This document shows positions 1 to 64,000 of a DNA stretch of 64,000 nucleotides, piece by piece. Every line of letters starts with the position of its first letter. The stretch's first letter is position 1. A model generated the notes under the pieces. It was not told where the DNA came from and made no database searches. It saw only the letters and a program-made list of their open reading frames with translations. Both the position numbers and the translations under genes were made by a program. Source of the DNA: Sipunculus nudus (Eukaryota > Annelida > Sipuncula > Golfingiida > Sipunculidae); the NCBI GenBank assembly GCA_026874595.1, contig CM049307.1, positions 32,537,862 through 32,601,861 on the forward strand, read 5' to 3'.

Positions 1-3000
1 CAAGTTAAAATGTGACACATATTTTTATCATATTAGCAAATCTAAGGAAAAACACTGCAAACCTTGATCAGCCCCACCACAGGTAAACAACTGGAAAAAG
101 AGCAAATGCTCCAGAAAAAAAGATTAGCTGCTTTAAAATTAGAAGTGATATGGGGTAAAATCAGCAATGTAGCCAAAACAAGTCTGTAAAATTTAATTTG
201 ATCACAGACTGAGAAAAGATATGCTTCAGATACAAAAAATGTACATATCTTGCTCCACATGTCAGAAACATGCATGGTCTTCATGCCTCTACTTGTGGAT
301 ATGGGTGTTTTGAACATGTTTCAATACATGCTGGCCATCTGCAGATATGAAAACTGTAAAGTGTCCAATACCTGTTCTTACTGGACTGTACATGCATGCA
401 GCAGGATAGTAATATTATGTTCCAGAACTATTATACTGAAATAGGTTTTTTCATCATTTCCAGTTAATTTTATATTACATAAAGAGTGACCCTTTTAAAA
501 CTTTTTTAATTAAGAGTGATTTGGAAGGCCTGCAAAAATTGCTTCTTACCTCCAAATTTCTACAACATTCTATATTTAAACCTAACTGAATGGTATACAT
601 GAAGTGTTCATGAGAACTGTAAATTTCCCCTTCAGTGATGATTATAATATGAATGAATCAGACACAACACTTATTCTGCATGCATGTACAAATCATCACG
701 CAGCACAACAGATATCCAATCAGCCCAAAGGTCAAAACAGCAGCACAAGATTAGAAGCTACTGATATTCATAGATCACACCCATATATGCCACTACATCT
801 CATCGTATTACAGTATTGCTCGGCTGTTAATCCAAGGATTCCTAGCTACTTAAGCTGTATTTGCCCTCAGGGCCACATTAAGCCTACCAGCTACTGAGGG
901 TTCCTGTTCTCACATGTTCTACTGGATTCCTTGACCACAATGGTACCCCAGGCTCCTGGTAAGCACAGGTATGAAGGGAGTAGGTCCTGTTAATTATCTG
1001 TTGTGGGTGTTGTAAAACCTATCTACTTCCTCTTGGTTTTTTTTTTTTCTGGAGCACTAAATGACCTTCCCTTTGGTTTGTTAAGGAACAATGCATCAGA
1101 TCTCTCTCAGACTGCTCCCACAAGACACCATGATTAAATGACTATTTTCCCTTCTATGCAGAATATGACCTCACGATGTCCCAAGAAACATGTATGCAAA
1201 GAAGCCATGATTCTTGTTTGAAAATGCTTGTCTTTGTTATGTTAAATCTATATAACCAATGCACACTATCACAAACTTCAATGTCTTGTAAGTCACCTGG
1301 AAGTTATTGAATAATCAGGACATGTAAAACCACTCAGGCACAAACAGTGCTGTACAGGACTTCCTGGAAACCAGCAGATGTGTAGCGGGGTCACTTCACA
1401 CGCTAGTTGGACCAGGGCTGTTGAAGACTAGATCTGTAGATCAGTGTAAGCCCTACATTTGTGACAACACCTGTCCTGGCTAAGATGTCCGGCGTTTAGT
1501 TTAATCAGGCCACAGATGTACACCATTGGCCACAATTGCTGTTCATTGTAATTAATTATAGCTGGCTGTGGTTAACAAGTGACTGTCAACCGGGACCTAA
1601 ATATTGATTTATTCAGGTAATTGGTATCTTGGTAATTGTCCCTCAGCTTAGTGAGTGCATGGGGATCCCCTACACAATGGTCTGCTGCAAGAAATACTGG
1701 ACACAGAGGGCAAGAATATTGGATCTATACAGACAGGCGAAAATTCTCTGAATGATGCCAAGAGAATTATTAACTATATATATTCACTTCATTGGTTTAC
1801 AAATGCTTTTAGAGTAACAGCTACTAATCAGTCCTTCCTGGTTTATAAAATGTTTCAAATATACTATTAATGTAATCAACACTTACCAACATTACCTGAG
1901 ACAATCTATTTATAATTTTTGTGTGTTTTCCTTTACCACCTGTGGCTTTTGAATAAACAGAAACTTTTGCATTTAATAAACATAAATCATTTTCTTCACA
2001 TTAAAAATATCCATTGGAAAAGCTGGTTAAGTACATGAAGGTATTTATAGGAACACAGTAACATAAGTGATGAAAGATTCAATAATCTAAATTTCACCAT
2101 AATCTCTAATTGGTACAAGTTAAATGTTCTCAAATAAATGTCTATAACAATTTATCCTTGGATAAAAGTCTAAACAATCCTAAGATAAAAGTCCTGTTCT
2201 TCTTTCTCTGGGATTCTCGTCATGTATAAACGTAAATTGGAGAGTCCAACTGCAGCTTGGCTGATCCACAAAGGCAAAGATGAACAGGCTGTGACTTCAT
2301 TCCATAAAGAAGTTTATTACATATTCCCTGTGACCTTTCCTCCTAATTTGCTACCTCTTCCTTTTAACATTTTCCTACCCTTGATACATTCATGTATCAC
2401 AAGTGATGAACAGCTGAACAATTCACACAATTCAGCACTTAATTAACACAGATCTCAATCATTACATAATGTTTAGAAACCACTGGATGTTTTGGATTTG
2501 CTATTATTAAGTAAGGCTGATACCTCCTTGTGCTGAAGTCTTAGGCATAACAACCGGTTTTATCTGGTAATAATTTTTTCTTATGATTGCAAAAATGTAG
2601 CATGAGCTATTTCTTTGAAAGAGCAGGGTATCCCTCTATGCAAGTTTAACACCTCAAGTTTTACTCTATGTCTGTGTGTATATATATGTGTGTATTGCAT
2701 TGTATTTTATTTCTTTGAAACATTGAAAATATAGGCTCAAGTGCTTTATTATTTTATTACATACAATGAAGAATGAACAAGAATACCCTAACACATACTT
2801 AAACTAATAATCTTTACAGAGGCTGATGTATACTAATATATATTCTTTAGAAATATAAAGAATTTCTTCACAAAAAAAAAAATGATGAAGAAAATGTATT
2901 CAATCACAGGGTTCACACCAACAGGGTATTTTCTTTTCTCATGCAAGGAGCATTTCATTATACATATATGTAGTTATTTTAGCATTTTAAAAAATGGAGG

Positions 3001-3634
3001 CGGTTACCTCCATCAAAAAAAAAAAAATTTTTTTATTATACAGTGCAGGTACATTTCTGTCTGATAACATTTATCATTCATGGCAACTTGGAAGACTTTC
3101 AGCAACCATTTCAGATAATTTAAGAATATTTACATAATTCTACTAATAAAAGCCATGGATTCTGAACATGACATATAATAATCCTGAAGCCCTTAATGAT
3201 ACCACTTATGAGATCATAGCCACTTCCGATATAAGTGAACCTGTCATATACTATCAACGTAAAGCTTCTCCACTGACAGACAACCAGTTTTAGGGTATTT
3301 TGATCATAACAGAGAAGCATTATAGACTTATATATTCGGTAGGCAAGCTGGTAAATTACTGGCCCAGGAGAGCTTCATCTGGCTTTGTGAGGTCTGGAAC
3401 AAGGTTTTGATATCTCCTGAACACAAAGTCTATTGAACTGCCAATCCGTCAAGTCTGGTCTGGCTGTCACAACTGGAATCAATTCAATTTCTCATCCAGA
3501 ATACTTAGGCTTAAGTTCCAACTGAAAACATCCAATTTTTTCAAACTTTTCCGGAAGTTATAACTGTTAAGATCTTTCATGATTACAATCACAAATTCAA
3601 TGACTTACATTATTTTCTGCCCAAAAATAAAAAT

Positions 3635-3732
<98 letters not shown>

Positions 3733-4660
3733 CAAGGGTAAATGCCCTTCTTATTTGAAAATGGACTGGTTGACTGAAGAGTCTATCTGGTGTAAAGAGA
3801 TTTCTACCATTTCTACTCCATGTTAGTCAAGCTAATGTCCCACAATATTTTTGTGACTTAAAAGTACTTTTAAGCTGAGGGGAACTCTGGAGTGGTATTT
3901 CTATCATTTTACAATAAGTTTATTAGTACTTCCAACTACATCGAGATCAAAAGCTGACTAAAGTGAAAGTACATTTTGCCTGTTGTTTAGAGAGGAACTT
4001 GAGAACCAGGGCTTTCTGCTAAGCACAGTGGACCGTCAGAGGACAGGATAATATTAGCTTTAACAGGCATTAGATGACTTGTCCTCCTAACACATCACCT
4101 GTCACTCACCCAGGAACCATTGCTGTGATATCAAAGCAATCATCACTCTTTGAATGATTTAAGACATGCATACCCAATGCAAAAAAAAATGTATGACTGG
4201 TTCCTATGAAAAACTGATTAAAAAACCCAATTAATAATTAAAAAGCTAATTGTGTATTATCAATCAAATGTCACTTGCAAAGCTTATTCAATTTAATCCT
4301 ATTTCCTTTTTTTTTTATCTCAACCACACCTACTGTTCATTCATCATTTTATCAGTTTGTCCAGTTATTAATCATGCACATGCAAGTATTATCAGTTACT
4401 TCTCTGACGGTGTCTGAGATCATGTAGTAAACATTTATCAAGGAGTAAATGACACTTATCTCATCTTTTGTATCAGGTAAGTATAAAAAATCAAATTTTT
4501 TTGTGAAAAAAAAGATAACTTCCACAGGAAAGTACCCCTCCTGCATGAAAATATGCCACCAGATAATGATTGAAATCCTCTGTAACCATAGCAATGCCTA
4601 CTTTATCTTTGCATGAAACCGTTTTCTCAAGGTCTAGAGTAAATGCAGCATAAATATAAC
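1..4660. other. Intronic DNA without recognisable genes
   Basis: AT-rich sequence with only short chance ORFs (up to about 90 codons) that show no family resemblance. The next PKG exon, expected downstream on the minus strand, was looked for and not found here. A higher-complexity stretch lies at about 1340-1620. The only clear repeat is the TA array at 3639-3726. Confidence 0.6.
3639..3726. repeat. (TA)n dinucleotide microsatellite
   Basis: About 88 bp of nearly pure alternating TA inside the PKG gene's downstream intron. Likely length-polymorphic. Confidence 0.95.
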
Positions 4661-5796
4661 ACAAGTGACCCATGGGTCATGACGCTCAGCTCAGTCAGCT
4701 GACTTGGAAGAGATTCGCAAAAGGAAATTTTATCATCTGAATGGTAGTATATACCCATTCAACTGAAGCATCAAACAGATTAACCAACAGGCCAAGATTG
4801 TGTCTGTATTTATATATCTCAAAAACAGAGAAAAATGCGTAAACTTTAAAAAAAAAATACAAGTGGCTCCACCAGTCTGCAAAAACTAATAAAAACACTT
4901 AATGGTCAATATCCATGCAAAAAATCATGGTGATCTATGCATCGATTGTTCAGATACTTCAGCTTTTGTATCAAATTTTCAATTATTCTGAGGGATACTT
5001 CGGAGTCTTATAGCTTGAAGGATATGGGTAACAGAGACCTAAATTCAGGTTTCCACAGACCTCCTTGCATGAAAAGATTGAAGATTCTAGGTCCAATTTG
5101 TGCCATATTAAGAGACGACTGCATCTTTAAAGGTCTCAAAAATAGAGAAAAATTAGTAAAAATTTGAAAAAATATGGTGGCACACCCAGTCTGCAGAAAC
5201 TGATGGAACACCTCATGATCCATATGTATGCAAAAATCATGACCATCAGTGTTGTAGTTATTGAGATACTGCAGCTTTTGTATCAATTTTTTCATTATTC
5301 TGGGGGTATTGTGGAGCCATACAGCTTAAAGGATATGTGTGTCAAGAATGAAGGTTCTAGGTCCAGTTGTTATGATTTGTGCCCTGTTAACAGATGTTCA
5401 TATCTTTAAAGGTTTCAATATTAGAGAAAAAATTTCCTAAAAATACCTAAACAAATACAGGTGGTGCCACCAGTCTGCAGAAACTGATGAAACACTCCAT
5501 GATCAATATCCATGCAAACAATAATGGTGATCTCTGCATCGATTGTTCAGATACTTAAGCTTTTGTATCAAATTTTCCATTATTCTGAGCTGTATTTTGG
5601 GCCCCATAGCTCGAAGGATATGGGTAACAGAGACTTAATTTCAGGTTTCCAAGGAGATTTTTCATGGACCTCTTAGAATTTCAAGTTACAAGATTCTAGG
5701 TCCAGCGGTTACAATTTGTGCCTGGTTGACAGACAGACAGACGGACAAAGAGTGATCGCAATAGCTCAGATGACTTACAGTCAGCTGAGCTAATAA
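4661..5796 (+). mobile_element. H1 rolling-circle-like nonautonomous element
   Basis: The 5' end ACAAGTGACCCATGGGTCAT contains the palindrome GACCCATGGGTC (5' hairpin) followed by GCTCAGCTCAG. The 3' end holds a hairpin, AGCTCAGATGACT-tac-AGTCAGCTGAGCT (5763-5791, one mismatch), whose right arm is the inverted match of the 5' subterminal GCTCAGCTGA. A GACAGACAGACGGAC microsatellite lies just inside the 3' end (about 5735-5755). The body is about three units of roughly 300 bp, each with a GGTGGC-CCACC site (4863, 5174, 5461), a 'gatcaatatccatgcaaa' motif and a 'gggtaacagagacctaat' motif. No protein is encoded. The layout fits Helentron-associated elements (HINE). It is closely related to the copy at 59802-62156. 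Confidence 0.75.
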
Positions 5797-5942
5797 AAAC
5801 TGTTAAAATTCTTTAAGCCATTATATTCAAGGGATGTATTTGGTACTGCATCCATTTGAAACATATTTAAGTAATGTATGTAATATTTATACATCATCAA
5901 CATTCCCTTCCACACTTTTTGTTTCTTTTTAAAGCATATTAC
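5797..5942. other. Short intronic flank beside the PKG exon
   Basis: Unremarkable AT-rich DNA between the H1 element and the exon. It holds the donor-proximal end of the downstream intron (minus strand). Confidence 0.5.
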
Positions 5943-6048
5943 CTTCGCAGAAATTTGATATTTTCTTCCTGCCTCTGGAGTCCAGTTTTCATCATGATAG
6001 CCTGGAAGACCCTCCGATCCAATACCCATACTCGAGCATTAGCCAAGG
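5943..6048 (-). CDS. PKG exon: end of cyclic-nucleotide-binding domain A
   Basis: This internal exon of a cGMP-dependent protein kinase encodes ALANARVWVLDRR followed by VFQAIMMKTGLQRQEENI and KFLR. This is the C-terminal helical part (B and C helices) of the first cGMP-binding domain, which in PKGs reads like VKLWAIDRQCFQTIMMRTG and ends near FLKSVP. On the minus strand the acceptor is a CTGTATTCCAG at 6049-6059 and the donor is AAG|GTAATA with GT at 5942-5941. The 106-nt length enters in phase 1 (two bases complete an Ala codon begun in the exon at 33574-33687) and leaves in phase 2 (AG, probably Ser, as in FLRS-V). The DRRVF and QRQEEN wording differs from the vertebrate protein but keeps the W, D/R, F-Q and IMM-TG positions. 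The following exon (VP..., second cGMP site) was not found in 1-5942. The identification rests on recalled family sequence, not on a search. Confidence 0.92.
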
Positions 6049-6603
6049 CTGGAATACAGATAAGAACAGATTATGTAAAATCAAGGAATGTTAGTTATTA
6101 TCACAAAGAACCAGTAGCACCCTTCAGTCAAGTGAGGTTAATCCATGATGAAGACTATTAGCCCTGACTGCAGACTGAGGCATGCTACTTATACAGAATA
6201 AAGCAAGTATTATCTCTACATTTGACTGTCGTTTATTTTGATGCAAAACTTATAGGAAGATCATGTCTCAGCTGACTTGAAGCAAGGGATATATATTTTA
6301 TAATTAGTTGTCTATAAAATCATTCTTCTTCTTCTCATCATTCTGGCAAAAACAGCATGAATCATGAAAATATTTTCCTGAGAAAAAGCCCTCATGTCTA
6401 GACATTTTCTCATATTCTTGGTTTAAAAATGCTTGAAGGTCAAGGTATCCCTAAGCAAAAAACGAGCTTGCTGCGCACTGTTGCTGCAAACTTGCTGCAG
6501 CTTTGCAGCAACCTTGCAGCAAGGTCACAATCTGCCATGCAAATTAGTTTGCGGCAACCTTGCTGCAGGCTTGCTGCAACCAATGTTCCCCTGCAGTCCT
6601 TTT

Positions 6604-6722
6604 CCTGCAGCCTTCTCGCACACTTTCCCGCAGCCTTCTCGCACACTTCCCGCAGCCTCGCACACTTCCTGCAGCTTCTCGCACACTTTCCTGCAGCCTT
6701 CTCGCACACTTTCCCGCAGCAG
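6604..6722. repeat. GCAGCCTTCTCGCACACTTTC minisatellite
   Basis: Five or so imperfect units of 16-23 bp of the type 'ccgcagccttctcgcacact', far more GC-rich than the surroundings. It lies in the left part of the TIR element and shares the CCGCAGCCTTC core with the 63-bp array at its right end. Confidence 0.85.
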
Positions 6723-7834
6723 GGGCCAATTAGATAGCAGCAATGATATGTATAAACAACAGCACGTGGGCTCAGTTATTGTGTACAAGCAGACATGCCA
6801 TGTCATTAGTCAGTGACTGTCTCTGCTCCAAATATAAATGCAGGTACTAAACAGAACAAGCTCTCATGAAACTCCATTTAATTTGCACATACAATTAAAC
6901 CTTAATCCATAATGGCTTTTAAATATAAACCAAACTTAATCAAGCCTTGTTAGAAATTACACCTTGATGAATATGAATCAGAGTACACACTACACAGTCA
7001 CACGAATCCTTCATGAAGTTGTGTAGCTACATAGCTGAATAAAAGTTCTGGGTGAGTTTATTGTCAGGCCAAGGACTGGAAACATGAACCACAAAGTGAC
7101 ATTAGGTTACTTCAATATTGTTAGGAATTTCCCATTTACTTAGGGTGACATCTAAAGACATAAGTCGAACAGAATTTAGCAAATCAACTTTAAATGAAGC
7201 TTAGCCTAAGTATTTTAAAGTTTGTGTGAAGATGAAAACAAAACCTTATTTAAAGTTACTGTTTCATATTCAAATCAATAAAACTCAAAATGCATTGGAG
7301 TTCAATAAATGCATGATATACATGTTAACCTCAGAATTTTTTTCATGCTGCCTTTGATATATCTGCCTTCCAGCTTGAATACATCTTTCAATCCCACCAT
7401 TAATCTTAGACTTAGTTTTTACTTTTCAACAAAATAAAATTTAATACTACACTTTCTGTGTATAAAATTACTTGAGGAAAAATCAATCATATCAGTGCTG
7501 GGCAGCCCTTTATCAATGCTTGCTGCGGCAGCCCTTAGGGTACAAATATGTAGTTCAAACTTACTGGTGGTAGTAACATAACATCCTCTCTTTGTTCCTT
7601 CCATCAACTGATTGTATGTTCTAATTAATCCAATGAGTCCTCTGAACATGCTGGATCTGTTGAATGTTACTCTTACTTGAGCTATTTGGCACAGATCTTC
7701 ATATTTTTTAGAAGAGCTAACAAAGCACTGTCTTTTCCTAATTTTGCAAAAATGGCTGCCTTTCCCTCCAAAATCAGTTTAGCCAATCACAGCAGGGTAA
7801 GACAGGAAATAGTAGAGCAAATAAAACTGTAAAA

Positions 7835-8170
7835 GACTGCGGCTAGCTGCAACCCTCCCGCAGCCTTCCTGCGCACAGCATCCAGTTAACTCTATGAGAC
7901 TGCGGCTAGCCGCAATCCTCCCGCAGCCTTTCTGCGCACAGCATCCAGTTAACTCTATGAGACTGCGGCTAGCCACAACCCTCCCGCAGCCTTCCTGCGC
8001 ACAGCATCCAGTTAACTCAATGAACTGCGGCTAGCCGCAACCCTCCCGCAGCCTTCCTGCGCACAGCATCCAGTTAACTCTATGAGACTGCGGCTAGCCG
8101 CAACCCTCCCGCAGCCTTCCTGCGCACAGCATCCAGTTAACTCTATGAGACTGTGGCTAGCCTTCCTGCA
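7835..8170. repeat. 63-bp tandem array with a GCGGCTAGCCGC palindrome
   Basis: Units start with ACTGCGG at 7836, 7899, 7962, 8024, 8087 and 8150, a period of 62-63 bp. Each carries GCGGCTAGCCGC (or a one-base variant), then CCCTCCCGCAGCCTTCCTGC and 'cagcatccagttaactctatgag'. The array is inside the TIR element 6446-8292. Its ORFs (repeating ELTGCCAQEGCGRVAASRS) are repeat translations, not genes. Confidence 0.92.
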
Positions 8171-8579
8171 CACAGTATTAAAATAAAATTCAGATTTGCT
8201 GCACACTCTTCTTGCAGCCTATTTTGGTTTCTGCTGCTATGCAGCATGGTTGCAGCAAAGCAGCGGCAAACTTTTCATTTTGCTAAGGGATATGCAAGTG
8301 TTCAGACAGAGAATTCAAACAAACATGAATTTTTTTACCTGACAATATCAAATCACTAATAAATTTGAGTATTCTATAACATGTGATAAATCATTCTCAT
8401 GGAATCAAAGGGAATATAGCTTTGACCTTTTTATAATGTGAAATGAAGATAAAACCTGACATTGTCCAAAAGTTGCAGCCTTGTTACTTCCTTAGACTTT
8501 CCGTTCAAAAAAGCTCACTGGAATTCTTGTATATGATTATAAAGCTAAAGTGTGTTTACTGGTATTTCCTGACTTATCT

Positions 8580-8740
8580 GAAGGATATTGGAGGGCATTT
8601 TGGATCCCAGAAATTAGTTCAACATAGGTGGCATCACCTGCAGGTTATAATCTAAGGTCATGCAGTCACGTGATGACAATGTCTGCAAATTTTGGTGAAG
8701 AAACCAGTAGGAGTTGTAGAGATATTTGGTAGAATGTAAT
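8580..8740 (+). mobile_element. Decayed fragment of an H6 element
   Basis: The order GGTGGCATCACCTGCAGGT, 'catgcagtcacgtgat' and 'gagatatttggta' parallels the H6 body at 26273-26390 (GGTAGCGCCACCTGCAGGT, 'agcagtcacatgatc', 'agatatttggtaacag'). Neither end of the element is present. Confidence 0.5.
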
Positions 8741-9684
8741 GGAATAACAGTCAAAGAGGTGAGCATCCACTAAATTGTTAGACAAAACATCTCTGATACT
8801 TTATACCTCCCAATCACTGACAGCTGATCTATGTAAGATTGATACATGGGGACAGAATGTGGTGATGGGTGCCTTGTTATCCTGACATTTGTCTGTGTTC
8901 TTTGAGGAGCTGACATTCAGGTATGTGTCCCCATGGCTGTGGATACCTGAAATTTTATATGTCAAACTTGTTTTGTGTCCAATATACTCAACACATCACT
9001 CAATTCAGAGTCTGTGATATTGTAGAGAAATAATGGTTTATGTTATATTGATAAAAAAGATGCAAGAAAAGGTAGGAAATGAAATGAAAAAGGGAACTGA
9101 GCAATACTTTGTGTGTATTGATAGTTATATTTCATCAACTGTAACTGGAAAACTAATTTCATTGTCAAGTACAACGAAGGTGCAGAACATTTGATTCCAT
9201 AATGTGGAATTGTGAACCATCTTTAAAATTTCCACATAAGACTTTCCATATAACTGAGTAAGCGTTGCAGAGGCATGTATCTGACTAATACTGGGCAACA
9301 TACAATTTTGAATTTTAAAACCTTAACCACATAAAAAGCAGATACACTATCTTGAGCTTTTGCAAGTACAAATATTTAGACACATGCTTGACAAGTTATG
9401 ATGGAAATGCTTCACAAATGAATCATTTGTATGGTCAGCTTCAATATGACCCTGTATATATGTTTGAAGAAACCTTTCTAGCATCCTTTCTACTGCTCTG
9501 GTTATCTGCTTGCCTGCATGGATCTATACAATTAGCTATGTATAAAGTATGCTCTTTACACAGCGCTTTACCTATAGGACTACTACCTATATCGTAAGCT
9601 CTGTTTGTTTTGACATGTATCCCGAATCACTACACCAGAGGAGAGCACTGTATTTAGTCCAATCAGATGAGACCCTGTGCTGGA

Positions 9685-9934
9685 AGACAAAACAGTTTAC
9701 CAGCCATGCGAGGAATACATGGAGCCAATGTTGTTCATTTCATTTTGAGTGACAGCTCATCTTCCTGACAACCATTTGAACAGGCCACAGGCTCGGAGAG
9801 AATGGCCCCACATGTGGTTTGCACAGGTCCTTGTGTACATAGGATGCCGGGCCAGTGAGCTCTAATTCAAACGAAATGAAACAACATAGGCTCTGTGCAC
9901 ACCTCGCTGGCTGGTTTCAGTTTTGCTGATAATG
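9685..9934. repeat. Long imperfect inverted repeat (hairpin)
   Basis: The left arm (9685-9758: CAAAACAGTTTACCAGCC, GCGAGG, GGAGCC-ATGTTGTT-CATTTC, AGCTC) and the right arm (9855-9934, read in reverse: CAAAACTGAAACCAGCC, GCGAGG, AGAGCC-ATGTTGTTTCATTTC, GAGCTC) pair over about 70 bp with mismatches, around a loop of about 95 bp. It lies in the PKG intron, is not GC-skewed like a satellite, and matches no other repeat in the window. Confidence 0.7.
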
Positions 9935-12236
9935 GATACATGGTAACGCTAACACAGCTGTAATGTCATAATTGAATTGGTCAATGATGTGAGAATGCAG
10001 AGGGTGCAATTAAAATTCGACTTTTCTTTACTAAGAGTAACCATAAAAATGTCATCAAGCAGTGCTTGAAGCCCAACTCTGAGCGGAGCCATGATGCTTG
10101 ACAAGTGTTTGTAAACTGGCATTTGGTTGGCTGTTAGTCACATCAGCAGTTTTTTCAGCAGACAGATCCACCACCTGGTGTCTAAGTGTATCATAAACGG
10201 TCAAACCAGGCAGCGGGAAAATCAGTAGCTTCTTGAGAAGCGTAAGATTTCTGCTGCCTCGGGAGCATATGTATAAAGCCTTCCAGTGTCTATGTAATGA
10301 CATTTTTCGTAGAGCATTGGTTAGAAGGTAATTAAGGAAAAGGGTGACTGGAATCTGAAATTTATCTGTACAGTATGTTAAATCAGGCCTTTTGTTTAAA
10401 TGTGTTTATTGTTGGTCAGATTGGGCAGTCTCAGGTACTGATATTTAGTGAAGGAAAATGCCACTGTTTGGAAGTATCTATATAATGCTATAATCCTAGC
10501 AAAGGATCCTTTCAAATAGAACTTGAAAATAAACTTTTAACTAAATAAAATATGTAAGTGTGGTAAACAGTAAACATTATAAATGCATATAAAATGTAAA
10601 TTAAATATCAAATGCAAATGCAATTAATTAACACACTGCAACTGACATCTACAAGGTCTTACAATTCAGCACTAAATGTTGATGATATACTTGTATGTTA
10701 TAAAAAGATGAATAACCATAAATATTAACAGAATACTGCGGTACATAATAGAGCATCAGCAAAAATTGTTGAAATAATAGAACATATTATGGACTCTAAA
10801 ACTACATTTGGATTTTTATTTAAAAATGAAATGTTTTCATACTCAAGTTGAAATTCTGAATTACTGGTGAATATATGCAAATGCACCTGTATTAGTTTTA
10901 GAAACAAATATATAAGAAACAGAAATACTTAATTATTCATGCAGGCACATTTTTTATTTTAGTTTTTAGCTAATTATATACACTTGGGTAATTTTGACAT
11001 AAAATCATTGATAAATCATTCGTTGTGAATTGAATGTGCTCAGTAATTTGCTGACATACACCACATCCTGGTCATTTTTTTATTGTCTGCTTCGTGTCCT
11101 GCTGGCATTTAGCCAATGTAGCTCCCGTCATTTCATTAACTGTGATTCCACTCCAATAAACCCAACCTCATCACCTGCATACTCTGTCAACCACCACCAT
11201 GGCTACAGACACTCACCAGGAAATGAGGTTTGTCATTTTGCTAAGGTTTCATGTCCCAAGGGGATTTCGAAGCCCTTCTATATTATTCTGAACATACAAA
11301 TACATCCCAAGCAAAAGGAATATATATAACTACTTTGCCAGAAAGCTATAATGTTTTTTTCTCTCAAATCACAACCATCCAAGAGTATCAAATAACAGAT
11401 ATTCTAATTGGATTTTTGAGGATTATATACTACAAATCAAACTTAATTTATCTTTCTTCAGGATCCACAAGCAAAGTCAAACATTCAACATTTCATCCAA
11501 GAACTAAACTTTATCCAGTGAAGTTTAAATAATGAAAATTATGAGATTTACTGAAACTGTTAATTTGGGATTTAACTACATTCTTTTGATAAAATGCAGT
11601 CATTTAATGTCTTATATATATTATAGTTTTATCATGCACAGATCACTATGATTATTCACGGATAAACTATCCATATTGAGATGATTTATTGATAATCTGT
11701 GACATATTCATTGAAAATTTCAAGGTTACTTCACTCAAGGGACTAAAATTGATATGGTTTTTAACTATCAATTTTGAGGGGAACATAAATTTTACTTGAT
11801 CACCAAATAAGTTGATGACTTTATATCATTCATTTCCTCGTACCTTTATTTCCATTATTTCCATGATTTCTTCTTGAAATCATTTTAGGAAATTATATGT
11901 CCAAAGTCGATGCAAAAGCTCATGATATTCCTATCTACCTAAGTATATGAGAATATTCAACTGCAAGGTATGCATGCCAGCTTGATCCTTGTGGTATGGG
12001 TATAACCATGTGTCTTAAATGTGTTCATGCATGGTTGATATCAAGTGCAAATTTTGCAAAATGTTATTAGATACAACTGTTCATGCAAATGGCCTGACAT
12101 CCTGTGTTTTTAGGTATATATGGCTGAATGTATTGCAAGTTTTCTGTTCTGACAGCTTTAAACTGTCTAATTATAAGTATGTGAGAAAGATAAACAAACA
12201 ACGGAAACTGATACTTAAAAAAAAAATGAAATAGAA

Positions 12237-13354
12237 ACTAGAGGACCTCTTTTTTGTGACAAAAACAACTATGTGTCTCCCCTCACTGTTGACCACACTT
12301 TCCCAAATTTGAGGGGAAAAAAGGACCCCTTCAAAAGATTGGTGTTAACTTAAATCCTGGACTTCTGAAGATTTGACCTTGTCTGGTGATGATCAAGGTA
12401 ATTAACCAGGATATGAACTGATCAGAGTTTTTATTCCGGCTGATTTGACCTTGAAGATCCAGATGAAGATCACCAGATTTTGAGCTCCTCAAGGAACTTA
12501 ATTAAAACAATTAGTGTTTTAAATTTGAGGAAAAAATATGTGATACTTAAAAAATTATGGGGTTCACCAAAATTTTTATTTCACCCAATTAGACCTTGAT
12601 GATGTAGCTCAAGGTCGCCAGTTTGTAAATTGTTGGAGATATTGGTAGAGACAATTCACATTGAATTTCATGAAAATAAATCAAGTTGTTCAAAAGGTAT
12701 AGCATTCAAAAGTAATTTCTATCCTGGCTGATTTGGCCTTGAAGATCCTAATCAAGGTCACCTGTTTTAGAGCACCTTAGGGGACATGATCAAAACAATT
12801 AGTTTTGCAAATTTGAGGAAAAATTATGTGTTACTTCTAAAGTTATAGGGTTCACAAATTTCGCCTATTTGACTATGATATTGAAGGTCAAGGTCACCAG
12901 TTTACGAACTTGTCTGTGATTTTGGTAGAGACATTTCAACATAGGTCGCATTTCATGAAAATATATTTGGTGGTTCAAATGTCATATTGTTCTCAAATAC
13001 TTTAGATTCTGGCTGATTTGACTCTGAAGATCATGATCAAGGTCACCAGATTTCAAGCTCCTCAGAGAACTTGATTAAACAATTAGTGTTTTATATTTGA
13101 GAAAAAAATATGCAATACTTCAAAAGTTATGGGGTTCACAAAAAAATTCTATTTCGGCCTATTTGACCTTGTTGATGAAGGTCAAGGTCACTGGATTTCA
13201 AACTTGTCTAAGATATTGGTAGAAACAATTCTAATTTAAAATTCCATGATAAATTTTGAGATATTCAAAAGTTATTGCATTCACAAGATATGACACAGAC
13301 ACCGACGACAGTTATACACAATATGGTTCCCCCCATGAGGAAGGGAGACATAAT
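12237..13354 (+). mobile_element. H9 rolling-circle-like nonautonomous element
   Basis: Starts ACTAGAGGACCTC (5' mini-hairpin GAGG-A-CCTC) followed by TGTGTCTCCCCTC. The 3' end, GAGGAAGGGAGACATAAT, is its imperfect inverse and can fold with the preceding TATGGTTCCCCC. The body is about four degenerate units of roughly 270-300 bp with 'ttgaccttga..aggtcaaggtcacc', 'ttattggtagagacaattc' and 'caaaagttatgggttcac'. A short CACAGACACCGACGACAG stretch precedes the 3' hairpin. No ORF of interest. Confidence 0.68.
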
Positions 13355-14229
13355 GAGAAAAATTCCTTCAAATTACTTATTGCTATTTATTTGTGACAAT
13401 TTGAACTATAATATGCATGGCTGTATTTTGAAGCTATTAATTCTTCTTATTTATGAAAGATATTTTGTTTGAAGGATTTACCTCAATTTTACAATGCTTA
13501 ATGGACAGAATTTTTCTAGAACTTGAGACCTTAATTGTACTAATAAAATTAAAATGTCAACAATATTAGATCAGGCATCCACTCCAGAGCTGTGTTTGAC
13601 ATCAATTAACCAATGTGAAAATTATATATTCTTTATATATCATCTTCAAAAATCAATATACCAAAGCTCTTACAGCCTCTTTAAATACCAACAAGAAACA
13701 ACATGTTTTTTGTCTTTCAATCATTGTTTCAGATATGGTCTGTAAACAGGTAAGAGCTGACCCTGTGACTGATCACAGACTAAGGAGAAAAGAACCCTAT
13801 AGCCAGGAATGAAGACGTATTGTTCATGAGAGTCCAAGTTTAAGAGAAGAATAATAATGTGGCCAACACAGTGATGGGCTGGGAATCAAACTGATTGCCC
13901 GTACTTGTGTGGAGAAATCATTCTGGTAGATGAAGGTTACATTGATTTTTCTTTCGTGTTCCTCAAAGAAGCTCTCACTGCAGCTGCAGCTTATATAGAG
14001 GGTCCAAAGCTCAGGGAAACTGGATAATTTCCTACTGTCATCCATGCTTGTGACAACCTGCTATCCCTGCAGTTTGTCATCCCCAGTACACCTTTATGTT
14101 ACATCTGAAGGCTTTATTACAGAGATAAAAGTAACTTGAATAGCATTCCTGTTATCATACTTTCATATCAAAAACAGGTTTCTCATGCATTACCCCTCCA
14201 AACTTACTCAAAATATTACTTTCTTATTC
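13355..14229. other. Intronic DNA, nothing recognised
   Basis: No repeat or coding signal stands out. ORFs are 60-75 codons with no family resemblance. Confidence 0.5.
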
Positions 14230-15150
14230 ATCGAGCTATGGCATTTTCTTTACAACTGTTTCAATGAACAACATCAGCAGTTCCTTGTACCTTAGCTGTA
14301 TTGGTAAATTTGTTTACCCCTGTTTTATTGAGCTACCATGGCAGTTCCTTTTACCTTTATCTACTTGGCCTATGCTGGCACTGTCTTAAACCTTAATTCT
14401 CTTACCCTATTTTGAGCACTCTCGTTTTCTTGAGCTGCATTTTATTTTATGGTTTTTCTCTTGAAGTATAGTGACATTGTCTTACACATTTGTTCTCTTG
14501 AGGGACAATGACAGATACTTGTACCTTTAATCTCTTGAAATATAGTGGCTTTATCTTGTACATTTGTTATTTTAAACTTTGGTGACACTGCCTTGTATAT
14601 TCATTCTTTTGAGGAACAATGACAGTTTCTTTTACCTTTTAATTCTTAAACTATAGTCACATCTTTTTGTACATTTGTTCTCTTGAGGAACAATGACAGT
14701 TCCTTATACGTTTTACCTCCTGAACTATAGTGGCATTTTCATGTACATTTGTTCTCTTAACCTGCAATGGCAATTGTACGATTGGTCTTTTGAACAACTC
14801 TGACTAATTCTGTTATTCTTGTTTACTAATACAGTTGCATTTTATGAACCACTGTTTTCTAGAGCTACAGTGGCATTTTCTTTTACCAAAATTCTCTTGA
14901 GCTATAATGGCATACTGTATTTATATGTTTCTTCTCTTGTGCCATAGTGCCAGGTTCTTGTATTTTTATTCTCTGGAGCTTCAGTAGCATTAAATGTACC
15001 TTTGTTCTCTTGAGGCATAGTGACAGTTTCTTGCATCCTTGTTTGCTAGGGCTACACCAGTAGTTTCTTCCACTTTTGTTCCTTATGTTTCAGTTGCAGT
15101 TTAAGTGCATTTGTTCTTCAGTTTTAATGGCTGTTCTTTTTTACATTATG
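14230..15150. repeat. Old, degenerate tandem repeat, period about 45-60 bp
   Basis: A unit resembling 'ttcttgtacctttgttctcttgaGGaacaatgacag', alternating with 'gagctatagtggcatt', recurs some 15 or more times with heavy divergence (for example near 14530, 14620, 14680, 14740, 14880, 15010). Strong T bias on this strand. It looks like a decayed satellite. Confidence 0.7.
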
Positions 15151-15862
15151 CACTGTTATAACTTCTGACTACAACAGTTCACTGGATAAAGACTTTGTTT
15201 CATCAAAGTAGCTTTGCATTACAGCTGATAACATTCTGAAAAATGAGGAATAAAGCATACAGCTTTAAAGTGCTTTAACTTCCAAATGTCATTATAGAAT
15301 GTTTTTTACAAAGATCCAGCAAAGAACTTCATTGCATGGAGTCGTGATTTGACAGACAGCTTGCAGCTTTCAAGTGACCTTGAAATGCAGTTTGTTAATG
15401 GAACACACCATGGCGTTCACTACATCTGCTCTCATATTATCTCCTTTTACACATTATCAATGTGACTTTATCTGTGGGTTAGCACTGTGCATGACATTGA
15501 TGGAATTCACTGGGAGGAATATGAGTGTTCTGAATGTTTGTAAAAAGTTAATAGAGTCAAATAATCAACAGCAGCCGGTGGAACTGTCATTGTTTCTGGC
15601 ATTTCATGTATAAAACACCTGCACCTTTAGACCTCACAGGACAACAGGTGCTTATGAGTGCTGAAACAAGGTTCCTTCTAAGAGGGAAAAATAGGTCTAT
15701 GGTGGTTGTCACGGCAGGGTGCACGAATGTACCACCAGTGTCAGGATGATGCATTTTCACAGTTCAAGTATGACCTCATATTAAAGCAGTAATGGTTATA
15801 TAAGGTCAACATGAAGTCTTAAAGAAGAAGTACCTTACAAATGGTGAAGGAATTTTGAACTA
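15151..15862. other. Intronic DNA, nothing recognised
   Basis: No repeat family or coding signal identified. The 79-codon plus-strand ORF at 15374 shows no family signature. Confidence 0.45.
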
Positions 15863-18800
15863 GTGGCCCACGGGCCATGACGCTCAGCTGAATTCAAGGA
15901 ATGTTGAACAATGAGAAAGATGACTGCCAGAGTGCCAAAAACTCATGAATTTTATGAAATGTCGGGTTTACGAGAAAACTCTCCAAGACAGATTGACATG
16001 GCAAATTTCAGACCAATATCTAGAACCATTCCTGAGATATGAGCAATTTTCCCCAAAAGCACATGTACGTATGGACGCCACAGGAAAACAATTGCAGATG
16101 TGGTGCCACCAGTCTTGAGTACAAGATGGAGCAGGCCAAGGTCTATGGACATGCACATTTTCCGGCCAATATGGCACACCATTCCTAGGAAAAAAAATTA
16201 ATTTATTTTACAGAAACAGGAAGGTAGGTGGTGTCACCTGTCTGGTTTACGAGAAAATTTTCCAAGATGGATGGACATGCCAAATTTCAGACCAATACCT
16301 TGAACCACTCCTGAGATATTAGCAATTTTCACCTAGAGCAGATGTACGGATGGATGCCACAGGAAAATGATTGCAGGTGGCTGCACCAGTCTTGAGTACA
16401 AGATGGGGGAGTCCAAGATCTATGAATTTGGACAATTTCAGGCTAATATGACAAGTCATCCTGAGAAAAGGGCATTTATTTATTTTATAAAACCAGGTGG
16501 CGCCATCTGTCTGGTTTACCAGAAAATTTTCCAAGATGGATGGACATGCCAAATTTCAGACCAATACCTTGAACCACTCCTGAGATATGAGCAATTTTCA
16601 CCCAGAGCAGATGTACGGATGGATGCCACAGGAAAATGATTGCAGGTGGCTGCACCAGTCTTGAGTACAAGATAGCACCAGTTGGCAGGAACTGATGGAA
16701 CACTCCATGACTAATATTCATGCAAAGAATCATGGTGATCCATCATTAGTTATTCAGATACTCTGGCTTTTGTATCAAATTTTTAATTATTCTGAGGGGT
16801 ACTTTCAAGACCCATAGCTCGGAGGATATGGGTAACAGAGATCTAATTTCAAGTTTCCAAGGCGATTTTTTATGGACCTCCCTGGATGTCAAGTAAAAAG
16901 ATTCAAGGTCAAGTGGTTACAATTTATGCCCTGTTAACAGATGACAGCTTCTTTGAAGGTATCAAATTAGAGAAAAAAATTTGTAAAAATAAAAAATACA
17001 GGTGTCGCCACCAGATGCAGAAACTGATGAATCATTCCATGATCAATATCCATGCAAAGAATCATGGTGATCAATGCAGTAGTTCTTCAGATACCTGAGG
17101 TTTTGTATCAAATTTTCCATTATTCTGGGGGTACTTCGGAGCCCCATAGCTCACGGGTTATGGATAACAGAGACCTAATATCAGGTTTCCAAGGAGATTT
17201 TTTATGGACCTCCCTGGATGTCAAGTAAAAAGATTTCAGGTCCAGAGGTTACGATTTGTGCCCTGTTAACAGATGACAGCTTCTTTGAAGGGATCAAAAA
17301 TAGAGTAAAAATAGTAAAAAATTATAAAATACAGGTGGCACCACCAGTTTGCAGGAACTGATGGAACATTCCATGATAAATATCCATGCAAAGAACCATG
17401 GTGATCAATGCAATAGTTGTTCAGATACTTGAGGTAGTGTATCAAATTTTCGATTATTCTGGGGGTACTTCAAAGCCCCATAGCTCGGAGAATATGGGTA
17501 ACAGCTATCACCTAATTTCAGGTTTCCAAGGAGATTTTTTATGGAACTCCCTGGATGTCAAGTAGGAAGATTCCAGGTTCAAAGGTTATGATTTGTGCAC
17601 TTTAACAGATGACAGCTTCTTTGAAGGTATCAAAAATAGAGAAAAAAATAGTAAAAATAAGAAAAATACAGGTGGCCCCACCAGTTTGCACAAACTGACG
17701 GAACTCTCCATGATCAATATCCATGCAAAGAATCATGGTGATCAAGGCATAAGTATTCAGATACTGAAGCTTTTGTATCAAATTTTTTATTATTCTGGGG
17801 GTACTTCGGAGACCCATAGCTCGGAGAATATGGGTAACAGAGACCTAATTTCAGGTTTCCTAGGAGATTTTTAATGGACCTCCCTGAATGTAAAGTTAGA
17901 AGATTCCAGCTCCAGTGGTTATGATTTGTGCCCTGTTAACAGATGACAGTTTCTTTGAAAATATTAAAACAGAGAAAAACTAGAATATCAGCAGAAGCTG
18001 ACAAAAGCCCTCAGCCAAAAGAACAGTGTTTAAAGGTGGTAACAGTAACAAGTACTAAATATCTGTTCTCACATGGATGTATATCTGTACATGTCTCAGT
18101 TATAAATTTAAACTGGAGAGGTATGTACCATGATTCATAATTAATCCACCAAATGCTTCCTGAAAAATAAGCTTCTAAGTTTTATTCTATTATAAGCTCT
18201 GTGACCTTGAAAAGTAGGTCAAGGTCACCCATCTATTGTGAATCCTTTTAGAGATATCCCGCTCACAAGCCCAAAGTTGAAAAATCTGATAAAAATTCAT
18301 AAAAAATCAGAAATTGTAGGTGGCGCCACCAAACTTGTGTAGCAGGTACAGACTATCAGTCCAAATTATCATAGTAAGTTTTGTGAAAATCCACCAAATG
18401 GTTCCTGAGTAATAAGCATCTAAGTGTTTTTCTATAATCAGCTCTAAAATGTAGAAAAATAGGTCAAAGTCACCCATCTTCGAACTTGACCGAGATTTTG
18501 TCGATATACATCTGTACCGAGGAAATAAAATCCTGATGGTGAATCCTTTTCCAGATATCCGGCTCACAAGGTAAAAGTTAACGGACGCCGGACGGACAGA
18601 CGGACAGACAGACGGACGGACAGCTTGGGTGACGACAATAGCCCATCAGCCTAAGGGCTGAGGGCTAAAAATTGTAAAAATTAATCAAATACAGGTGGCG
18701 CCACCAGTTTGCAGGAACTCGAGGAACACTCCATGATCAATATCCAGGCAAAGAATCATGGTGATCAAGGCAGTGGTTATTCAGATACTGAAGCTTTTGA

Positions 18801-19649
18801 ATCAAATTTTTGATTATTCTGGGGGGGTACTTCGGAGCCCCATAGCTCACAGGTTATGGGTAACAAAGACCTAATTTCAGGTTTCCAAGGAGATTTTTTC
18901 ATGGACCTCCCTGGATGTCAAGTAAGAAGTTTCCAGGTCCAGAGGTTATGATTTGTGCCCTGTTAACAGATGACAGCTTCTTTGAAGGGATCAAAAATAG
19001 AGAAAAAAATTGTAAAAATTAGAAAAATACAGGTGGTGCCACCAGTTTGCAGGAACTTACTGAACACTCCATGATCAATATTCATGCAAAGAATCATGGT
19101 GATCAAGGCAGTATTTATTCAGATACTGAAGCTTTTGTATCAAATTTTTTATTATTCTGGGGGGTACATACTTCAAAGCCCCATAGCTCGGAGAATATGG
19201 GTAACAGCTATCGACACCTAATTTCAGGTTTCCAAGGAGATTTTTTATGGACCTCCCTGGATGTCAAGTTAGAAGATTCCAGGTCCAGAGGTTATGATTT
19301 GTGCCCTGTTAACAGATGACAGCTTCTTTGAAGGTGTCAAAAATAGAGAAAAAAAATTGTAAAAATTAGAAAAATACAGGTGGCGCCACCAGTTTGCAGG
19401 AACTGACGGAACACTCCATGATTAATATTCATGCAAAGAAGAGACCCATAGTTTGGAGAATATGGGTAACAGACACCTAATTTCAGGTTTCTAAGGAGAT
19501 TTTTTCATGGACCTCCCTGGATGTCAATTAGAAGATTCCAGGTCCAGTGGTTATGATTTGTGCCCTGTTAATGGACAGCCAGACGGCCGGACGCCGGACA
19601 AAGGGTGATCACTATTGCTCACATGACTTTCAGTAAGCTGAGCTAATAA
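15863..19649 (+). mobile_element. H1 element, long copy, interrupted by H4
   Basis: The 5' end has a GGCCCACGGGCC hairpin and GCTCAGCTGAA. The 3' end is 'tgctcacatgactttcagtaagctgagctaataaa' in H1 style, preceded by a GACGGCCGGACGCCGGAC microsatellite remnant. The first 800 bp carries a different module ('tctggtttacgagaaaattttccaagatgg', also found in H6). From 16670 there are about seven tandem units of 330-345 bp (unit joints near 16675, 17004, 17334, 17671, 18691, 19030 and 19377) with GGTGGCGCCACCAGTTTGCAG, 'gatcaatatccatgcaaag' and 'gccctgttaacagatgacag'. An H4 element (17979-18670) sits in one unit at an A|A site. Unit translations give ORFs of up to 90-93 codons but no conserved protein. 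Confidence 0.75.
17979..18670 (+). mobile_element. H4 rolling-circle-like element nested in H1
   Basis: Starts ACTAGAATATCAGCAGAAGC: the 5' hairpin TCAGC-agaa-GCTGA is followed by GCCCTCAGCC. The 3' end GGCTGAGGGCTAAAA is the exact inverse of GCCCTCAGCC and pairs with AGCCCATCAGCC to form the terminal hairpin (18640-18666). A GGACAGACGGAC microsatellite (18589-18622) precedes it. The flanking H1 sequence (GAGAAAA ... AATTGTAAAAATTA) rejoins without a target duplication. One GGTGGCGCCACC lies at 18319. Confidence 0.78.
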
Positions 19650-21722
19650 AGTATGAAAAATCAGTCTTGATGATGAAACTTAAAATTGTAGACATTTTTT
19701 TTTCTTTGTGAAGTTCCTCGGTCAATGATAATCCATATTATGATGATAGTGTCCTCTCCCTGCAAAATTTACTCTATAGCCACAATGATAAAGATAATGA
19801 TATATCCTTAAAGTGGCTTGGGATATTTTTGTTTTCAAGGAGATCCAGTCAAATTCTGACCACATGGTGAAGAAAGTGTTCTTTCTCAAAGGGCAACTAT
19901 AACTCAATTTTGCAGATTGCTTTAGTCTCAATATCATCACTCAATGATGAAGTTGACACTTTTCCCCCTATATGAGGAATGTCCAAGAAAAAATGCTCTT
20001 GGGTAACTATCAGTACCATAATTTTCCTTTTCTATCAGCTGGGGATGAAATCTCAGAGATAGCCAGCAAGATCATGCTATTCATGTTTATACAAAGTCAT
20101 GATATATTATTACACCTATTGCATTATGATTCATCCAATGTATCTCAATCCTGACCTGCTCACTCTGTGACAACAACCTTTCACATTCTATATTTTGGAG
20201 TTATAAGGTGATCAACATTACAATATTTCATCTGCAGCTAACTTTTTGTCTGGAATGGGGACTGCATGATCTGAAAGAATGGGCAAGTCATGCCATCCAT
20301 CTTATCTGGTGGCAACATCGAGTGAGGGAACAATATCCTGGGGTCATCTCTCATCAGGAAGAAAGTGAAATCTGACTAATGCTTTTAGGTAACAAGCTCT
20401 GACATTTAAAGCTTTAATACTACTCATTCATTCTGGTGGGATTACTTTTTCACATAATACTTAACTGGGCAGAATTAATCTGATTATCTCTCAATATAAA
20501 GAAGGTTCCATATTAATTTTTTTCTGGATGCTAGAATTAAAAAATTCCTACTTTTTTAATCCAAAAAAATTATATTCAATGGATGATGAACTAGCATACT
20601 GTAACAACTGAAATATAATGAACTTAACTGATCATGCATTCAATTCTAATATTTTCAGGTTTTTTTAAAGGAAAGCATGTTTTAATAAACATTCTATTTA
20701 ATACATTTCATGACAATACTGTATTCAGCAATTATATTTAAACAGACAATTATGTTCAACAATATTAAACTTAATTTGCAGATAACTATATATTCATGTC
20801 ATATTGGAAATCTGGAATTACCATATTTTTTTTAATTGCATATACAGGCTAGAGTACAGGCAATGGGAGCACTTTTTAGTTATTCTAAAGCTTCTTCAGT
20901 CTCAACACTGATTTTCCTAACAAATTCTTACTATCTTTCCACCATTTTTTTCCTTCAGCTGCTGTTAACACAGAAGTATAACATCACTTTCTGATATCAG
21001 TTTAAGAAATTCTACAGTGAAGATTTGCTAATATCAACTTCTTGATTTATTACCATTGACATTCAAACATTTGCAGGTGTGTATACAGAAATGATTAATA
21101 ATATTAAAACAATGTGTACCTTTGCAAGGAGTTCATGTTTTTATCCTATTGGTTTGTTTGTTAAATACTTCACCCTAAAGTCTCCACTTTTTGTTTAGAG
21201 CTGACATAATCATAGCTGCCATTGCTCTGGCAGGCCGAGCTCACCTGATATGCAGAAGCTTGCTGTCTATGAATGCTATCTAGTTATATCACTCCAGCAG
21301 AATTCACACACACTGATGATATTGTTGCTTATGGGTAATATATGACGCACCCTTGGTTATCTGTATAACGTCTAGTAGGTTGTGTCAAATTAACAGCACA
21401 CCCATACCTTCACAAATTAATAACAGATGGAGAGTCAGATGTTTGGTTTCCAAATATGGAAAGTGGAAGAAAAATTACTTTATGATAATCAAGATTGAAG
21501 AGGTAACTATTGGATATACTTATATAGCATTTTAGGTTCTTACTTAGAGGATGCTTCTATGTGATAAACCAGTAATTCATATTGTGCCCTATTATCTAAG
21601 CATATAAACAAAACATGGTCACTGTGCCATTCCCTTTTTTTTACGAGATTATCCCTTTGACCAAAGGAAATATTTGAATTATTACTAAATCTGATCATTT
21701 GGATGAACTCACCTATGATAAA
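19650..21722. other. Intronic DNA, nothing recognised
   Basis: AT-rich, with chance ORFs up to 72 codons and no repeat structure recognised. Confidence 0.5.
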
Positions 21723-21838
21723 ACAAGGGACCCATGGGTCATATCACTCAGTTGAAATTTGGAAAATTTTAGCAAATGCAAAATATACTTATTTCTTTGA
21801 TCAAGTTTATAAAGTTAATAAATGTGCAATATTACATA

Positions 21839-23646
21839 CCGTAATGTCTACATCAGTTCGTATCCTTCATTAGTTCGCACACTATAAATTTCCTGAATCA
21901 TATTTTTCTATATTACATATATGAATTCGTACACCAACATACTGTGCCGATATTAGCTATTGCCGGTGACCACCGGCGGTCCGTATGAACAGTAATTGTA
22001 GCTATGATTAAAACGGCTTTGCATGCGCAGATGAATCAAATGTCTACGCTGTTCACCTGATAACAACACATCTTTATGTCTAAGTGCGAGGAAGTAACAT
22101 GATAATTTATCGGAACAATTTTATCAGATTTGCGACTTCATGTATGTAAATAGGAAAAACTGTCGCTTAACTGATACCGATGGGCCATCTTTGCTTCAGA
22201 CTTGTTACAGCATGAATGTGATTTTAGCAATAGAACTCGAGGTAAAAAGTGTGTCTTAAATAATAATATTTGTTTACTTAATAATATAATAAGAAGGATT
22301 TGTAAGTGGGACAAAAATCACATTAGCTGATGATCATATACTAGTAATCCACTTGGGACAAACCTCGCACGGGCCACTGATCACAGGCATGACCTTGTGC
22401 TACAAGACATCGAAGGTTTTGAACCGCAGCTACAAAGGATATACCGCTGTCTTCAAGGGTTTTAATTTGATAAATCCCGGTTATGTCCGTGAAATAATTT
22501 ATTTTTTTTCCCCGCTGTATAAATCTTAGTAGAATCTCCCAAATAAACTTCCGCGTAATTCGTTGGTTACTGTGGCCATTTGGTTAAAGGCGCATGATCT
22601 GCTTTAATGTGAACTATGTGTGTCCCTGATTCAAATCTACCAATTTATTCCCCCTTTTATGTTACTCCCCCGTCCCAGTTTAAAAATATGATAAACATAT
22701 ATTTTTTTCATTTATTTCTTTCCACTGAAATTACCAAACGGGTAAAATAAACAATTTATTGAAATATATAAATAAATCTGCTGAGATTACATATTCACGG
22801 CTGTAATAAGTTCACTTGCCGCCAGGTGGCACCCCGAATAAATTTCATTAACGCCCTAAGAAAATCACCATTACCATTTTATTAGGGCGTATTCTGCAAT
22901 CCATACAAATAATGTTTGTAAATGAATTAAATGTTGCCATGAAGTATTACAAAACAATAGCCCATTTTCTTACCACTAATGATGCTTCGCACCGCTGTAG
23001 GCCGTGAGAGACCCCTGGCTAATGATGTTTTCCTTTCATGTCCAAACTGTGAAACACTTCGTTGCTTGTTTGTTTACCAATAATTTATTTGATGTGTAAT
23101 ATTAAGGTTATCAGTGACTCCTGTCAATTTTGTTTGCACCAAAGCCGTGATCAAATAAATTTGTTAACATACTAATGAGGTACAAATTTAACAGTCTGGG
23201 GTAATGAATAACTGAAGTTCTATTGCCGGTAGCTGGATTTTTGACGATCTTTATGATCTTTTGTGCCGGTCTGTGGGTTATGAATGTTAAGTTTGTTACG
23301 GCCGGCAGTACAGGCCGACCCAGTTACCCAAGACCGGCGCGGCTAAAACCCTGCATATTATACATATATATATATATAAAACACCAATTTATAAAATGCC
23401 AGTTACGGGATAAACTGGATATCTTTTTCGTCACCAGCAGCGCTCACATATATTCCCGATCAAGTATTAAATAATAATTAACATGGGAGTTGCAGTACAT
23501 CATCTATTATCGCCCATTGCCGGTTCTCAGGTGTCAAACGATCTTCTCTCCTGCAATATTCTAATTTTTCATATTTTACATATAATAATTCACACACTGA
23601 GAAAAATTACTATTTTTTCCTGTACGAATTCAAGTAGACATTACGG
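21839..23646. mobile_element. CCGTAATG-type nonautonomous DNA transposon, TA duplication
   Basis: CCGTAATGTCTAC at 21839-21851 is repeated exactly in reverse complement at 23634-23646 (GTAGACATTACGG), with TA flanking both ends (21837-21838 and 23647-23648). Length 1808 bp. The interior is richer in CG than the surroundings (CCGGTGACCACCGGCGG near 21965; GCCGGCAGTACAGGCCG near 23302) and has no transposase ORF. TA duplication and TIR style suggest the Tc1/mariner-pogo group. The first six TIR bases match the element at 53614-55036. Confidence 0.8.
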
Positions 23647-23980
23647 TACATTGATTCACAATTCTAAAACTGCATCAACATTTATTAATAATTAGGTCAG
23701 ATAACATCACATTATGCACACAGATGTATTTATTTTTTTTAAGACAAAATTTTTATAAATTTGCAAAACAATAAATATCTGAAAATCATTTGATTTAGAA
23801 TTCACAATTTTAAATTGCACCACTATTTATCCATAATCTGGTTTGATTTATTATCAAATTATGCATACTGATGGGTTTAAATATAATTTTATTTCCTAAA
23901 ATTATTTAAAAGAAAACTAGTTTCTTTTACAATGCTACATTACTAAATGGCATCTCCTGGATTGCAGTGACCCATGACAA

Positions 23981-25189
23981 ACTAGAATACGGGTAGTCGA
24001 CAAGCGACTACGTGTATCCGCCTAAATCAGAGTGGAACAGGTGAAGTGAGGCATGGATTGAGTGGCAAGGGAAAATAGAGTGAATTGTTGCATATTAGCA
24101 TGGATGTCTGCAGCCAAATTGTCTATGTAGGTTGCGCCACCTACCACAAAATCCAGAAAGCCGTCCAAGTTGTATACATATGCAAAATTTAAGGCAGATA
24201 AGTCAAACCACTACATGTATATGAGTGATTTTTGCCTGCCGCAGACAAACAGACAGACGCTGTGCAAAAATGGTTGCAGGTGGTGCCACCAGTTTTGCTT
24301 ATGATAAAGAGCTATGTGAGAACTATACACATGCAAAAGCTCTCCAAGGGCTACATTTGTGCAAAAAAATTTTCCTGATCGGTCAAACGGTTCCCGAGAT
24401 ATGAGCTTGGATGTCTGCTGCATAAACTAGGATGTAGGTGGCACCACCTGTCATAAAATCAAGAGAGCTGTCGGGGATGTATAAACCTGCAAAATTTTAG
24501 GCAGATATGTCAAACCACTGCCGAGATATGAGTGATTTTATCCCATGGCAGACAAACAGACGGGAGCTGTGCAAAAATGGCTGCAGGTGGCGCCATCAGT
24601 TTTGCGTATGATAAAGAGCTATGTGAGGTCTATACACATGCAGAATTTTGTCCCAATCGGTCAAACGGTTCCCGAGATATGAGCTTGGATGTCTGCAGCG
24701 TAAACGTGAATGTAGGTGGCGCCACCTGTCATAAAATCAGAAAAGCTATCCAAGATGTATAAGCATGCCAATTTTCAGGTGAATTAGTAAAACCACTGCA
24801 GAGATATGAGTGATTTTAACCCAAGGCAAAGGAACAGATGGACACTGTGCAAACACGGTTGAAGGTGGCGCCACCATTTTTGTGTATGTTATAAAGCTCT
24901 CCAAGGGCTACATTTGTGCAAATGAATTTTCCTGATCGGTCAAACGGTTCCCGAGATATGTGGGTTTATGTGTGGAAACAGATGCACAAACGGACGCAGA
25001 GCGCAGAGGAAAGGTCAGAGGTCAAAACAAAATAGAGGCGCAGCAGTTCACATGTGACCCGAACATAATCCTGGGTTTCGTAAAATTCCGCCCAGTGGTT
25101 ACAGAGAATTCTCCGGGCACCTACGCAGCGGCGGCGGCAGTGGGCTGAAAACATAGTTTCCGCAAAACTCTGTTTTGGCGGATACAATT
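23981..25189 (+). mobile_element. H2 rolling-circle-like element (copy A)
   Basis: Starts ACTAGAATACGG, then a perfect 5' hairpin (GTAGTCG-acaag-CGACTAC) and GTGTATCCGCC, the inverse of the 3' terminal GGCGGATACA. The 3' hairpin is TCCGCAAAAC-tct-GTTTTGGCGGA. A GCGGCGGCGG stretch lies just inside it, near 25126. The body is about two units of roughly 280 bp, each with two GGTGGCGCCACC-type sites (exact at 24715 and 24864) and 'gatcggtcaaacggttcccgagatatga'. Nested in the H5 element 21723-28397. Confidence 0.8.
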
Positions 25190-25444
25190 ATATCAGGTAC
25201 CCTGGCACAGCTGACCAGAAGTGGGCTGGCAGGAGTTTCACAATGCCAGTGAATACAATATGAGCCTCCAAATAAAGTCAATAACCTGCCTAATTTTCCA
25301 GCTTTCATTTTCGAATTTGAGATTTTAACAGATTAAATTGTTATGTAAAAATGCTGTGAAAATTTAATAAAAAAATTCTTGCATGAAAAAATATGCCATG
25401 GCCAAATTTAAGGAAATTATTTTCTATTTATGCTAATAACTTAA

Positions 25445-27465
25445 ACAAAAGACCAAGGGGTCTAACGTTCACTCTGTGAATTACTGTGCATGATGGCAGG
25501 TGATTAAAAAAAAGGTGAATGTGAAAATACCGTTCATTCCTTTCCAAGAAGACACTGTCCTATTTCACAAGGAAGGTGGTGCCACCTGTCTGGTTTATGA
25601 GAAACCTTTCTAAGATGGATGCACATGCCAAATTTCAGACCAATACATTGAACAAGTCCTGAGATATGAGCAATTTCACCCAAAGAAAATGTACGGAGGG
25701 ATGCCACAGGAAAATGATTGCAGATGGCATCACCAGTCTTGAGTGTTAGTTTGAGGAGTCCAAGATCTATGGACATGCGCAATTTCAGGCCAATACAGCA
25801 AATCACTCCTCAGTAAAAAGGCATTAAGTTAATCTATGAAAACAGGAAGGTAGGTGGCGCCAACTGTCTGGTTTACGAGAAAACTTTCTAAAATGGATAG
25901 ACATGCCAAATATCAGACCAATACCTTCAACCACTTCTTAGATGTGAGCAATTTTCACCCACAGCAAATGAACCGATGGGCGCCATGGGAAAACAACTGC
26001 AGATGGCGCCATGAGTCTTGAGTACAAGATCAATGGATATGCACAGCTCAATACATTGAACCACACCTGAGATTTGGACTGTTATCTAAAAGACACCCAG
26101 GTTTGTACTCCACAGAGAGGTCACCCATCATTATTAATACAAGTTTCAGAAAGATCAGTCTAAGAGTCTCAGAGAAGACTCTGTTTTGGTGGATTATAAC
26201 AAATAAACACTTAATGACATATTTTATATAAGAGCAGAAAAGACCAATACAGCCTGCTGAAAGTAGCTAAATACAGGTAGCGCCACCTGCAGGTCAAAAT
26301 CATTAAGCAGTCACATGATCAATATTCCTGTGAAATTTGAAACTGAAGGCTGCAGCAGTTCCTAAGATATTTGGTAACAGACAATACATCCTGTATGGAA
26401 ACACACCAATTAAGTTGTCAAATTTTGCAATTGACACAATTTGAAGTTCCATAGATATGCCAACTTGAAAATGACTGAATTTATACTCAAATTATTCCCC
26501 TTCCTCCTAGGAACTTTTGACTATGATATGAAAGCCAAAGTATTTATACTTTATGACATATCTTGGAAAAAGCAGAAAAGACCATTACAGCCTGCTGAAA
26601 GTAGCTAAACACAGGTAACACCACTTGCAGGTCAAAATTATTAAGCAGTCACATGATCAATATTCCTGTGAAATTTGAAACTGAAGGCTGCAGCAGTTCC
26701 TCAGATATTTGGTAACAGACAATACATCATGTATAGAAACACATCAAGTTGTCATATTTTGCGACCATCAAAATTTGAAGTTCTGTAGAGACGCCATCTT
26801 GAAAATGACTTGTTTGAATTTATACTCAAATTATTCCCCTTCCTCTAAGAAACTGCTGACTATGATATGAAGGCCAAAATATTTATACTTTATGACTTTA
26901 TCTCGGAAAAAGCAGAAAAGACCATTACAGCCTGTAGAAAGTAAGTCAACACAGGTGGCGCCACCTGCAGGTAGAAATCATTTAGCAGTCACATGATCAA
27001 TATTCCTGTGAAATCTGAAACTGAAGGCTGCAGCGGGTCCTCAGATATTTGGTAACAGACAATACATCATCTAAAGGAACACATCAAGTTGTCAAATTTT
27101 GCAATCAACACAATTTGAAGTTCCTTAGAGATGCCATCTTGAAAATGACTTGATTAAATTTATACTAAAATTATTCCTTTTCCTCTAAGGAACTGTTGAC
27201 TATGATATGAAGGCCAAAATATTATTACTTTATGACTTATCTTGGAAGAAGTGGAAAAAGACCATTTTGTCCCGCAGAAAGTAGGTCAACATAGGTGGCG
27301 CCACCAAAGCTTATTTTTGCATGTCCATCCCATGATCAGTAATTCTGCAAAGTTTCATGAAGGTAGCTGCTGTGGCTGTTGAGATATCTGGTAACAGACG
27401 GTGGACAGTTGACAGTGGACGGCAGACGCTGCGCCATGGCACAAGTTCACAGAGTGAACTAAAAA
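25445..27465 (+). mobile_element. H6 rolling-circle-like element
   Basis: Starts ACAAAAGACCAAGGGGTCTA with hairpin AGACC-aagg-GGTCT, then GTTCACTCTGTGAA (25467-25480), the exact inverse of TTCACAGAGTGAAC at the 3' end (27446-27459). That 3' end is itself a perfect hairpin GTTCAC-AGA-GTGAAC. A GACAGTTGACAGTGGACGGC microsatellite-like stretch precedes it. The first third carries the 'tctggtttacgagaaa' module shared with H1 at 15863. The rest is three units of about 330 bp with 'gcagtcacatgatcaatattcctgtgaaa' and GCGCCACCTGCAGG (exact palindromes at 26954 and 27294). No protein. Confidence 0.78.
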
Positions 27466-27611
27466 TGAACTTAGTTCAAATCTATTTTTGGGTATACAAT
27501 TGAATCTAAATTAAATACAGTTATCTCCCTGAAAAAAGTCTCTAGCTTCAACAATTCTAATGTTAAGTGAGCAAATATCTTTCCTGTTTTTTATGGAAGG
27601 CATAAAGTTGG

Positions 27612-27712
27612 GGCAAAAATGGGCTTTGTGTCTTGTTAGGTGCTTTTGATAACTATTTTGTTGAATTAGCGCTATATAAATTAAATATATTATTATTTAT
27701 TATTACATAACT
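27612..27712 (+). mobile_element. SINE 3' fragment with (ATT)n tail
   Basis: 'gaattagcgctatataaattaaatatatt' followed by ATTATTTATTATT is the typical 3' end of SINEs that borrow an RTE/L2-type LINE tail. It interrupts the H5 sequence, which resumes with 'cataacttcaagaat'. The tRNA-related head is missing. Confidence 0.5.
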
Positions 27713-27977
27713 TCAAGAATTTACATAATATTGACCTAAATTCAGGTATGTCCATAGGAAATATATAGAGGAATGTCATATTGAATATGATCAATATCAG
27801 GTCAGTGGTTTTGATATTATGCAGTCTTTGAGTGTAACAATGTTTTTTTTATGGGATATTGATGTTTCCCTAATATCTCAAAGAAATGGAATTGTAGTGA
27901 CCCAATATTTGGCATGGTAGAAGATATTGGGGACATCTAACTCTATGTCAAATTTTGGATTCATAGGTCTAAAGCTG

Positions 27978-28060
27978 GCCATACACTAGGCGACATGTCG
28001 CGTGACATGTCCCAGAACACGAATGTTCTGCGACATGTCGCTCAACATGAACATCCATAC
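27978..28060. repeat. ACATGTC palindrome cluster and hairpin
   Basis: GCGACATGTCGC occurs twice, with TGACATGTCC between and ACATGTCCTGC just beyond. GTGACATGTCCCAGAAC (27999 on) pairs with GTTCTGCGACATGTCGC around a short loop, giving a stem of about 17 bp with two mismatches. Preceded by 'ctggccatacactagg'. It looks like the subterminal region of a DNA transposon inserted in H5, but the opposite end was not found by about 28370. Confidence 0.5.
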
Positions 28061-28397
28061 ACAAATCAACAAGTTCTGCAACATGTCCTGCAAAACTATA
28101 ATAAAAAATACATGCATCAAACATAACTTCAAGGATTTTCCATTATTTTATATGTTAATATTATATTTATCAATATATGTGTCTGTGACAAAAACTTTAT
28201 TCAGCCTAGGACATATTCTGTCTTGTTCCTCTTTATAAATATAGATATATAAGAAAAATAGGCATAGGTATTTTGGGATAGCTACACAAAGTACTTCTTC
28301 TGAGTTTACTGTTGAACTCACAAAACAGATTGCACCCTCATCTGACACAGTGAAACCACGGGAGGTCACATTATCATTACAATCAGCTGAGCTAAAA

Positions 28398-28689
28398 ATT
28401 GATCAAATTTTCCATGGATTAAGCCAGGTTTCAAACCATGTAACAAACCAGAAAGTTTCTCATATATAATACACAAGAGGTACAGTCATATAATGAAAAA
28501 AAAGTGTTAAACATGGGAACATTAAAAGACATATATGGACAGCTAAATGTAACTATACTTTATAATATGTAGGAAAGTCAAACAAACCTGAGATGTCGTA
28601 CCCCTGGAGTGTGGTATGATCTAACAGTAGTTTAAATACACATCATAAACGAGTTGAAAAACAGGATGTCTGTAAATTAGCAGGAGAGA
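28398..28689. other. Intronic DNA, nothing recognised
   Basis: AT-rich sequence directly after the H5 3' end. No coding or repeat signal. Confidence 0.4.
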
Positions 28690-28993
28690 ATGTGTTAACT
28701 AATGGTACAGTGGAAGAGTCAATCTGCACTGACAACTGATAAACAATGACTTAAAAACAAACAATACTTTTTCTATTATAGCCTGCTTGGAAAGATAATG
28801 GTCATTTTTCTTTTTCAATTTAATAGGACTTTATTTCTGAATGTGTTAACTAATGGTATTGTGGAAGAGTCAACCTGCACTGACACCTGCTAAACAGTGA
28901 CTTAAAAACAAACCATATGTTTTCTGTAATATCCTGCTTGGAAAGATAATGGTAATTTTTCTGCTTCTATTTAACAGGACTTTATTTCTACTA
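28690..28993. repeat. Tandem duplication, 151-bp unit
   Basis: 'gtgttaactaatgg' begins at 28692 and again at 28843. The two units (ending in 'ggactttatttct') stay roughly 90 percent alike by eye. A local tandem duplication beside the H8 element. Confidence 0.85.
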
Positions 28994-29056
28994 TATTTCA
29001 CCTTGCCAAACACTGTAACCAGGAAGAAAGCATAGGTGAATGTTGTCACCAATATA

Positions 29057-30522
29057 ACAAGGGCACCACAAAGCACAGCATCCCCTCGCATGGGAGCATA
29101 ATGATATGGGGTGTATTACGCAAGTGTTAAAATGAGGTGGGGAGGTGTGTGAGCTTGAGCTTTGATGACAAACTCAATAAGTTGTACGTGTATCAGTGTG
29201 TGAGGCATATGTGCAAGATGAAAGGTTTTGGTCAAATGGTTTGGCTTGAAATTGATCCACAAGCATTTTCAAGAAGTGGGTGCTGTGGCTGTGACCTTTG
29301 CCCCAGTGACGTCAAAATCAATAAGTTTTTTCATCCATGGGTGGGTAAGCCATAAGTGCAAGATGAAAGGTCTAGGTCAAACGGTTTTGCTTAAAATTGG
29401 GTCCACAAACTTTTTCAAGAAGTGGGTGCTGTGGCCGTGACCTTTGACCCCGTGACCCCAAAACTGAGAGGTTTCTTCATCCATGGGTGGGTGAGCCATA
29501 TGTCCAAGATGAAAAGTTTAGGTCAAATGGTTTTGCTTAAAATGGGTCCACAAGCTTTTGTAAGAAGTGGGTGCTGTGGCCGTGACCTTTGACCCCTTGA
29601 CCTCAAAAACAACAGGTTTCTTCATCTATGGGTGGGTGAGCCATATGTGAGAGATGAAAGGTTTACGTCAAACGGTTTGGCTTGAAATCGATCCACAAGC
29701 TTTTTCAAGAAGTGGGTGCTGTGGCTGTGACCTTTGACCCAATGAACTCAAAATCAATAGGTTTCTTCATCAATAGGTGGGTAAGCCATATGTGCAAGAT
29801 GAAAGGTTTAGGTCAAACGGTTTGGCTTGAAATTGATCCACAAGCTTTTTCAAGAAGTGGGTGCTTTGGCCGTGACCTTGTGACCTCAAAATCGACAGGT
29901 TTCCTCATCCCTGGGTGGGTTAGCCATATGTGCGAGATGATAGGTTTTGGGCAAACAGTTTGGCTTATAATATTTCCACAAGCTTTTTCAAGAAGTGGGT
30001 GCTGTGGCCGTGACCTTTAACCCTGTGACCTCAAAATCAGTAGGTTTCTTCATGTAAGGGTGGGTGAGCTATATGTGGGAGATGAAAGGTTTAGGTCAAA
30101 CAGTTTGGCTTGAAATCAATCCACAAGCTTTTTCAAGAAGTGGGTGCTGTGGCCATAACCTTTGACCCCGTGACCTAAAAATCGATAGGTTTCTTCATCC
30201 ATGGGTGTGTAAGCCATGTGTGCGAGATGAAAGGTTTAGGTCAAACAGTTTGGCTTGAAATTGGTCCACAAGCTTTTTCAAGAAGTGGGTGCTGTGGCTA
30301 GACCTTTGACCCTGTGACCTCAAAACAGATAGGTTTCTTCATCCATGGGTGTGTAAACCATATGTGCGAGATGAAAGGTTTTGGGCAAACGTTTTGGCTT
30401 GAAATTGATCCACAAAGCAATTTCGGATGGACAGACGGACAGACAGAAGGACGGACAGACGGACGGACCCACGAACGGAGGCGTTACTATATCCCTTTCG
30501 CAACTTCGATGCGAGGGGATAA
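29057..30522 (+). mobile_element. H8 rolling-circle-like element with 145-bp tandem body
   Basis: Starts ACAAGGGCACCACA followed by ATCCCCTCGCAT (29079 on), the exact inverse of ATGCGAGGGGAT at the 3' end. The 3' end pairs with TATCCCTTTCGCA to form a terminal hairpin (30489-30522). A GGACAGACAGAAGGACGG microsatellite (30427-30475) precedes it. The body has eight or nine units of about 145 bp, each with 'aagatgaaaggtttaggtcaaa', 'gatccacaagctttttcaag', 'aagtgggtgctgtggccgtg' and 'acctttgaccccgtgacctc'. The 112-codon ORF at 29682 is a unit translation, not a gene. Confidence 0.8.
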
Positions 30523-30660
30523 TAACAACAATAAATTGGTGTTATACACATGATATGCCCTTGTCCCAGCTTTTTTCTATATATTGTTGATATATTGAAA
30601 ACACTGAGACTAAAGACTACTAGTTAGTTCAAGTGAACACTGAAAGGAGCCTATTGGCTT

Positions 30661-31011
30661 TCACAATTTCTTCTGAGCCAAAGTTGAGAAAAAGCAAAAC
30701 TCCTTGTTTGCCAGCATGCAGAACACTTCATTCTCCCTTCTATATATAGCTGTCTCATCCATCATGGTTTTATGATGTAACAGACTGGGTGATATTCCTA
30801 TCTCATGTTTGATGCCTCTTATCCCGAGAGTACTCAAGCCTCTAATGCTAGCTCCTCTCGTTAGTTTTACTTCAAACAGCTGCTCCACGCATGCAACGAT
30901 TGATGCCTGTGACCCCATCGGTTTGTTCCCTTGGAGCCTCTGTGTCTGTAATTCCTTCATTACAGACACAAGAGCCTCTCCTTGTGGTCCGTTTTTATTC
31001 CTATACAGCTC
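30661..31011 (-). CDS. Unidentified intact ORF of about 116 codons
   Basis: Open on the minus strand from 31011 (preceded in frame by TAG) to a TGA at 30661-30663; the first ATG is at 30969 (102 codons). The sequence reads like real protein: KELQTQRLQGNKPMGSQASI, then LFEVKLTRGAS, then RGLSTLGIRGIKHEIG, then SLLHHKTMMDETAIY and ANKEFCFF. It has mixed charges, few low-complexity runs and no frame breaks. I do not recognise the family and no splice sites are obvious. It lies inside the PKG intron on the same strand. Possibilities are a fragment of an unknown transposon's protein, a retrocopy, or chance. No function is proposed. Confidence 0.35.
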   Translation of the reverse strand, partial: ELYRNKNGPQGEALVSVMKELQTQRLQGNKPMGSQASIVACVEQLFEVKLTRGASIRGLSTLGIRGIKHEIGISPSLLHHKTMMDETAIYRRENEVFCMLANKEFCFFSTLAQKKL

Positions 31012-31017
31012 CTAGTA

Positions 31018-31337
31018 TCAGCCACACATCATATGTAGATATAGTAATATAATATTGTACATGTAGAATTAGTAATAAAACAGAAAGATGTAAAAAAGAA
31101 CAAGTGTTTCTTGTAATATGCCCCTGATTTGTCACGGCATATTAAACTTTATTCATCCCTAATTCTTCCACTATGTTTTACCAAGCTAATTTCATATTTT
31201 TAACAATAATTCATACTTATATAAAGATATTTTTAAATTTCCATTTATCACAATTTTTAAAACTTTTTATTTTTAATTTTATTTATTATAACTTATTTTT
31301 TTAATCTGACCACCCACATCATCTTATTACACAAATA
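31018..31337. other. AT-rich spacer, nothing recognised
   Basis: Low-complexity AT-rich DNA (T and A runs near 31195-31310) without repeat ends. Confidence 0.4.
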
Positions 31338-31580
31338 TAGGGCCTGGACAGTCGAGGGGTAAAATGCTTGGCTTTTTTCGCTGACGACCCGGGTTCATGA
31401 AGTCCCCGGTGTGGCTATTTGAGTTGGGCTGTAGTTGCCGGTCTAAGGCCGATGGTTTTCTCTGGGTTTTCCGGTTTCCTCCACCCATACAGACTTCCCA
31501 ATGCCATAATCTGAGCAATGGAGAATGCCTGGATTGGTTTTAATAACTATTTGTATGATTCATGTTAAATAAATAAGTTT
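31338..31580 (+). mobile_element. tRNA-derived SINE with a conserved metazoan core
   Basis: Head 'gggcctggacagtcgaggggtaaaatgcttggc' with a B-box-like CCCGGGTTCATGAAGTCC, then a central core containing GATGGTTTTCTCTGGGTTTT followed by CCGGTTTCCTCC (31451-31483), and an AT tail ('gttaaataaataag'). The core resembles the deeply conserved SINE domains (Meta/Nin-DC type) known from molluscs and cnidarians; which one is not certain. The A box is degenerate, so this copy is probably dead. Confidence 0.65.
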
Positions 31581-32929
31581 ATATCTATATAAATAAAACT
31601 GTATTTTCTATGAAATATTTATAAATTAATTATAACCTGCAAGGTTTTTGTCATATCTCATCAAATAAGCAGCAGGATTTTCTTTTTAAATTTGTGCCAC
31701 AAGACTGTGTAGATTTATATATTCCCTCTAATTTTGATTCCTATATTAAACTTTGACTCTATTTCCTGCCAAACCTGACCTTTTCCTCACATTTTTGTGA
31801 CTTTTTTCTATGATGTTGCTTCTTCCAATGAAATAAATTTTTCCATTTACTCATTTTTTAAAATGCTGCAGCACCATCTGTTTGTAGCTGTAAATATAAA
31901 CATGTGGTTGTGTCATGGCATCTTTCTTGGAGCAAGGTCTCAAGGTCGGTTAACAGAGACCTTGATCCAGCGAGCCAAAAAGCATGCTATTTCAATAATT
32001 ATTGACAAGACAGTTGGACCAATCAGGTGGCTTGTGAAATGCCAGGAAACTATATTTAGATCATCTGTCTGGTGATGGCAGACATTATGAAAATTCTGAC
32101 CAACAATATGAATTAAGGTCTGTAATACTGGTGAGTTTCCGGTGCTTGTGTTCTCATTGATAAGGGATGTGAAGAGTTCTGATTTCTGTGTACTGTCCAC
32201 TATTGTAAGTTGGATTTGATTGACTGTTTTGATTTTGGCCTCAGCACATACATCCCCAAAATCCATGATAAACTAGGCCACGAGGCCTACTAAAGCAAGG
32301 TTTCTGCTCAAATGAACTAGATATCTGGATCTTAAAAAGATGTGGCATCTTACTACCTTGCCTCGCTAGTGCTCATATCCAAGTCTCTGTATATGAACAC
32401 AGACATGATGTCCCCACCATGCAGACTGTCCTACAGCCTTCTCTGTAGGCATTCAATTAATACCAGCCTTATAACAGTAACCTGTATCTGTGTACAGATT
32501 GTATGACCAGCCAGTGATGGAGAAATCAGCCCTGACCAGCCAGACTGCAGACAGGTGTTGATAAGTATTCCCTACCAGTCTTAAAGTCAGCCATGCTCAA
32601 AATCTCCAGAAACTAATTACACTTATTGCACTGCCAGCCTTGGGAGCACCAGACATCAATAACACTTAAGGGAAATCCAGAAATCCTCCAAAGAAAAAAA
32701 TTTAACCTGTTAAATATAGCACTGAAGCAGGCTGAAACAGGTAAAAACTTGTACTCAAGCAGTCGATCTAATCAAATTCTAGTTACTTACTGCTCTTAAC
32801 CTCCAAGATGCAGCTGTCTTACATTTAAAAGAAAACTTACAACACATTATTTAAGCATTTGATATGTTCTGAAGCAAAAACATGAAAGAAGAAATTTGTC
32901 AAATTTGAAGTCCAGAAAATATGCTCTTT
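31581..32929. other. Intronic DNA, nothing recognised
   Basis: The 108-codon minus-strand ORF at 31940-32266 has no recognised motif and is not claimed. 32380-32660 is of higher complexity than the flanks. Confidence 0.4.
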
Positions 32930-33515
32930 AAACAATAACTGTGACTCAGTTTATACTCAATACATTTCCCTTCCTCCAAGGAATTGCTTAATATCATACA
33001 AAATATGAAGTAATAATATATTATGATTATCTTGAAAAAAAAAGAGGAAAAAAACATTTTTAGCTCATGGAAAGTAGGTCACCACTGTAGAGGCCACCAG
33101 CAGCTCAAAATCATATAGGAGTCACATGATCAAATATTCTGTGAAATTTTGCATCTATAGCTGCAGCAATTCCTAAGATTATTTGGTAACGTACGCACTC
33201 ATGCATGCACACATCATGTCTGCAAACACATTAAATTATTAAATTTTGTGACTGACCAAATATGAATTTCAATAGCCAATAATTCCTTAAAATCAAACTT
33301 ATTTAAATCTTGTATGTAGTATAATTTAATGAAAATGGACTAAGGAATTATTTCATGCGATACGAAAGTGTTAATAAATTACACATTCATTACATCCAGC
33401 TTATTTAATAAAATTTGGGGATTGTAACTACACCAACTGAGATATTTCTTCATAGACAGTGGACATCAGATGATGGAATGCAGATGCTGCATTATCGCAA
33501 TCGTTCACAGAGTGA
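32930..33515 (+). mobile_element. Decayed H6 element, 3' part
   Basis: It contains 'ttatactcaatacatttcccttcctccaagga', a 'gtaggtcaccactgtagaggccaccagcag' relic of the GCGCCACC site, 'agtcacatgatcaa', and the 3' end GTTCACAGAGTGAATAA (33504 on). All follow the order seen in 25445-27465. The 5' end is missing. It ends only about 55 bp from the PKG exon's donor. Confidence 0.6.
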
Positions 33516-33573
33516 ATAAGGAATCACTTAATAAACCATGAGGCCAGTAGAAAATATAAGATAGTCTTATTAC

Positions 33574-33687
33574 CTTTAACTGCAGCAGTCCTGGTACAAT
33601 TGTATAGGATGGCCAACTCTCCAAACGCTCTGCCTGGGGCCATGGTCCCAAGGACAGCCCCATTCTGCGACACCTCCAGGTCACCCT
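33574..33687 (-). CDS. PKG exon: phosphate-binding cassette of cyclic-nucleotide-binding domain A
   Basis: This 114-nt exon of a cGMP-dependent protein kinase encodes [20 protein letters not shown] followed by [17 protein letters not shown]. It holds the complete phosphate-binding cassette of the first cyclic-nucleotide site: FGE supplies the Glu that contacts the ribose, and the R of CTRTA supplies the Arg that binds the cyclic phosphate. The Thr right after that Arg (RTA, not RAA as in PKA regulatory subunits) is the residue linked to cGMP preference. The acceptor is TTTTTCAG at 33688-33695 and the donor is AAAG|GTAATAAG with GT at 33573-33572. The exon enters two bases into a codon (probably GAG, E-EGDLEV) and leaves in phase 1, matching 5943-6048. 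PKG is cytosolic and, on cGMP binding, releases its autoinhibited kinase domain. No frame damage is seen, so it looks like a live gene. The choice between type I and type II PKG, or foraging/egl-4 orthology, cannot be made from this piece. Confidence 0.95.
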
Positions 33688-33829
33688 CTGAAAAACATTA
33701 CAAATAAAATGAAACTGCTGCATGTTTTACATAGAGCACTAAAACAGTTGGTATCTGAAACACCATTTTAAATGTAAAACAATATTGTGAACAAATGCTG
33801 AAGCATAAATAGATGATCCTGTTAAGAAA

Positions 33830-36800
33830 ACAAGGGACCCATGGGTCACAGCACTCAGTTATTACTTATGATCATAAAATATGATTTGGAATAAGAGGTA
33901 GACAAACGTTGGTTTTGTGTGGAAAAATAAGCTGATTTATGAGGACGATGGCATTTAACTAAAGTTATGTACAGATTTTTATAAAAATCCTTGGAGAGGG
34001 AAGAGGGCTGATGTCATTTATATTATTTACATTTGGAAAAGGAGTGTTATTGTCAGACAGGTTGTGACTTGGCCTAACAACCTTATCTACATTGCAGCAG
34101 AAGTATTTGAAAAGAAATGTCTTCTATAAGTCATGTTCATTAACATGCTTTTTCAAAGGAGTTAACTGTTATTCAATAATTACAGGTTACCTATACCCAA
34201 GAGTAGCACTAGCACAAATGATATGAGAGTTTAACTATTTAATAAAATTGATTGCAATTATTTGGCCAAATATAATTTTAACTAAAAAATACTAAAAGTA
34301 TCATCAGAAAAGAATTTTTAAAATAATATAATTGAAATTATGATTATTAAAATAATATTATTAATGTATATTCATTAATGCATTCATGAATACATTTTGA
34401 AAGTAATTGCATTTGCATTCAAATACTTTCTTTTTACCTGTATTAGTGTTTGTATTCATTAATTTTCATGATGGAAATATTGCATAAATATATTCATATT
34501 TTAGTACATTTATAAAATATTCACTCAATGTCTCATATTTAGACAGTTTCAGTCAAATGAAACTGTTCAGAATCCAGGATATAGAAATTTCACAAATTTA
34601 AATAACAATTTTAAGTACCTGGTTTTATGGCTTTAATAAAAAAAAAAACTATTATATTCACCTTTCAATACTGTCACAGCACTGTCAACACACTAAACAA
34701 TAGTAAGACACTTATGACAACTAGAATATGGGTAGTCAACAAGCGACGGTGTATCTGCTGAAATCAGAGTAGGACAGGTGAAGTGAGGCATGGATTGAGT
34801 GGCTCAGGGAAACAGACAGAATGTTTTGCATATAAGCATGGATGACGCAAAACCAGAGTGGGACAGGTGAAGTGAGGCATGGACTGAGTGGCGAGGGGAA
34901 ACAGAGAGAGGTGTGTTGCATATAAGCATGGATGTCTGCAGCAGAAATGTGTATGAAGGTGGCGCCAGCAAATTTTTTTTCCTGATTGGTCAAAAGAGTC
35001 CAAAGTTATTTGGATTAATGTGTCAAAACACACGCATAGATGGACGCACTGGAGAGAGGAAAGGTCAGAGGTCAACGCAAAATATTTTGGCACCAGTTCA
35101 CATGTGACCTGATAATCGTGTAAAGTTTAGGAAAAATCTGTCCAGTAGTCTCAGAGTTCTATTGCGGAAACAAACACGGCGGCGGCGGAACCCGGTCAAA
35201 TACATAGTATCTGCAAAACTTCGTTTTGGAGGATACAATTATTAACATTAAAGACATCATGATGAGAACTTGTCTAAGATCTGATTTTTTTATCACATTT
35301 GAATATATTTTTTTAAACAATATAAAAAAAAGAAATCTCAGTTATGAAACTATTACATGTGTAAAAAAAATAACCCAAGGATCAAAACACCCAATATTTT
35401 ATACAGGGAGCAAACTAGAGTTGGGCATATTAAATTTTATTAACTGAAATAAAGGAATCAGTACTATAAATTTTGATTATTTACCTAGTATCATGTAACA
35501 GCTGATACAGCCATGAGTGTAAATGTCATAAGTCAAACATATTGACATCTTTAATAAGTAATATATTTAAATTTTTTACATATTTCTTTTTTTTATTTTA
35601 TAATAAATATAAACCAACAAATTTAACACCAGAAGACCATTAAAGACCTGGACATTTAGATTAATTTAATATAATTAACTTCATCCTTGTCTATCATTCA
35701 TTTGCTTCATATAATCTCAAATAGTAAACAATTTTATTTAATTATCTATTTTTCATTTTTATGACTGAAATGAAAAATACCCAATGGTGACTGCATTGTG
35801 TCATCATGTCATAGAATACATTTTCGGCCATCCATGGAAGATCAATAAAACTTCAGTAATTGCAAGATAATTCCCTGTTACTCATTAACTAAAAAATTCC
35901 TTTTTGATAAATTTTTCTTAAAGTTGTTATTATAAACCAATAATTTTTTAAATCATTGTTTATTGTTTTGTTTTAGGCCAAAAAAACTACTATGGGAGGG
36001 GGTGTGACAGTTAGATCCAGCTTAGACCTCCAAAGAGCTGGCTGGCTGCAGAGTTTGCCTTGCTTCAAGCCTGCATAATTGGCATGAAAGTGAAAGGTCA
36101 ACAAGAGGACATATAGAGGGGTTTCAGTAAAGCCTAGTGAGACATGGTCTCAAAATTTTTTTAATGAAAAGCCACAGTTTTTGGTCAATTCCTTTCAAAT
36201 TTCAGAATTTGGAAGCTGAAATCCTTATGTGTGCATGATTTGAAAATTAAATCAACAGTGCTTACAGTGAAAATATGTTGGGCAAAATTGAAGGTACTGA
36301 TTTTATATGTATGTGAATAACTTACAAAGTTTTTAATATTCAGATCTATTTTTCATTATACAATTGAATCTTTATTAAATGTTATATCCCTTAAAAAAAG
36401 TCTCTATAGCTCCAGCAATTCTTGTATTAAGTGAGTAAATATATTTCCTGATTTTTTATAAGGTGTATATGTTCGGGCTCATAACTTCAACAAATTACTC
36501 AATTCTGATCTATTTTTTTAGTTTGTACATAGGAAATGTATGGAAGAATATGCATACTGAATATGATCAAAATAGGTCAGTGGTTTTGATATTAGGCAGT
36601 CTTGATTTGTAACAATGGGTTTTAAATGGAAAATGGAGGTTTTTCCTAAAGATCTCAAAGGAGGGAAGTCCTAGTGACCCAGTTTTTGGTATTGTAGGAG
36701 ATTTGGGAGACATCTAATTGTATGCAAAATTTTGGATTTGTAGGTTCAATGGTTTCAAAACATGCCCTGTTACTGGATGGCTGAACAGCGGGACAGCCAG

Positions 36801-36830
36801 ATGGATTGACCACGGACAAAGGACCATGAC
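33830..36830 (+). mobile_element. H5 element, second copy, 3' end decayed
   Basis: 5' end ACAAGGGACCCATGGGTCAC-AGCACTCAG. The body runs parallel to 50353-52986 ('tggaaaaataagctgatttatgag', 'tgccttgcttcaagcctgcataatt', 'cagtggttttgatattaggcagt', 'gcaaaattttggattt'), ending with a decayed GGACAGCC-GACCACGGACAAAGG microsatellite near 36790-36825. The 3' hairpin is not recognisable. H2 copy B (34720-35240) is inserted in it. Confidence 0.65.
34720..35240 (+). mobile_element. H2 element, short copy B, nested in H5
   Basis: Starts ACTAGAATATGG, with a weakened 5' hairpin (TAGTCAACAAGCGAC) and GTGTATCTGC. It ends with a GGCGGCGGCGGAA microsatellite and the hairpin ATCTGCAAAAC-ttc-GTTTTGGAGGAT at 35207-35236. 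The 280-bp body units are almost gone. A local doubling, 'gacaggtgaagtgaggcatgga', is present instead (34775 and 34862). Confidence 0.72.
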
Positions 36831-37899
36831 TAAAATTCATTTTATAAAACACTATCTGATCACATGTGCAGGACTTAAATGTAAATACTGCAGCATGTGA
36901 AATAAAGTCAAGACCCATTAAAATGTTATCAGTCACAGTAGTACATCATAGCAGGACTACCCAAGGAACCAAACAAGTAACTTAATACAGCGGGCTGAAG
37001 TACAGTTCATAACACTGAAAAATAGTTCACCTGTCATTCCTGATTAATAATACATTATCAAAAAGTGTGGTGTTTGTCTCAACAATATGAATTTTTCAGT
37101 GTAACTTAACTGAAAGTTTGAGCATTGTGTATAATTTAAATGATTTGCGCAAATAATATTATCAAAATGGTATAAAGCTATATATATTGATATTAAGAGT
37201 TAATAATATTGTAATTTTCAATTGGTGTTGTCAGGTCTCAAACCCTGTCCTAAATATTAAAACTCTACACTAGAAAACCGACCAACAACAAAACATGAAA
37301 CAGTTTTGAATATAAATGTACAGCTTTATATGATTGTTATGTTATACATATTTCATTACTTAAAGGGACATAATCAGGAGCGATATTATTCCTATTCTTT
37401 CACACTTTTATTTCAGTTTAGCTTTATACAAAAGTTTCCAAGCAAAACCATCCCAGCACAAGTCTCATTATCTTCGCAAACGACTGTTGAACACCTTGTT
37501 TTACCCCTGCATGATGGTAAACACAGTCCACGTGTCTGTTTATCATAACAAGGCCGTGTGACTGGAGATCCAATTTAGAGGGGAAACACGCAGTGTTTCA
37601 GCCAGCGGGAACATGTATAACATTTCTTGGGCCATGTCAGTAAGGGCATCTCCTAATTGGCATGTGTTATGGTCCATGCAGCACACTGCCTGTCATACTG
37701 TGTTTATGTTGACACCTGCAATTGCGCCAGGTTCACTGTTTTTAACACTTGTTTATCGGAGTAAGCATATGGTTTAAAGGTATTATTTTTGCTGGTTCAG
37801 ATTAATTTTAGCTATTTTTATATTTTTCATGTTAACTAAACATGCTTTAAAGGTGATTGGGCCCCTTGAAGACTATATATATATACATTTATATATATA
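36831..37899. other. DNA without recognised genes
   Basis: Nondescript, with an 80-codon plus-strand ORF at 37306 that has no family signature. Confidence 0.4.
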
Positions 37900-38276
37900 T
37901 TTATATTTATACATATATACTATTATTATTATTATTAATATTATTATTATATATATCTTTATTCTGGAAATGAAGGCCTCAGGCCCATATATCCAACATA
38001 TATACATACAAAATACATAATACATGGTCACGTGAAAAAAAAAAACAATAATAAATGATAAGAATAAATAATTAATAAATAAACAATTAAATGAATACAG
38101 TTTTCAACAATAATAAAATATTAACAGAAATAACAGTTTTATCAACTGAATAAATACACACTGTCATATTATAAAGTAACTATTTGTGTTTCACAAAATG
38201 ATTAAAGTTAATGGTAATTACATAGAATAAATTTCATAACAACATAAAATATGATACATTGAAAATTGTTCACTTA

Positions 38277-38812
38277 CTAGTTCAAAGAATCATTTAGAAT
38301 GGACTCTCTTTTAACAAATGCAAAATATACAAATGCTGAAAGCTTATTAATTGTGACATCATTTGTTGTGGACATTAATGAAACAAAAGACATATCTTTA
38401 AATACCAACAAATATTTTTCTCTTAATGAAATATATAAAGGACATTTAATGACAAAATGGAACTCATCTTCAATATATGATTCTCCATGTTTAAGACAAA
38501 ATTTACAACATCTCTCTTCCAAGGCTATTTTCTTGTGGCGACCAACTTCTACTTCTAAGCTATGTGATGATGTTCTAAGTCTTGCTAAACTAATTCTACA
38601 TCTTCTATTTGGAACTGCTGATAAATATAATTCAGTGTTTAATAAGCTTTTAAAGATAGCATATGTTTTCAATCTTCCATTATTTTCTATGTTAGCTGTC
38701 CATTCTTGTGTTTCATTATCATGCAACCTTTGTTTGAAACCTGACAGAAATATATTAATATAATTATTACCTACATCTGGAAATATCCATGTATATCCAA
38801 ATCCAAATGAAA
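38277..38812 (-). pseudogene. LINE ORF2 C-terminal cysteine domain
   Basis: Open over most of 38277-38812, it encodes GYTWIFPDVGN, then CRISLARLRTSSH-LEVEVGRH, then RCCKFC, then the DEFHFVIKCPLY zinc-knuckle-like ending (CxxC...H...C) typical of LINE ORF2 C-termini. The frame upstream continues on the far side of the H3 insertion (…VKNIL | F.FGFGYTW). Confidence 0.85.
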
Positions 38813-39931
38813 ACTAGACATTTCTTGGCACCGCTGGTGCCATAGTATCGCCAGTATATGCATAATATAAAAGAAATCTGTCCATTAGTTTTTGACTTAT
38901 AATGCTCAGAGTGCTGTTAAGATATTCATGATTTTATGTTTTTCACCAAATATGGGAATATTCAAGGTCAAGGTCACTCTCATAGTAACGGTCATGACCC
39001 CAAATCAATAAACTGCATTCCAAAATATCCAACATTTGAAAAAAAAATTAAATTTAAAAAAAAATAATTTAAATTAAATTAAATTTTAAAATTAAATTTA
39101 AAATTAAATATACCTCATTCCATAAACCATATCTATATACATGCATAACATGAAAGAAATCTGTACATTACTGTTTGACTTATAATGCTCACAGTATATA
39201 CTGTCAAGTGGCAATGATGGGGTATTCAAAGGCACAAAAAACAAGAAAAGGACAACAGGTGGCGCCACCTATCTACTGCAAAAGACAAAACTATCCAAGA
39301 TCTTCCGTCAACTTGATTTTTGGACCAATCCATGCATCCCTTTTTAAGATATTCATGATTTTATGTGATTATCACCATATATGGTAATATTCAAGGTCAA
39401 AGCCACTCTCAAAGGAAAGGTCATGACCCCAATTTTAATATACATCATCCCATAACCCATACCTTTGTACAAGCATAATATTAAAGAAATCTGTCAATCA
39501 GTTTTTGACTTGTGATGCTAAAAGTACTAGCTGTCAAGTGGCAATGATGGGGGTATTAAACAGCACAAAAACAAGAAAAGGATACTAGGTGGCACCACCA
39601 GTTTCCGGTACATGACATCACTATCCAAGATCTTTGTCCAACTTGATTTTTGGATAAATCCATGAAAGATTTCTTGAGATATTTAAGAATTTGTGTGATT
39701 TTCCCCAAAAATGGATCTATTCAAGGTCAAGGTCACTCTCCTAGTTGAGGTCATGACCCCATTTTAAATAGGCTTCGTCCTCTCACCTATATCTATAAAT
39801 GTGTCAAGTTTGGAAAAGATCCTTGAAATATTTTTTGAGTTATTGTGTCCAAAAGAAATCTCTGCGGCGGCGGCGGCGGCGCAACCGTGCCTAAACCATA
39901 GTATCTCCAGACTATGTCTGGCGATACAATA
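38813..39931 (+). mobile_element. H3 rolling-circle-like element nested in the LINE
   Basis: Starts ACTAGACATTTC, with a perfect 5' hairpin GGCACC-gct-GGTGCC and AGTATCGCCAG. The 3' end CTGGCGATACA is its inverse and forms the terminal hairpin GTATCTCCAGAC-tat-GTCTGGCGATAC (39901-39927). CGGCGGCGGCGGCGGCG lies near 39866. The body is three units of about 320-350 bp with 'ttcaaggtcaaggtcactctc', 'ggtcatgacccca' and, in one, GGTGGCGCCACC at 39259. Removing 38813-39931 restores the LINE reading frame with no duplicated bases. Confidence 0.82.
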
Positions 39932-40773
39932 ATATATTTTTTACCCTTGTTGCCCACGTATACTTTCCTACTTCATCTAGCCTATATAATTTAGAATATA
40001 AATGCTTAGGGTACCTATAATTTTCCATTCTTAGTAATTTAACCCAATAAGAAATACATTTTAACATAAATCTGATTTTCAGAGAAAACCTTCCACACTC
40101 ACCAAGTGCTGCAGCATTTGGTGAAGAAGAGTTAATCCCAAGTACGTATTTACAAAATTAATTGTGGACCTGTTCTATTTTATCTTGTTTTTTTGTCACC
40201 CCATAATTCACTGCCATATGAAAGTACAGGTACAACCATCTTATCAAATAAAGAAAATGATTTTTTACAGTAATATATTTATTATCAGAAATGAATTTTC
40301 TTATCATTAAAACAGTTTTATTTGCTTGACACACAAGATGTTTTTCCATTTCTGCCCATTTCAGACAAGAAGTAAATACCCCTCCCAAATACCTATAACT
40401 ATTGACTACTTTGATCAAGCTTTCTTCCTTTATAATACCATTTTTCATATTTCTTTAACTTCCCCCCATTTCTAAATACAACAACTTTAGTTTTGTCCAC
40501 ATTCAACTTCATTCCATAACGGTTACAAAAATACTCAAGTTGATCAATTTGATTCTATAATCTTCCAACTGTGTCTCCAAAACAAACAATATCATCAGTG
40601 AACATTAGCATTGTCAAAGGTTGTGTTTCCTGGTCTACAAATATACCTTGATTTAATCCTGCATTGTATAATACAATTCATTCATGAAGAAGGTAAATAA
40701 AAGTGGGCTTATCACACAACCCTGTCTTATTCCAATATTACATGAAAAATATTCTGAAAGCCCCTCATTTGTA
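39932..40773 (-). pseudogene. LINE ORF2: RT motifs B, C, D-E and thumb region
   Basis: Between the two nested insertions, in order on the minus strand: TNEGLSEYFSC, GIRQGC, ISPLLFTFFMN, FTDD (catalytic aspartates at 40591-40602), LEYFCNRYGMKLNVDKTKVV, then YRYLGGVFTSCLKW and QANKTVLMIRKFI. A frameshift near 40440 and stop codons are present. Confidence 0.85.
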
Positions 40774-42241
40774 ACTAGAATACGTGTAGTTGACAAGCGA
40801 CTATGTGTATCCGCCTAAATCAGAGTGGAACAGGTGAAGTGAGGCATGGATTGAGTGGCAAGGGAAAATTGAGTGTTGCATATTAGCATGGATGTCTTTA
40901 GCCAAATTGTGTATGTAGGTTGCCCCCAATACCACAAAATCCAGAAAGCCGTCCAAGTTGTATACATATGCAAAATTTAAGGCAGATAAGTCAAACCACT
41001 ACATCATGTATATGAGTGATTTTAGCCCGTGGCAGACAAACAGATGGACGCTGAGCAAAAATGGCTGCAGGTGGCGCCACCAGTTTTGCGTATGATGAAG
41101 AGCCATGTGAGATCTATACACATGCAAAATTTTAGCCCAATCGGTCAAACAGTTCCCGAGATATGAGCTTGGATGTCTGCAGTGTAAACATGAATGTAGG
41201 TGGCGCCACCTGTCATAAAAAAAGAAAAGCTATCCAGGATGTGTACGCATGCCGAATTTCAGGTAAATTAGTCAAGTCACTGCAGAGATATGAGTGATTT
41301 TAACCCAAGGCAGACGAACAGATGGACACTGTGCAAACATGGTTGCAGGTGGTGCCACCAGTTTTTGTGTATGTTATAAAGCTCTCCAAGGGCTACATTT
41401 GTGCAAAAAAAAATTTTCCTGATCGGTCAAACGGTTCCCGAGATATGAGCTTGGATGTCTGCAGCATAAACGTGAATGTAGGTGGCGCCACCTGTCATAA
41501 AATCAGAAAAGCTATCCAGGATGTGTACACATGCCAAATTTCAGGTGAATTAGTCAAGTCACTGCAGAGATATGAGTGATTTTAACCCAAGGCAGACGAA
41601 CAGATGGACACTGTGCAAACATGGTTGCAGGTGGCGCCACCATTTTTTGTGTATGTTATCAAGCTCTCCAAGGGCTACATTTGTGCAAAAAATTTTTCCT
41701 GATCGGTCAAACGGTTCCCGAGATATGAGCTTGGATGTCTGCAGCGTAAACGTGAATGTAGGTGGCGCCACCTGTCATAAAATCAGAAAAGCTATCCAGG
41801 ATGTTTACGCATGCCTAATTTCAGGTGCATTAGTCTAGTCACTGCAGAGAAATGAGTGATTTTAACCCAAGGCAGACGAACAGATGGACACTGTGCAAAC
41901 ATGGTTGCAAGTGGCGCCACCATTTTTTGTGTATGTTATAAAGCTCTCCAAGGGCTACATTTGTGTAAAAAAAATTTTCCTGATCGGTCAAACGGTTCCC
42001 GAGATATGTGGGTTTATGTGTGGAAACAGACGCACAAACGGACGCAGAGCGCAGAGGAAAGGTCAGAGGTCAAAACAAAATTGGGGCGCAGCAGTTCACA
42101 TGTTACCCGAACATAATCCCGGGTTTCGTAAAATTCCGCCCAGTGGTTTCGGAGGAGTTCTCCGGACACCTACGCCGCGGCGGCGGAGGCGTGCAGCTGA
42201 AAACATAGTATCCGCAAAACTCTGTTTTGGCGGATACAATA
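40774..42241 (+). mobile_element. H2 element, best-preserved copy C, nested in the LINE
   Basis: Starts ACTAGAATACGTG, with the 5' hairpin GTAGTTG-acaag-CGACTAT and GTGTATCCGCC. The 3' hairpin GTATCCGCAAAAC-tct-GTTTTGGCGGATAC is at 42208-42237, preceded by CGCCGCGGCGGCGGAGGCG. The body is about three tandem units of 280 bp with exact GGTGGCGCCACC at 41070, 41199, 41481, 41630 and 41761. Each unit also holds 'cctgatcggtcaaacggttcc' and 'gagatatgag'. The 85-121-codon ORFs are unit translations. Removal rejoins the LINE codons (...QSCV | TNEG...) with no target duplication. Confidence 0.85.
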
Positions 42242-43303
42242 ACACATGACTGAAATTAAGCATACATGGACTTTAAAATATTTAACATTTTTCCTTGTAT
42301 CCCACACTTATGAAGTACATAAAATAATATTTTGTGTTGTAAACAATCGAAAACTTTGGAAAAATCTATGAAAATTGCATAAAATCTTCCTTTTTTCCTC
42401 GTCAGATATGTTTCAATTAAAGACATTAGAGTAAACATATTATCTGTAGTACTGTATTTTCTTCTGTAACCTGCCTGTTCTTCAAGAAATATACTGTTGG
42501 CTTCAGCCCATTTAATTAATCTTTCATTAAGAATTTTTGTGAATAACTTGCTAACAGTATTTAATAGTGAGATACCTCTGTAATTATTTGGATCATTGGT
42601 GGAGCCCTTTTTATATAATGGAAAAATAATGGCTTTAGACCATTCTGCTGGGAATTCACCTTTAGAATAAATAATATTAAAGAAACTTTCTAATAATGGT
42701 ACTAAAAGAGTTTGGTTTTCTTTCTGGACCAGGAGCTTTACCACTTTTCATATCCAATAAAGTTTTCCTTATTTTCTCTTGGTTTATATCCATATTAATA
42801 TCATTTAAGAGTTCATCTGAGTTATCATCCTGAAAGTTATATTCATCAATGTACTTTTCAAAGTCCTTATCTAAAGAATTAAAATTCTCTGTGAACAGAC
42901 ATTTAAAATATTTAACCCATTTATCTTTTGTAATGTTACTGCTTACATTCTTTCTCTTTGATACTTTAATCTTCCTAAACAAATCATTTAAAGTTCTACA
43001 TTGCTGTAGATCCCTTATAAGTGAACGATTATATTTCATCTTATGCAATTTACATATTTCTTTAAATTTTAATTTAGCTATTCTATATTCCATGAAATCA
43101 GTTTCACTGTTTGAGATTCTGAATTTATTCAAAGCTCTGTATTTTTCTCTCTTCATAATTGTACATTCTTCTGTCCACCAATTCGGCTGCTTGTATATTA
43201 ATTTATTTGCCTTACCACTAGTTTTCTTTTCATAAGTTTGTATTGCTATGTACTCAAATAAATTTTGTAACAGAGAAGCACTATTTTCAATATCATTTAA
43301 CAT
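42242..43303 (-). pseudogene. LINE ORF2: linker and RT motifs 0-A
   Basis: The most coding-like part of the LINE. The linker reads PNWWTEECTIMKREKYRALN and KAPGPE. The RT part has FPLYKKGSTNDPNNYRGISL, EEQAGYRRKYSTTDNMFTL, YAIFIDFSKVFDCL and HKCGIQGKMLNILKSMY. One frameshift near 42700-42750 separates linker and RT, and a TAA follows SMYA at about 42262. The plus-strand ORF at 42849-43235 is its antisense shadow. Confidence 0.9.
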
Positions 43304-43374
43304 ATGGTTTTGAAAAGTGTCAATTTTATTTAAAACATATTGATCCTGTGTTGGTTGATAATTAGTGTTTTTTT

Positions 43375-43700
43375 CTTTTTCGATATTGGTTCCATTCTAT
43401 TATATCTTCTGCTATATTGGTTTGATCAATGTAAAATTCTATTTCAAATGTTCCAATTACTGGAAAATGATCAGATGTGTCATTATTTAAAACCTCAAAA
43501 GATTTAAAGTTATTAAAAATCTCAGAACTTACTATAATATAATCAATAAGTGATGCCCCTTTGGATGACATATATGTCATGTTCCCATCAGTATCTGGTG
43601 CAAGTCTGCCATTTAAGGTATGAACATTTAAATTTATACACAATTCTTGAAGCGAGTGCCCAAATTTGTTAATAACTTTATCTTTGGATTTTCTTGGAGA
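43375..43700 (-). pseudogene. LINE endonuclease, C-terminal part
   Basis: Encodes RKSKDKVINKFGHSLQELC, LNGRLAPDTDGNMTYMSSKG, SLIDYIIVSSEIFNNF and NDTSDHFPVIGTFEI. The DY and SDHFPV motifs are those of the APE-type endonuclease. Upstream of about 43700 the sequence becomes an ATT/AAT low-complexity run, which marks the 5' truncation point. Confidence 0.85.
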
Positions 43701-43869
43701 AATTATTATTAATAAATAAAAAAAAAATATTATTATTATAAGTTTTAGTCCTTTGAAAGACATCAAGTTTCCACTGCACCAACTTACAACTTGAATAAAT
43801 AAAAAGCTAATCGATATATGAGAGGTTCTGAATGTATGGATGTCATAAGAAAAAGTGTTCAATTGCAGA

Positions 43870-44504
43870 ACATCAGGATACTTTATACCTGTAATTTATT
43901 GAGACCATTCGTTCAGGGCTAATACCAGCAGCCTGTCCTGAGAAACCGCTGGAGATTTCCTAATCACTGTTAAGGACAGGATAATTCCTGATATCTCACA
44001 TCAGAGAAGACATGAGCGGATCAACTGCACCATTGTAAACCACATCAGTGGCCAATGACCACGGCTACAGAGGCTGGCATGATGAGCATTAACTGCTATT
44101 ATATTGAAAGTATGCTGATCTCCTGTCAACCATTGTATTAACATCCCGCCAGGAGGATGTCCCCTGCCACATCAACGTTAGTTACTCTCCCTGCTCTGAA
44201 GCTGCTAATGACATCAGACAGCCATTAGAATCCTGTCGTACAACCTCAATATCAAGTCAGAAATTAATTTATAAACACTACAACTGTGAATGCTGTTACA
44301 GGTGGTGGATAATGTGACCTAACTGTCAAAAAGACAAGTAAAAGACCCTGTTCAAACCCTTCAAATGGTAAACCATCCAGGGCAAGACCAAGTGATGTCA
44401 ATATAAGAGATGTATGTCAGATATAGGTCTGCCCTCCTATGGCCTCCCCATCTCCGAATTTGAGAGAAAAGATATGCATGGACTACTTTACAAGTATACT
44501 GTTA
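43870..44504. other. Higher-complexity DNA without ORF, possible conserved noncoding sequence
   Basis: 43880-44260 is less AT-rich than its surroundings, matches no repeat here, and is dotted with ATTA/TAAT cores ('gctaatgacatcagacagccattag'). No ORF and no splice-like exon was identified. Confidence 0.3.
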
Positions 44505-44986
44505 ACAAATAAATGTCTATTTCAGCTGATTTGACCTTGAATATCAAGGTCACTGTTCATTAAACACACCCAAAATTTTGGTAGACACAATTCACGTGAC
44601 ATATTACATGAAAATATGTTGAGTGGTTTAAAAGTTATAGAATTCACAATGTATATCTATTTCAACTGATTTGAACATGAAGAGAAGGTCAAGGTCATCA
44701 GTTTCCTGGGTATAAAATTTGATGTAAAAATATGCAATACTTCAAAAGTTCACAACAAATTTATAATTTGACTTATTTGACCCTTGAAGGTGAAGGTCAA
44801 GGTCACTGGTTTTCGAACTCTTGCAAGGTTTTGGTATTAACAATTCAAATTTTAAATATCATGAAAAAAATATTTAAAAATTGCGTTAAGAAAAATGACA
44901 GATGCTGCCGATGACTGTGAATCATAATTACCACAACAGATGACACTCTGTATGTCCCCCCTCCATGGGAGTGGAGACATAAATAA
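44505..44986 (+). mobile_element. H9 element fragment, 3' part
   Basis: Two body units with 'gatttgaccttgaatatcaaggtcact' and 'cttgaaggtgaaggtcaaggtcact', then a 3' hairpin TATGTCCCCCCTCC-atgg-GAGTGGAGACATA at 44951-44981 that matches the H9 end at 13354. The 5' end is missing. Confidence 0.68.
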
Positions 44987-45484
44987 TGACAGGATTTTTC
45001 ACTGTCAGGTTCATGGTCTGTAGATGGCCTTGTCTTTGGAACAGTGAAGACTACCCTTTTATTTAGGGTATCATCATGGAGCCTTCTGGATTTCAGGTTT
45101 CCAATTTTGTCCACTCTTTTAAGGAATAATCTGGAAGTCATGATCCTGATGATGAGGCTCTTTATCTGAGATATATGAGACTTTATTCACAAGTTGCTGA
45201 TCATGAAAATTTTACATGTCTTCAGAGGCCACGGCAGAGTTACAAACAGAGAAAGACTAACTCAGTAATTACTAGGCACTGATTTTAAACTGTAAAATTG
45301 CATACCCAAGATTTTACTGATATAATTAGGGAAAAACTTCAAGGCATTTTTGATAATGTAGACAGTGCTACTATTTATATACACCAGGCACAGTATTGTT
45401 TTTATCTCAAACATTAAGTGTAACAATAATTCTACTACTGTACTAGCTAATAAATTTTCTCTCAGTTACATATTTATATATATA
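44987..45484. other. DNA without recognised gene
   Basis: A minus-strand ORF reads through about 45141-44990 but has no recognised family and no convincing splice sites. It is not claimed as an exon. Confidence 0.35.
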
Positions 45485-45761
45485 TGTAATGTATATGCAT
45501 GGGAAACTTGCTGTGCACAGGGCTGGTCAGCCAGAACCTGATACATTTGGTATGTAGGAACTAGGAACCCACAGGGGGATAGGGCGAGTCAGGGTAGCTG
45601 CAGAAAAGTCAAGTGTAGGGATTTGGGCTGGCTGGTTGACTCTACCATGTTCACTGCTGTACACCGCTCTTGCTTATAGTAAAGGTGTCTTACATCATCC
45701 ATTCGTGTTTTTGGTTTGTCAACAACTATAAGAACCCAAAGCAAACCCAATAGTCGTTACA
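45485..45761. mobile_element. Possible solo LTR
   Basis: 277-bp stretch, less AT-rich than its flanks, bounded by TGTAATG... and ...GTCGTTACA (TG...CA ends with TGTAA/TTACA inverted). It contains 'cagggctggtcagcc' and ends 'caactataagaacccaaagc..cccaatagtcgttaca', which is LTR-like. No matching second LTR, coding region or clear target duplication is visible. Confidence 0.35.
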
Positions 45762-48700
45762 TTTGTACACACAATATCTCAAAACACAAGTTAGGTGGTG
45801 GGATGGACTATAAATTATAAAGTATGTGAATAGCAAATGGTGAAACTGATAGAATAAATGTCTCAAGAGCTACATAACTCTGCAGTGTGTTTCTATAGAA
45901 TACAATACTCTACTGAAAAAAGAAGGGGGCAGGACAGATGGATAGACTGGCAGAGAGAAGTCAACAGAAACAATTTTCAAAATTAATAAAAACATTTAAA
46001 CTTTATTTAAAACCACAAAAATGGTTAACATATCCATCCATCTTTTTCTGTTATGTTTATGCAATAGTCATCTTCTTGCAACTGTAAGTTCCTGTAATTG
46101 AAGTCACTGGCATGGTATGGCTGAACCAGTGTCATTTAACCTATCACCATGACTGAGATTGCATTTTAATGATGATGACATTAATAACTGATAAGTTGAT
46201 GGCAGCAGATTGATGAGCCTAAAACTTTCAATAAATTTTCTTTGAGATCATAGCTTGATGAACTTCAAAAGACCAAATTTTAACCCAAATTGAGAATGAA
46301 TCCATATTCATTTTCACTGGATGGAAAATACAAATGAATGATTCTGAATAATTGGTTCTGCACTTTTTAAATGAATTTACCATGCCATAATTAAGATCTT
46401 AATCAATCCTTCTTAATGGACCAATGGATAATACAGAGGAGATCCTGATAAAACATTGATGTAACATTTCTGTGAAAAGAAAACCAAGATTAATAAACCT
46501 CCAAAAGAAAAGTCCAAAAACAACTGAGTTGTTGAGAGAGAAAGATTGATCAAGATGGAGAGAAGTTAGTGTAAAACCATCCTGAAGAGACTATAAATAC
46601 CAAGGCAGCAGGCTCTACATCTTCTGCTAATGAGAAGATGAGCTGCGTGGATGATTTCAGGGTACCTTACATTTTCAGACATAGTCACATCATTATCTCT
46701 TCCTGGACTGAGTAATTACCATTATTACTACCTGGTCTTCTTTATACTTCATTTTATTTTCAAAACTTAAATGTCCATGTTAATATATAAAACTTTTCTT
46801 GTGCCAAATCAATTTTGTTTTCACAAGAAGCATACAAACTGTACACAGCATAGGTAACAGAACATTTTGTGGTAATAAAGATAAGAATCTGCACTGCATT
46901 CTTTTTATTATATTTTGATCAAATATAGCCATGTTAAGCTGGGCAAGAGTACATGATATATTGAAAACAGATATCATCTCTGCATGGTCCCAAGATGTTA
47001 TATATGTCTTGATGGTTGTAACTGGTTTCATGCTTTGAATTGTACATCACATTCCAAAAGGTTAAAGTTTCTGATATAACAATGCTGGCATCTACAGACA
47101 TTCCCAGTCTTTGTTTTTCAAATGTGTTAACCTTTCAGTAAGTCATTACAATACCTTGAAAGTTAAACAATATTCTACATGTGCAGACCAACTGAGCTTG
47201 GGTGCAGAGGTTGCATCCATGTGAAAAACATCTTTGCCAGGGGGTCACAGCCCAAGAATACATTTTTAATTTGACTTGACAGTAACAGTAGTCAAGAATC
47301 TGAATAATTGAAAAACTGTGCAGTACTCAAACAAATGAGACCACTAACTGTGAGCCTTTGCTGTATAACCAAAATCAATTTATGGCCAACAATAAAATAT
47401 CTTCAAATTCACAAGTATTATCTGATAAACAATAAAACAAGATTGATGACTCAATGATTTTCAGTTGAGCAGTATGTTCCTAACTGCTGGTAAAATGGAA
47501 CAAGGGATCCATGCATCACAGCTCAATGCTGTCTATCAGACAATCTGCATTTATTCCTATTACATCTATAATATAAATGCCAGTGGTCGCACTAGACTCC
47601 TGTCACAGAATTCCTATGTGGCAATGAATAGGATATGCACATTTGTGGTCTTAAACTGTTAGGAATAATGCAAAGTATGTCCTAAGGGGGTCCTTTTTCT
47701 TATTTAAAAAAACAGGGTTTTCAATTTATTTTACAAGAAGCTATCGCAGCCCCATCTGTTGATTACTGATTGTGTATCATGGTAGAAAGCAGTTTGTTTC
47801 TATGAAGCAATACCTGAGACCCTACACAGAGTTCCTAGATCATCAACAAACACAATTTGTTTCTTTTAGAAAATATGTGACAAGAAAGGTTTTGAATTAA
47901 CTATCTATTGCCTTATCTGTTGCTTATTAATTCACATATAATCTTTAGGCATGTTATTCCTATGCCATGTGGAACAAAATATCCACAGGTCAGGGGTGAG
48001 CTGTTGTATAATCCATTAATATGAAAGTCCAAAACACATTTTATATACTTTATTTAAATCTTTCTTTTAAAAAAAAAATTGTGGAGGTAACCATAACCAT
48101 TTTCAAATCCTGACTTATATAGTTCTTCAGCTAATTATGCAGATCTGCAGAGTTTCATTTCAGTTTTGGACAAGGTTACAGGGTGGTAGCACTTGCTTAC
48201 TGAATTTTTTTTATTTTTTAAACTGGTGTCACTCTGGCCCTTGCACCTGATACACTTGTCTGTGAGTGAAACATGGCTCTTGGGTACAGTCTTCCCATAT
48301 TTCCTGCTGAGCCCATACCCATGGTCATTAGGGGCCTACCATGAACATCTCTGTTCATGGGCTGAGATTGAACTCATGATCTCTCAGTTTCAATATTGTG
48401 CTCAAAACCAAACCAAAGAAGCCCTTTTTTTTCATTTAAATCTGTTTGAGAAGAAAATTTTTGAATTTCTGAAGATGTATTAGTGTCATTAAACAGCAAC
48501 CCATGTAATAGGTGAATTATGATTATCAATAAATCTGGAGACAATCCATATAGTAACATTCTGGTGCAATCTTGATAAAATTACCCAGACTGAAGAATAA
48601 TTGAGCATATATACTTCCTTTCTTTAATTAGGTTTTAAGTCTTTTCAAGTTTGTTCAGGCATACAAAATGCATGCAACTGAACATCTGACCTTTAAGATA

Positions 48701-49736
48701 CCATAATGTCAATCAAGTTTAAGCTCACTAAGTTAACCCTGAAAACAGGATATACATCAATCTTTTCGAACTGATTTCATGGTCATGCCTCAAATTGTTA
48801 CTCCCGATTGGGGGATCAATTTTTCTTAAGCTAATGAAGTCAACGCTGCAAAAACACATTTATTAATATATACAAGTCTTATGATCACCAAACCTTGGCT
48901 GATATTTCAGATGAAAATGTTCTCCAAACCCTGACTATTCTAATGCGACTTTACCACATCACAAGACCCACCAATGTAGGTTTTTATGCAGTCTACTTAC
49001 AGTGATGTATCACACATATTGTTGGTTTCCTAGAAACCATTGCGACTTGATCAATGACAGCTATTAAACAGTGGAGATACTGCCAGCGTTTGTTAATGCC
49101 TAAAAGGCACAGAAAAATTCTTGGATGAGGTCAGAACAATTCTTGGATGAGGTCAGTTAGAAGAAACATAAATATTGCCAATGTAGGAAGCTATTAAATC
49201 TTTTGGCGCATCTCTGTTCAATCTCCATGTCATATCATCATTCATCCTCAAGATATAATCAATAACCCTCACCCAAGTGGCAGATATTCTTCTTGCAAAG
49301 ATTATGTACTTCCCTTTCCCCTGGTGTAGACTTATATAGCCATTTTGCTTGGTTTTCTCGTTTGTCTGTTCCCTATGTCAGGACTGTTTTTGTGACTTTA
49401 TTTGAGCCTCATATATCTCTCTCTGACAGAGCAGTAGAGGGTATAGATTTCCATACATATTGTCAGAAAACATGAATACTCAGGTAAACTAAACTGACAA
49501 CAGGTATATTCAAAACTCCAAATGAAAAGCATGAATCTTTGCATTGAAAATACCCTTTTTTAAAAAAAAAGTTAGCCAGTCTATTTTTTTGTTTTACTGT
49601 CTATTGAGACAAATACTTCAGAAAAAAATATTAAAATAATAATATGGTTTTGCTGCGAGGACAAACTATATTTCTAATTTTCACAAAGTTAACTTTTGCA
49701 AGTATCATGATTATTTATGACAAGATGAAACAAAAA
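45762..49736. other. DNA without recognised genes
   Basis: AT-rich with ORFs up to about 96 codons and no family resemblance. A possible decayed H-type 5' end ('acaagggatccatgcatcac') at 47500 is too weak to claim. Confidence 0.45.
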
Positions 49737-52700
49737 TAAGTGACCATGGGTCATGATGTTCAATTGACTAGGAAGACATTCACAAAATGAATTTTATCAC
49801 CTGAATGCCAATTTTTTTTTAGGTGGAATCCCTATTCAACTGAAGCATAGTTTGGAGAATATTGGTAACAGAGACCTAATTTCAGGTTTGAGGGGAGATT
49901 TTTCATGGACCTCCCTAGATGTATCTCAAGTAAGAAGAATCTAGGTTCAATGGTTACAATTTGTGCCCTGTTAACAGACCACCACATTTATTAAGGTCTC
50001 AAAAATTGAGAAAAAATTGTGTAAAAATTTAAAAAAATCAAGGTGGCACCACCAGTCTATATTAATCAATGAAACACACCATGATGAACATGCGTGCAAA
50101 AAATCATGGTCATCAGTACATTAGTTGTTCAGATACTGGAGCTTTTGTATCAAATTTTTTAATTACTCTAGGGGGTACTTCTGAGCCCCATAGCTGGGAG
50201 AATATGAGAGACAGAGACCTCATTTCAGTTTTCCACAGAGAATATTCATGGATCTACCTGGATGTCAAGTTAGAAGATTCAAGGTCTAATGGTTACGATT
50301 TGTGCCCTGTTAACAGATGATCACTTCATCTGAAGGTCTATCAAATAGAGAAACAAGGGACCTATGGGTCACGGCGCTCAGCTGTAATATATGATAAAAA
50401 AATATGTTTAAGACTGAGGCACATGCTAATTTTATGTGGTAAAAAAATAAGCTGTATTATGAGCTGTTGTTGTTTAGCTAATGTATGATTTTGATAGTAC
50501 CTTTGGAGACAGGGAAGAGGATTGATTTTATTTAATTTATTAACAAATGGAGTGCTATTGTCACACAGATTTTGACTTGGCCATATAACTTATAAGCAGA
50601 ACATATAATATAAGAGTTTAACTATTTATTAAAAAAAATTACAAATATTGTCCCAAATATAATTTTTATTAAAAATAATACAAGAATCGTATGATTTTTT
50701 TTAAATAAAATAAACTGAAATGATTATTAAAATAATATTAAAGAATATATTCATGAATGCAGTCATGAATACATTTCGAAAGTATTTGCACTGGTATTCA
50801 TATACTTTCATTTTTGCCTGAATTCCCATTCTTATGAAAGAAATTTTATAATGGAGTACATATTCATATTCGTATTTAAATACAGTTGCAAAGTATTTGC
50901 ACCATGTCAGGTATTTATTCAGTTTTCACCAAACAATGATGTTGAGAATCCAGAATATACAAAATTCACAAATTTAAATAATGATCATAAGTACCTGGTT
51001 TTATTGCTTTTATTTATATTAAAAAAAATAAATGTAATATATTCATTTTGGACTAATTTCACATCAATGTACACACTAGACACAGTAGGAATCTAGATTA
51101 ATATTATCAACTGCATCTTTGTCTATCATTAATTTCTTTCATATGATCCCTAATGATTAGTAATGAATATATGATTTGCTTTATTATCATTAAAATTGAA
51201 CTGAAAAATACCATAGGTGACTGCATGGTGTTATTTGGAATACGTGACATTCTATCCATCAATAAAAGATTCTTATATCATCAGTAACTGTTAACAGTTA
51301 ATTTCCTGTTATTATCAACTAACAAATTCCTTTTCTATTTTTCTTTAATTTGTTATTAAAAACCAATAAAAATTGATTAATTTATTGTTATGTTGTTGGT
51401 TGAAACTACTAGATGAGTTGGGTTGGACACCTGGATCAACTGTGGCTGGCCATAAGCTGCCTGGCTGCCCCAGTTTATGCCTTGCTTCAAGCATGCATAA
51501 TTTGCTGAAAGTTCAATAAGGTCAACATAAATGTGACTCAAGAGGGGCTGGAGAGAGCCAAGGTCTGACATGGTCTCATAAAAACATTCATAAAAGCTAC
51601 AATTTTTTGCCAATTTCTTTCAGCTTTCTAAACTAAAAAGCTGAAATCCTTATGTGTGCATGATATGAAAATTATACCAACAGTGCTCACAGATAACAAA
51701 CGTGCCATGGTCAAAGTTGGGCAAAATTTAAGGTACTAATTTTATATTTATACTGATAACTTATAAAATTTGAAAAATTCAGAACTAATTTTGGGTATTC
51801 AATTAAATCTTGATTAAATAATGTTACATCCCTGACAAAAAAATCTCTAGCTTCAGCAATCCTCTTGTTAAGGGAGTAAATATATTTCTTGATTTTTTAA
51901 AAAGTGCATTATGTTTGGGCCCATAACTTAAAACAATTACGCAATACTGACATCATTTCTGGCATGTGCATAGAGAATGTATAGAAATATATGTATATTA
52001 TATTTGATTAAAGTCAGATCAGTGGTTTTGATATTAGGCACTCTTGAAGTGTAACAATGAGTTTTTAATGGAAAAATGAAGTTTTTAATTAATATCTCAA
52101 AGGCATTAAGTCCTAGTGACCAATTTCTTGGCATGGTAGGGGATTTTTGAGACATCTAATTGTATGCCAAATTTAAGGAACTGAGAGCTAAAGCTGGGGA
52201 GCTGAGCTCTTGCAAACTGCATGACACTAGCTTGATGTAAACAATATTTACATGGTGCTTGAAAACTTGAATAAAATCTACAGTTTTTGATCAACTGGTT
52301 TCAAATTTTTGGTGTTTACAGACAAGATATTAACAAAATCATGCTGTGAAAATTAAATCCAGAGTACTTACAGGAAAAAAACGTGCCATGGTCAAAGTTG
52401 GGCAAAATTTAAGGTACTAATTTTTTATTTTTGTTAATATTTTAAAAAATTTTAAAGATTTTGATCTAATTTTGGGTATACAATTTAATTTTGATTAATT
52501 AAAGTTATATTACTTGAAAAAAAGTATATAGCTTTAACCAGTTTTGTGTTAAGTGATCAAATATCTTTCCTGATTTTTCCAAAATGCATTATGTTTGGGC
52601 CCATAACTTTTTTATATTATATAATACAGACATAATTTCTGGCATGTACATAGGAACTATATAGAGGAATATTTATGGTAAATATGAGGAAAGACAGATG

Positions 52701-53287
52701 AGTGGTTTTGATATTAGGCAGTCCTGAAGCGTGAAAATAGGTTTTTAATAAAAAAAAATGAGGTTTTTCCTTAATTTCTCAAGGGAACGAAGTTGCAAAG
52801 ACCCAGTTTTCGGCTTGGTAGGAGATCTTGGGAACATCTAACATAATGCCGAATTTTGGATTCATTGGTCGTACGGTTTCAAAACGTGCCACATCTACGG
52901 ACGGATGGACGGACAGACGGACGGACGGACGGACGGACAATGGACCACAACTATAGCTCAGATGACTTATAGTCAGCTGAGCTAAAAACGCAGAAAAAAT
53001 TCCAGCAAAAATCCAAGTGGCACCACCAGTGTGCAGGAACTGATGAAACCCTCAGTGTTGAAAATGCATACAAAGAATCATGGAGATCGATGCATTAGTT
53101 GTCAGATACTGGAGCTTTTAAATCAAATTTTTAATTATTCTGGTGGTTACCTCAGAGCCCAAAAGCTTGGAGGATATGGGTAACAGAGACCTAATTTCAT
53201 GTTTCCAAGGATATTTTTCATGGACCTCCCTGAATGTCAAGTTAAAAAATTCTCGGTCCAATGGTTAAGATTTGTGCCCTGTTAACC
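49737..53287 (+). mobile_element. H1 element interrupted by H5
   Basis: The 5' end is a decayed AAGTGACCATGGGTCATGAT. H1 units follow with 'gggagatttttcatggacctcc' and GGTGGCACCACCAGTCT (50042). H5 begins inside a unit at 50353, and the H1 unit resumes at 52987 ('ccaagtggcaccaccagtgtgcagg'). The H1 sequence stops after 'gtgccctgttaac' near 53287 without a 3' hairpin, where the minisatellite region begins. Confidence 0.68.
50353..52986 (+). mobile_element. H5 element, intact copy nested in H1
   Basis: 5' ACAAGGGACCTATGGGTCAC-GGCGCTCAGCTG; 3' hairpin AGCTCAGATGACT-tat-AGTCAGCTGAGCT (52955-52983), the inverse of the 5' GCTCAGCTG, preceded by (GGAC)n at 52895-52938. The ends equal those of H1, but the body is unrelated to the H1 units. 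The body holds a doubled segment of roughly 690 bp ('gtgccatggtcaaagttggg' at about 51700 and 52382). No protein. The best reference for the other two H5 copies. Confidence 0.78.
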
Positions 53288-53318
53288 ACTGACTACCAGT
53301 ACTTGGAATGACATATGG

Positions 53319-55100
53319 TACAGTAATTTCTATTACAGCAATATCTCTAGCTGTTACAGTAATCTCTTTTACAGACACAGCATTAGCTGTTACAGTAATC
53401 TCTATTACAGACACTTCTCTAGCTGTTACAGTAATCTCTATTACAGACACATCTCTAGCTGTTACAGTAATCTCTATTACCAACACTTCTCAAGCTGTTA
53501 CAGTAATCTCTATTACAGACACATCTCAAGCTGTTACAGTAATCTCTATTACCAACACTTCTCTAGCTGTAACAGTAATTTCTATTACAGGCCCATCTCT
53601 AGCTATTACAGTACCGTAAAATCTCCACTTAAAACCGCGGTTTAATCAAGAAATTCAAAATCTTGAAATCAGGTTGATTTCCTGAAAGCACTGTGCGGTT
53701 TATACTAGAAGGGTTTCCTGAATATCTTCCTGACAGACATCGTTTTTGGGCCGGTGAGTGGGCGATAATACAGCAACTTTTGAAGGCCGTTCTTAGCAGC
53801 AGTCTTGTATGCATGGGAGCCGTGCGTAAATGTATTATTTACGATTATTTGTTATTTATAAATTAAATACTGCTGATAAGTTTTCGTGTGATATATAACT
53901 TGTTATAAAATCTTGGTAATTGTCACCAAATAATACGTTTACAATAACCCTGCTGTAACCTGGTAACACACAGCGGCCCACTTCGTTGGGTATGGTCAAG
54001 CAAAATTGAAATAAAAGCCTACTTTAAACCCATTTGCGGCATTATTTAGCAATGATTATTTGTTTACAACGTAAAATAAATAAAAAGCTGACATCGTTAA
54101 GAGTCACACAATGGCAGACGATCGTTTTAAAATCAAGTTTGAGTGCCGCCGTGTGCTGAAACGCCCCGGTATTCTGCTAAGAATATTTTGAACGGCTGTA
54201 CGCGGTGGGTGGTAAACAGAACAGCCACCTATTTCGTCCCAGCGTGCCTTGCGCGAACACTGCCTTGACAAAATGGCTCACCACACGGAAACTTTCTTCA
54301 AGAAAAAAAACTTGCTTACCCCGACTGGCCACTTTAATTTTACCTTAAAATCACTCGTTTCCAAGCGTCATGTGTCCTATACGTGCGTATCTCGACAAGG
54401 TAACTTCAGTTACTTTGATGTTTAGTTAAGTTGACCAGCGATGTTTTCAAACGCAGCAAACTGTGACATGGAGCGATGTCAACGTACGATGTGATGATGA
54501 CAATACCGAAGTAACCAGTATGAAAATGATTTGAATCTTCCGAGTAATTTCAGAAGATGGAATTTTCATCAAAAATTAAGATTTTTAAAATATTACTTTC
54601 AGAATTAAATATACAGTGACTTGAAATGGATCAGCAGAATATTTTTTTTTTTCAAAAATATAATGACAAATCAGTAGCAAACAAGAATACGGCAGGGAAT
54701 ATAAAATCTGATTAAACAGGCAGAGGTTCACCGGCCCTTACGTCTTCCCAAACTTCATGCTAGAGTGACCCTGCAAAAAAGTGTTATGATGTATTTAAAT
54801 AAAATGCCCTAGGAATTTTAAAGTGGACAGGAATGGCCGAGTCGCAACCTACGCGTGTTCATTTCTAGATGATAGCTTGATTGTGTCTTTAGTCAAATCA
54901 TTCCGTAGCGAAAGTTGGTGCGGTTTTAAAGGGGGGTTCTTAGTATTTGAGCCCCTCGCGGTGTCTCACCTGGAATTTCGGCGAAGTCTGGGTGCGGTTT
55001 TAATCGGAAGTGCGGTTTAAAGTGGAGATTTTACGGTAATCTCTATTTCAGGTACTTCTCTAGCTATTACAGTAATTTCTATTACAGACAAATTTCTCTC
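53319..55100. repeat. 36-bp minisatellite, split by a DNA transposon
   Basis: Units of AGCTGTTACAGTAATCTCTA plus TTACAGACACATCTCT repeat about eight times in 53319-53611 and twice more in 55037-55100. The 36-bp period keeps a frame open (12-residue repeat AVTVISITDTSL), but there is no sign of a gene around it. The array was continuous before the 53614-55036 insertion. Confidence 0.9.
53614..55036. mobile_element. CCGTAAAATC-type nonautonomous DNA transposon, TA duplication
   Basis: CCGTAAAATCTCCACTT followed by AAAACCGC at 53614 on is matched by GCGGTTTAAAGTGGAG then ATTTTACGG ending at 55036: about 25-bp TIRs with one mismatch. TA flanks both ends (53612-53613, 55037-55038). The minisatellite unit reads continuously if the 1423 bp and one TA are removed. 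No transposase; the interior is less AT-rich than its surroundings. Tc1/mariner-pogo type is inferred from the TA duplication. Confidence 0.88.
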
Positions 55101-58100
55101 ACAGGCTACCTCCAGAACATTATGAATTAAGTTAAGACCATATATCAAACTCAAATTAAATTCAATTTAATATTAAAGTTTAAAGCATGTGTAGACTTAT
55201 ATAAAAATATACAATGAATATTATTCATTACATTTTGGGCCAGGACAGGAATCATCATGAGCTATTGAATTAAAATTTGACAATTATTTCATGATTTTGC
55301 CATCAGTGCTTGAGACATGACTGAATCTTTTATCTGATTTGTGCATTTATGTGTATTCCTAGCTACAACGGGCATGATAACAGATCCATTCATCCTTTTC
55401 TGATCTGAGGTCAGACTGGTCAGATGAGGAAGCATGTCAGTGTTTAAGATCACCTATATTATCCTCCGTCCCCTGATCATTAAGCTCATCAGTGTCGGGC
55501 CTCTATGATCTCATCCCTTAATTGATAGAGTTATTGAGCTGACTCAGCATGTGGATAAGGCACCTCGGCCAGATCCTGCTGCAGCCGGAGAGGATTAACA
55601 CTCACACCTGTACAAGTGTCAGGCTTCTTTATCAGACAGGTATATAAACAACTGAAATTTTAATAAAAAAGATTCTAGCTCTGGACAGCTGGAACTATTA
55701 AAATAGGATGATTCATGTTTAATTTAAAATGCCTTTAGCTCTTAAATGAAACTCTCTAGCTCTGGGCAGCCTGAAGTGTGACTACAGCCTGATTAACACT
55801 GACTTGAAAATATCTGCATTAAACAGCTTAAAATGTTAATTCTTTTTTTCAGATACTGCAATGCGGGCAAATACCATGATTGATTTAAGAGAACCATTAA
55901 GCATCAATAAATTGCTAAATAAATAAACTGAATGCATCACTGCATGAGCTAAATTCTTTTTATCTAGAAGCTAACAGTTAAAAAGTCATGATAGTACATT
56001 TTTTGGAATCCTACACTTTGAGCATGGTTTGATAAGTTAATTGGGAAAAGTAAAAAGGAAACCATACAAAAGCATGCTACCCACAACTGGAGCTTGATAA
56101 TTCTTGAGAATCCATTTGTGTTCAGAACAAAATATCCAAAGTTATACCAAAAACCAGGAACTCCGCAATCCAATGAATGTGTACTGATTGATTTATTTTA
56201 GATCCTCTTCATACTTTTTTCTCTCTCAAATATCTAACATTCATAAGTTGGAAAGCTTATGAAGGTCTACACTGGAAAAATATTTTCCTGGTTCAAATAT
56301 CAAATAAACATGAATGCTTGCTACTCTAAATCATTCATTTTTCAAAGCAACTATGTTTCAAATTATGACATTCCTCATTGATATAAAAGTGGCTGCGGAT
56401 AAAACATGCTGATCTAACCCTTGCAAAGCTTTCCTATAATAAGAAAAAGTAACTCCTTTTTTTAGTTTAATATGAAATTGTAAAGCTTACAAAAATTGCC
56501 ATTTCTAAAATAACCTTTACATAATGGTTATTTTCGTACTCACTGGATGGACCCCACCATTTGCAAACAATTTTCCAAAGCTTTTTGAAACACAAAAGTC
56601 TTAAGATCCTCCTCTCTGAAACATTAGTAATTCCACCATCAGATGTCAGCACCAGTTGTGATGCCTTCTGCAATAAGACAGGTACCTGGGTATATACCCG
56701 GGTGTATAATTGGTCCAGCCTGCATCAAAATCTGGATGTGGATACAATTTACACATTAACTGCAGGGCTTTTTCTTGATGAATATCGTTTCATGGAGGCA
56801 TCAAGGGTTCAATGTGATCTAATTGTGTGAATTTTAGCTGGAAAAACTACCAAGCAGATTTTAAACCTGCCTGCAAGGCCTAATTTCATTTTCAATTTCT
56901 CCCAGGAAGAGTTAAAATCTGCTTTGGTTTCATTCTTCATTATAAATTTATGAATAGAGCTTAAGAACATGACTCATTGAGATAAAAAGAATAGGGTTAG
57001 ATAAATGACCGTTGCAAGATTTAAAGCTAACATTAACTGGTTGTGCCATGAGTATATGTTGAACAAATAAGATTGCATTTCTGTTGCTATACGATCAAAG
57101 AACTTCAGCATTTTAACTGAGCTTTCACACCTGTGGCTTGGGTCAGTTGTCTGATCAGTAAAGGACATATCCATATCATGAATAGCAATTGACACAGATC
57201 AACCTGAAGTTCATATTGGTTTTGTGGTAACACTAAATATATGTAATTATTTTTACACTTCATAGAAATTTGAATTTTAATATATTTTAAAAAATATGAC
57301 TATTAACATTAAATAAAGGACATAAACATATCCACATATAAAAAAAACAGAGCTCGGTATACTATATGATACAAATTAAAAGAGAAAACCTGCCAAAAAT
57401 GGCATACAGTTGATCCTACAACAGTGCAGGCAATGTTAACATTCCACCTGGTGATGTACTGCATACATAACTTACTGAGCACCATATTCTATAAACTAGG
57501 CAATAAATAATGGATACAGCATTCTGTTTTTACTGGTGCAGCTTGATACTAGTTTATCACGAAATCTGTAGGTCAACATGCTGTAACTGTCTGACCTCTC
57601 AGCCCATGGTGGATTATCATACAAGTGACCTATCCAAACTACAATTTATGACAGGGATCCCTTAATGTTATATTTGTCAATCTTCATGTCAAAATCAGTA
57701 TTTTTCATCAAGTTTAAGGAATTGAAATTGGACCTGATACCTTCCAAGAATAAAATAGAAGATTATTAAGATAAACTGGGATTTGTATTAAAATAAACAA
57801 AATCAGCAAAGTTGCTTCTTTATTCAGATTATACTTTAAAAATTATTTTACTTTGCACCTAATTTCAGATTGTACAGACAAGATATAATGCTGTTTTTAT
57901 ACATAACAGGCCTTCATCGCTATCAAACCAGATTAGTGATCAAAGTCGAACAGTCATAAACTGACTACATTCACCAGGCACGGATCTTATCAGGGACGGT
58001 CAAGTAGAGAGAGTGATGATTACGAGCTGACCGGTGTGATAATGATCAGAACCTCTCATCCTGTGTGGAATCTTGTACAGCCATAATATGAGCAGAAATC

Positions 58101-58436
58101 ACACAGAGCCGCATGTCTACACCAGTCGTTTTATTTGATAGCCTGTTCTACTCATTCTGACACTATTGTATTCAAAGTTCACCCTTAAATTCCAGATTCG
58201 TTCACAGATAGTGGTGGCAATAATGTACAAACACATATGGATCCTACAGATAGGCAAACCTAGGAAATTTACTGTCGATGAGGAGAATCTTCTTCAATCA
58301 TAGTGAAAGTCAGAAAGTTAACAGAAAGCCAAACTTTGAAATATTTTGTCATGCTCATCATATTATCCTGCCATCATCAATGAAAATTAAAATATTTTAA
58401 TAAAATGTATACTTAACCAGAATGAACTTAATTTGT
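55101..58436. other. DNA without recognised genes
   Basis: Includes two higher-complexity islands (about 55370-55640 and 57900-58150) without ORFs, and a weak exon-like segment at 56544-56615 that is discussed as a finding only. Confidence 0.4.
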
Positions 58437-58812
58437 GACTGCAAGTGGCAATGATGGAGGCAAGTAGCAAAAACAAGGAAGGGTTTATAGGTGACACCAC
58501 CAGTCTCCTGTACAAGACAAAGCTATCTTAATTTTTTGGTGATCCTCATTTTTGGATAAATCCATGCAGCTTTTCTTGAGATATTTAAGATTTTCTGTGA
58601 TTTTCACAAATATTCAAGGTCACTCTCTAATAATGGTTATGACACCATTTTATACAGACTTTGTCTTCTCACCCATAGTTATGCCATATGTCATGACTGG
58701 TAATGTGGCGATTGAAACATTTTTAAAGTTACTTGGTTCCCAAGATATCCCTGTGGGGGCAGAACCATGCTGAAACCATGGAATTCCTAGACTGGAAGTC
58801 TGGTGATACATT
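58437..58812 (+). mobile_element. H3 element fragment, 3' part
   Basis: It has 'gcaagtggcaatgatggag', 'gacaccaccagtctcctgtacaagac', 'cttgagatatttaagattttctgtgatttt' and a decayed 3' hairpin CCTAGACTGGAAGTCTGGTGATACAT, all parallel to 39530-39931. Confidence 0.68.
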
Positions 58813-59801
58813 TGCATTGCATAAATTCCAAACTGATATAGTCAAAATGAAAGCATTAATATATAAATAAATCAATATACAGACCACATGCTTTTAACTT
58901 GCATACATTCCTTTTGTTAGAGGTTAGGTGGGATTTCTGTTGGTGGCCATTGCCTGACGAATATGTATGAATGTGAATGATTAGCTTTACAGCAAGTTAC
59001 TCTGGTGTATAGCATGACAACATTGAAAGATAAAATGCCACTCCAAATGTAGGAGAGCCTGCATTCATTTAAAGGCAGAGAAAATGATTGCAACTCCAGA
59101 TATGTGCTGGTTTTATTTTTATGTAATCTAAGTAAAAATAATGTGTTGTTATCATAAAGGGCACTGCATGTTGACATCATGTCTTAATGTTTATGAAGGA
59201 TTAGGGGAGTAAGCGGGAAAACAGGGCACCTGTCTTATAAAGGTCATGGGTCATATTACCCAGGATCAAAGGTCTACAGGTATATGATGACAAATACCTT
59301 TTGTGTTTCCTAATTCTGTTGATCTAATGGATAATTTAACCTGGTGCCTACGTAGTTCAACATACATTGTACACATCTTTGTGTACCATACAAACAGGAC
59401 AAATTTAATTTCATAATCCACACAAAGTATTTCATTTTACATTGGCAAGTGGCATAAAACCTGCCAATCCTCATAAGTGTCCTTTTGAAATTAAATTGAT
59501 AAATATGATGCTGAAACATGAAAAACTAGATAATCACTAGAGGAAAGCAATTATGGGGTAAAACTCTGCCATAATGAATATTTTAATGTTGAATTAGCAA
59601 AACTACACCTTAACAGAGTGATGGAAATTGTGAAATATGATCATGAAGGCAAAAAAATTCACCTGCATTGCAATCGAATTCATCAAAGATTTGTTGTTGA
59701 GAGTTGTGTGTGACATTTTTGTATGAATTTGCTTTTCTTACTGGCCAAATTATACTTTGGGAATCTGATAATGGAATCTAATATTTCTGATTCAGCATTT
59801 A
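58813..59801. other. DNA without recognised genes
   Basis: Nondescript. ORFs of 69-87 codons show no motif. Confidence 0.4.
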
Positions 59802-62156
59802 ACAAGTGACCCATGGGTCATGACGCTCAGCTGACTGGGAAGAGATTCGCAAAAGGAAATTTTATCATCAGAATGGTAGTATATACCCATTCAACTGAAG
59901 CATCAAACAGATTAACCAACAGGCCAAGATTTAGTCTGTATTTATATATCTCAAAAATAGCGAAAAATGTGTAAATTTTTAAAACTAGAATACGGGTAAC
60001 CGACAAGTGACTACATGTATCTGCCAAAATCGGATAGTGAGGCATGGATTGAGTGGCAAGGGGAAATAGAGTGAGGTATGTTGCATATTAGCATGGATGT
60101 CTGCAGCCTAAATGTGTATGTAGGTTGTGCCACCTACCACAAATCCAGAAAGCTGTCCAAGTTGTATACACCTGCAAAATTTTAGGCAGAAAAGTCAAAC
60201 CACTACATGTATATGAGCGATTTTTGCCCATGGCAGACAAACAGACAAACACTGTGCAAAAATCTTTGCAGGTAACCCCTCCAGTTTTGTGTATGATAAA
60301 GACCTATGTGAGATCTAAACACATGCACAATTTTGGCCCAATCGATCAAATGGTTCCTGAGATATGAGCTTGGATGTGTCCAGTGTTAACTAGAATGTAG
60401 GTGGCGCCACCTGTCATAAAATCAAGAAAGCTGTCCACGATGTATAAACCTGCAAAATTTTAGGCAGTTATGTCGAACCACTACAGAGAAATGAGTATTT
60501 TAGGCCACGGCAGACTAACAGACAGACGCTGTGCAAACATTGTTACAGGTGGCGCCACCATTTTTTGTGTATGTTACAGAGCTATCAAAGGGCTACATTT
60601 GTATAAATTTTATTTCCTGATCGGTCAAACGGTTCCCGAGATATAAGCTTGGATGTCATCAGCGTGAACGTGAACGTAGGTGGCGCCACCTGTCATAAAA
60701 TCAAGAAAGCTATCCTGGATGTATACACATGACGAATTTCAGGTGAATTAGTCAATTCACTGCAGAGATATGAGTGATTTTAACCCAAGGCAGATGAACA
60801 GATGGACACTGTGCAAACATGGTTACAGGTGGCGCCACCATTTTTTGTGTATGTTATAAAGCAATCCAAGGGCTACATTTGTATCAATTTTATTTCCTGA
60901 TCGGTCAAACGGTTCCCGAGATATGAGGGTTTATGAGTGGAAACAGACCCACAAATGGACACTGGATAGACAGGAAAGGTCAGAGGTCAATGCAAATTGG
61001 TTAGGCACCAGTTCACATGTGACCCGATAATAGGTGTAAGTTTGGGAAAAATCGGTCCATTAGTCTCCTAGGAGCTCTCTGGAAAGGAACGCAGCCGCGG
61101 CGGAGGAACTCGGTTAAAAACATAGTATCCGCAAAACTTCGTTTTGGCGGATACAAAAATACAGGTGGCTCCACCATTCTGCAGAAACTAATAAAAACAC
61201 TTAATGGTCAATATCCATGCAAAAAATCATGGTGATCTCTGCATTAGTTGTTCAGATACTTCAGTGTTTGTATCAAATTGTCCATTATTCTGAGGGATAC
61301 TTCGGAGTCCTATAGCTTGAAGGATATGGGTAACAGAGACCTAATTTCAGGTTTCCACAGGCACCTTTCGTGGGCCTCCTTGCATGACAAGAATGAAGAT
61401 TCTAGGTCCAGTTGTTGCGATTTGTACCCTGTTGACAGATAACCACATCTTTAAAGGTCTCAAAAAAAAGAATAAAATTCGTAAAAATTTAAAAAAAAAT
61501 AGAGGTGGCACACCCAGTCTGCAGAAACTGATGGAACAGCTCATGATCAATATGTATGCCAAAAATCATGACCATCAGTGTTGTAGTTATTGAAATACTG
61601 CAGTTTTTGTATCAAATTTTCCATTATTCTGGGGGGGGGGGGGGGTATTTTGGACCCATACAGCTTAAAGAATATGGGTAACAGAGACCTAATTTCAAGT
61701 TTCCATGGAGACTTTTCATGGGTCTCCCTGTGTGTCAAGAATGAAGATTCTTGGTCCAGTTTTTATGATTTGTGCCCTGTTAACAGATGTTCATATCTTT
61801 AAAGGTCTCAAAAATACAGAAAAATTTCGTAAAAAAAACCGAACAAATACAGGTGGTGCCACCAGTCTGCAGAAACTTATGAAACACTCCATGATCAATA
61901 TCCATGCAAACAATTATGGTTATCTCTGCATTAGTTGTTCAGATACTTCAGCTTTTGTATCAAATTTTCCATTATTCTGAGCTGTACTTTGGAGTGCCAT
62001 AGCTCAAAGGATATGGGTAACAGAGATCTAATTTCAGGTGTCCTGGTTAACGGACGGACAGACGGACAGACGGACAGACAGACAGACGGACAGACGGACG
62101 ACGGACAAAGAGTGATCGCTATAGCTCAGATGACTTTCAGTCAGCTGAGCTAAAAA
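59802..62156 (+). mobile_element. H1 element interrupted by H2
   Basis: 5' ACAAGTGACCCATGGGTCATG followed by ACGCTCAGCTGACTGGG; 3' hairpin AGCTCAGATGACT-ttc-AGTCAGCTGAGCT at 62122-62150, preceded by a (GGACAGAC)n microsatellite at 62053-62106. The body is very close to the copy at 4661-5796 and holds three units, one with a 15-base G run (61631-61645). H2 copy D (59984-61157) splits the first unit at an A|A site. Confidence 0.78.
59984..61157 (+). mobile_element. H2 element (copy D) nested in H1
   Basis: Starts ACTAGAATACGGGTA, with a 5' hairpin relic (TAACCGACAAGTGACTA) and ATGTATCTGCC. The 3' hairpin TCCGCAAAAC-ttc-GTTTTGGCGGA is preceded by GCCGCGGCGGAGG. Exact GGTGGCGCCACC at 60400, 60549, 60679 and 60829, spaced 149, 130 and 150 bp. 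Confidence 0.8.
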
Positions 62157-62249
62157 CTGCAACCCGTGATGATTGCTATTTTAAACAATCCCACAGACAG
62201 TTTTTCAATATATTTTCATGAAAACAGTGAAATTCCCTTGTATGAAAAC
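62157..62249. other. Short spacer between the H1 and H2 copies
   Basis: Nothing recognised. Confidence 0.4.
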
Positions 62250-63127
62250 TGCCACCTACCACAAAATCCAGAAAGCTGTCCAAGTTGTATACATATGCAA
62301 AATTTTGGGCAGATAAGTCAAACAACTACATGTATATGAGTGATTTATCCCACAGCAGACAAACGGAAGGACTTGTGCAAAAATGGTGACACTTGGTGCC
62401 ACCAATTTTGGGTATGATTAAGAGCTATGTGAGATCTATACACATGCAAAATTTCAGGGGGATATGTCCAATAAGTCCTAAGATATAAGCCTGAATGTCT
62501 GCAGTGTTAACATAAATGTAGGTGGCGCCACCTGCCAAAAAAAATCAAGAAAGCTATCCAAGATGTATAAACATGCAACATTTTAGGCAGATATGTCAAA
62601 CCACTGCCCAGATATGAGTGACATTATCCCACAGCAGACAAACAGACATGCTGTGCAAAAATGGTTGCAGGTGGCGCCACCAGTTTTGTGTATGATAAAG
62701 AGCTATGTGAGATCTATACTCTTGCAAAATTTTGGCCAAATCGCTCAAAAAGTTCCCGAGATATGAGCTTGGATGTCTGCAGCGAAAACTAGAATGTAGG
62801 TGGCGCCACCTGTTATAAAATCAAGAAAGCTATCCAGGATGTTTATGCATGCCGAATTTCAGGTAAATTAGTCAAATCACTGCAGAGATATGAGTGATTT
62901 TAACCCAAGGCAGACGAACAGATGGACACTGTGCAAACATGTTTGCAGGTGGCACCACCATTTTTTGTGTATGTTATAAAGCTATCCAAGTACAAAATGT
63001 ACAAAATTTTTTTCTGGATCGGTCAAATGGTTCCAGAGATATGGGGGTTTATCTGTGGAAACAGACGCCCAAATGGATGTTGGGCAGAGAGGAAAGGCCA
63101 GGGGTCAACACCAATTGGTTAGGCAAA
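62250..63127 (+). mobile_element. H2 element fragment (copy E), both ends missing
   Basis: Begins inside the first body unit ('gccacctaccacaaaatccag') and stops at 'ccaattggttaggca', where copy D continues with 'ccagttcacatgtgac'. Exact GGTGGCGCCACC at 62521, 62670 and 62799. The 3' part may have been displaced by the tRNA-like/LINE insertion and could resume beyond the window. Confidence 0.7.
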
Positions 63128-63146
63128 ATATAGAACAAGAATACAC

Positions 63147-63349
63147 AGAAAAAGTCGGATCACCCCGTATGGGAATCGAACCCATGACCCTCCGATTGCC
63201 GGTCGTCTGCTCTACCACTGAGCTAACAGGGATCCCCAACTTCCTCTGTGTATTAGCACACTTTCATTGGAACCAGCGAAGTGACGTCACTACTGTGACT
63301 GGTATTATACATACTACATGTGTCGACACGGGGTGATCCGACTTTTTCT
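63147..63349. repeat. 22-bp perfect inverted repeat around the tRNA-like sequence
   Basis: AGAAAAAGTCGGATCACCCC (63147 on) is the exact inverse of the 22 bases ending at 63349 (start ACGGGGTGATCCG). A second, nested 10-bp inverted pair, AATACACAGA (63140-63149) and TCTGTGTATT (63245-63254), brackets the tRNA-like sequence alone. The right arm overlaps the first codons of the LINE ORF. Confidence 0.9.
63162..63232 (-). tRNA. tRNA-like sequence (pseudo-tRNA or SINE/LINE-associated), GGC loop
   Basis: On the minus strand the order is a TCCCTGT acceptor, TA, the A box TTAGCTCAGTGGTAGAGC, the anticodon arm GACGA-CCGGCAA-TCGGA (apparent anticodon GGC, Ala), the variable GGGTC, the T arm ATGGG-TTCGATT-CCCAT, and the ACGGGGT acceptor. 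Six of seven acceptor pairs form (a T-T mismatch at the first pair), but only three of five anticodon-stem pairs form and base 33 is C, not U. A TTTTT tract at 63149-63153 (minus) could end Pol III transcription. A decoding tRNA is unlikely. A tRNA-derived transposon module is more probable, because its 3' flank is repeated at the start of the adjacent LINE. Confidence 0.6.
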
Positions 63350-64000
63350 GCGGCTTTTGACCTTGCGTCTGGTGACATGCCTGGTCGTGGTGATTGTGCA
63401 AAGCTGTGATGTGGAGTTGAACCCCGGTCCCAAGGGAAAGAACACGGGTCCAAGGGATGACCAACCCATGCTGATACCCCATGTCAGAGTCACAAGAAGT
63501 ACCAGCCAGGACAGGTCAGAAAATGAGAGCAGCCACATTGTACAGGACCATGGACAGGTAAGCAATATTAAGGTGCCCTCTGATTTAAACCCTGCAGCAA
63601 GACCCTTTGTAAACAAAAACAAGGAAAGTAATGATACTAGCACTGACAAAAGAGATAACCAGGATATAACTGAGATAAATGGAGAGAATTTACTTAAAGT
63701 GGTGAAAATTACGTCTGTCAATATGTCAAAGCTAAAAGATGAAATGATAGAGATTAAAGGAGATAAAAGATAAAGAGCCAAGGTTGACAAATTGGAAGAA
63801 CAATCAAAAAGAGTCAAACAATCAAAAAGAGACAATATATTGTACTACAGTATTCCAGAAGAAAATGGTCCAGAGTCATGGTCAGTGTGAGAACACAAAG
63901 TAAGGAAAGTAATGAGGAAACAAATCTAAAAGACAAGTAGAGGGTAATTGTTACTGAACGAGCCCATAGACTTCCGTAGAATGCCCCTGGCAAACCACAG
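63318..64000 (+). pseudogene. LINE ORF1 with an N-terminal 2A-like peptide (partial, decayed)
   Basis: ATG at 63318 opens 151 codons to a TAA at 63771-63773. Residues 7-29 are strongly hydrophobic with Arg (IRLFLRLLTLRLVTCLVVVI). Residues 31-38 are DVELNPGP, the 2A ribosome-skipping motif D-V/I-E-x-N-P-G-P, with the expected break between Gly37 and Pro38 (63429). After a polar linker the frame continues past the stop with KVDKLEEQSKRV, then NILYYSIPEENGPESW and EHKVRKVM, and after a frameshift with ERAHRLP and NAPGKPQ at the window end. That is the coiled-coil plus RRM-like pattern of L1/Tx1-type ORF1 proteins. N-terminal 2A peptides are known in APE-type LINEs, where they can double as signal sequences. 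Stops and the frameshift show that this copy is dead beyond residue 151. Confidence 0.85.

Follow-up and report, generated by a model that had tools for sequence, protein, structure and literature searches.

The closest described relatives of the elements reported here are the Cg_HINE elements of the Pacific oyster, for which the same HINE layout has already been published (PMC7492417). In the available parts of that report, the oyster elements resemble ours in a subterminal repeat and an inner repeat complementary to it, a microsatellite (often GTCY/GTCC), a short satellite-like array, an inverse subterminal repeat, a palindrome, and a T-rich target without duplication; 11 elements were described in one genome, some of which combine common ends with different monomers, and the dissimilar monomers CL4 and CL1/2/10/13 have two conserved segments in common. 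These segments are compared here by description, and may or may not equal the palindrome GGTGGCGCCACC treated below. DINE-1 and the mite HINEs and Helentrons, in the portions available (PMC4067079), are similar in their structural definition, TT target and Rep/helicase/endonuclease partner, and one Drosophila Helentron carries its ORF in minus orientation; in contrast to these, both ORF orientations occur here in one genome, and a palindrome is common to the tandem monomers of several families. The bivalve pearl, CvA and DTC84 elements are Helitron-type elements with central repeats, DTC84 having a palindrome conserved close to where the repeats join, and the divergent BIV160 and Cg170 satellites have two conserved motifs in common (PMC5139131, PMC11136912, as far as excerpted); the likeness of these motifs to GGTGGCGCCACC is one of description only.

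The window, a stretch of 64,000 nucleotides from the genome of Sipunculus nudus, contains the elements listed in Table 1. They are almost certainly HINEs, i.e. non-autonomous Helentrons (rolling-circle transposons), as the preliminary description had proposed; this reading is based on the end pairs, T-tract targets without duplication, the end positions of families III, V and VI in genome copies, and an autonomous relative of family I. The end layout itself is already known from the published systems. A search of Rfam at the gathering threshold returned only a tRNA. The strand of family I copy a was set by end structure, with the 3' end at 4661 (the ACAAG/palindrome side) and the 5' end at 5793; the polarity given previously is reversed, its 5' end being the 3' end by published convention.

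Table 1. Elements and landmarks located in the window.
Feature	Position	Strand	Remarks
Family I HINE copy a	4661..5793	-	ends 53/61 and 31/36 identical to C17 Helentron
Family VIII HINE-like	12237..13353	-	ACTAGAGGACCTC...TATGTGTCTCCC / GGGAGACATAA; 288-bp repeats
Family I HINE copy b	15859..19646	-	composite body; family IV nested
Family IV HINE	17979..18668	-	inserted in a family I array without target duplication
Family II HINE copy a	23981..25187	-	alternating 149/129-bp monomers
Palindrome GGTGGCGCCACC, example site	24715..24726	.	one of 51 window sites with at most 2 mismatches
Family V HINE	25443..27465	-	269-bp array then 340-bp array; consensus ends located
Family VI HINE	29057..30525	-	145-bp repeats, without GGTGGCGCCACC; consensus ends located
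Family I-type left end, second body	33830..36830	-	mostly non-repetitive; degenerate right end, its limit set by eye
Family II HINE copy b	34720..35238	-	internally deleted; within 33830..36830 element
Family III HINE	38812..39933	-	consensus ends located
Family II HINE copy c	40774..42239	-	inside LINE reverse transcriptase frame
Family I HINE copy c	49736..53286	-	right side truncated; split by 50353..52985 element
Family I-like HINE	50353..52985	-	ends of family I on another body; inserted in copy c without target duplication
Family I HINE copy d	59802..62153	-	interrupted by family II copy d
Family II HINE copy d	59984..61156	-	nested in family I
Family II body fragment	62239..63127	-	truncated

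Six end families with distinct left/right pairs (I to VI) passed the tests made, and family VIII is a seventh with weaker support; the ends of family I were found on two different bodies. The subterminal repeats are exact inverses over 9-14 bp in 7/7 elements of the six families (I, 13 bp; I-like, 9; II, 10; III, 10; IV, 11; V, 14; VI, 12), compared with about 11-15 bp in the HINE definition. Inverse matches between left and right ends of different elements averaged 5.6 bp, with a maximum of 12 (I left against I-like right), and of 20,000 random pairs drawn, 0.5% reached 10 bp and 0.07% reached 12 bp. The right-end hairpin, formed with the inner complement of the 5' subterminal repeat, was stronger than in mononucleotide shuffles in all seven elements (p 0.00-0.02). 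In family VIII the right-end hairpin also exceeded shuffles (p 0.02), and its exact end match is 8 bp only.

The other parts of the proposed common architecture are less uniform. The short hairpin at the left (3') end was significant by energy for families III, IV and V (p 0.02-0.03), but was not better than shuffles for I (0.23), I-like (0.10), II (0.39), VI (0.29) and VIII (0.21); dyads are visible by eye in I, II, III, IV, V and VIII, and family VI has no convincing 3' palindrome. The ACTAGA or ACAAGG start holds as an ACWAG-type start in most families, but family V reads ACAAAAG, and the GGAC/CGG microsatellite, claimed for every family, is by eye weak in V and not clear-cut in VIII. Family VIII has the weakest ends of the set and is without GGTGGCGCCACC.

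Genome copies of families III, V and VI were queried with flanks and the rows counted by eye (the family IV query was made without flanks); boundaries were scored over the best 40 places of 6984 (III), 6689 (VI) and 9510 (V) candidates. Within these best 40 places, 34/40 non-self E = 0 rows of family III stop at q1216-1227 at the right end (one more stops at q1236 and five earlier), and 11/16 pieces start at q97-99 at the left end, the rest at q85-94. For family VI, 29 non-self rows of the best 40 places reach the left end, and all but one of them (at q83) start at q96-101; all 14 rows that reach q1565 stop by q1575, and three further rows stop at q1534-1552. For family V, 25 of the 33 left-end rows start at q99-102 and eight at q77-105, and no non-self row crosses q2130, again among the best 40 places. 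The ends of genome copies therefore coincide with the predicted hairpins in the three families for which this check was run. One separate flank piece of family V (q2133-2216) matches elsewhere.

All three nested insertions with an empty site (3/3) lie in an A-rich target (a T-tract on the other strand) and show no duplication; for family II copy d, the empty site lies in the A run near 4853 of family I copy a. Cut-and-paste MITEs with terminal inverted repeats would also have inverse repeats near both ends; here, however, the repeats are subterminal and asymmetric, the three empty sites lack duplications, and the family I partner encodes a Rep/helicase, so that a MITE origin is highly improbable. 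Family II copy c, in its LINE frame, fits the T-tract/no-duplication pattern only roughly. Canonical Helitrons (5' TC, 3' CTRR, A/T insertion) were rejected as a class, with 5' ends of TTAG or TTGTATC and an A-A (T-T) target found here; of the 3' ends, CTAG-T fits CTRR and CTTG-T does not. Helitron2 (Rep/helicase without endonuclease) was rejected on endonuclease matches in the genomic Rep clade A and in the C13 copy, and weakly in the C17 copy (see below).

A search of the genome for an autonomous Rep-helicase element with the same termini was successful for family I: at C17:~35625478-35640363, both family I ends and family I monomers surround an open frame of 2342 codons. Its ends are 57/60 identical to those of family I copy d, and 33/36 across the last 36 bp, beyond which the 3' match falls to 46/63 over 60 bp; on the left, two 5' ends are present, one of which is taken as the limit. 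The element carries a GTCC microsatellite, and its 337-bp units with GGTGGCGCCACC are ~78-89% identical to family I of the window in the longer matches. Rep (motifs PHIH or PHAH, plus YxxxY) and PIF1 were matched in all four copies examined for domains (C17, C13, C11 and C7). The AP-type endonuclease scored above the Pfam cut-off in clade A (C11) and in C13, and fell just short of it in C17 (23.4 against 24.5 bits); in C7 the open frame, of 1658 codons, stops before the endonuclease region. The C13 copy encodes an 89% identical protein and has only a degraded family I 3' end (4/19 mismatched). The copy pairs C5/C17 (98.2% identical) and C3/C7 (96.7%) part from each other at the 3' end. This genome holds Rep/helicase/endonuclease Helentrons, among them a longer, gene-carrying relative that shares both ends and monomers with a HINE family. 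In the oyster study, as far as its available parts state, autonomous Helentrons could not be linked to HINEs (PMC7492417), whereas family I of Sipunculus is linked by ends and monomers; this answers the open question for this genome, and shows tandem monomers able to travel within an autonomous element. A full autonomous partner was seen for family I only, and none for III, IV, V, VI or VIII, with the surroundings of 8 of the 143 genome Rep matches followed.

As read from these sequences, an element would have at its 5' end a subterminal repeat and an inner stretch complementary to it. A short microsatellite would come next, then the tandem repeats and the inverse subterminal repeat, and in most families a palindrome close to the CTAG-T or CTTG-T 3' end. 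The predicted Helentron protein, with Rep (HUH and paired tyrosines), PIF1 helicase and AP-type endonuclease, would nick the ends, and would peel off and copy one strand, which may then insert into a T-tract without duplicating the target.

Other Rep lineages have other ends. In clade A, whose Reps are about 31-33% identical to those of the family I clade, the subterminal repeat is GCTTGCCGG, and two copies in different flanks show 98.3-99.2% identity between their ends, which have the same layout. Structural searches over the first 16 kb did not find these ends, the element being 25.5 kb long. A third, truncated Rep lineage (31-38% identity in the Rep part) runs into the right half of family II; in this copy, at C3:57.29 Mb, the ACTAGAATA left end was not seen. 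The ORF of clade A, like that of the family II fragment, runs opposite to the published majority, and clade A differs in this respect from the family I clade of the same genome. The preliminary description had proposed both a common enzyme that reads structure and many co-evolving lineages. A single Rep that reads structure together with an ACTAG-type end, and moves every family whatever its hairpin sequence, would account for the layout common to all families, most with an ACWAG-type end, and for CTAGT and CTTGT ends in copies 96.7% identical. It is nevertheless unlikely on the small sample of 8 of 143 Rep matches: clade A and family I Reps differ in their subterminal repeats, one and the same family I 3' end goes with two Reps of 62% identity, and the sequence of the family I subterminal repeat is kept between autonomous and non-autonomous copies. 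The co-evolving lineages fare better, and the data from these eight matches fit cognate Rep-end pairs, each end family probably having its own Rep lineage. Because Rep lineages that differ in their ends coexist in this genome, specificity for structure or for sequence is directly testable.

The bodies had been described as unrelated, which is refuted for most of families I-V and the 269-bp array (VII; in family I copy b followed by a 332-338-bp array). The 12-letter palindrome GGTGGCGCCACC is common to these six body types, most pairs of which also share a collinear monomer beyond it; this palindrome shared by supposedly unrelated bodies is the novel part. Body similarity reached p 0.01 or less in 16/36 class pairs and was above 0.05 in 15/36; among the 16, the I-VIIb pair (z 31) is spurious, since its unit at 16645 proved to be a chimeric junction, and the other VIIb rows are tainted by that unit too. 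This unit was excluded from the collinearity test, as were the II-VII pairs (already shown by BLAST), and zero shift was not best in 7/29 class pairs (I-VIIa, I-IV, IIa-IV, IIa-V, VIIb-V, III-Vlast and IV-V). The most likely origin of the I-V bodies and the 269-bp array is nevertheless a single ancestral tandem monomer, of which GGTGGCGCCACC is the best-kept part; the 15 pairs above 0.05 and the seven pairs off zero shift speak against common descent.

Genome-wide, there are 111,729 perfect copies of GGTGGCGCCACC and 14 of the reversed string. Two of the window sites (8627 and 39875) lie outside the arrays concerned, and central CpG transitions account for 11 of the 21 window sites with a single mismatch, the pattern expected if perfect copies decay. 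Across six family consensuses the palindrome columns are 94% identical and the downstream columns 33% (27% expected), a contrast that gene conversion could likewise yield. The palindrome may, with some plausibility, be a functionless relic of the common monomer: similarity outside it is collinear in most family pairs, and conserved segments in otherwise dissimilar bivalve monomers appear in the published portions available (CL4, PMC7492417; BIV160/Cg170, PMC5139131). Simple descent, however, should decay evenly, against the 94% and 33% observed. A selected candidate site, for binding of a host factor or element protein or as a single-strand hairpin in rolling-circle copying, is a serious though less than even prospect, consistent with the conservation contrast, the excess over the reversed string and the CpG transitions. 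Against it, the palindrome is absent from families VI and VIII (within two mismatches) and from two 31-kb stretches with clade A copies (within one mismatch), the monomers generally have no unusually strong dyad, the consensuses used for VII and V are each one base off, and transposition alone gives high copy number. We propose only tentatively that GGTGGCGCCACC is a selected functional candidate site, present at least once per monomer in several end families and scattered in more than 100,000 perfect copies; it might, with similar reserve, have been kept while ends and monomers diverged almost beyond recognition. If bound by a protein, the palindrome would represent a large transposon-borne spread of binding sites.

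In the full-text collection searched, GGTGGCGCCACC was found in one unrelated paper, and among the matches listed for the shorter GGTGGCGCC no title concerned transposons or molluscs. A rule that every monomer has a strong dyad was rejected: compared with first-order Markov resamples, 3/24 units were at p < 0.05. By eye, breakpoints at about 16663, 34967 and 62250 fall suggestively within the palindrome; the idea was given up because the limits of the family IV array in genome copies lie elsewhere.

The window spans C2:32537862-32601861 of a 1.43-Gb animal genome, and the listed elements take up ~36% of it. End families I, II, III, IV, V and VI of HINEs (non-autonomous Helentrons) were read in it, as well as a less firm family VIII. 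These are elements of a known kind in another genome, the same kind as the oyster HINEs described in the portion of PMC7492417 used here, in agreement with the HINE reading of the preliminary description.

The proposed matched end architecture was also borne out: inverse matches between the left 60 bp and the right 45 bp were 9-14 bp within an element's own pair of ends, versus a mean of 5.6 bp for mixed pairs, and flank-containing queries (100 bp of flank) of families III, V and VI mostly end at the predicted bases in other genome copies. Three elements are nested within family I sequence, and their empty sites are visible because the uninterrupted form is also present in the window; the target is an A run on the + strand, and no target-site duplication was seen at these three insertions, apart from A-run ambiguity. 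A LINE reverse transcriptase frame is broken by a family II copy (40774-42239), past which coding homology picks up again, one or two bases off frame.

Two different bodies were found behind family I ends; a further body type, VII (269-bp array), sits behind the left ends of one family I and one family V copy. VII stretches were found at 6 non-self family V places in the genome, five of them from query position 232 and the other at C14:21935357 (by eye); at most other family V places the left-end pieces end at query positions 163-174 (by eye). Tandem arrays without a tie to HINE ends lie at 53319-53613, 6601-6720 and 7834-8162 (units of 36/72, 23 and 63 bp).

Several bodies have in common the 12-base palindrome GGTGGCGCCACC, which is new here, subject to one caveat: conserved motifs, known here by description only, have already been published for divergent bivalve monomers. 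The window contains 51 sites with at most two mismatches, two of them (8627, 39875) outside the arrays concerned. By comparison, each of 20 first-order Markov sequences gave 0-2 such sites, and permuted palindromes averaged 0.52. The genome contains 111,729 perfect copies versus 14 of the reversed string, and 4,777 copies of the 16-base CAGGTGGCGCCACCTG versus 0. Among six family consensuses the palindrome columns are 94% identical (10 of 12 invariant; VII and V each one base off), and the downstream columns 33%, with 27% expected. Central-CpG transitions make up 11 of the 21 single-mismatch sites, as if most units had formerly held a perfect copy. The palindrome may resemble cores of the CTCF or E2F type, as found in known factor sites.

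When the palindrome was excluded and the 115 bp behind it were aligned at 25 shifts, zero shift came out best for 22 of the 29 cross-family class pairs (mean 10.8, versus 6.4 at other shifts); the binomial p for this overstates the evidence because class pairs share sequences. By family pair, z exceeded 3 in 10 of 14 and was 2.2 in I-VII and III-V, with no signal in I-IV and IV-V; single-pair shuffles gave a more mixed outcome. The bodies of I-V and VII, previously described as unrelated, are thus most likely old relatives, the place of IV (one unit only) being least sure.

Pfam Helitron_like_N gave 143 genome matches among 150 scored of 195 candidates, and the surroundings of 8 of the 143 were followed. 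An autonomous Rep-helicase element with the same termini, suggested as something to search for, is represented in the family I clade by the Helentron on C17, with a 2342-codon open frame between family I 5' and 3' ends ~14.9 kb apart and family I monomers with the palindrome in its 5' part. With up to 4 of 19 bases allowed to mismatch, its 30-kb stretch holds a single 3' end; two 5' ends lie upstream, at 7637 and about 8361 of the stretch, so the left limit is one of two positions. Similarity is lost at the 3' end in the C5 copy (98.2% to C17) and the C3 copy (96.7% to C7); the C13 copy has a degraded 3' end only, and no 5' end was found within the stretch examined for the C7 copy. Ahead of Rep, the clade A frame (L042:1-2814, - strand) gives matches to OTU protease and to STPRs-type repeats, whereas the C17 and C13 copies have a Herpes_teg_N match at that place.

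Clade A comprises two copies, C7:31563965-31589515 and one on C11, with 98.3-99.2% identity across 25.5 kb and different flanks. The unit starts with ACAAGATGACCAGAGGTCACGCGCTTGCCGGAAAT and ends, after 148-bp repeats, with a microsatellite and the hairpin GCTTGCGGAAATCGAAGATTTCCGGCAAGCAA; its open frame has 2235 codons in the C11 copy and 1882 in the C7 copy. The right end recurs inside the unit, and more left ends directly follow the C11 copy, head to tail, as expected if a rolling-circle terminator were bypassed. A third lineage is represented at C3:57.29 Mb, where a family II array with its right end follows directly on a Rep fragment and the front part of a helicase; an exact motif search of 14.5 kb gave no left end, and the locus may be a family II Helentron remnant or a chance fusion. 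The physical linkage of HINE ends, satellite monomers and a long-frame Helentron is new, as are different Rep lineages with different ends in one genome.

The left end had been labelled 5'; under the layout in the part of PMC4067079 consulted (subterminal repeat 2-4 bp from the 5' terminus, palindrome near the 3' terminus) it is structurally the 3' end. The ORF of the family I clade matches this structural polarity, and the ORFs of clade A and the C3:57.29 fragment run opposite; one such reversal, in Drosophila, is described there.

Coordinates of additional features in the window and elsewhere in the genome
Feature	Location	Strand	Remark
Head-to-tail Helentron/HINE ends	C11:~50371249-50374841		Behind clade A copy
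Further end family ACTAGATGTGTCGG...GGCGGGGGCATAA	C7:~71196656-71198382	-	Same layout, outside window
Non-LTR retrotransposon remains with RVT_1	window 42259-43895	-	Split by family II copy c
tRNA-Ala-like sequence, anticodon GGC	window 63161-63232	-	Just before ORF 63285-63770
ORF with CDVELNPGP	window 63285-63770	+	Front of possible non-LTR retrotransposon

The ORF at 63285-63770 gave no Pfam match; its CDVELNPGP resembles a 2A-type ribosome-skipping motif.
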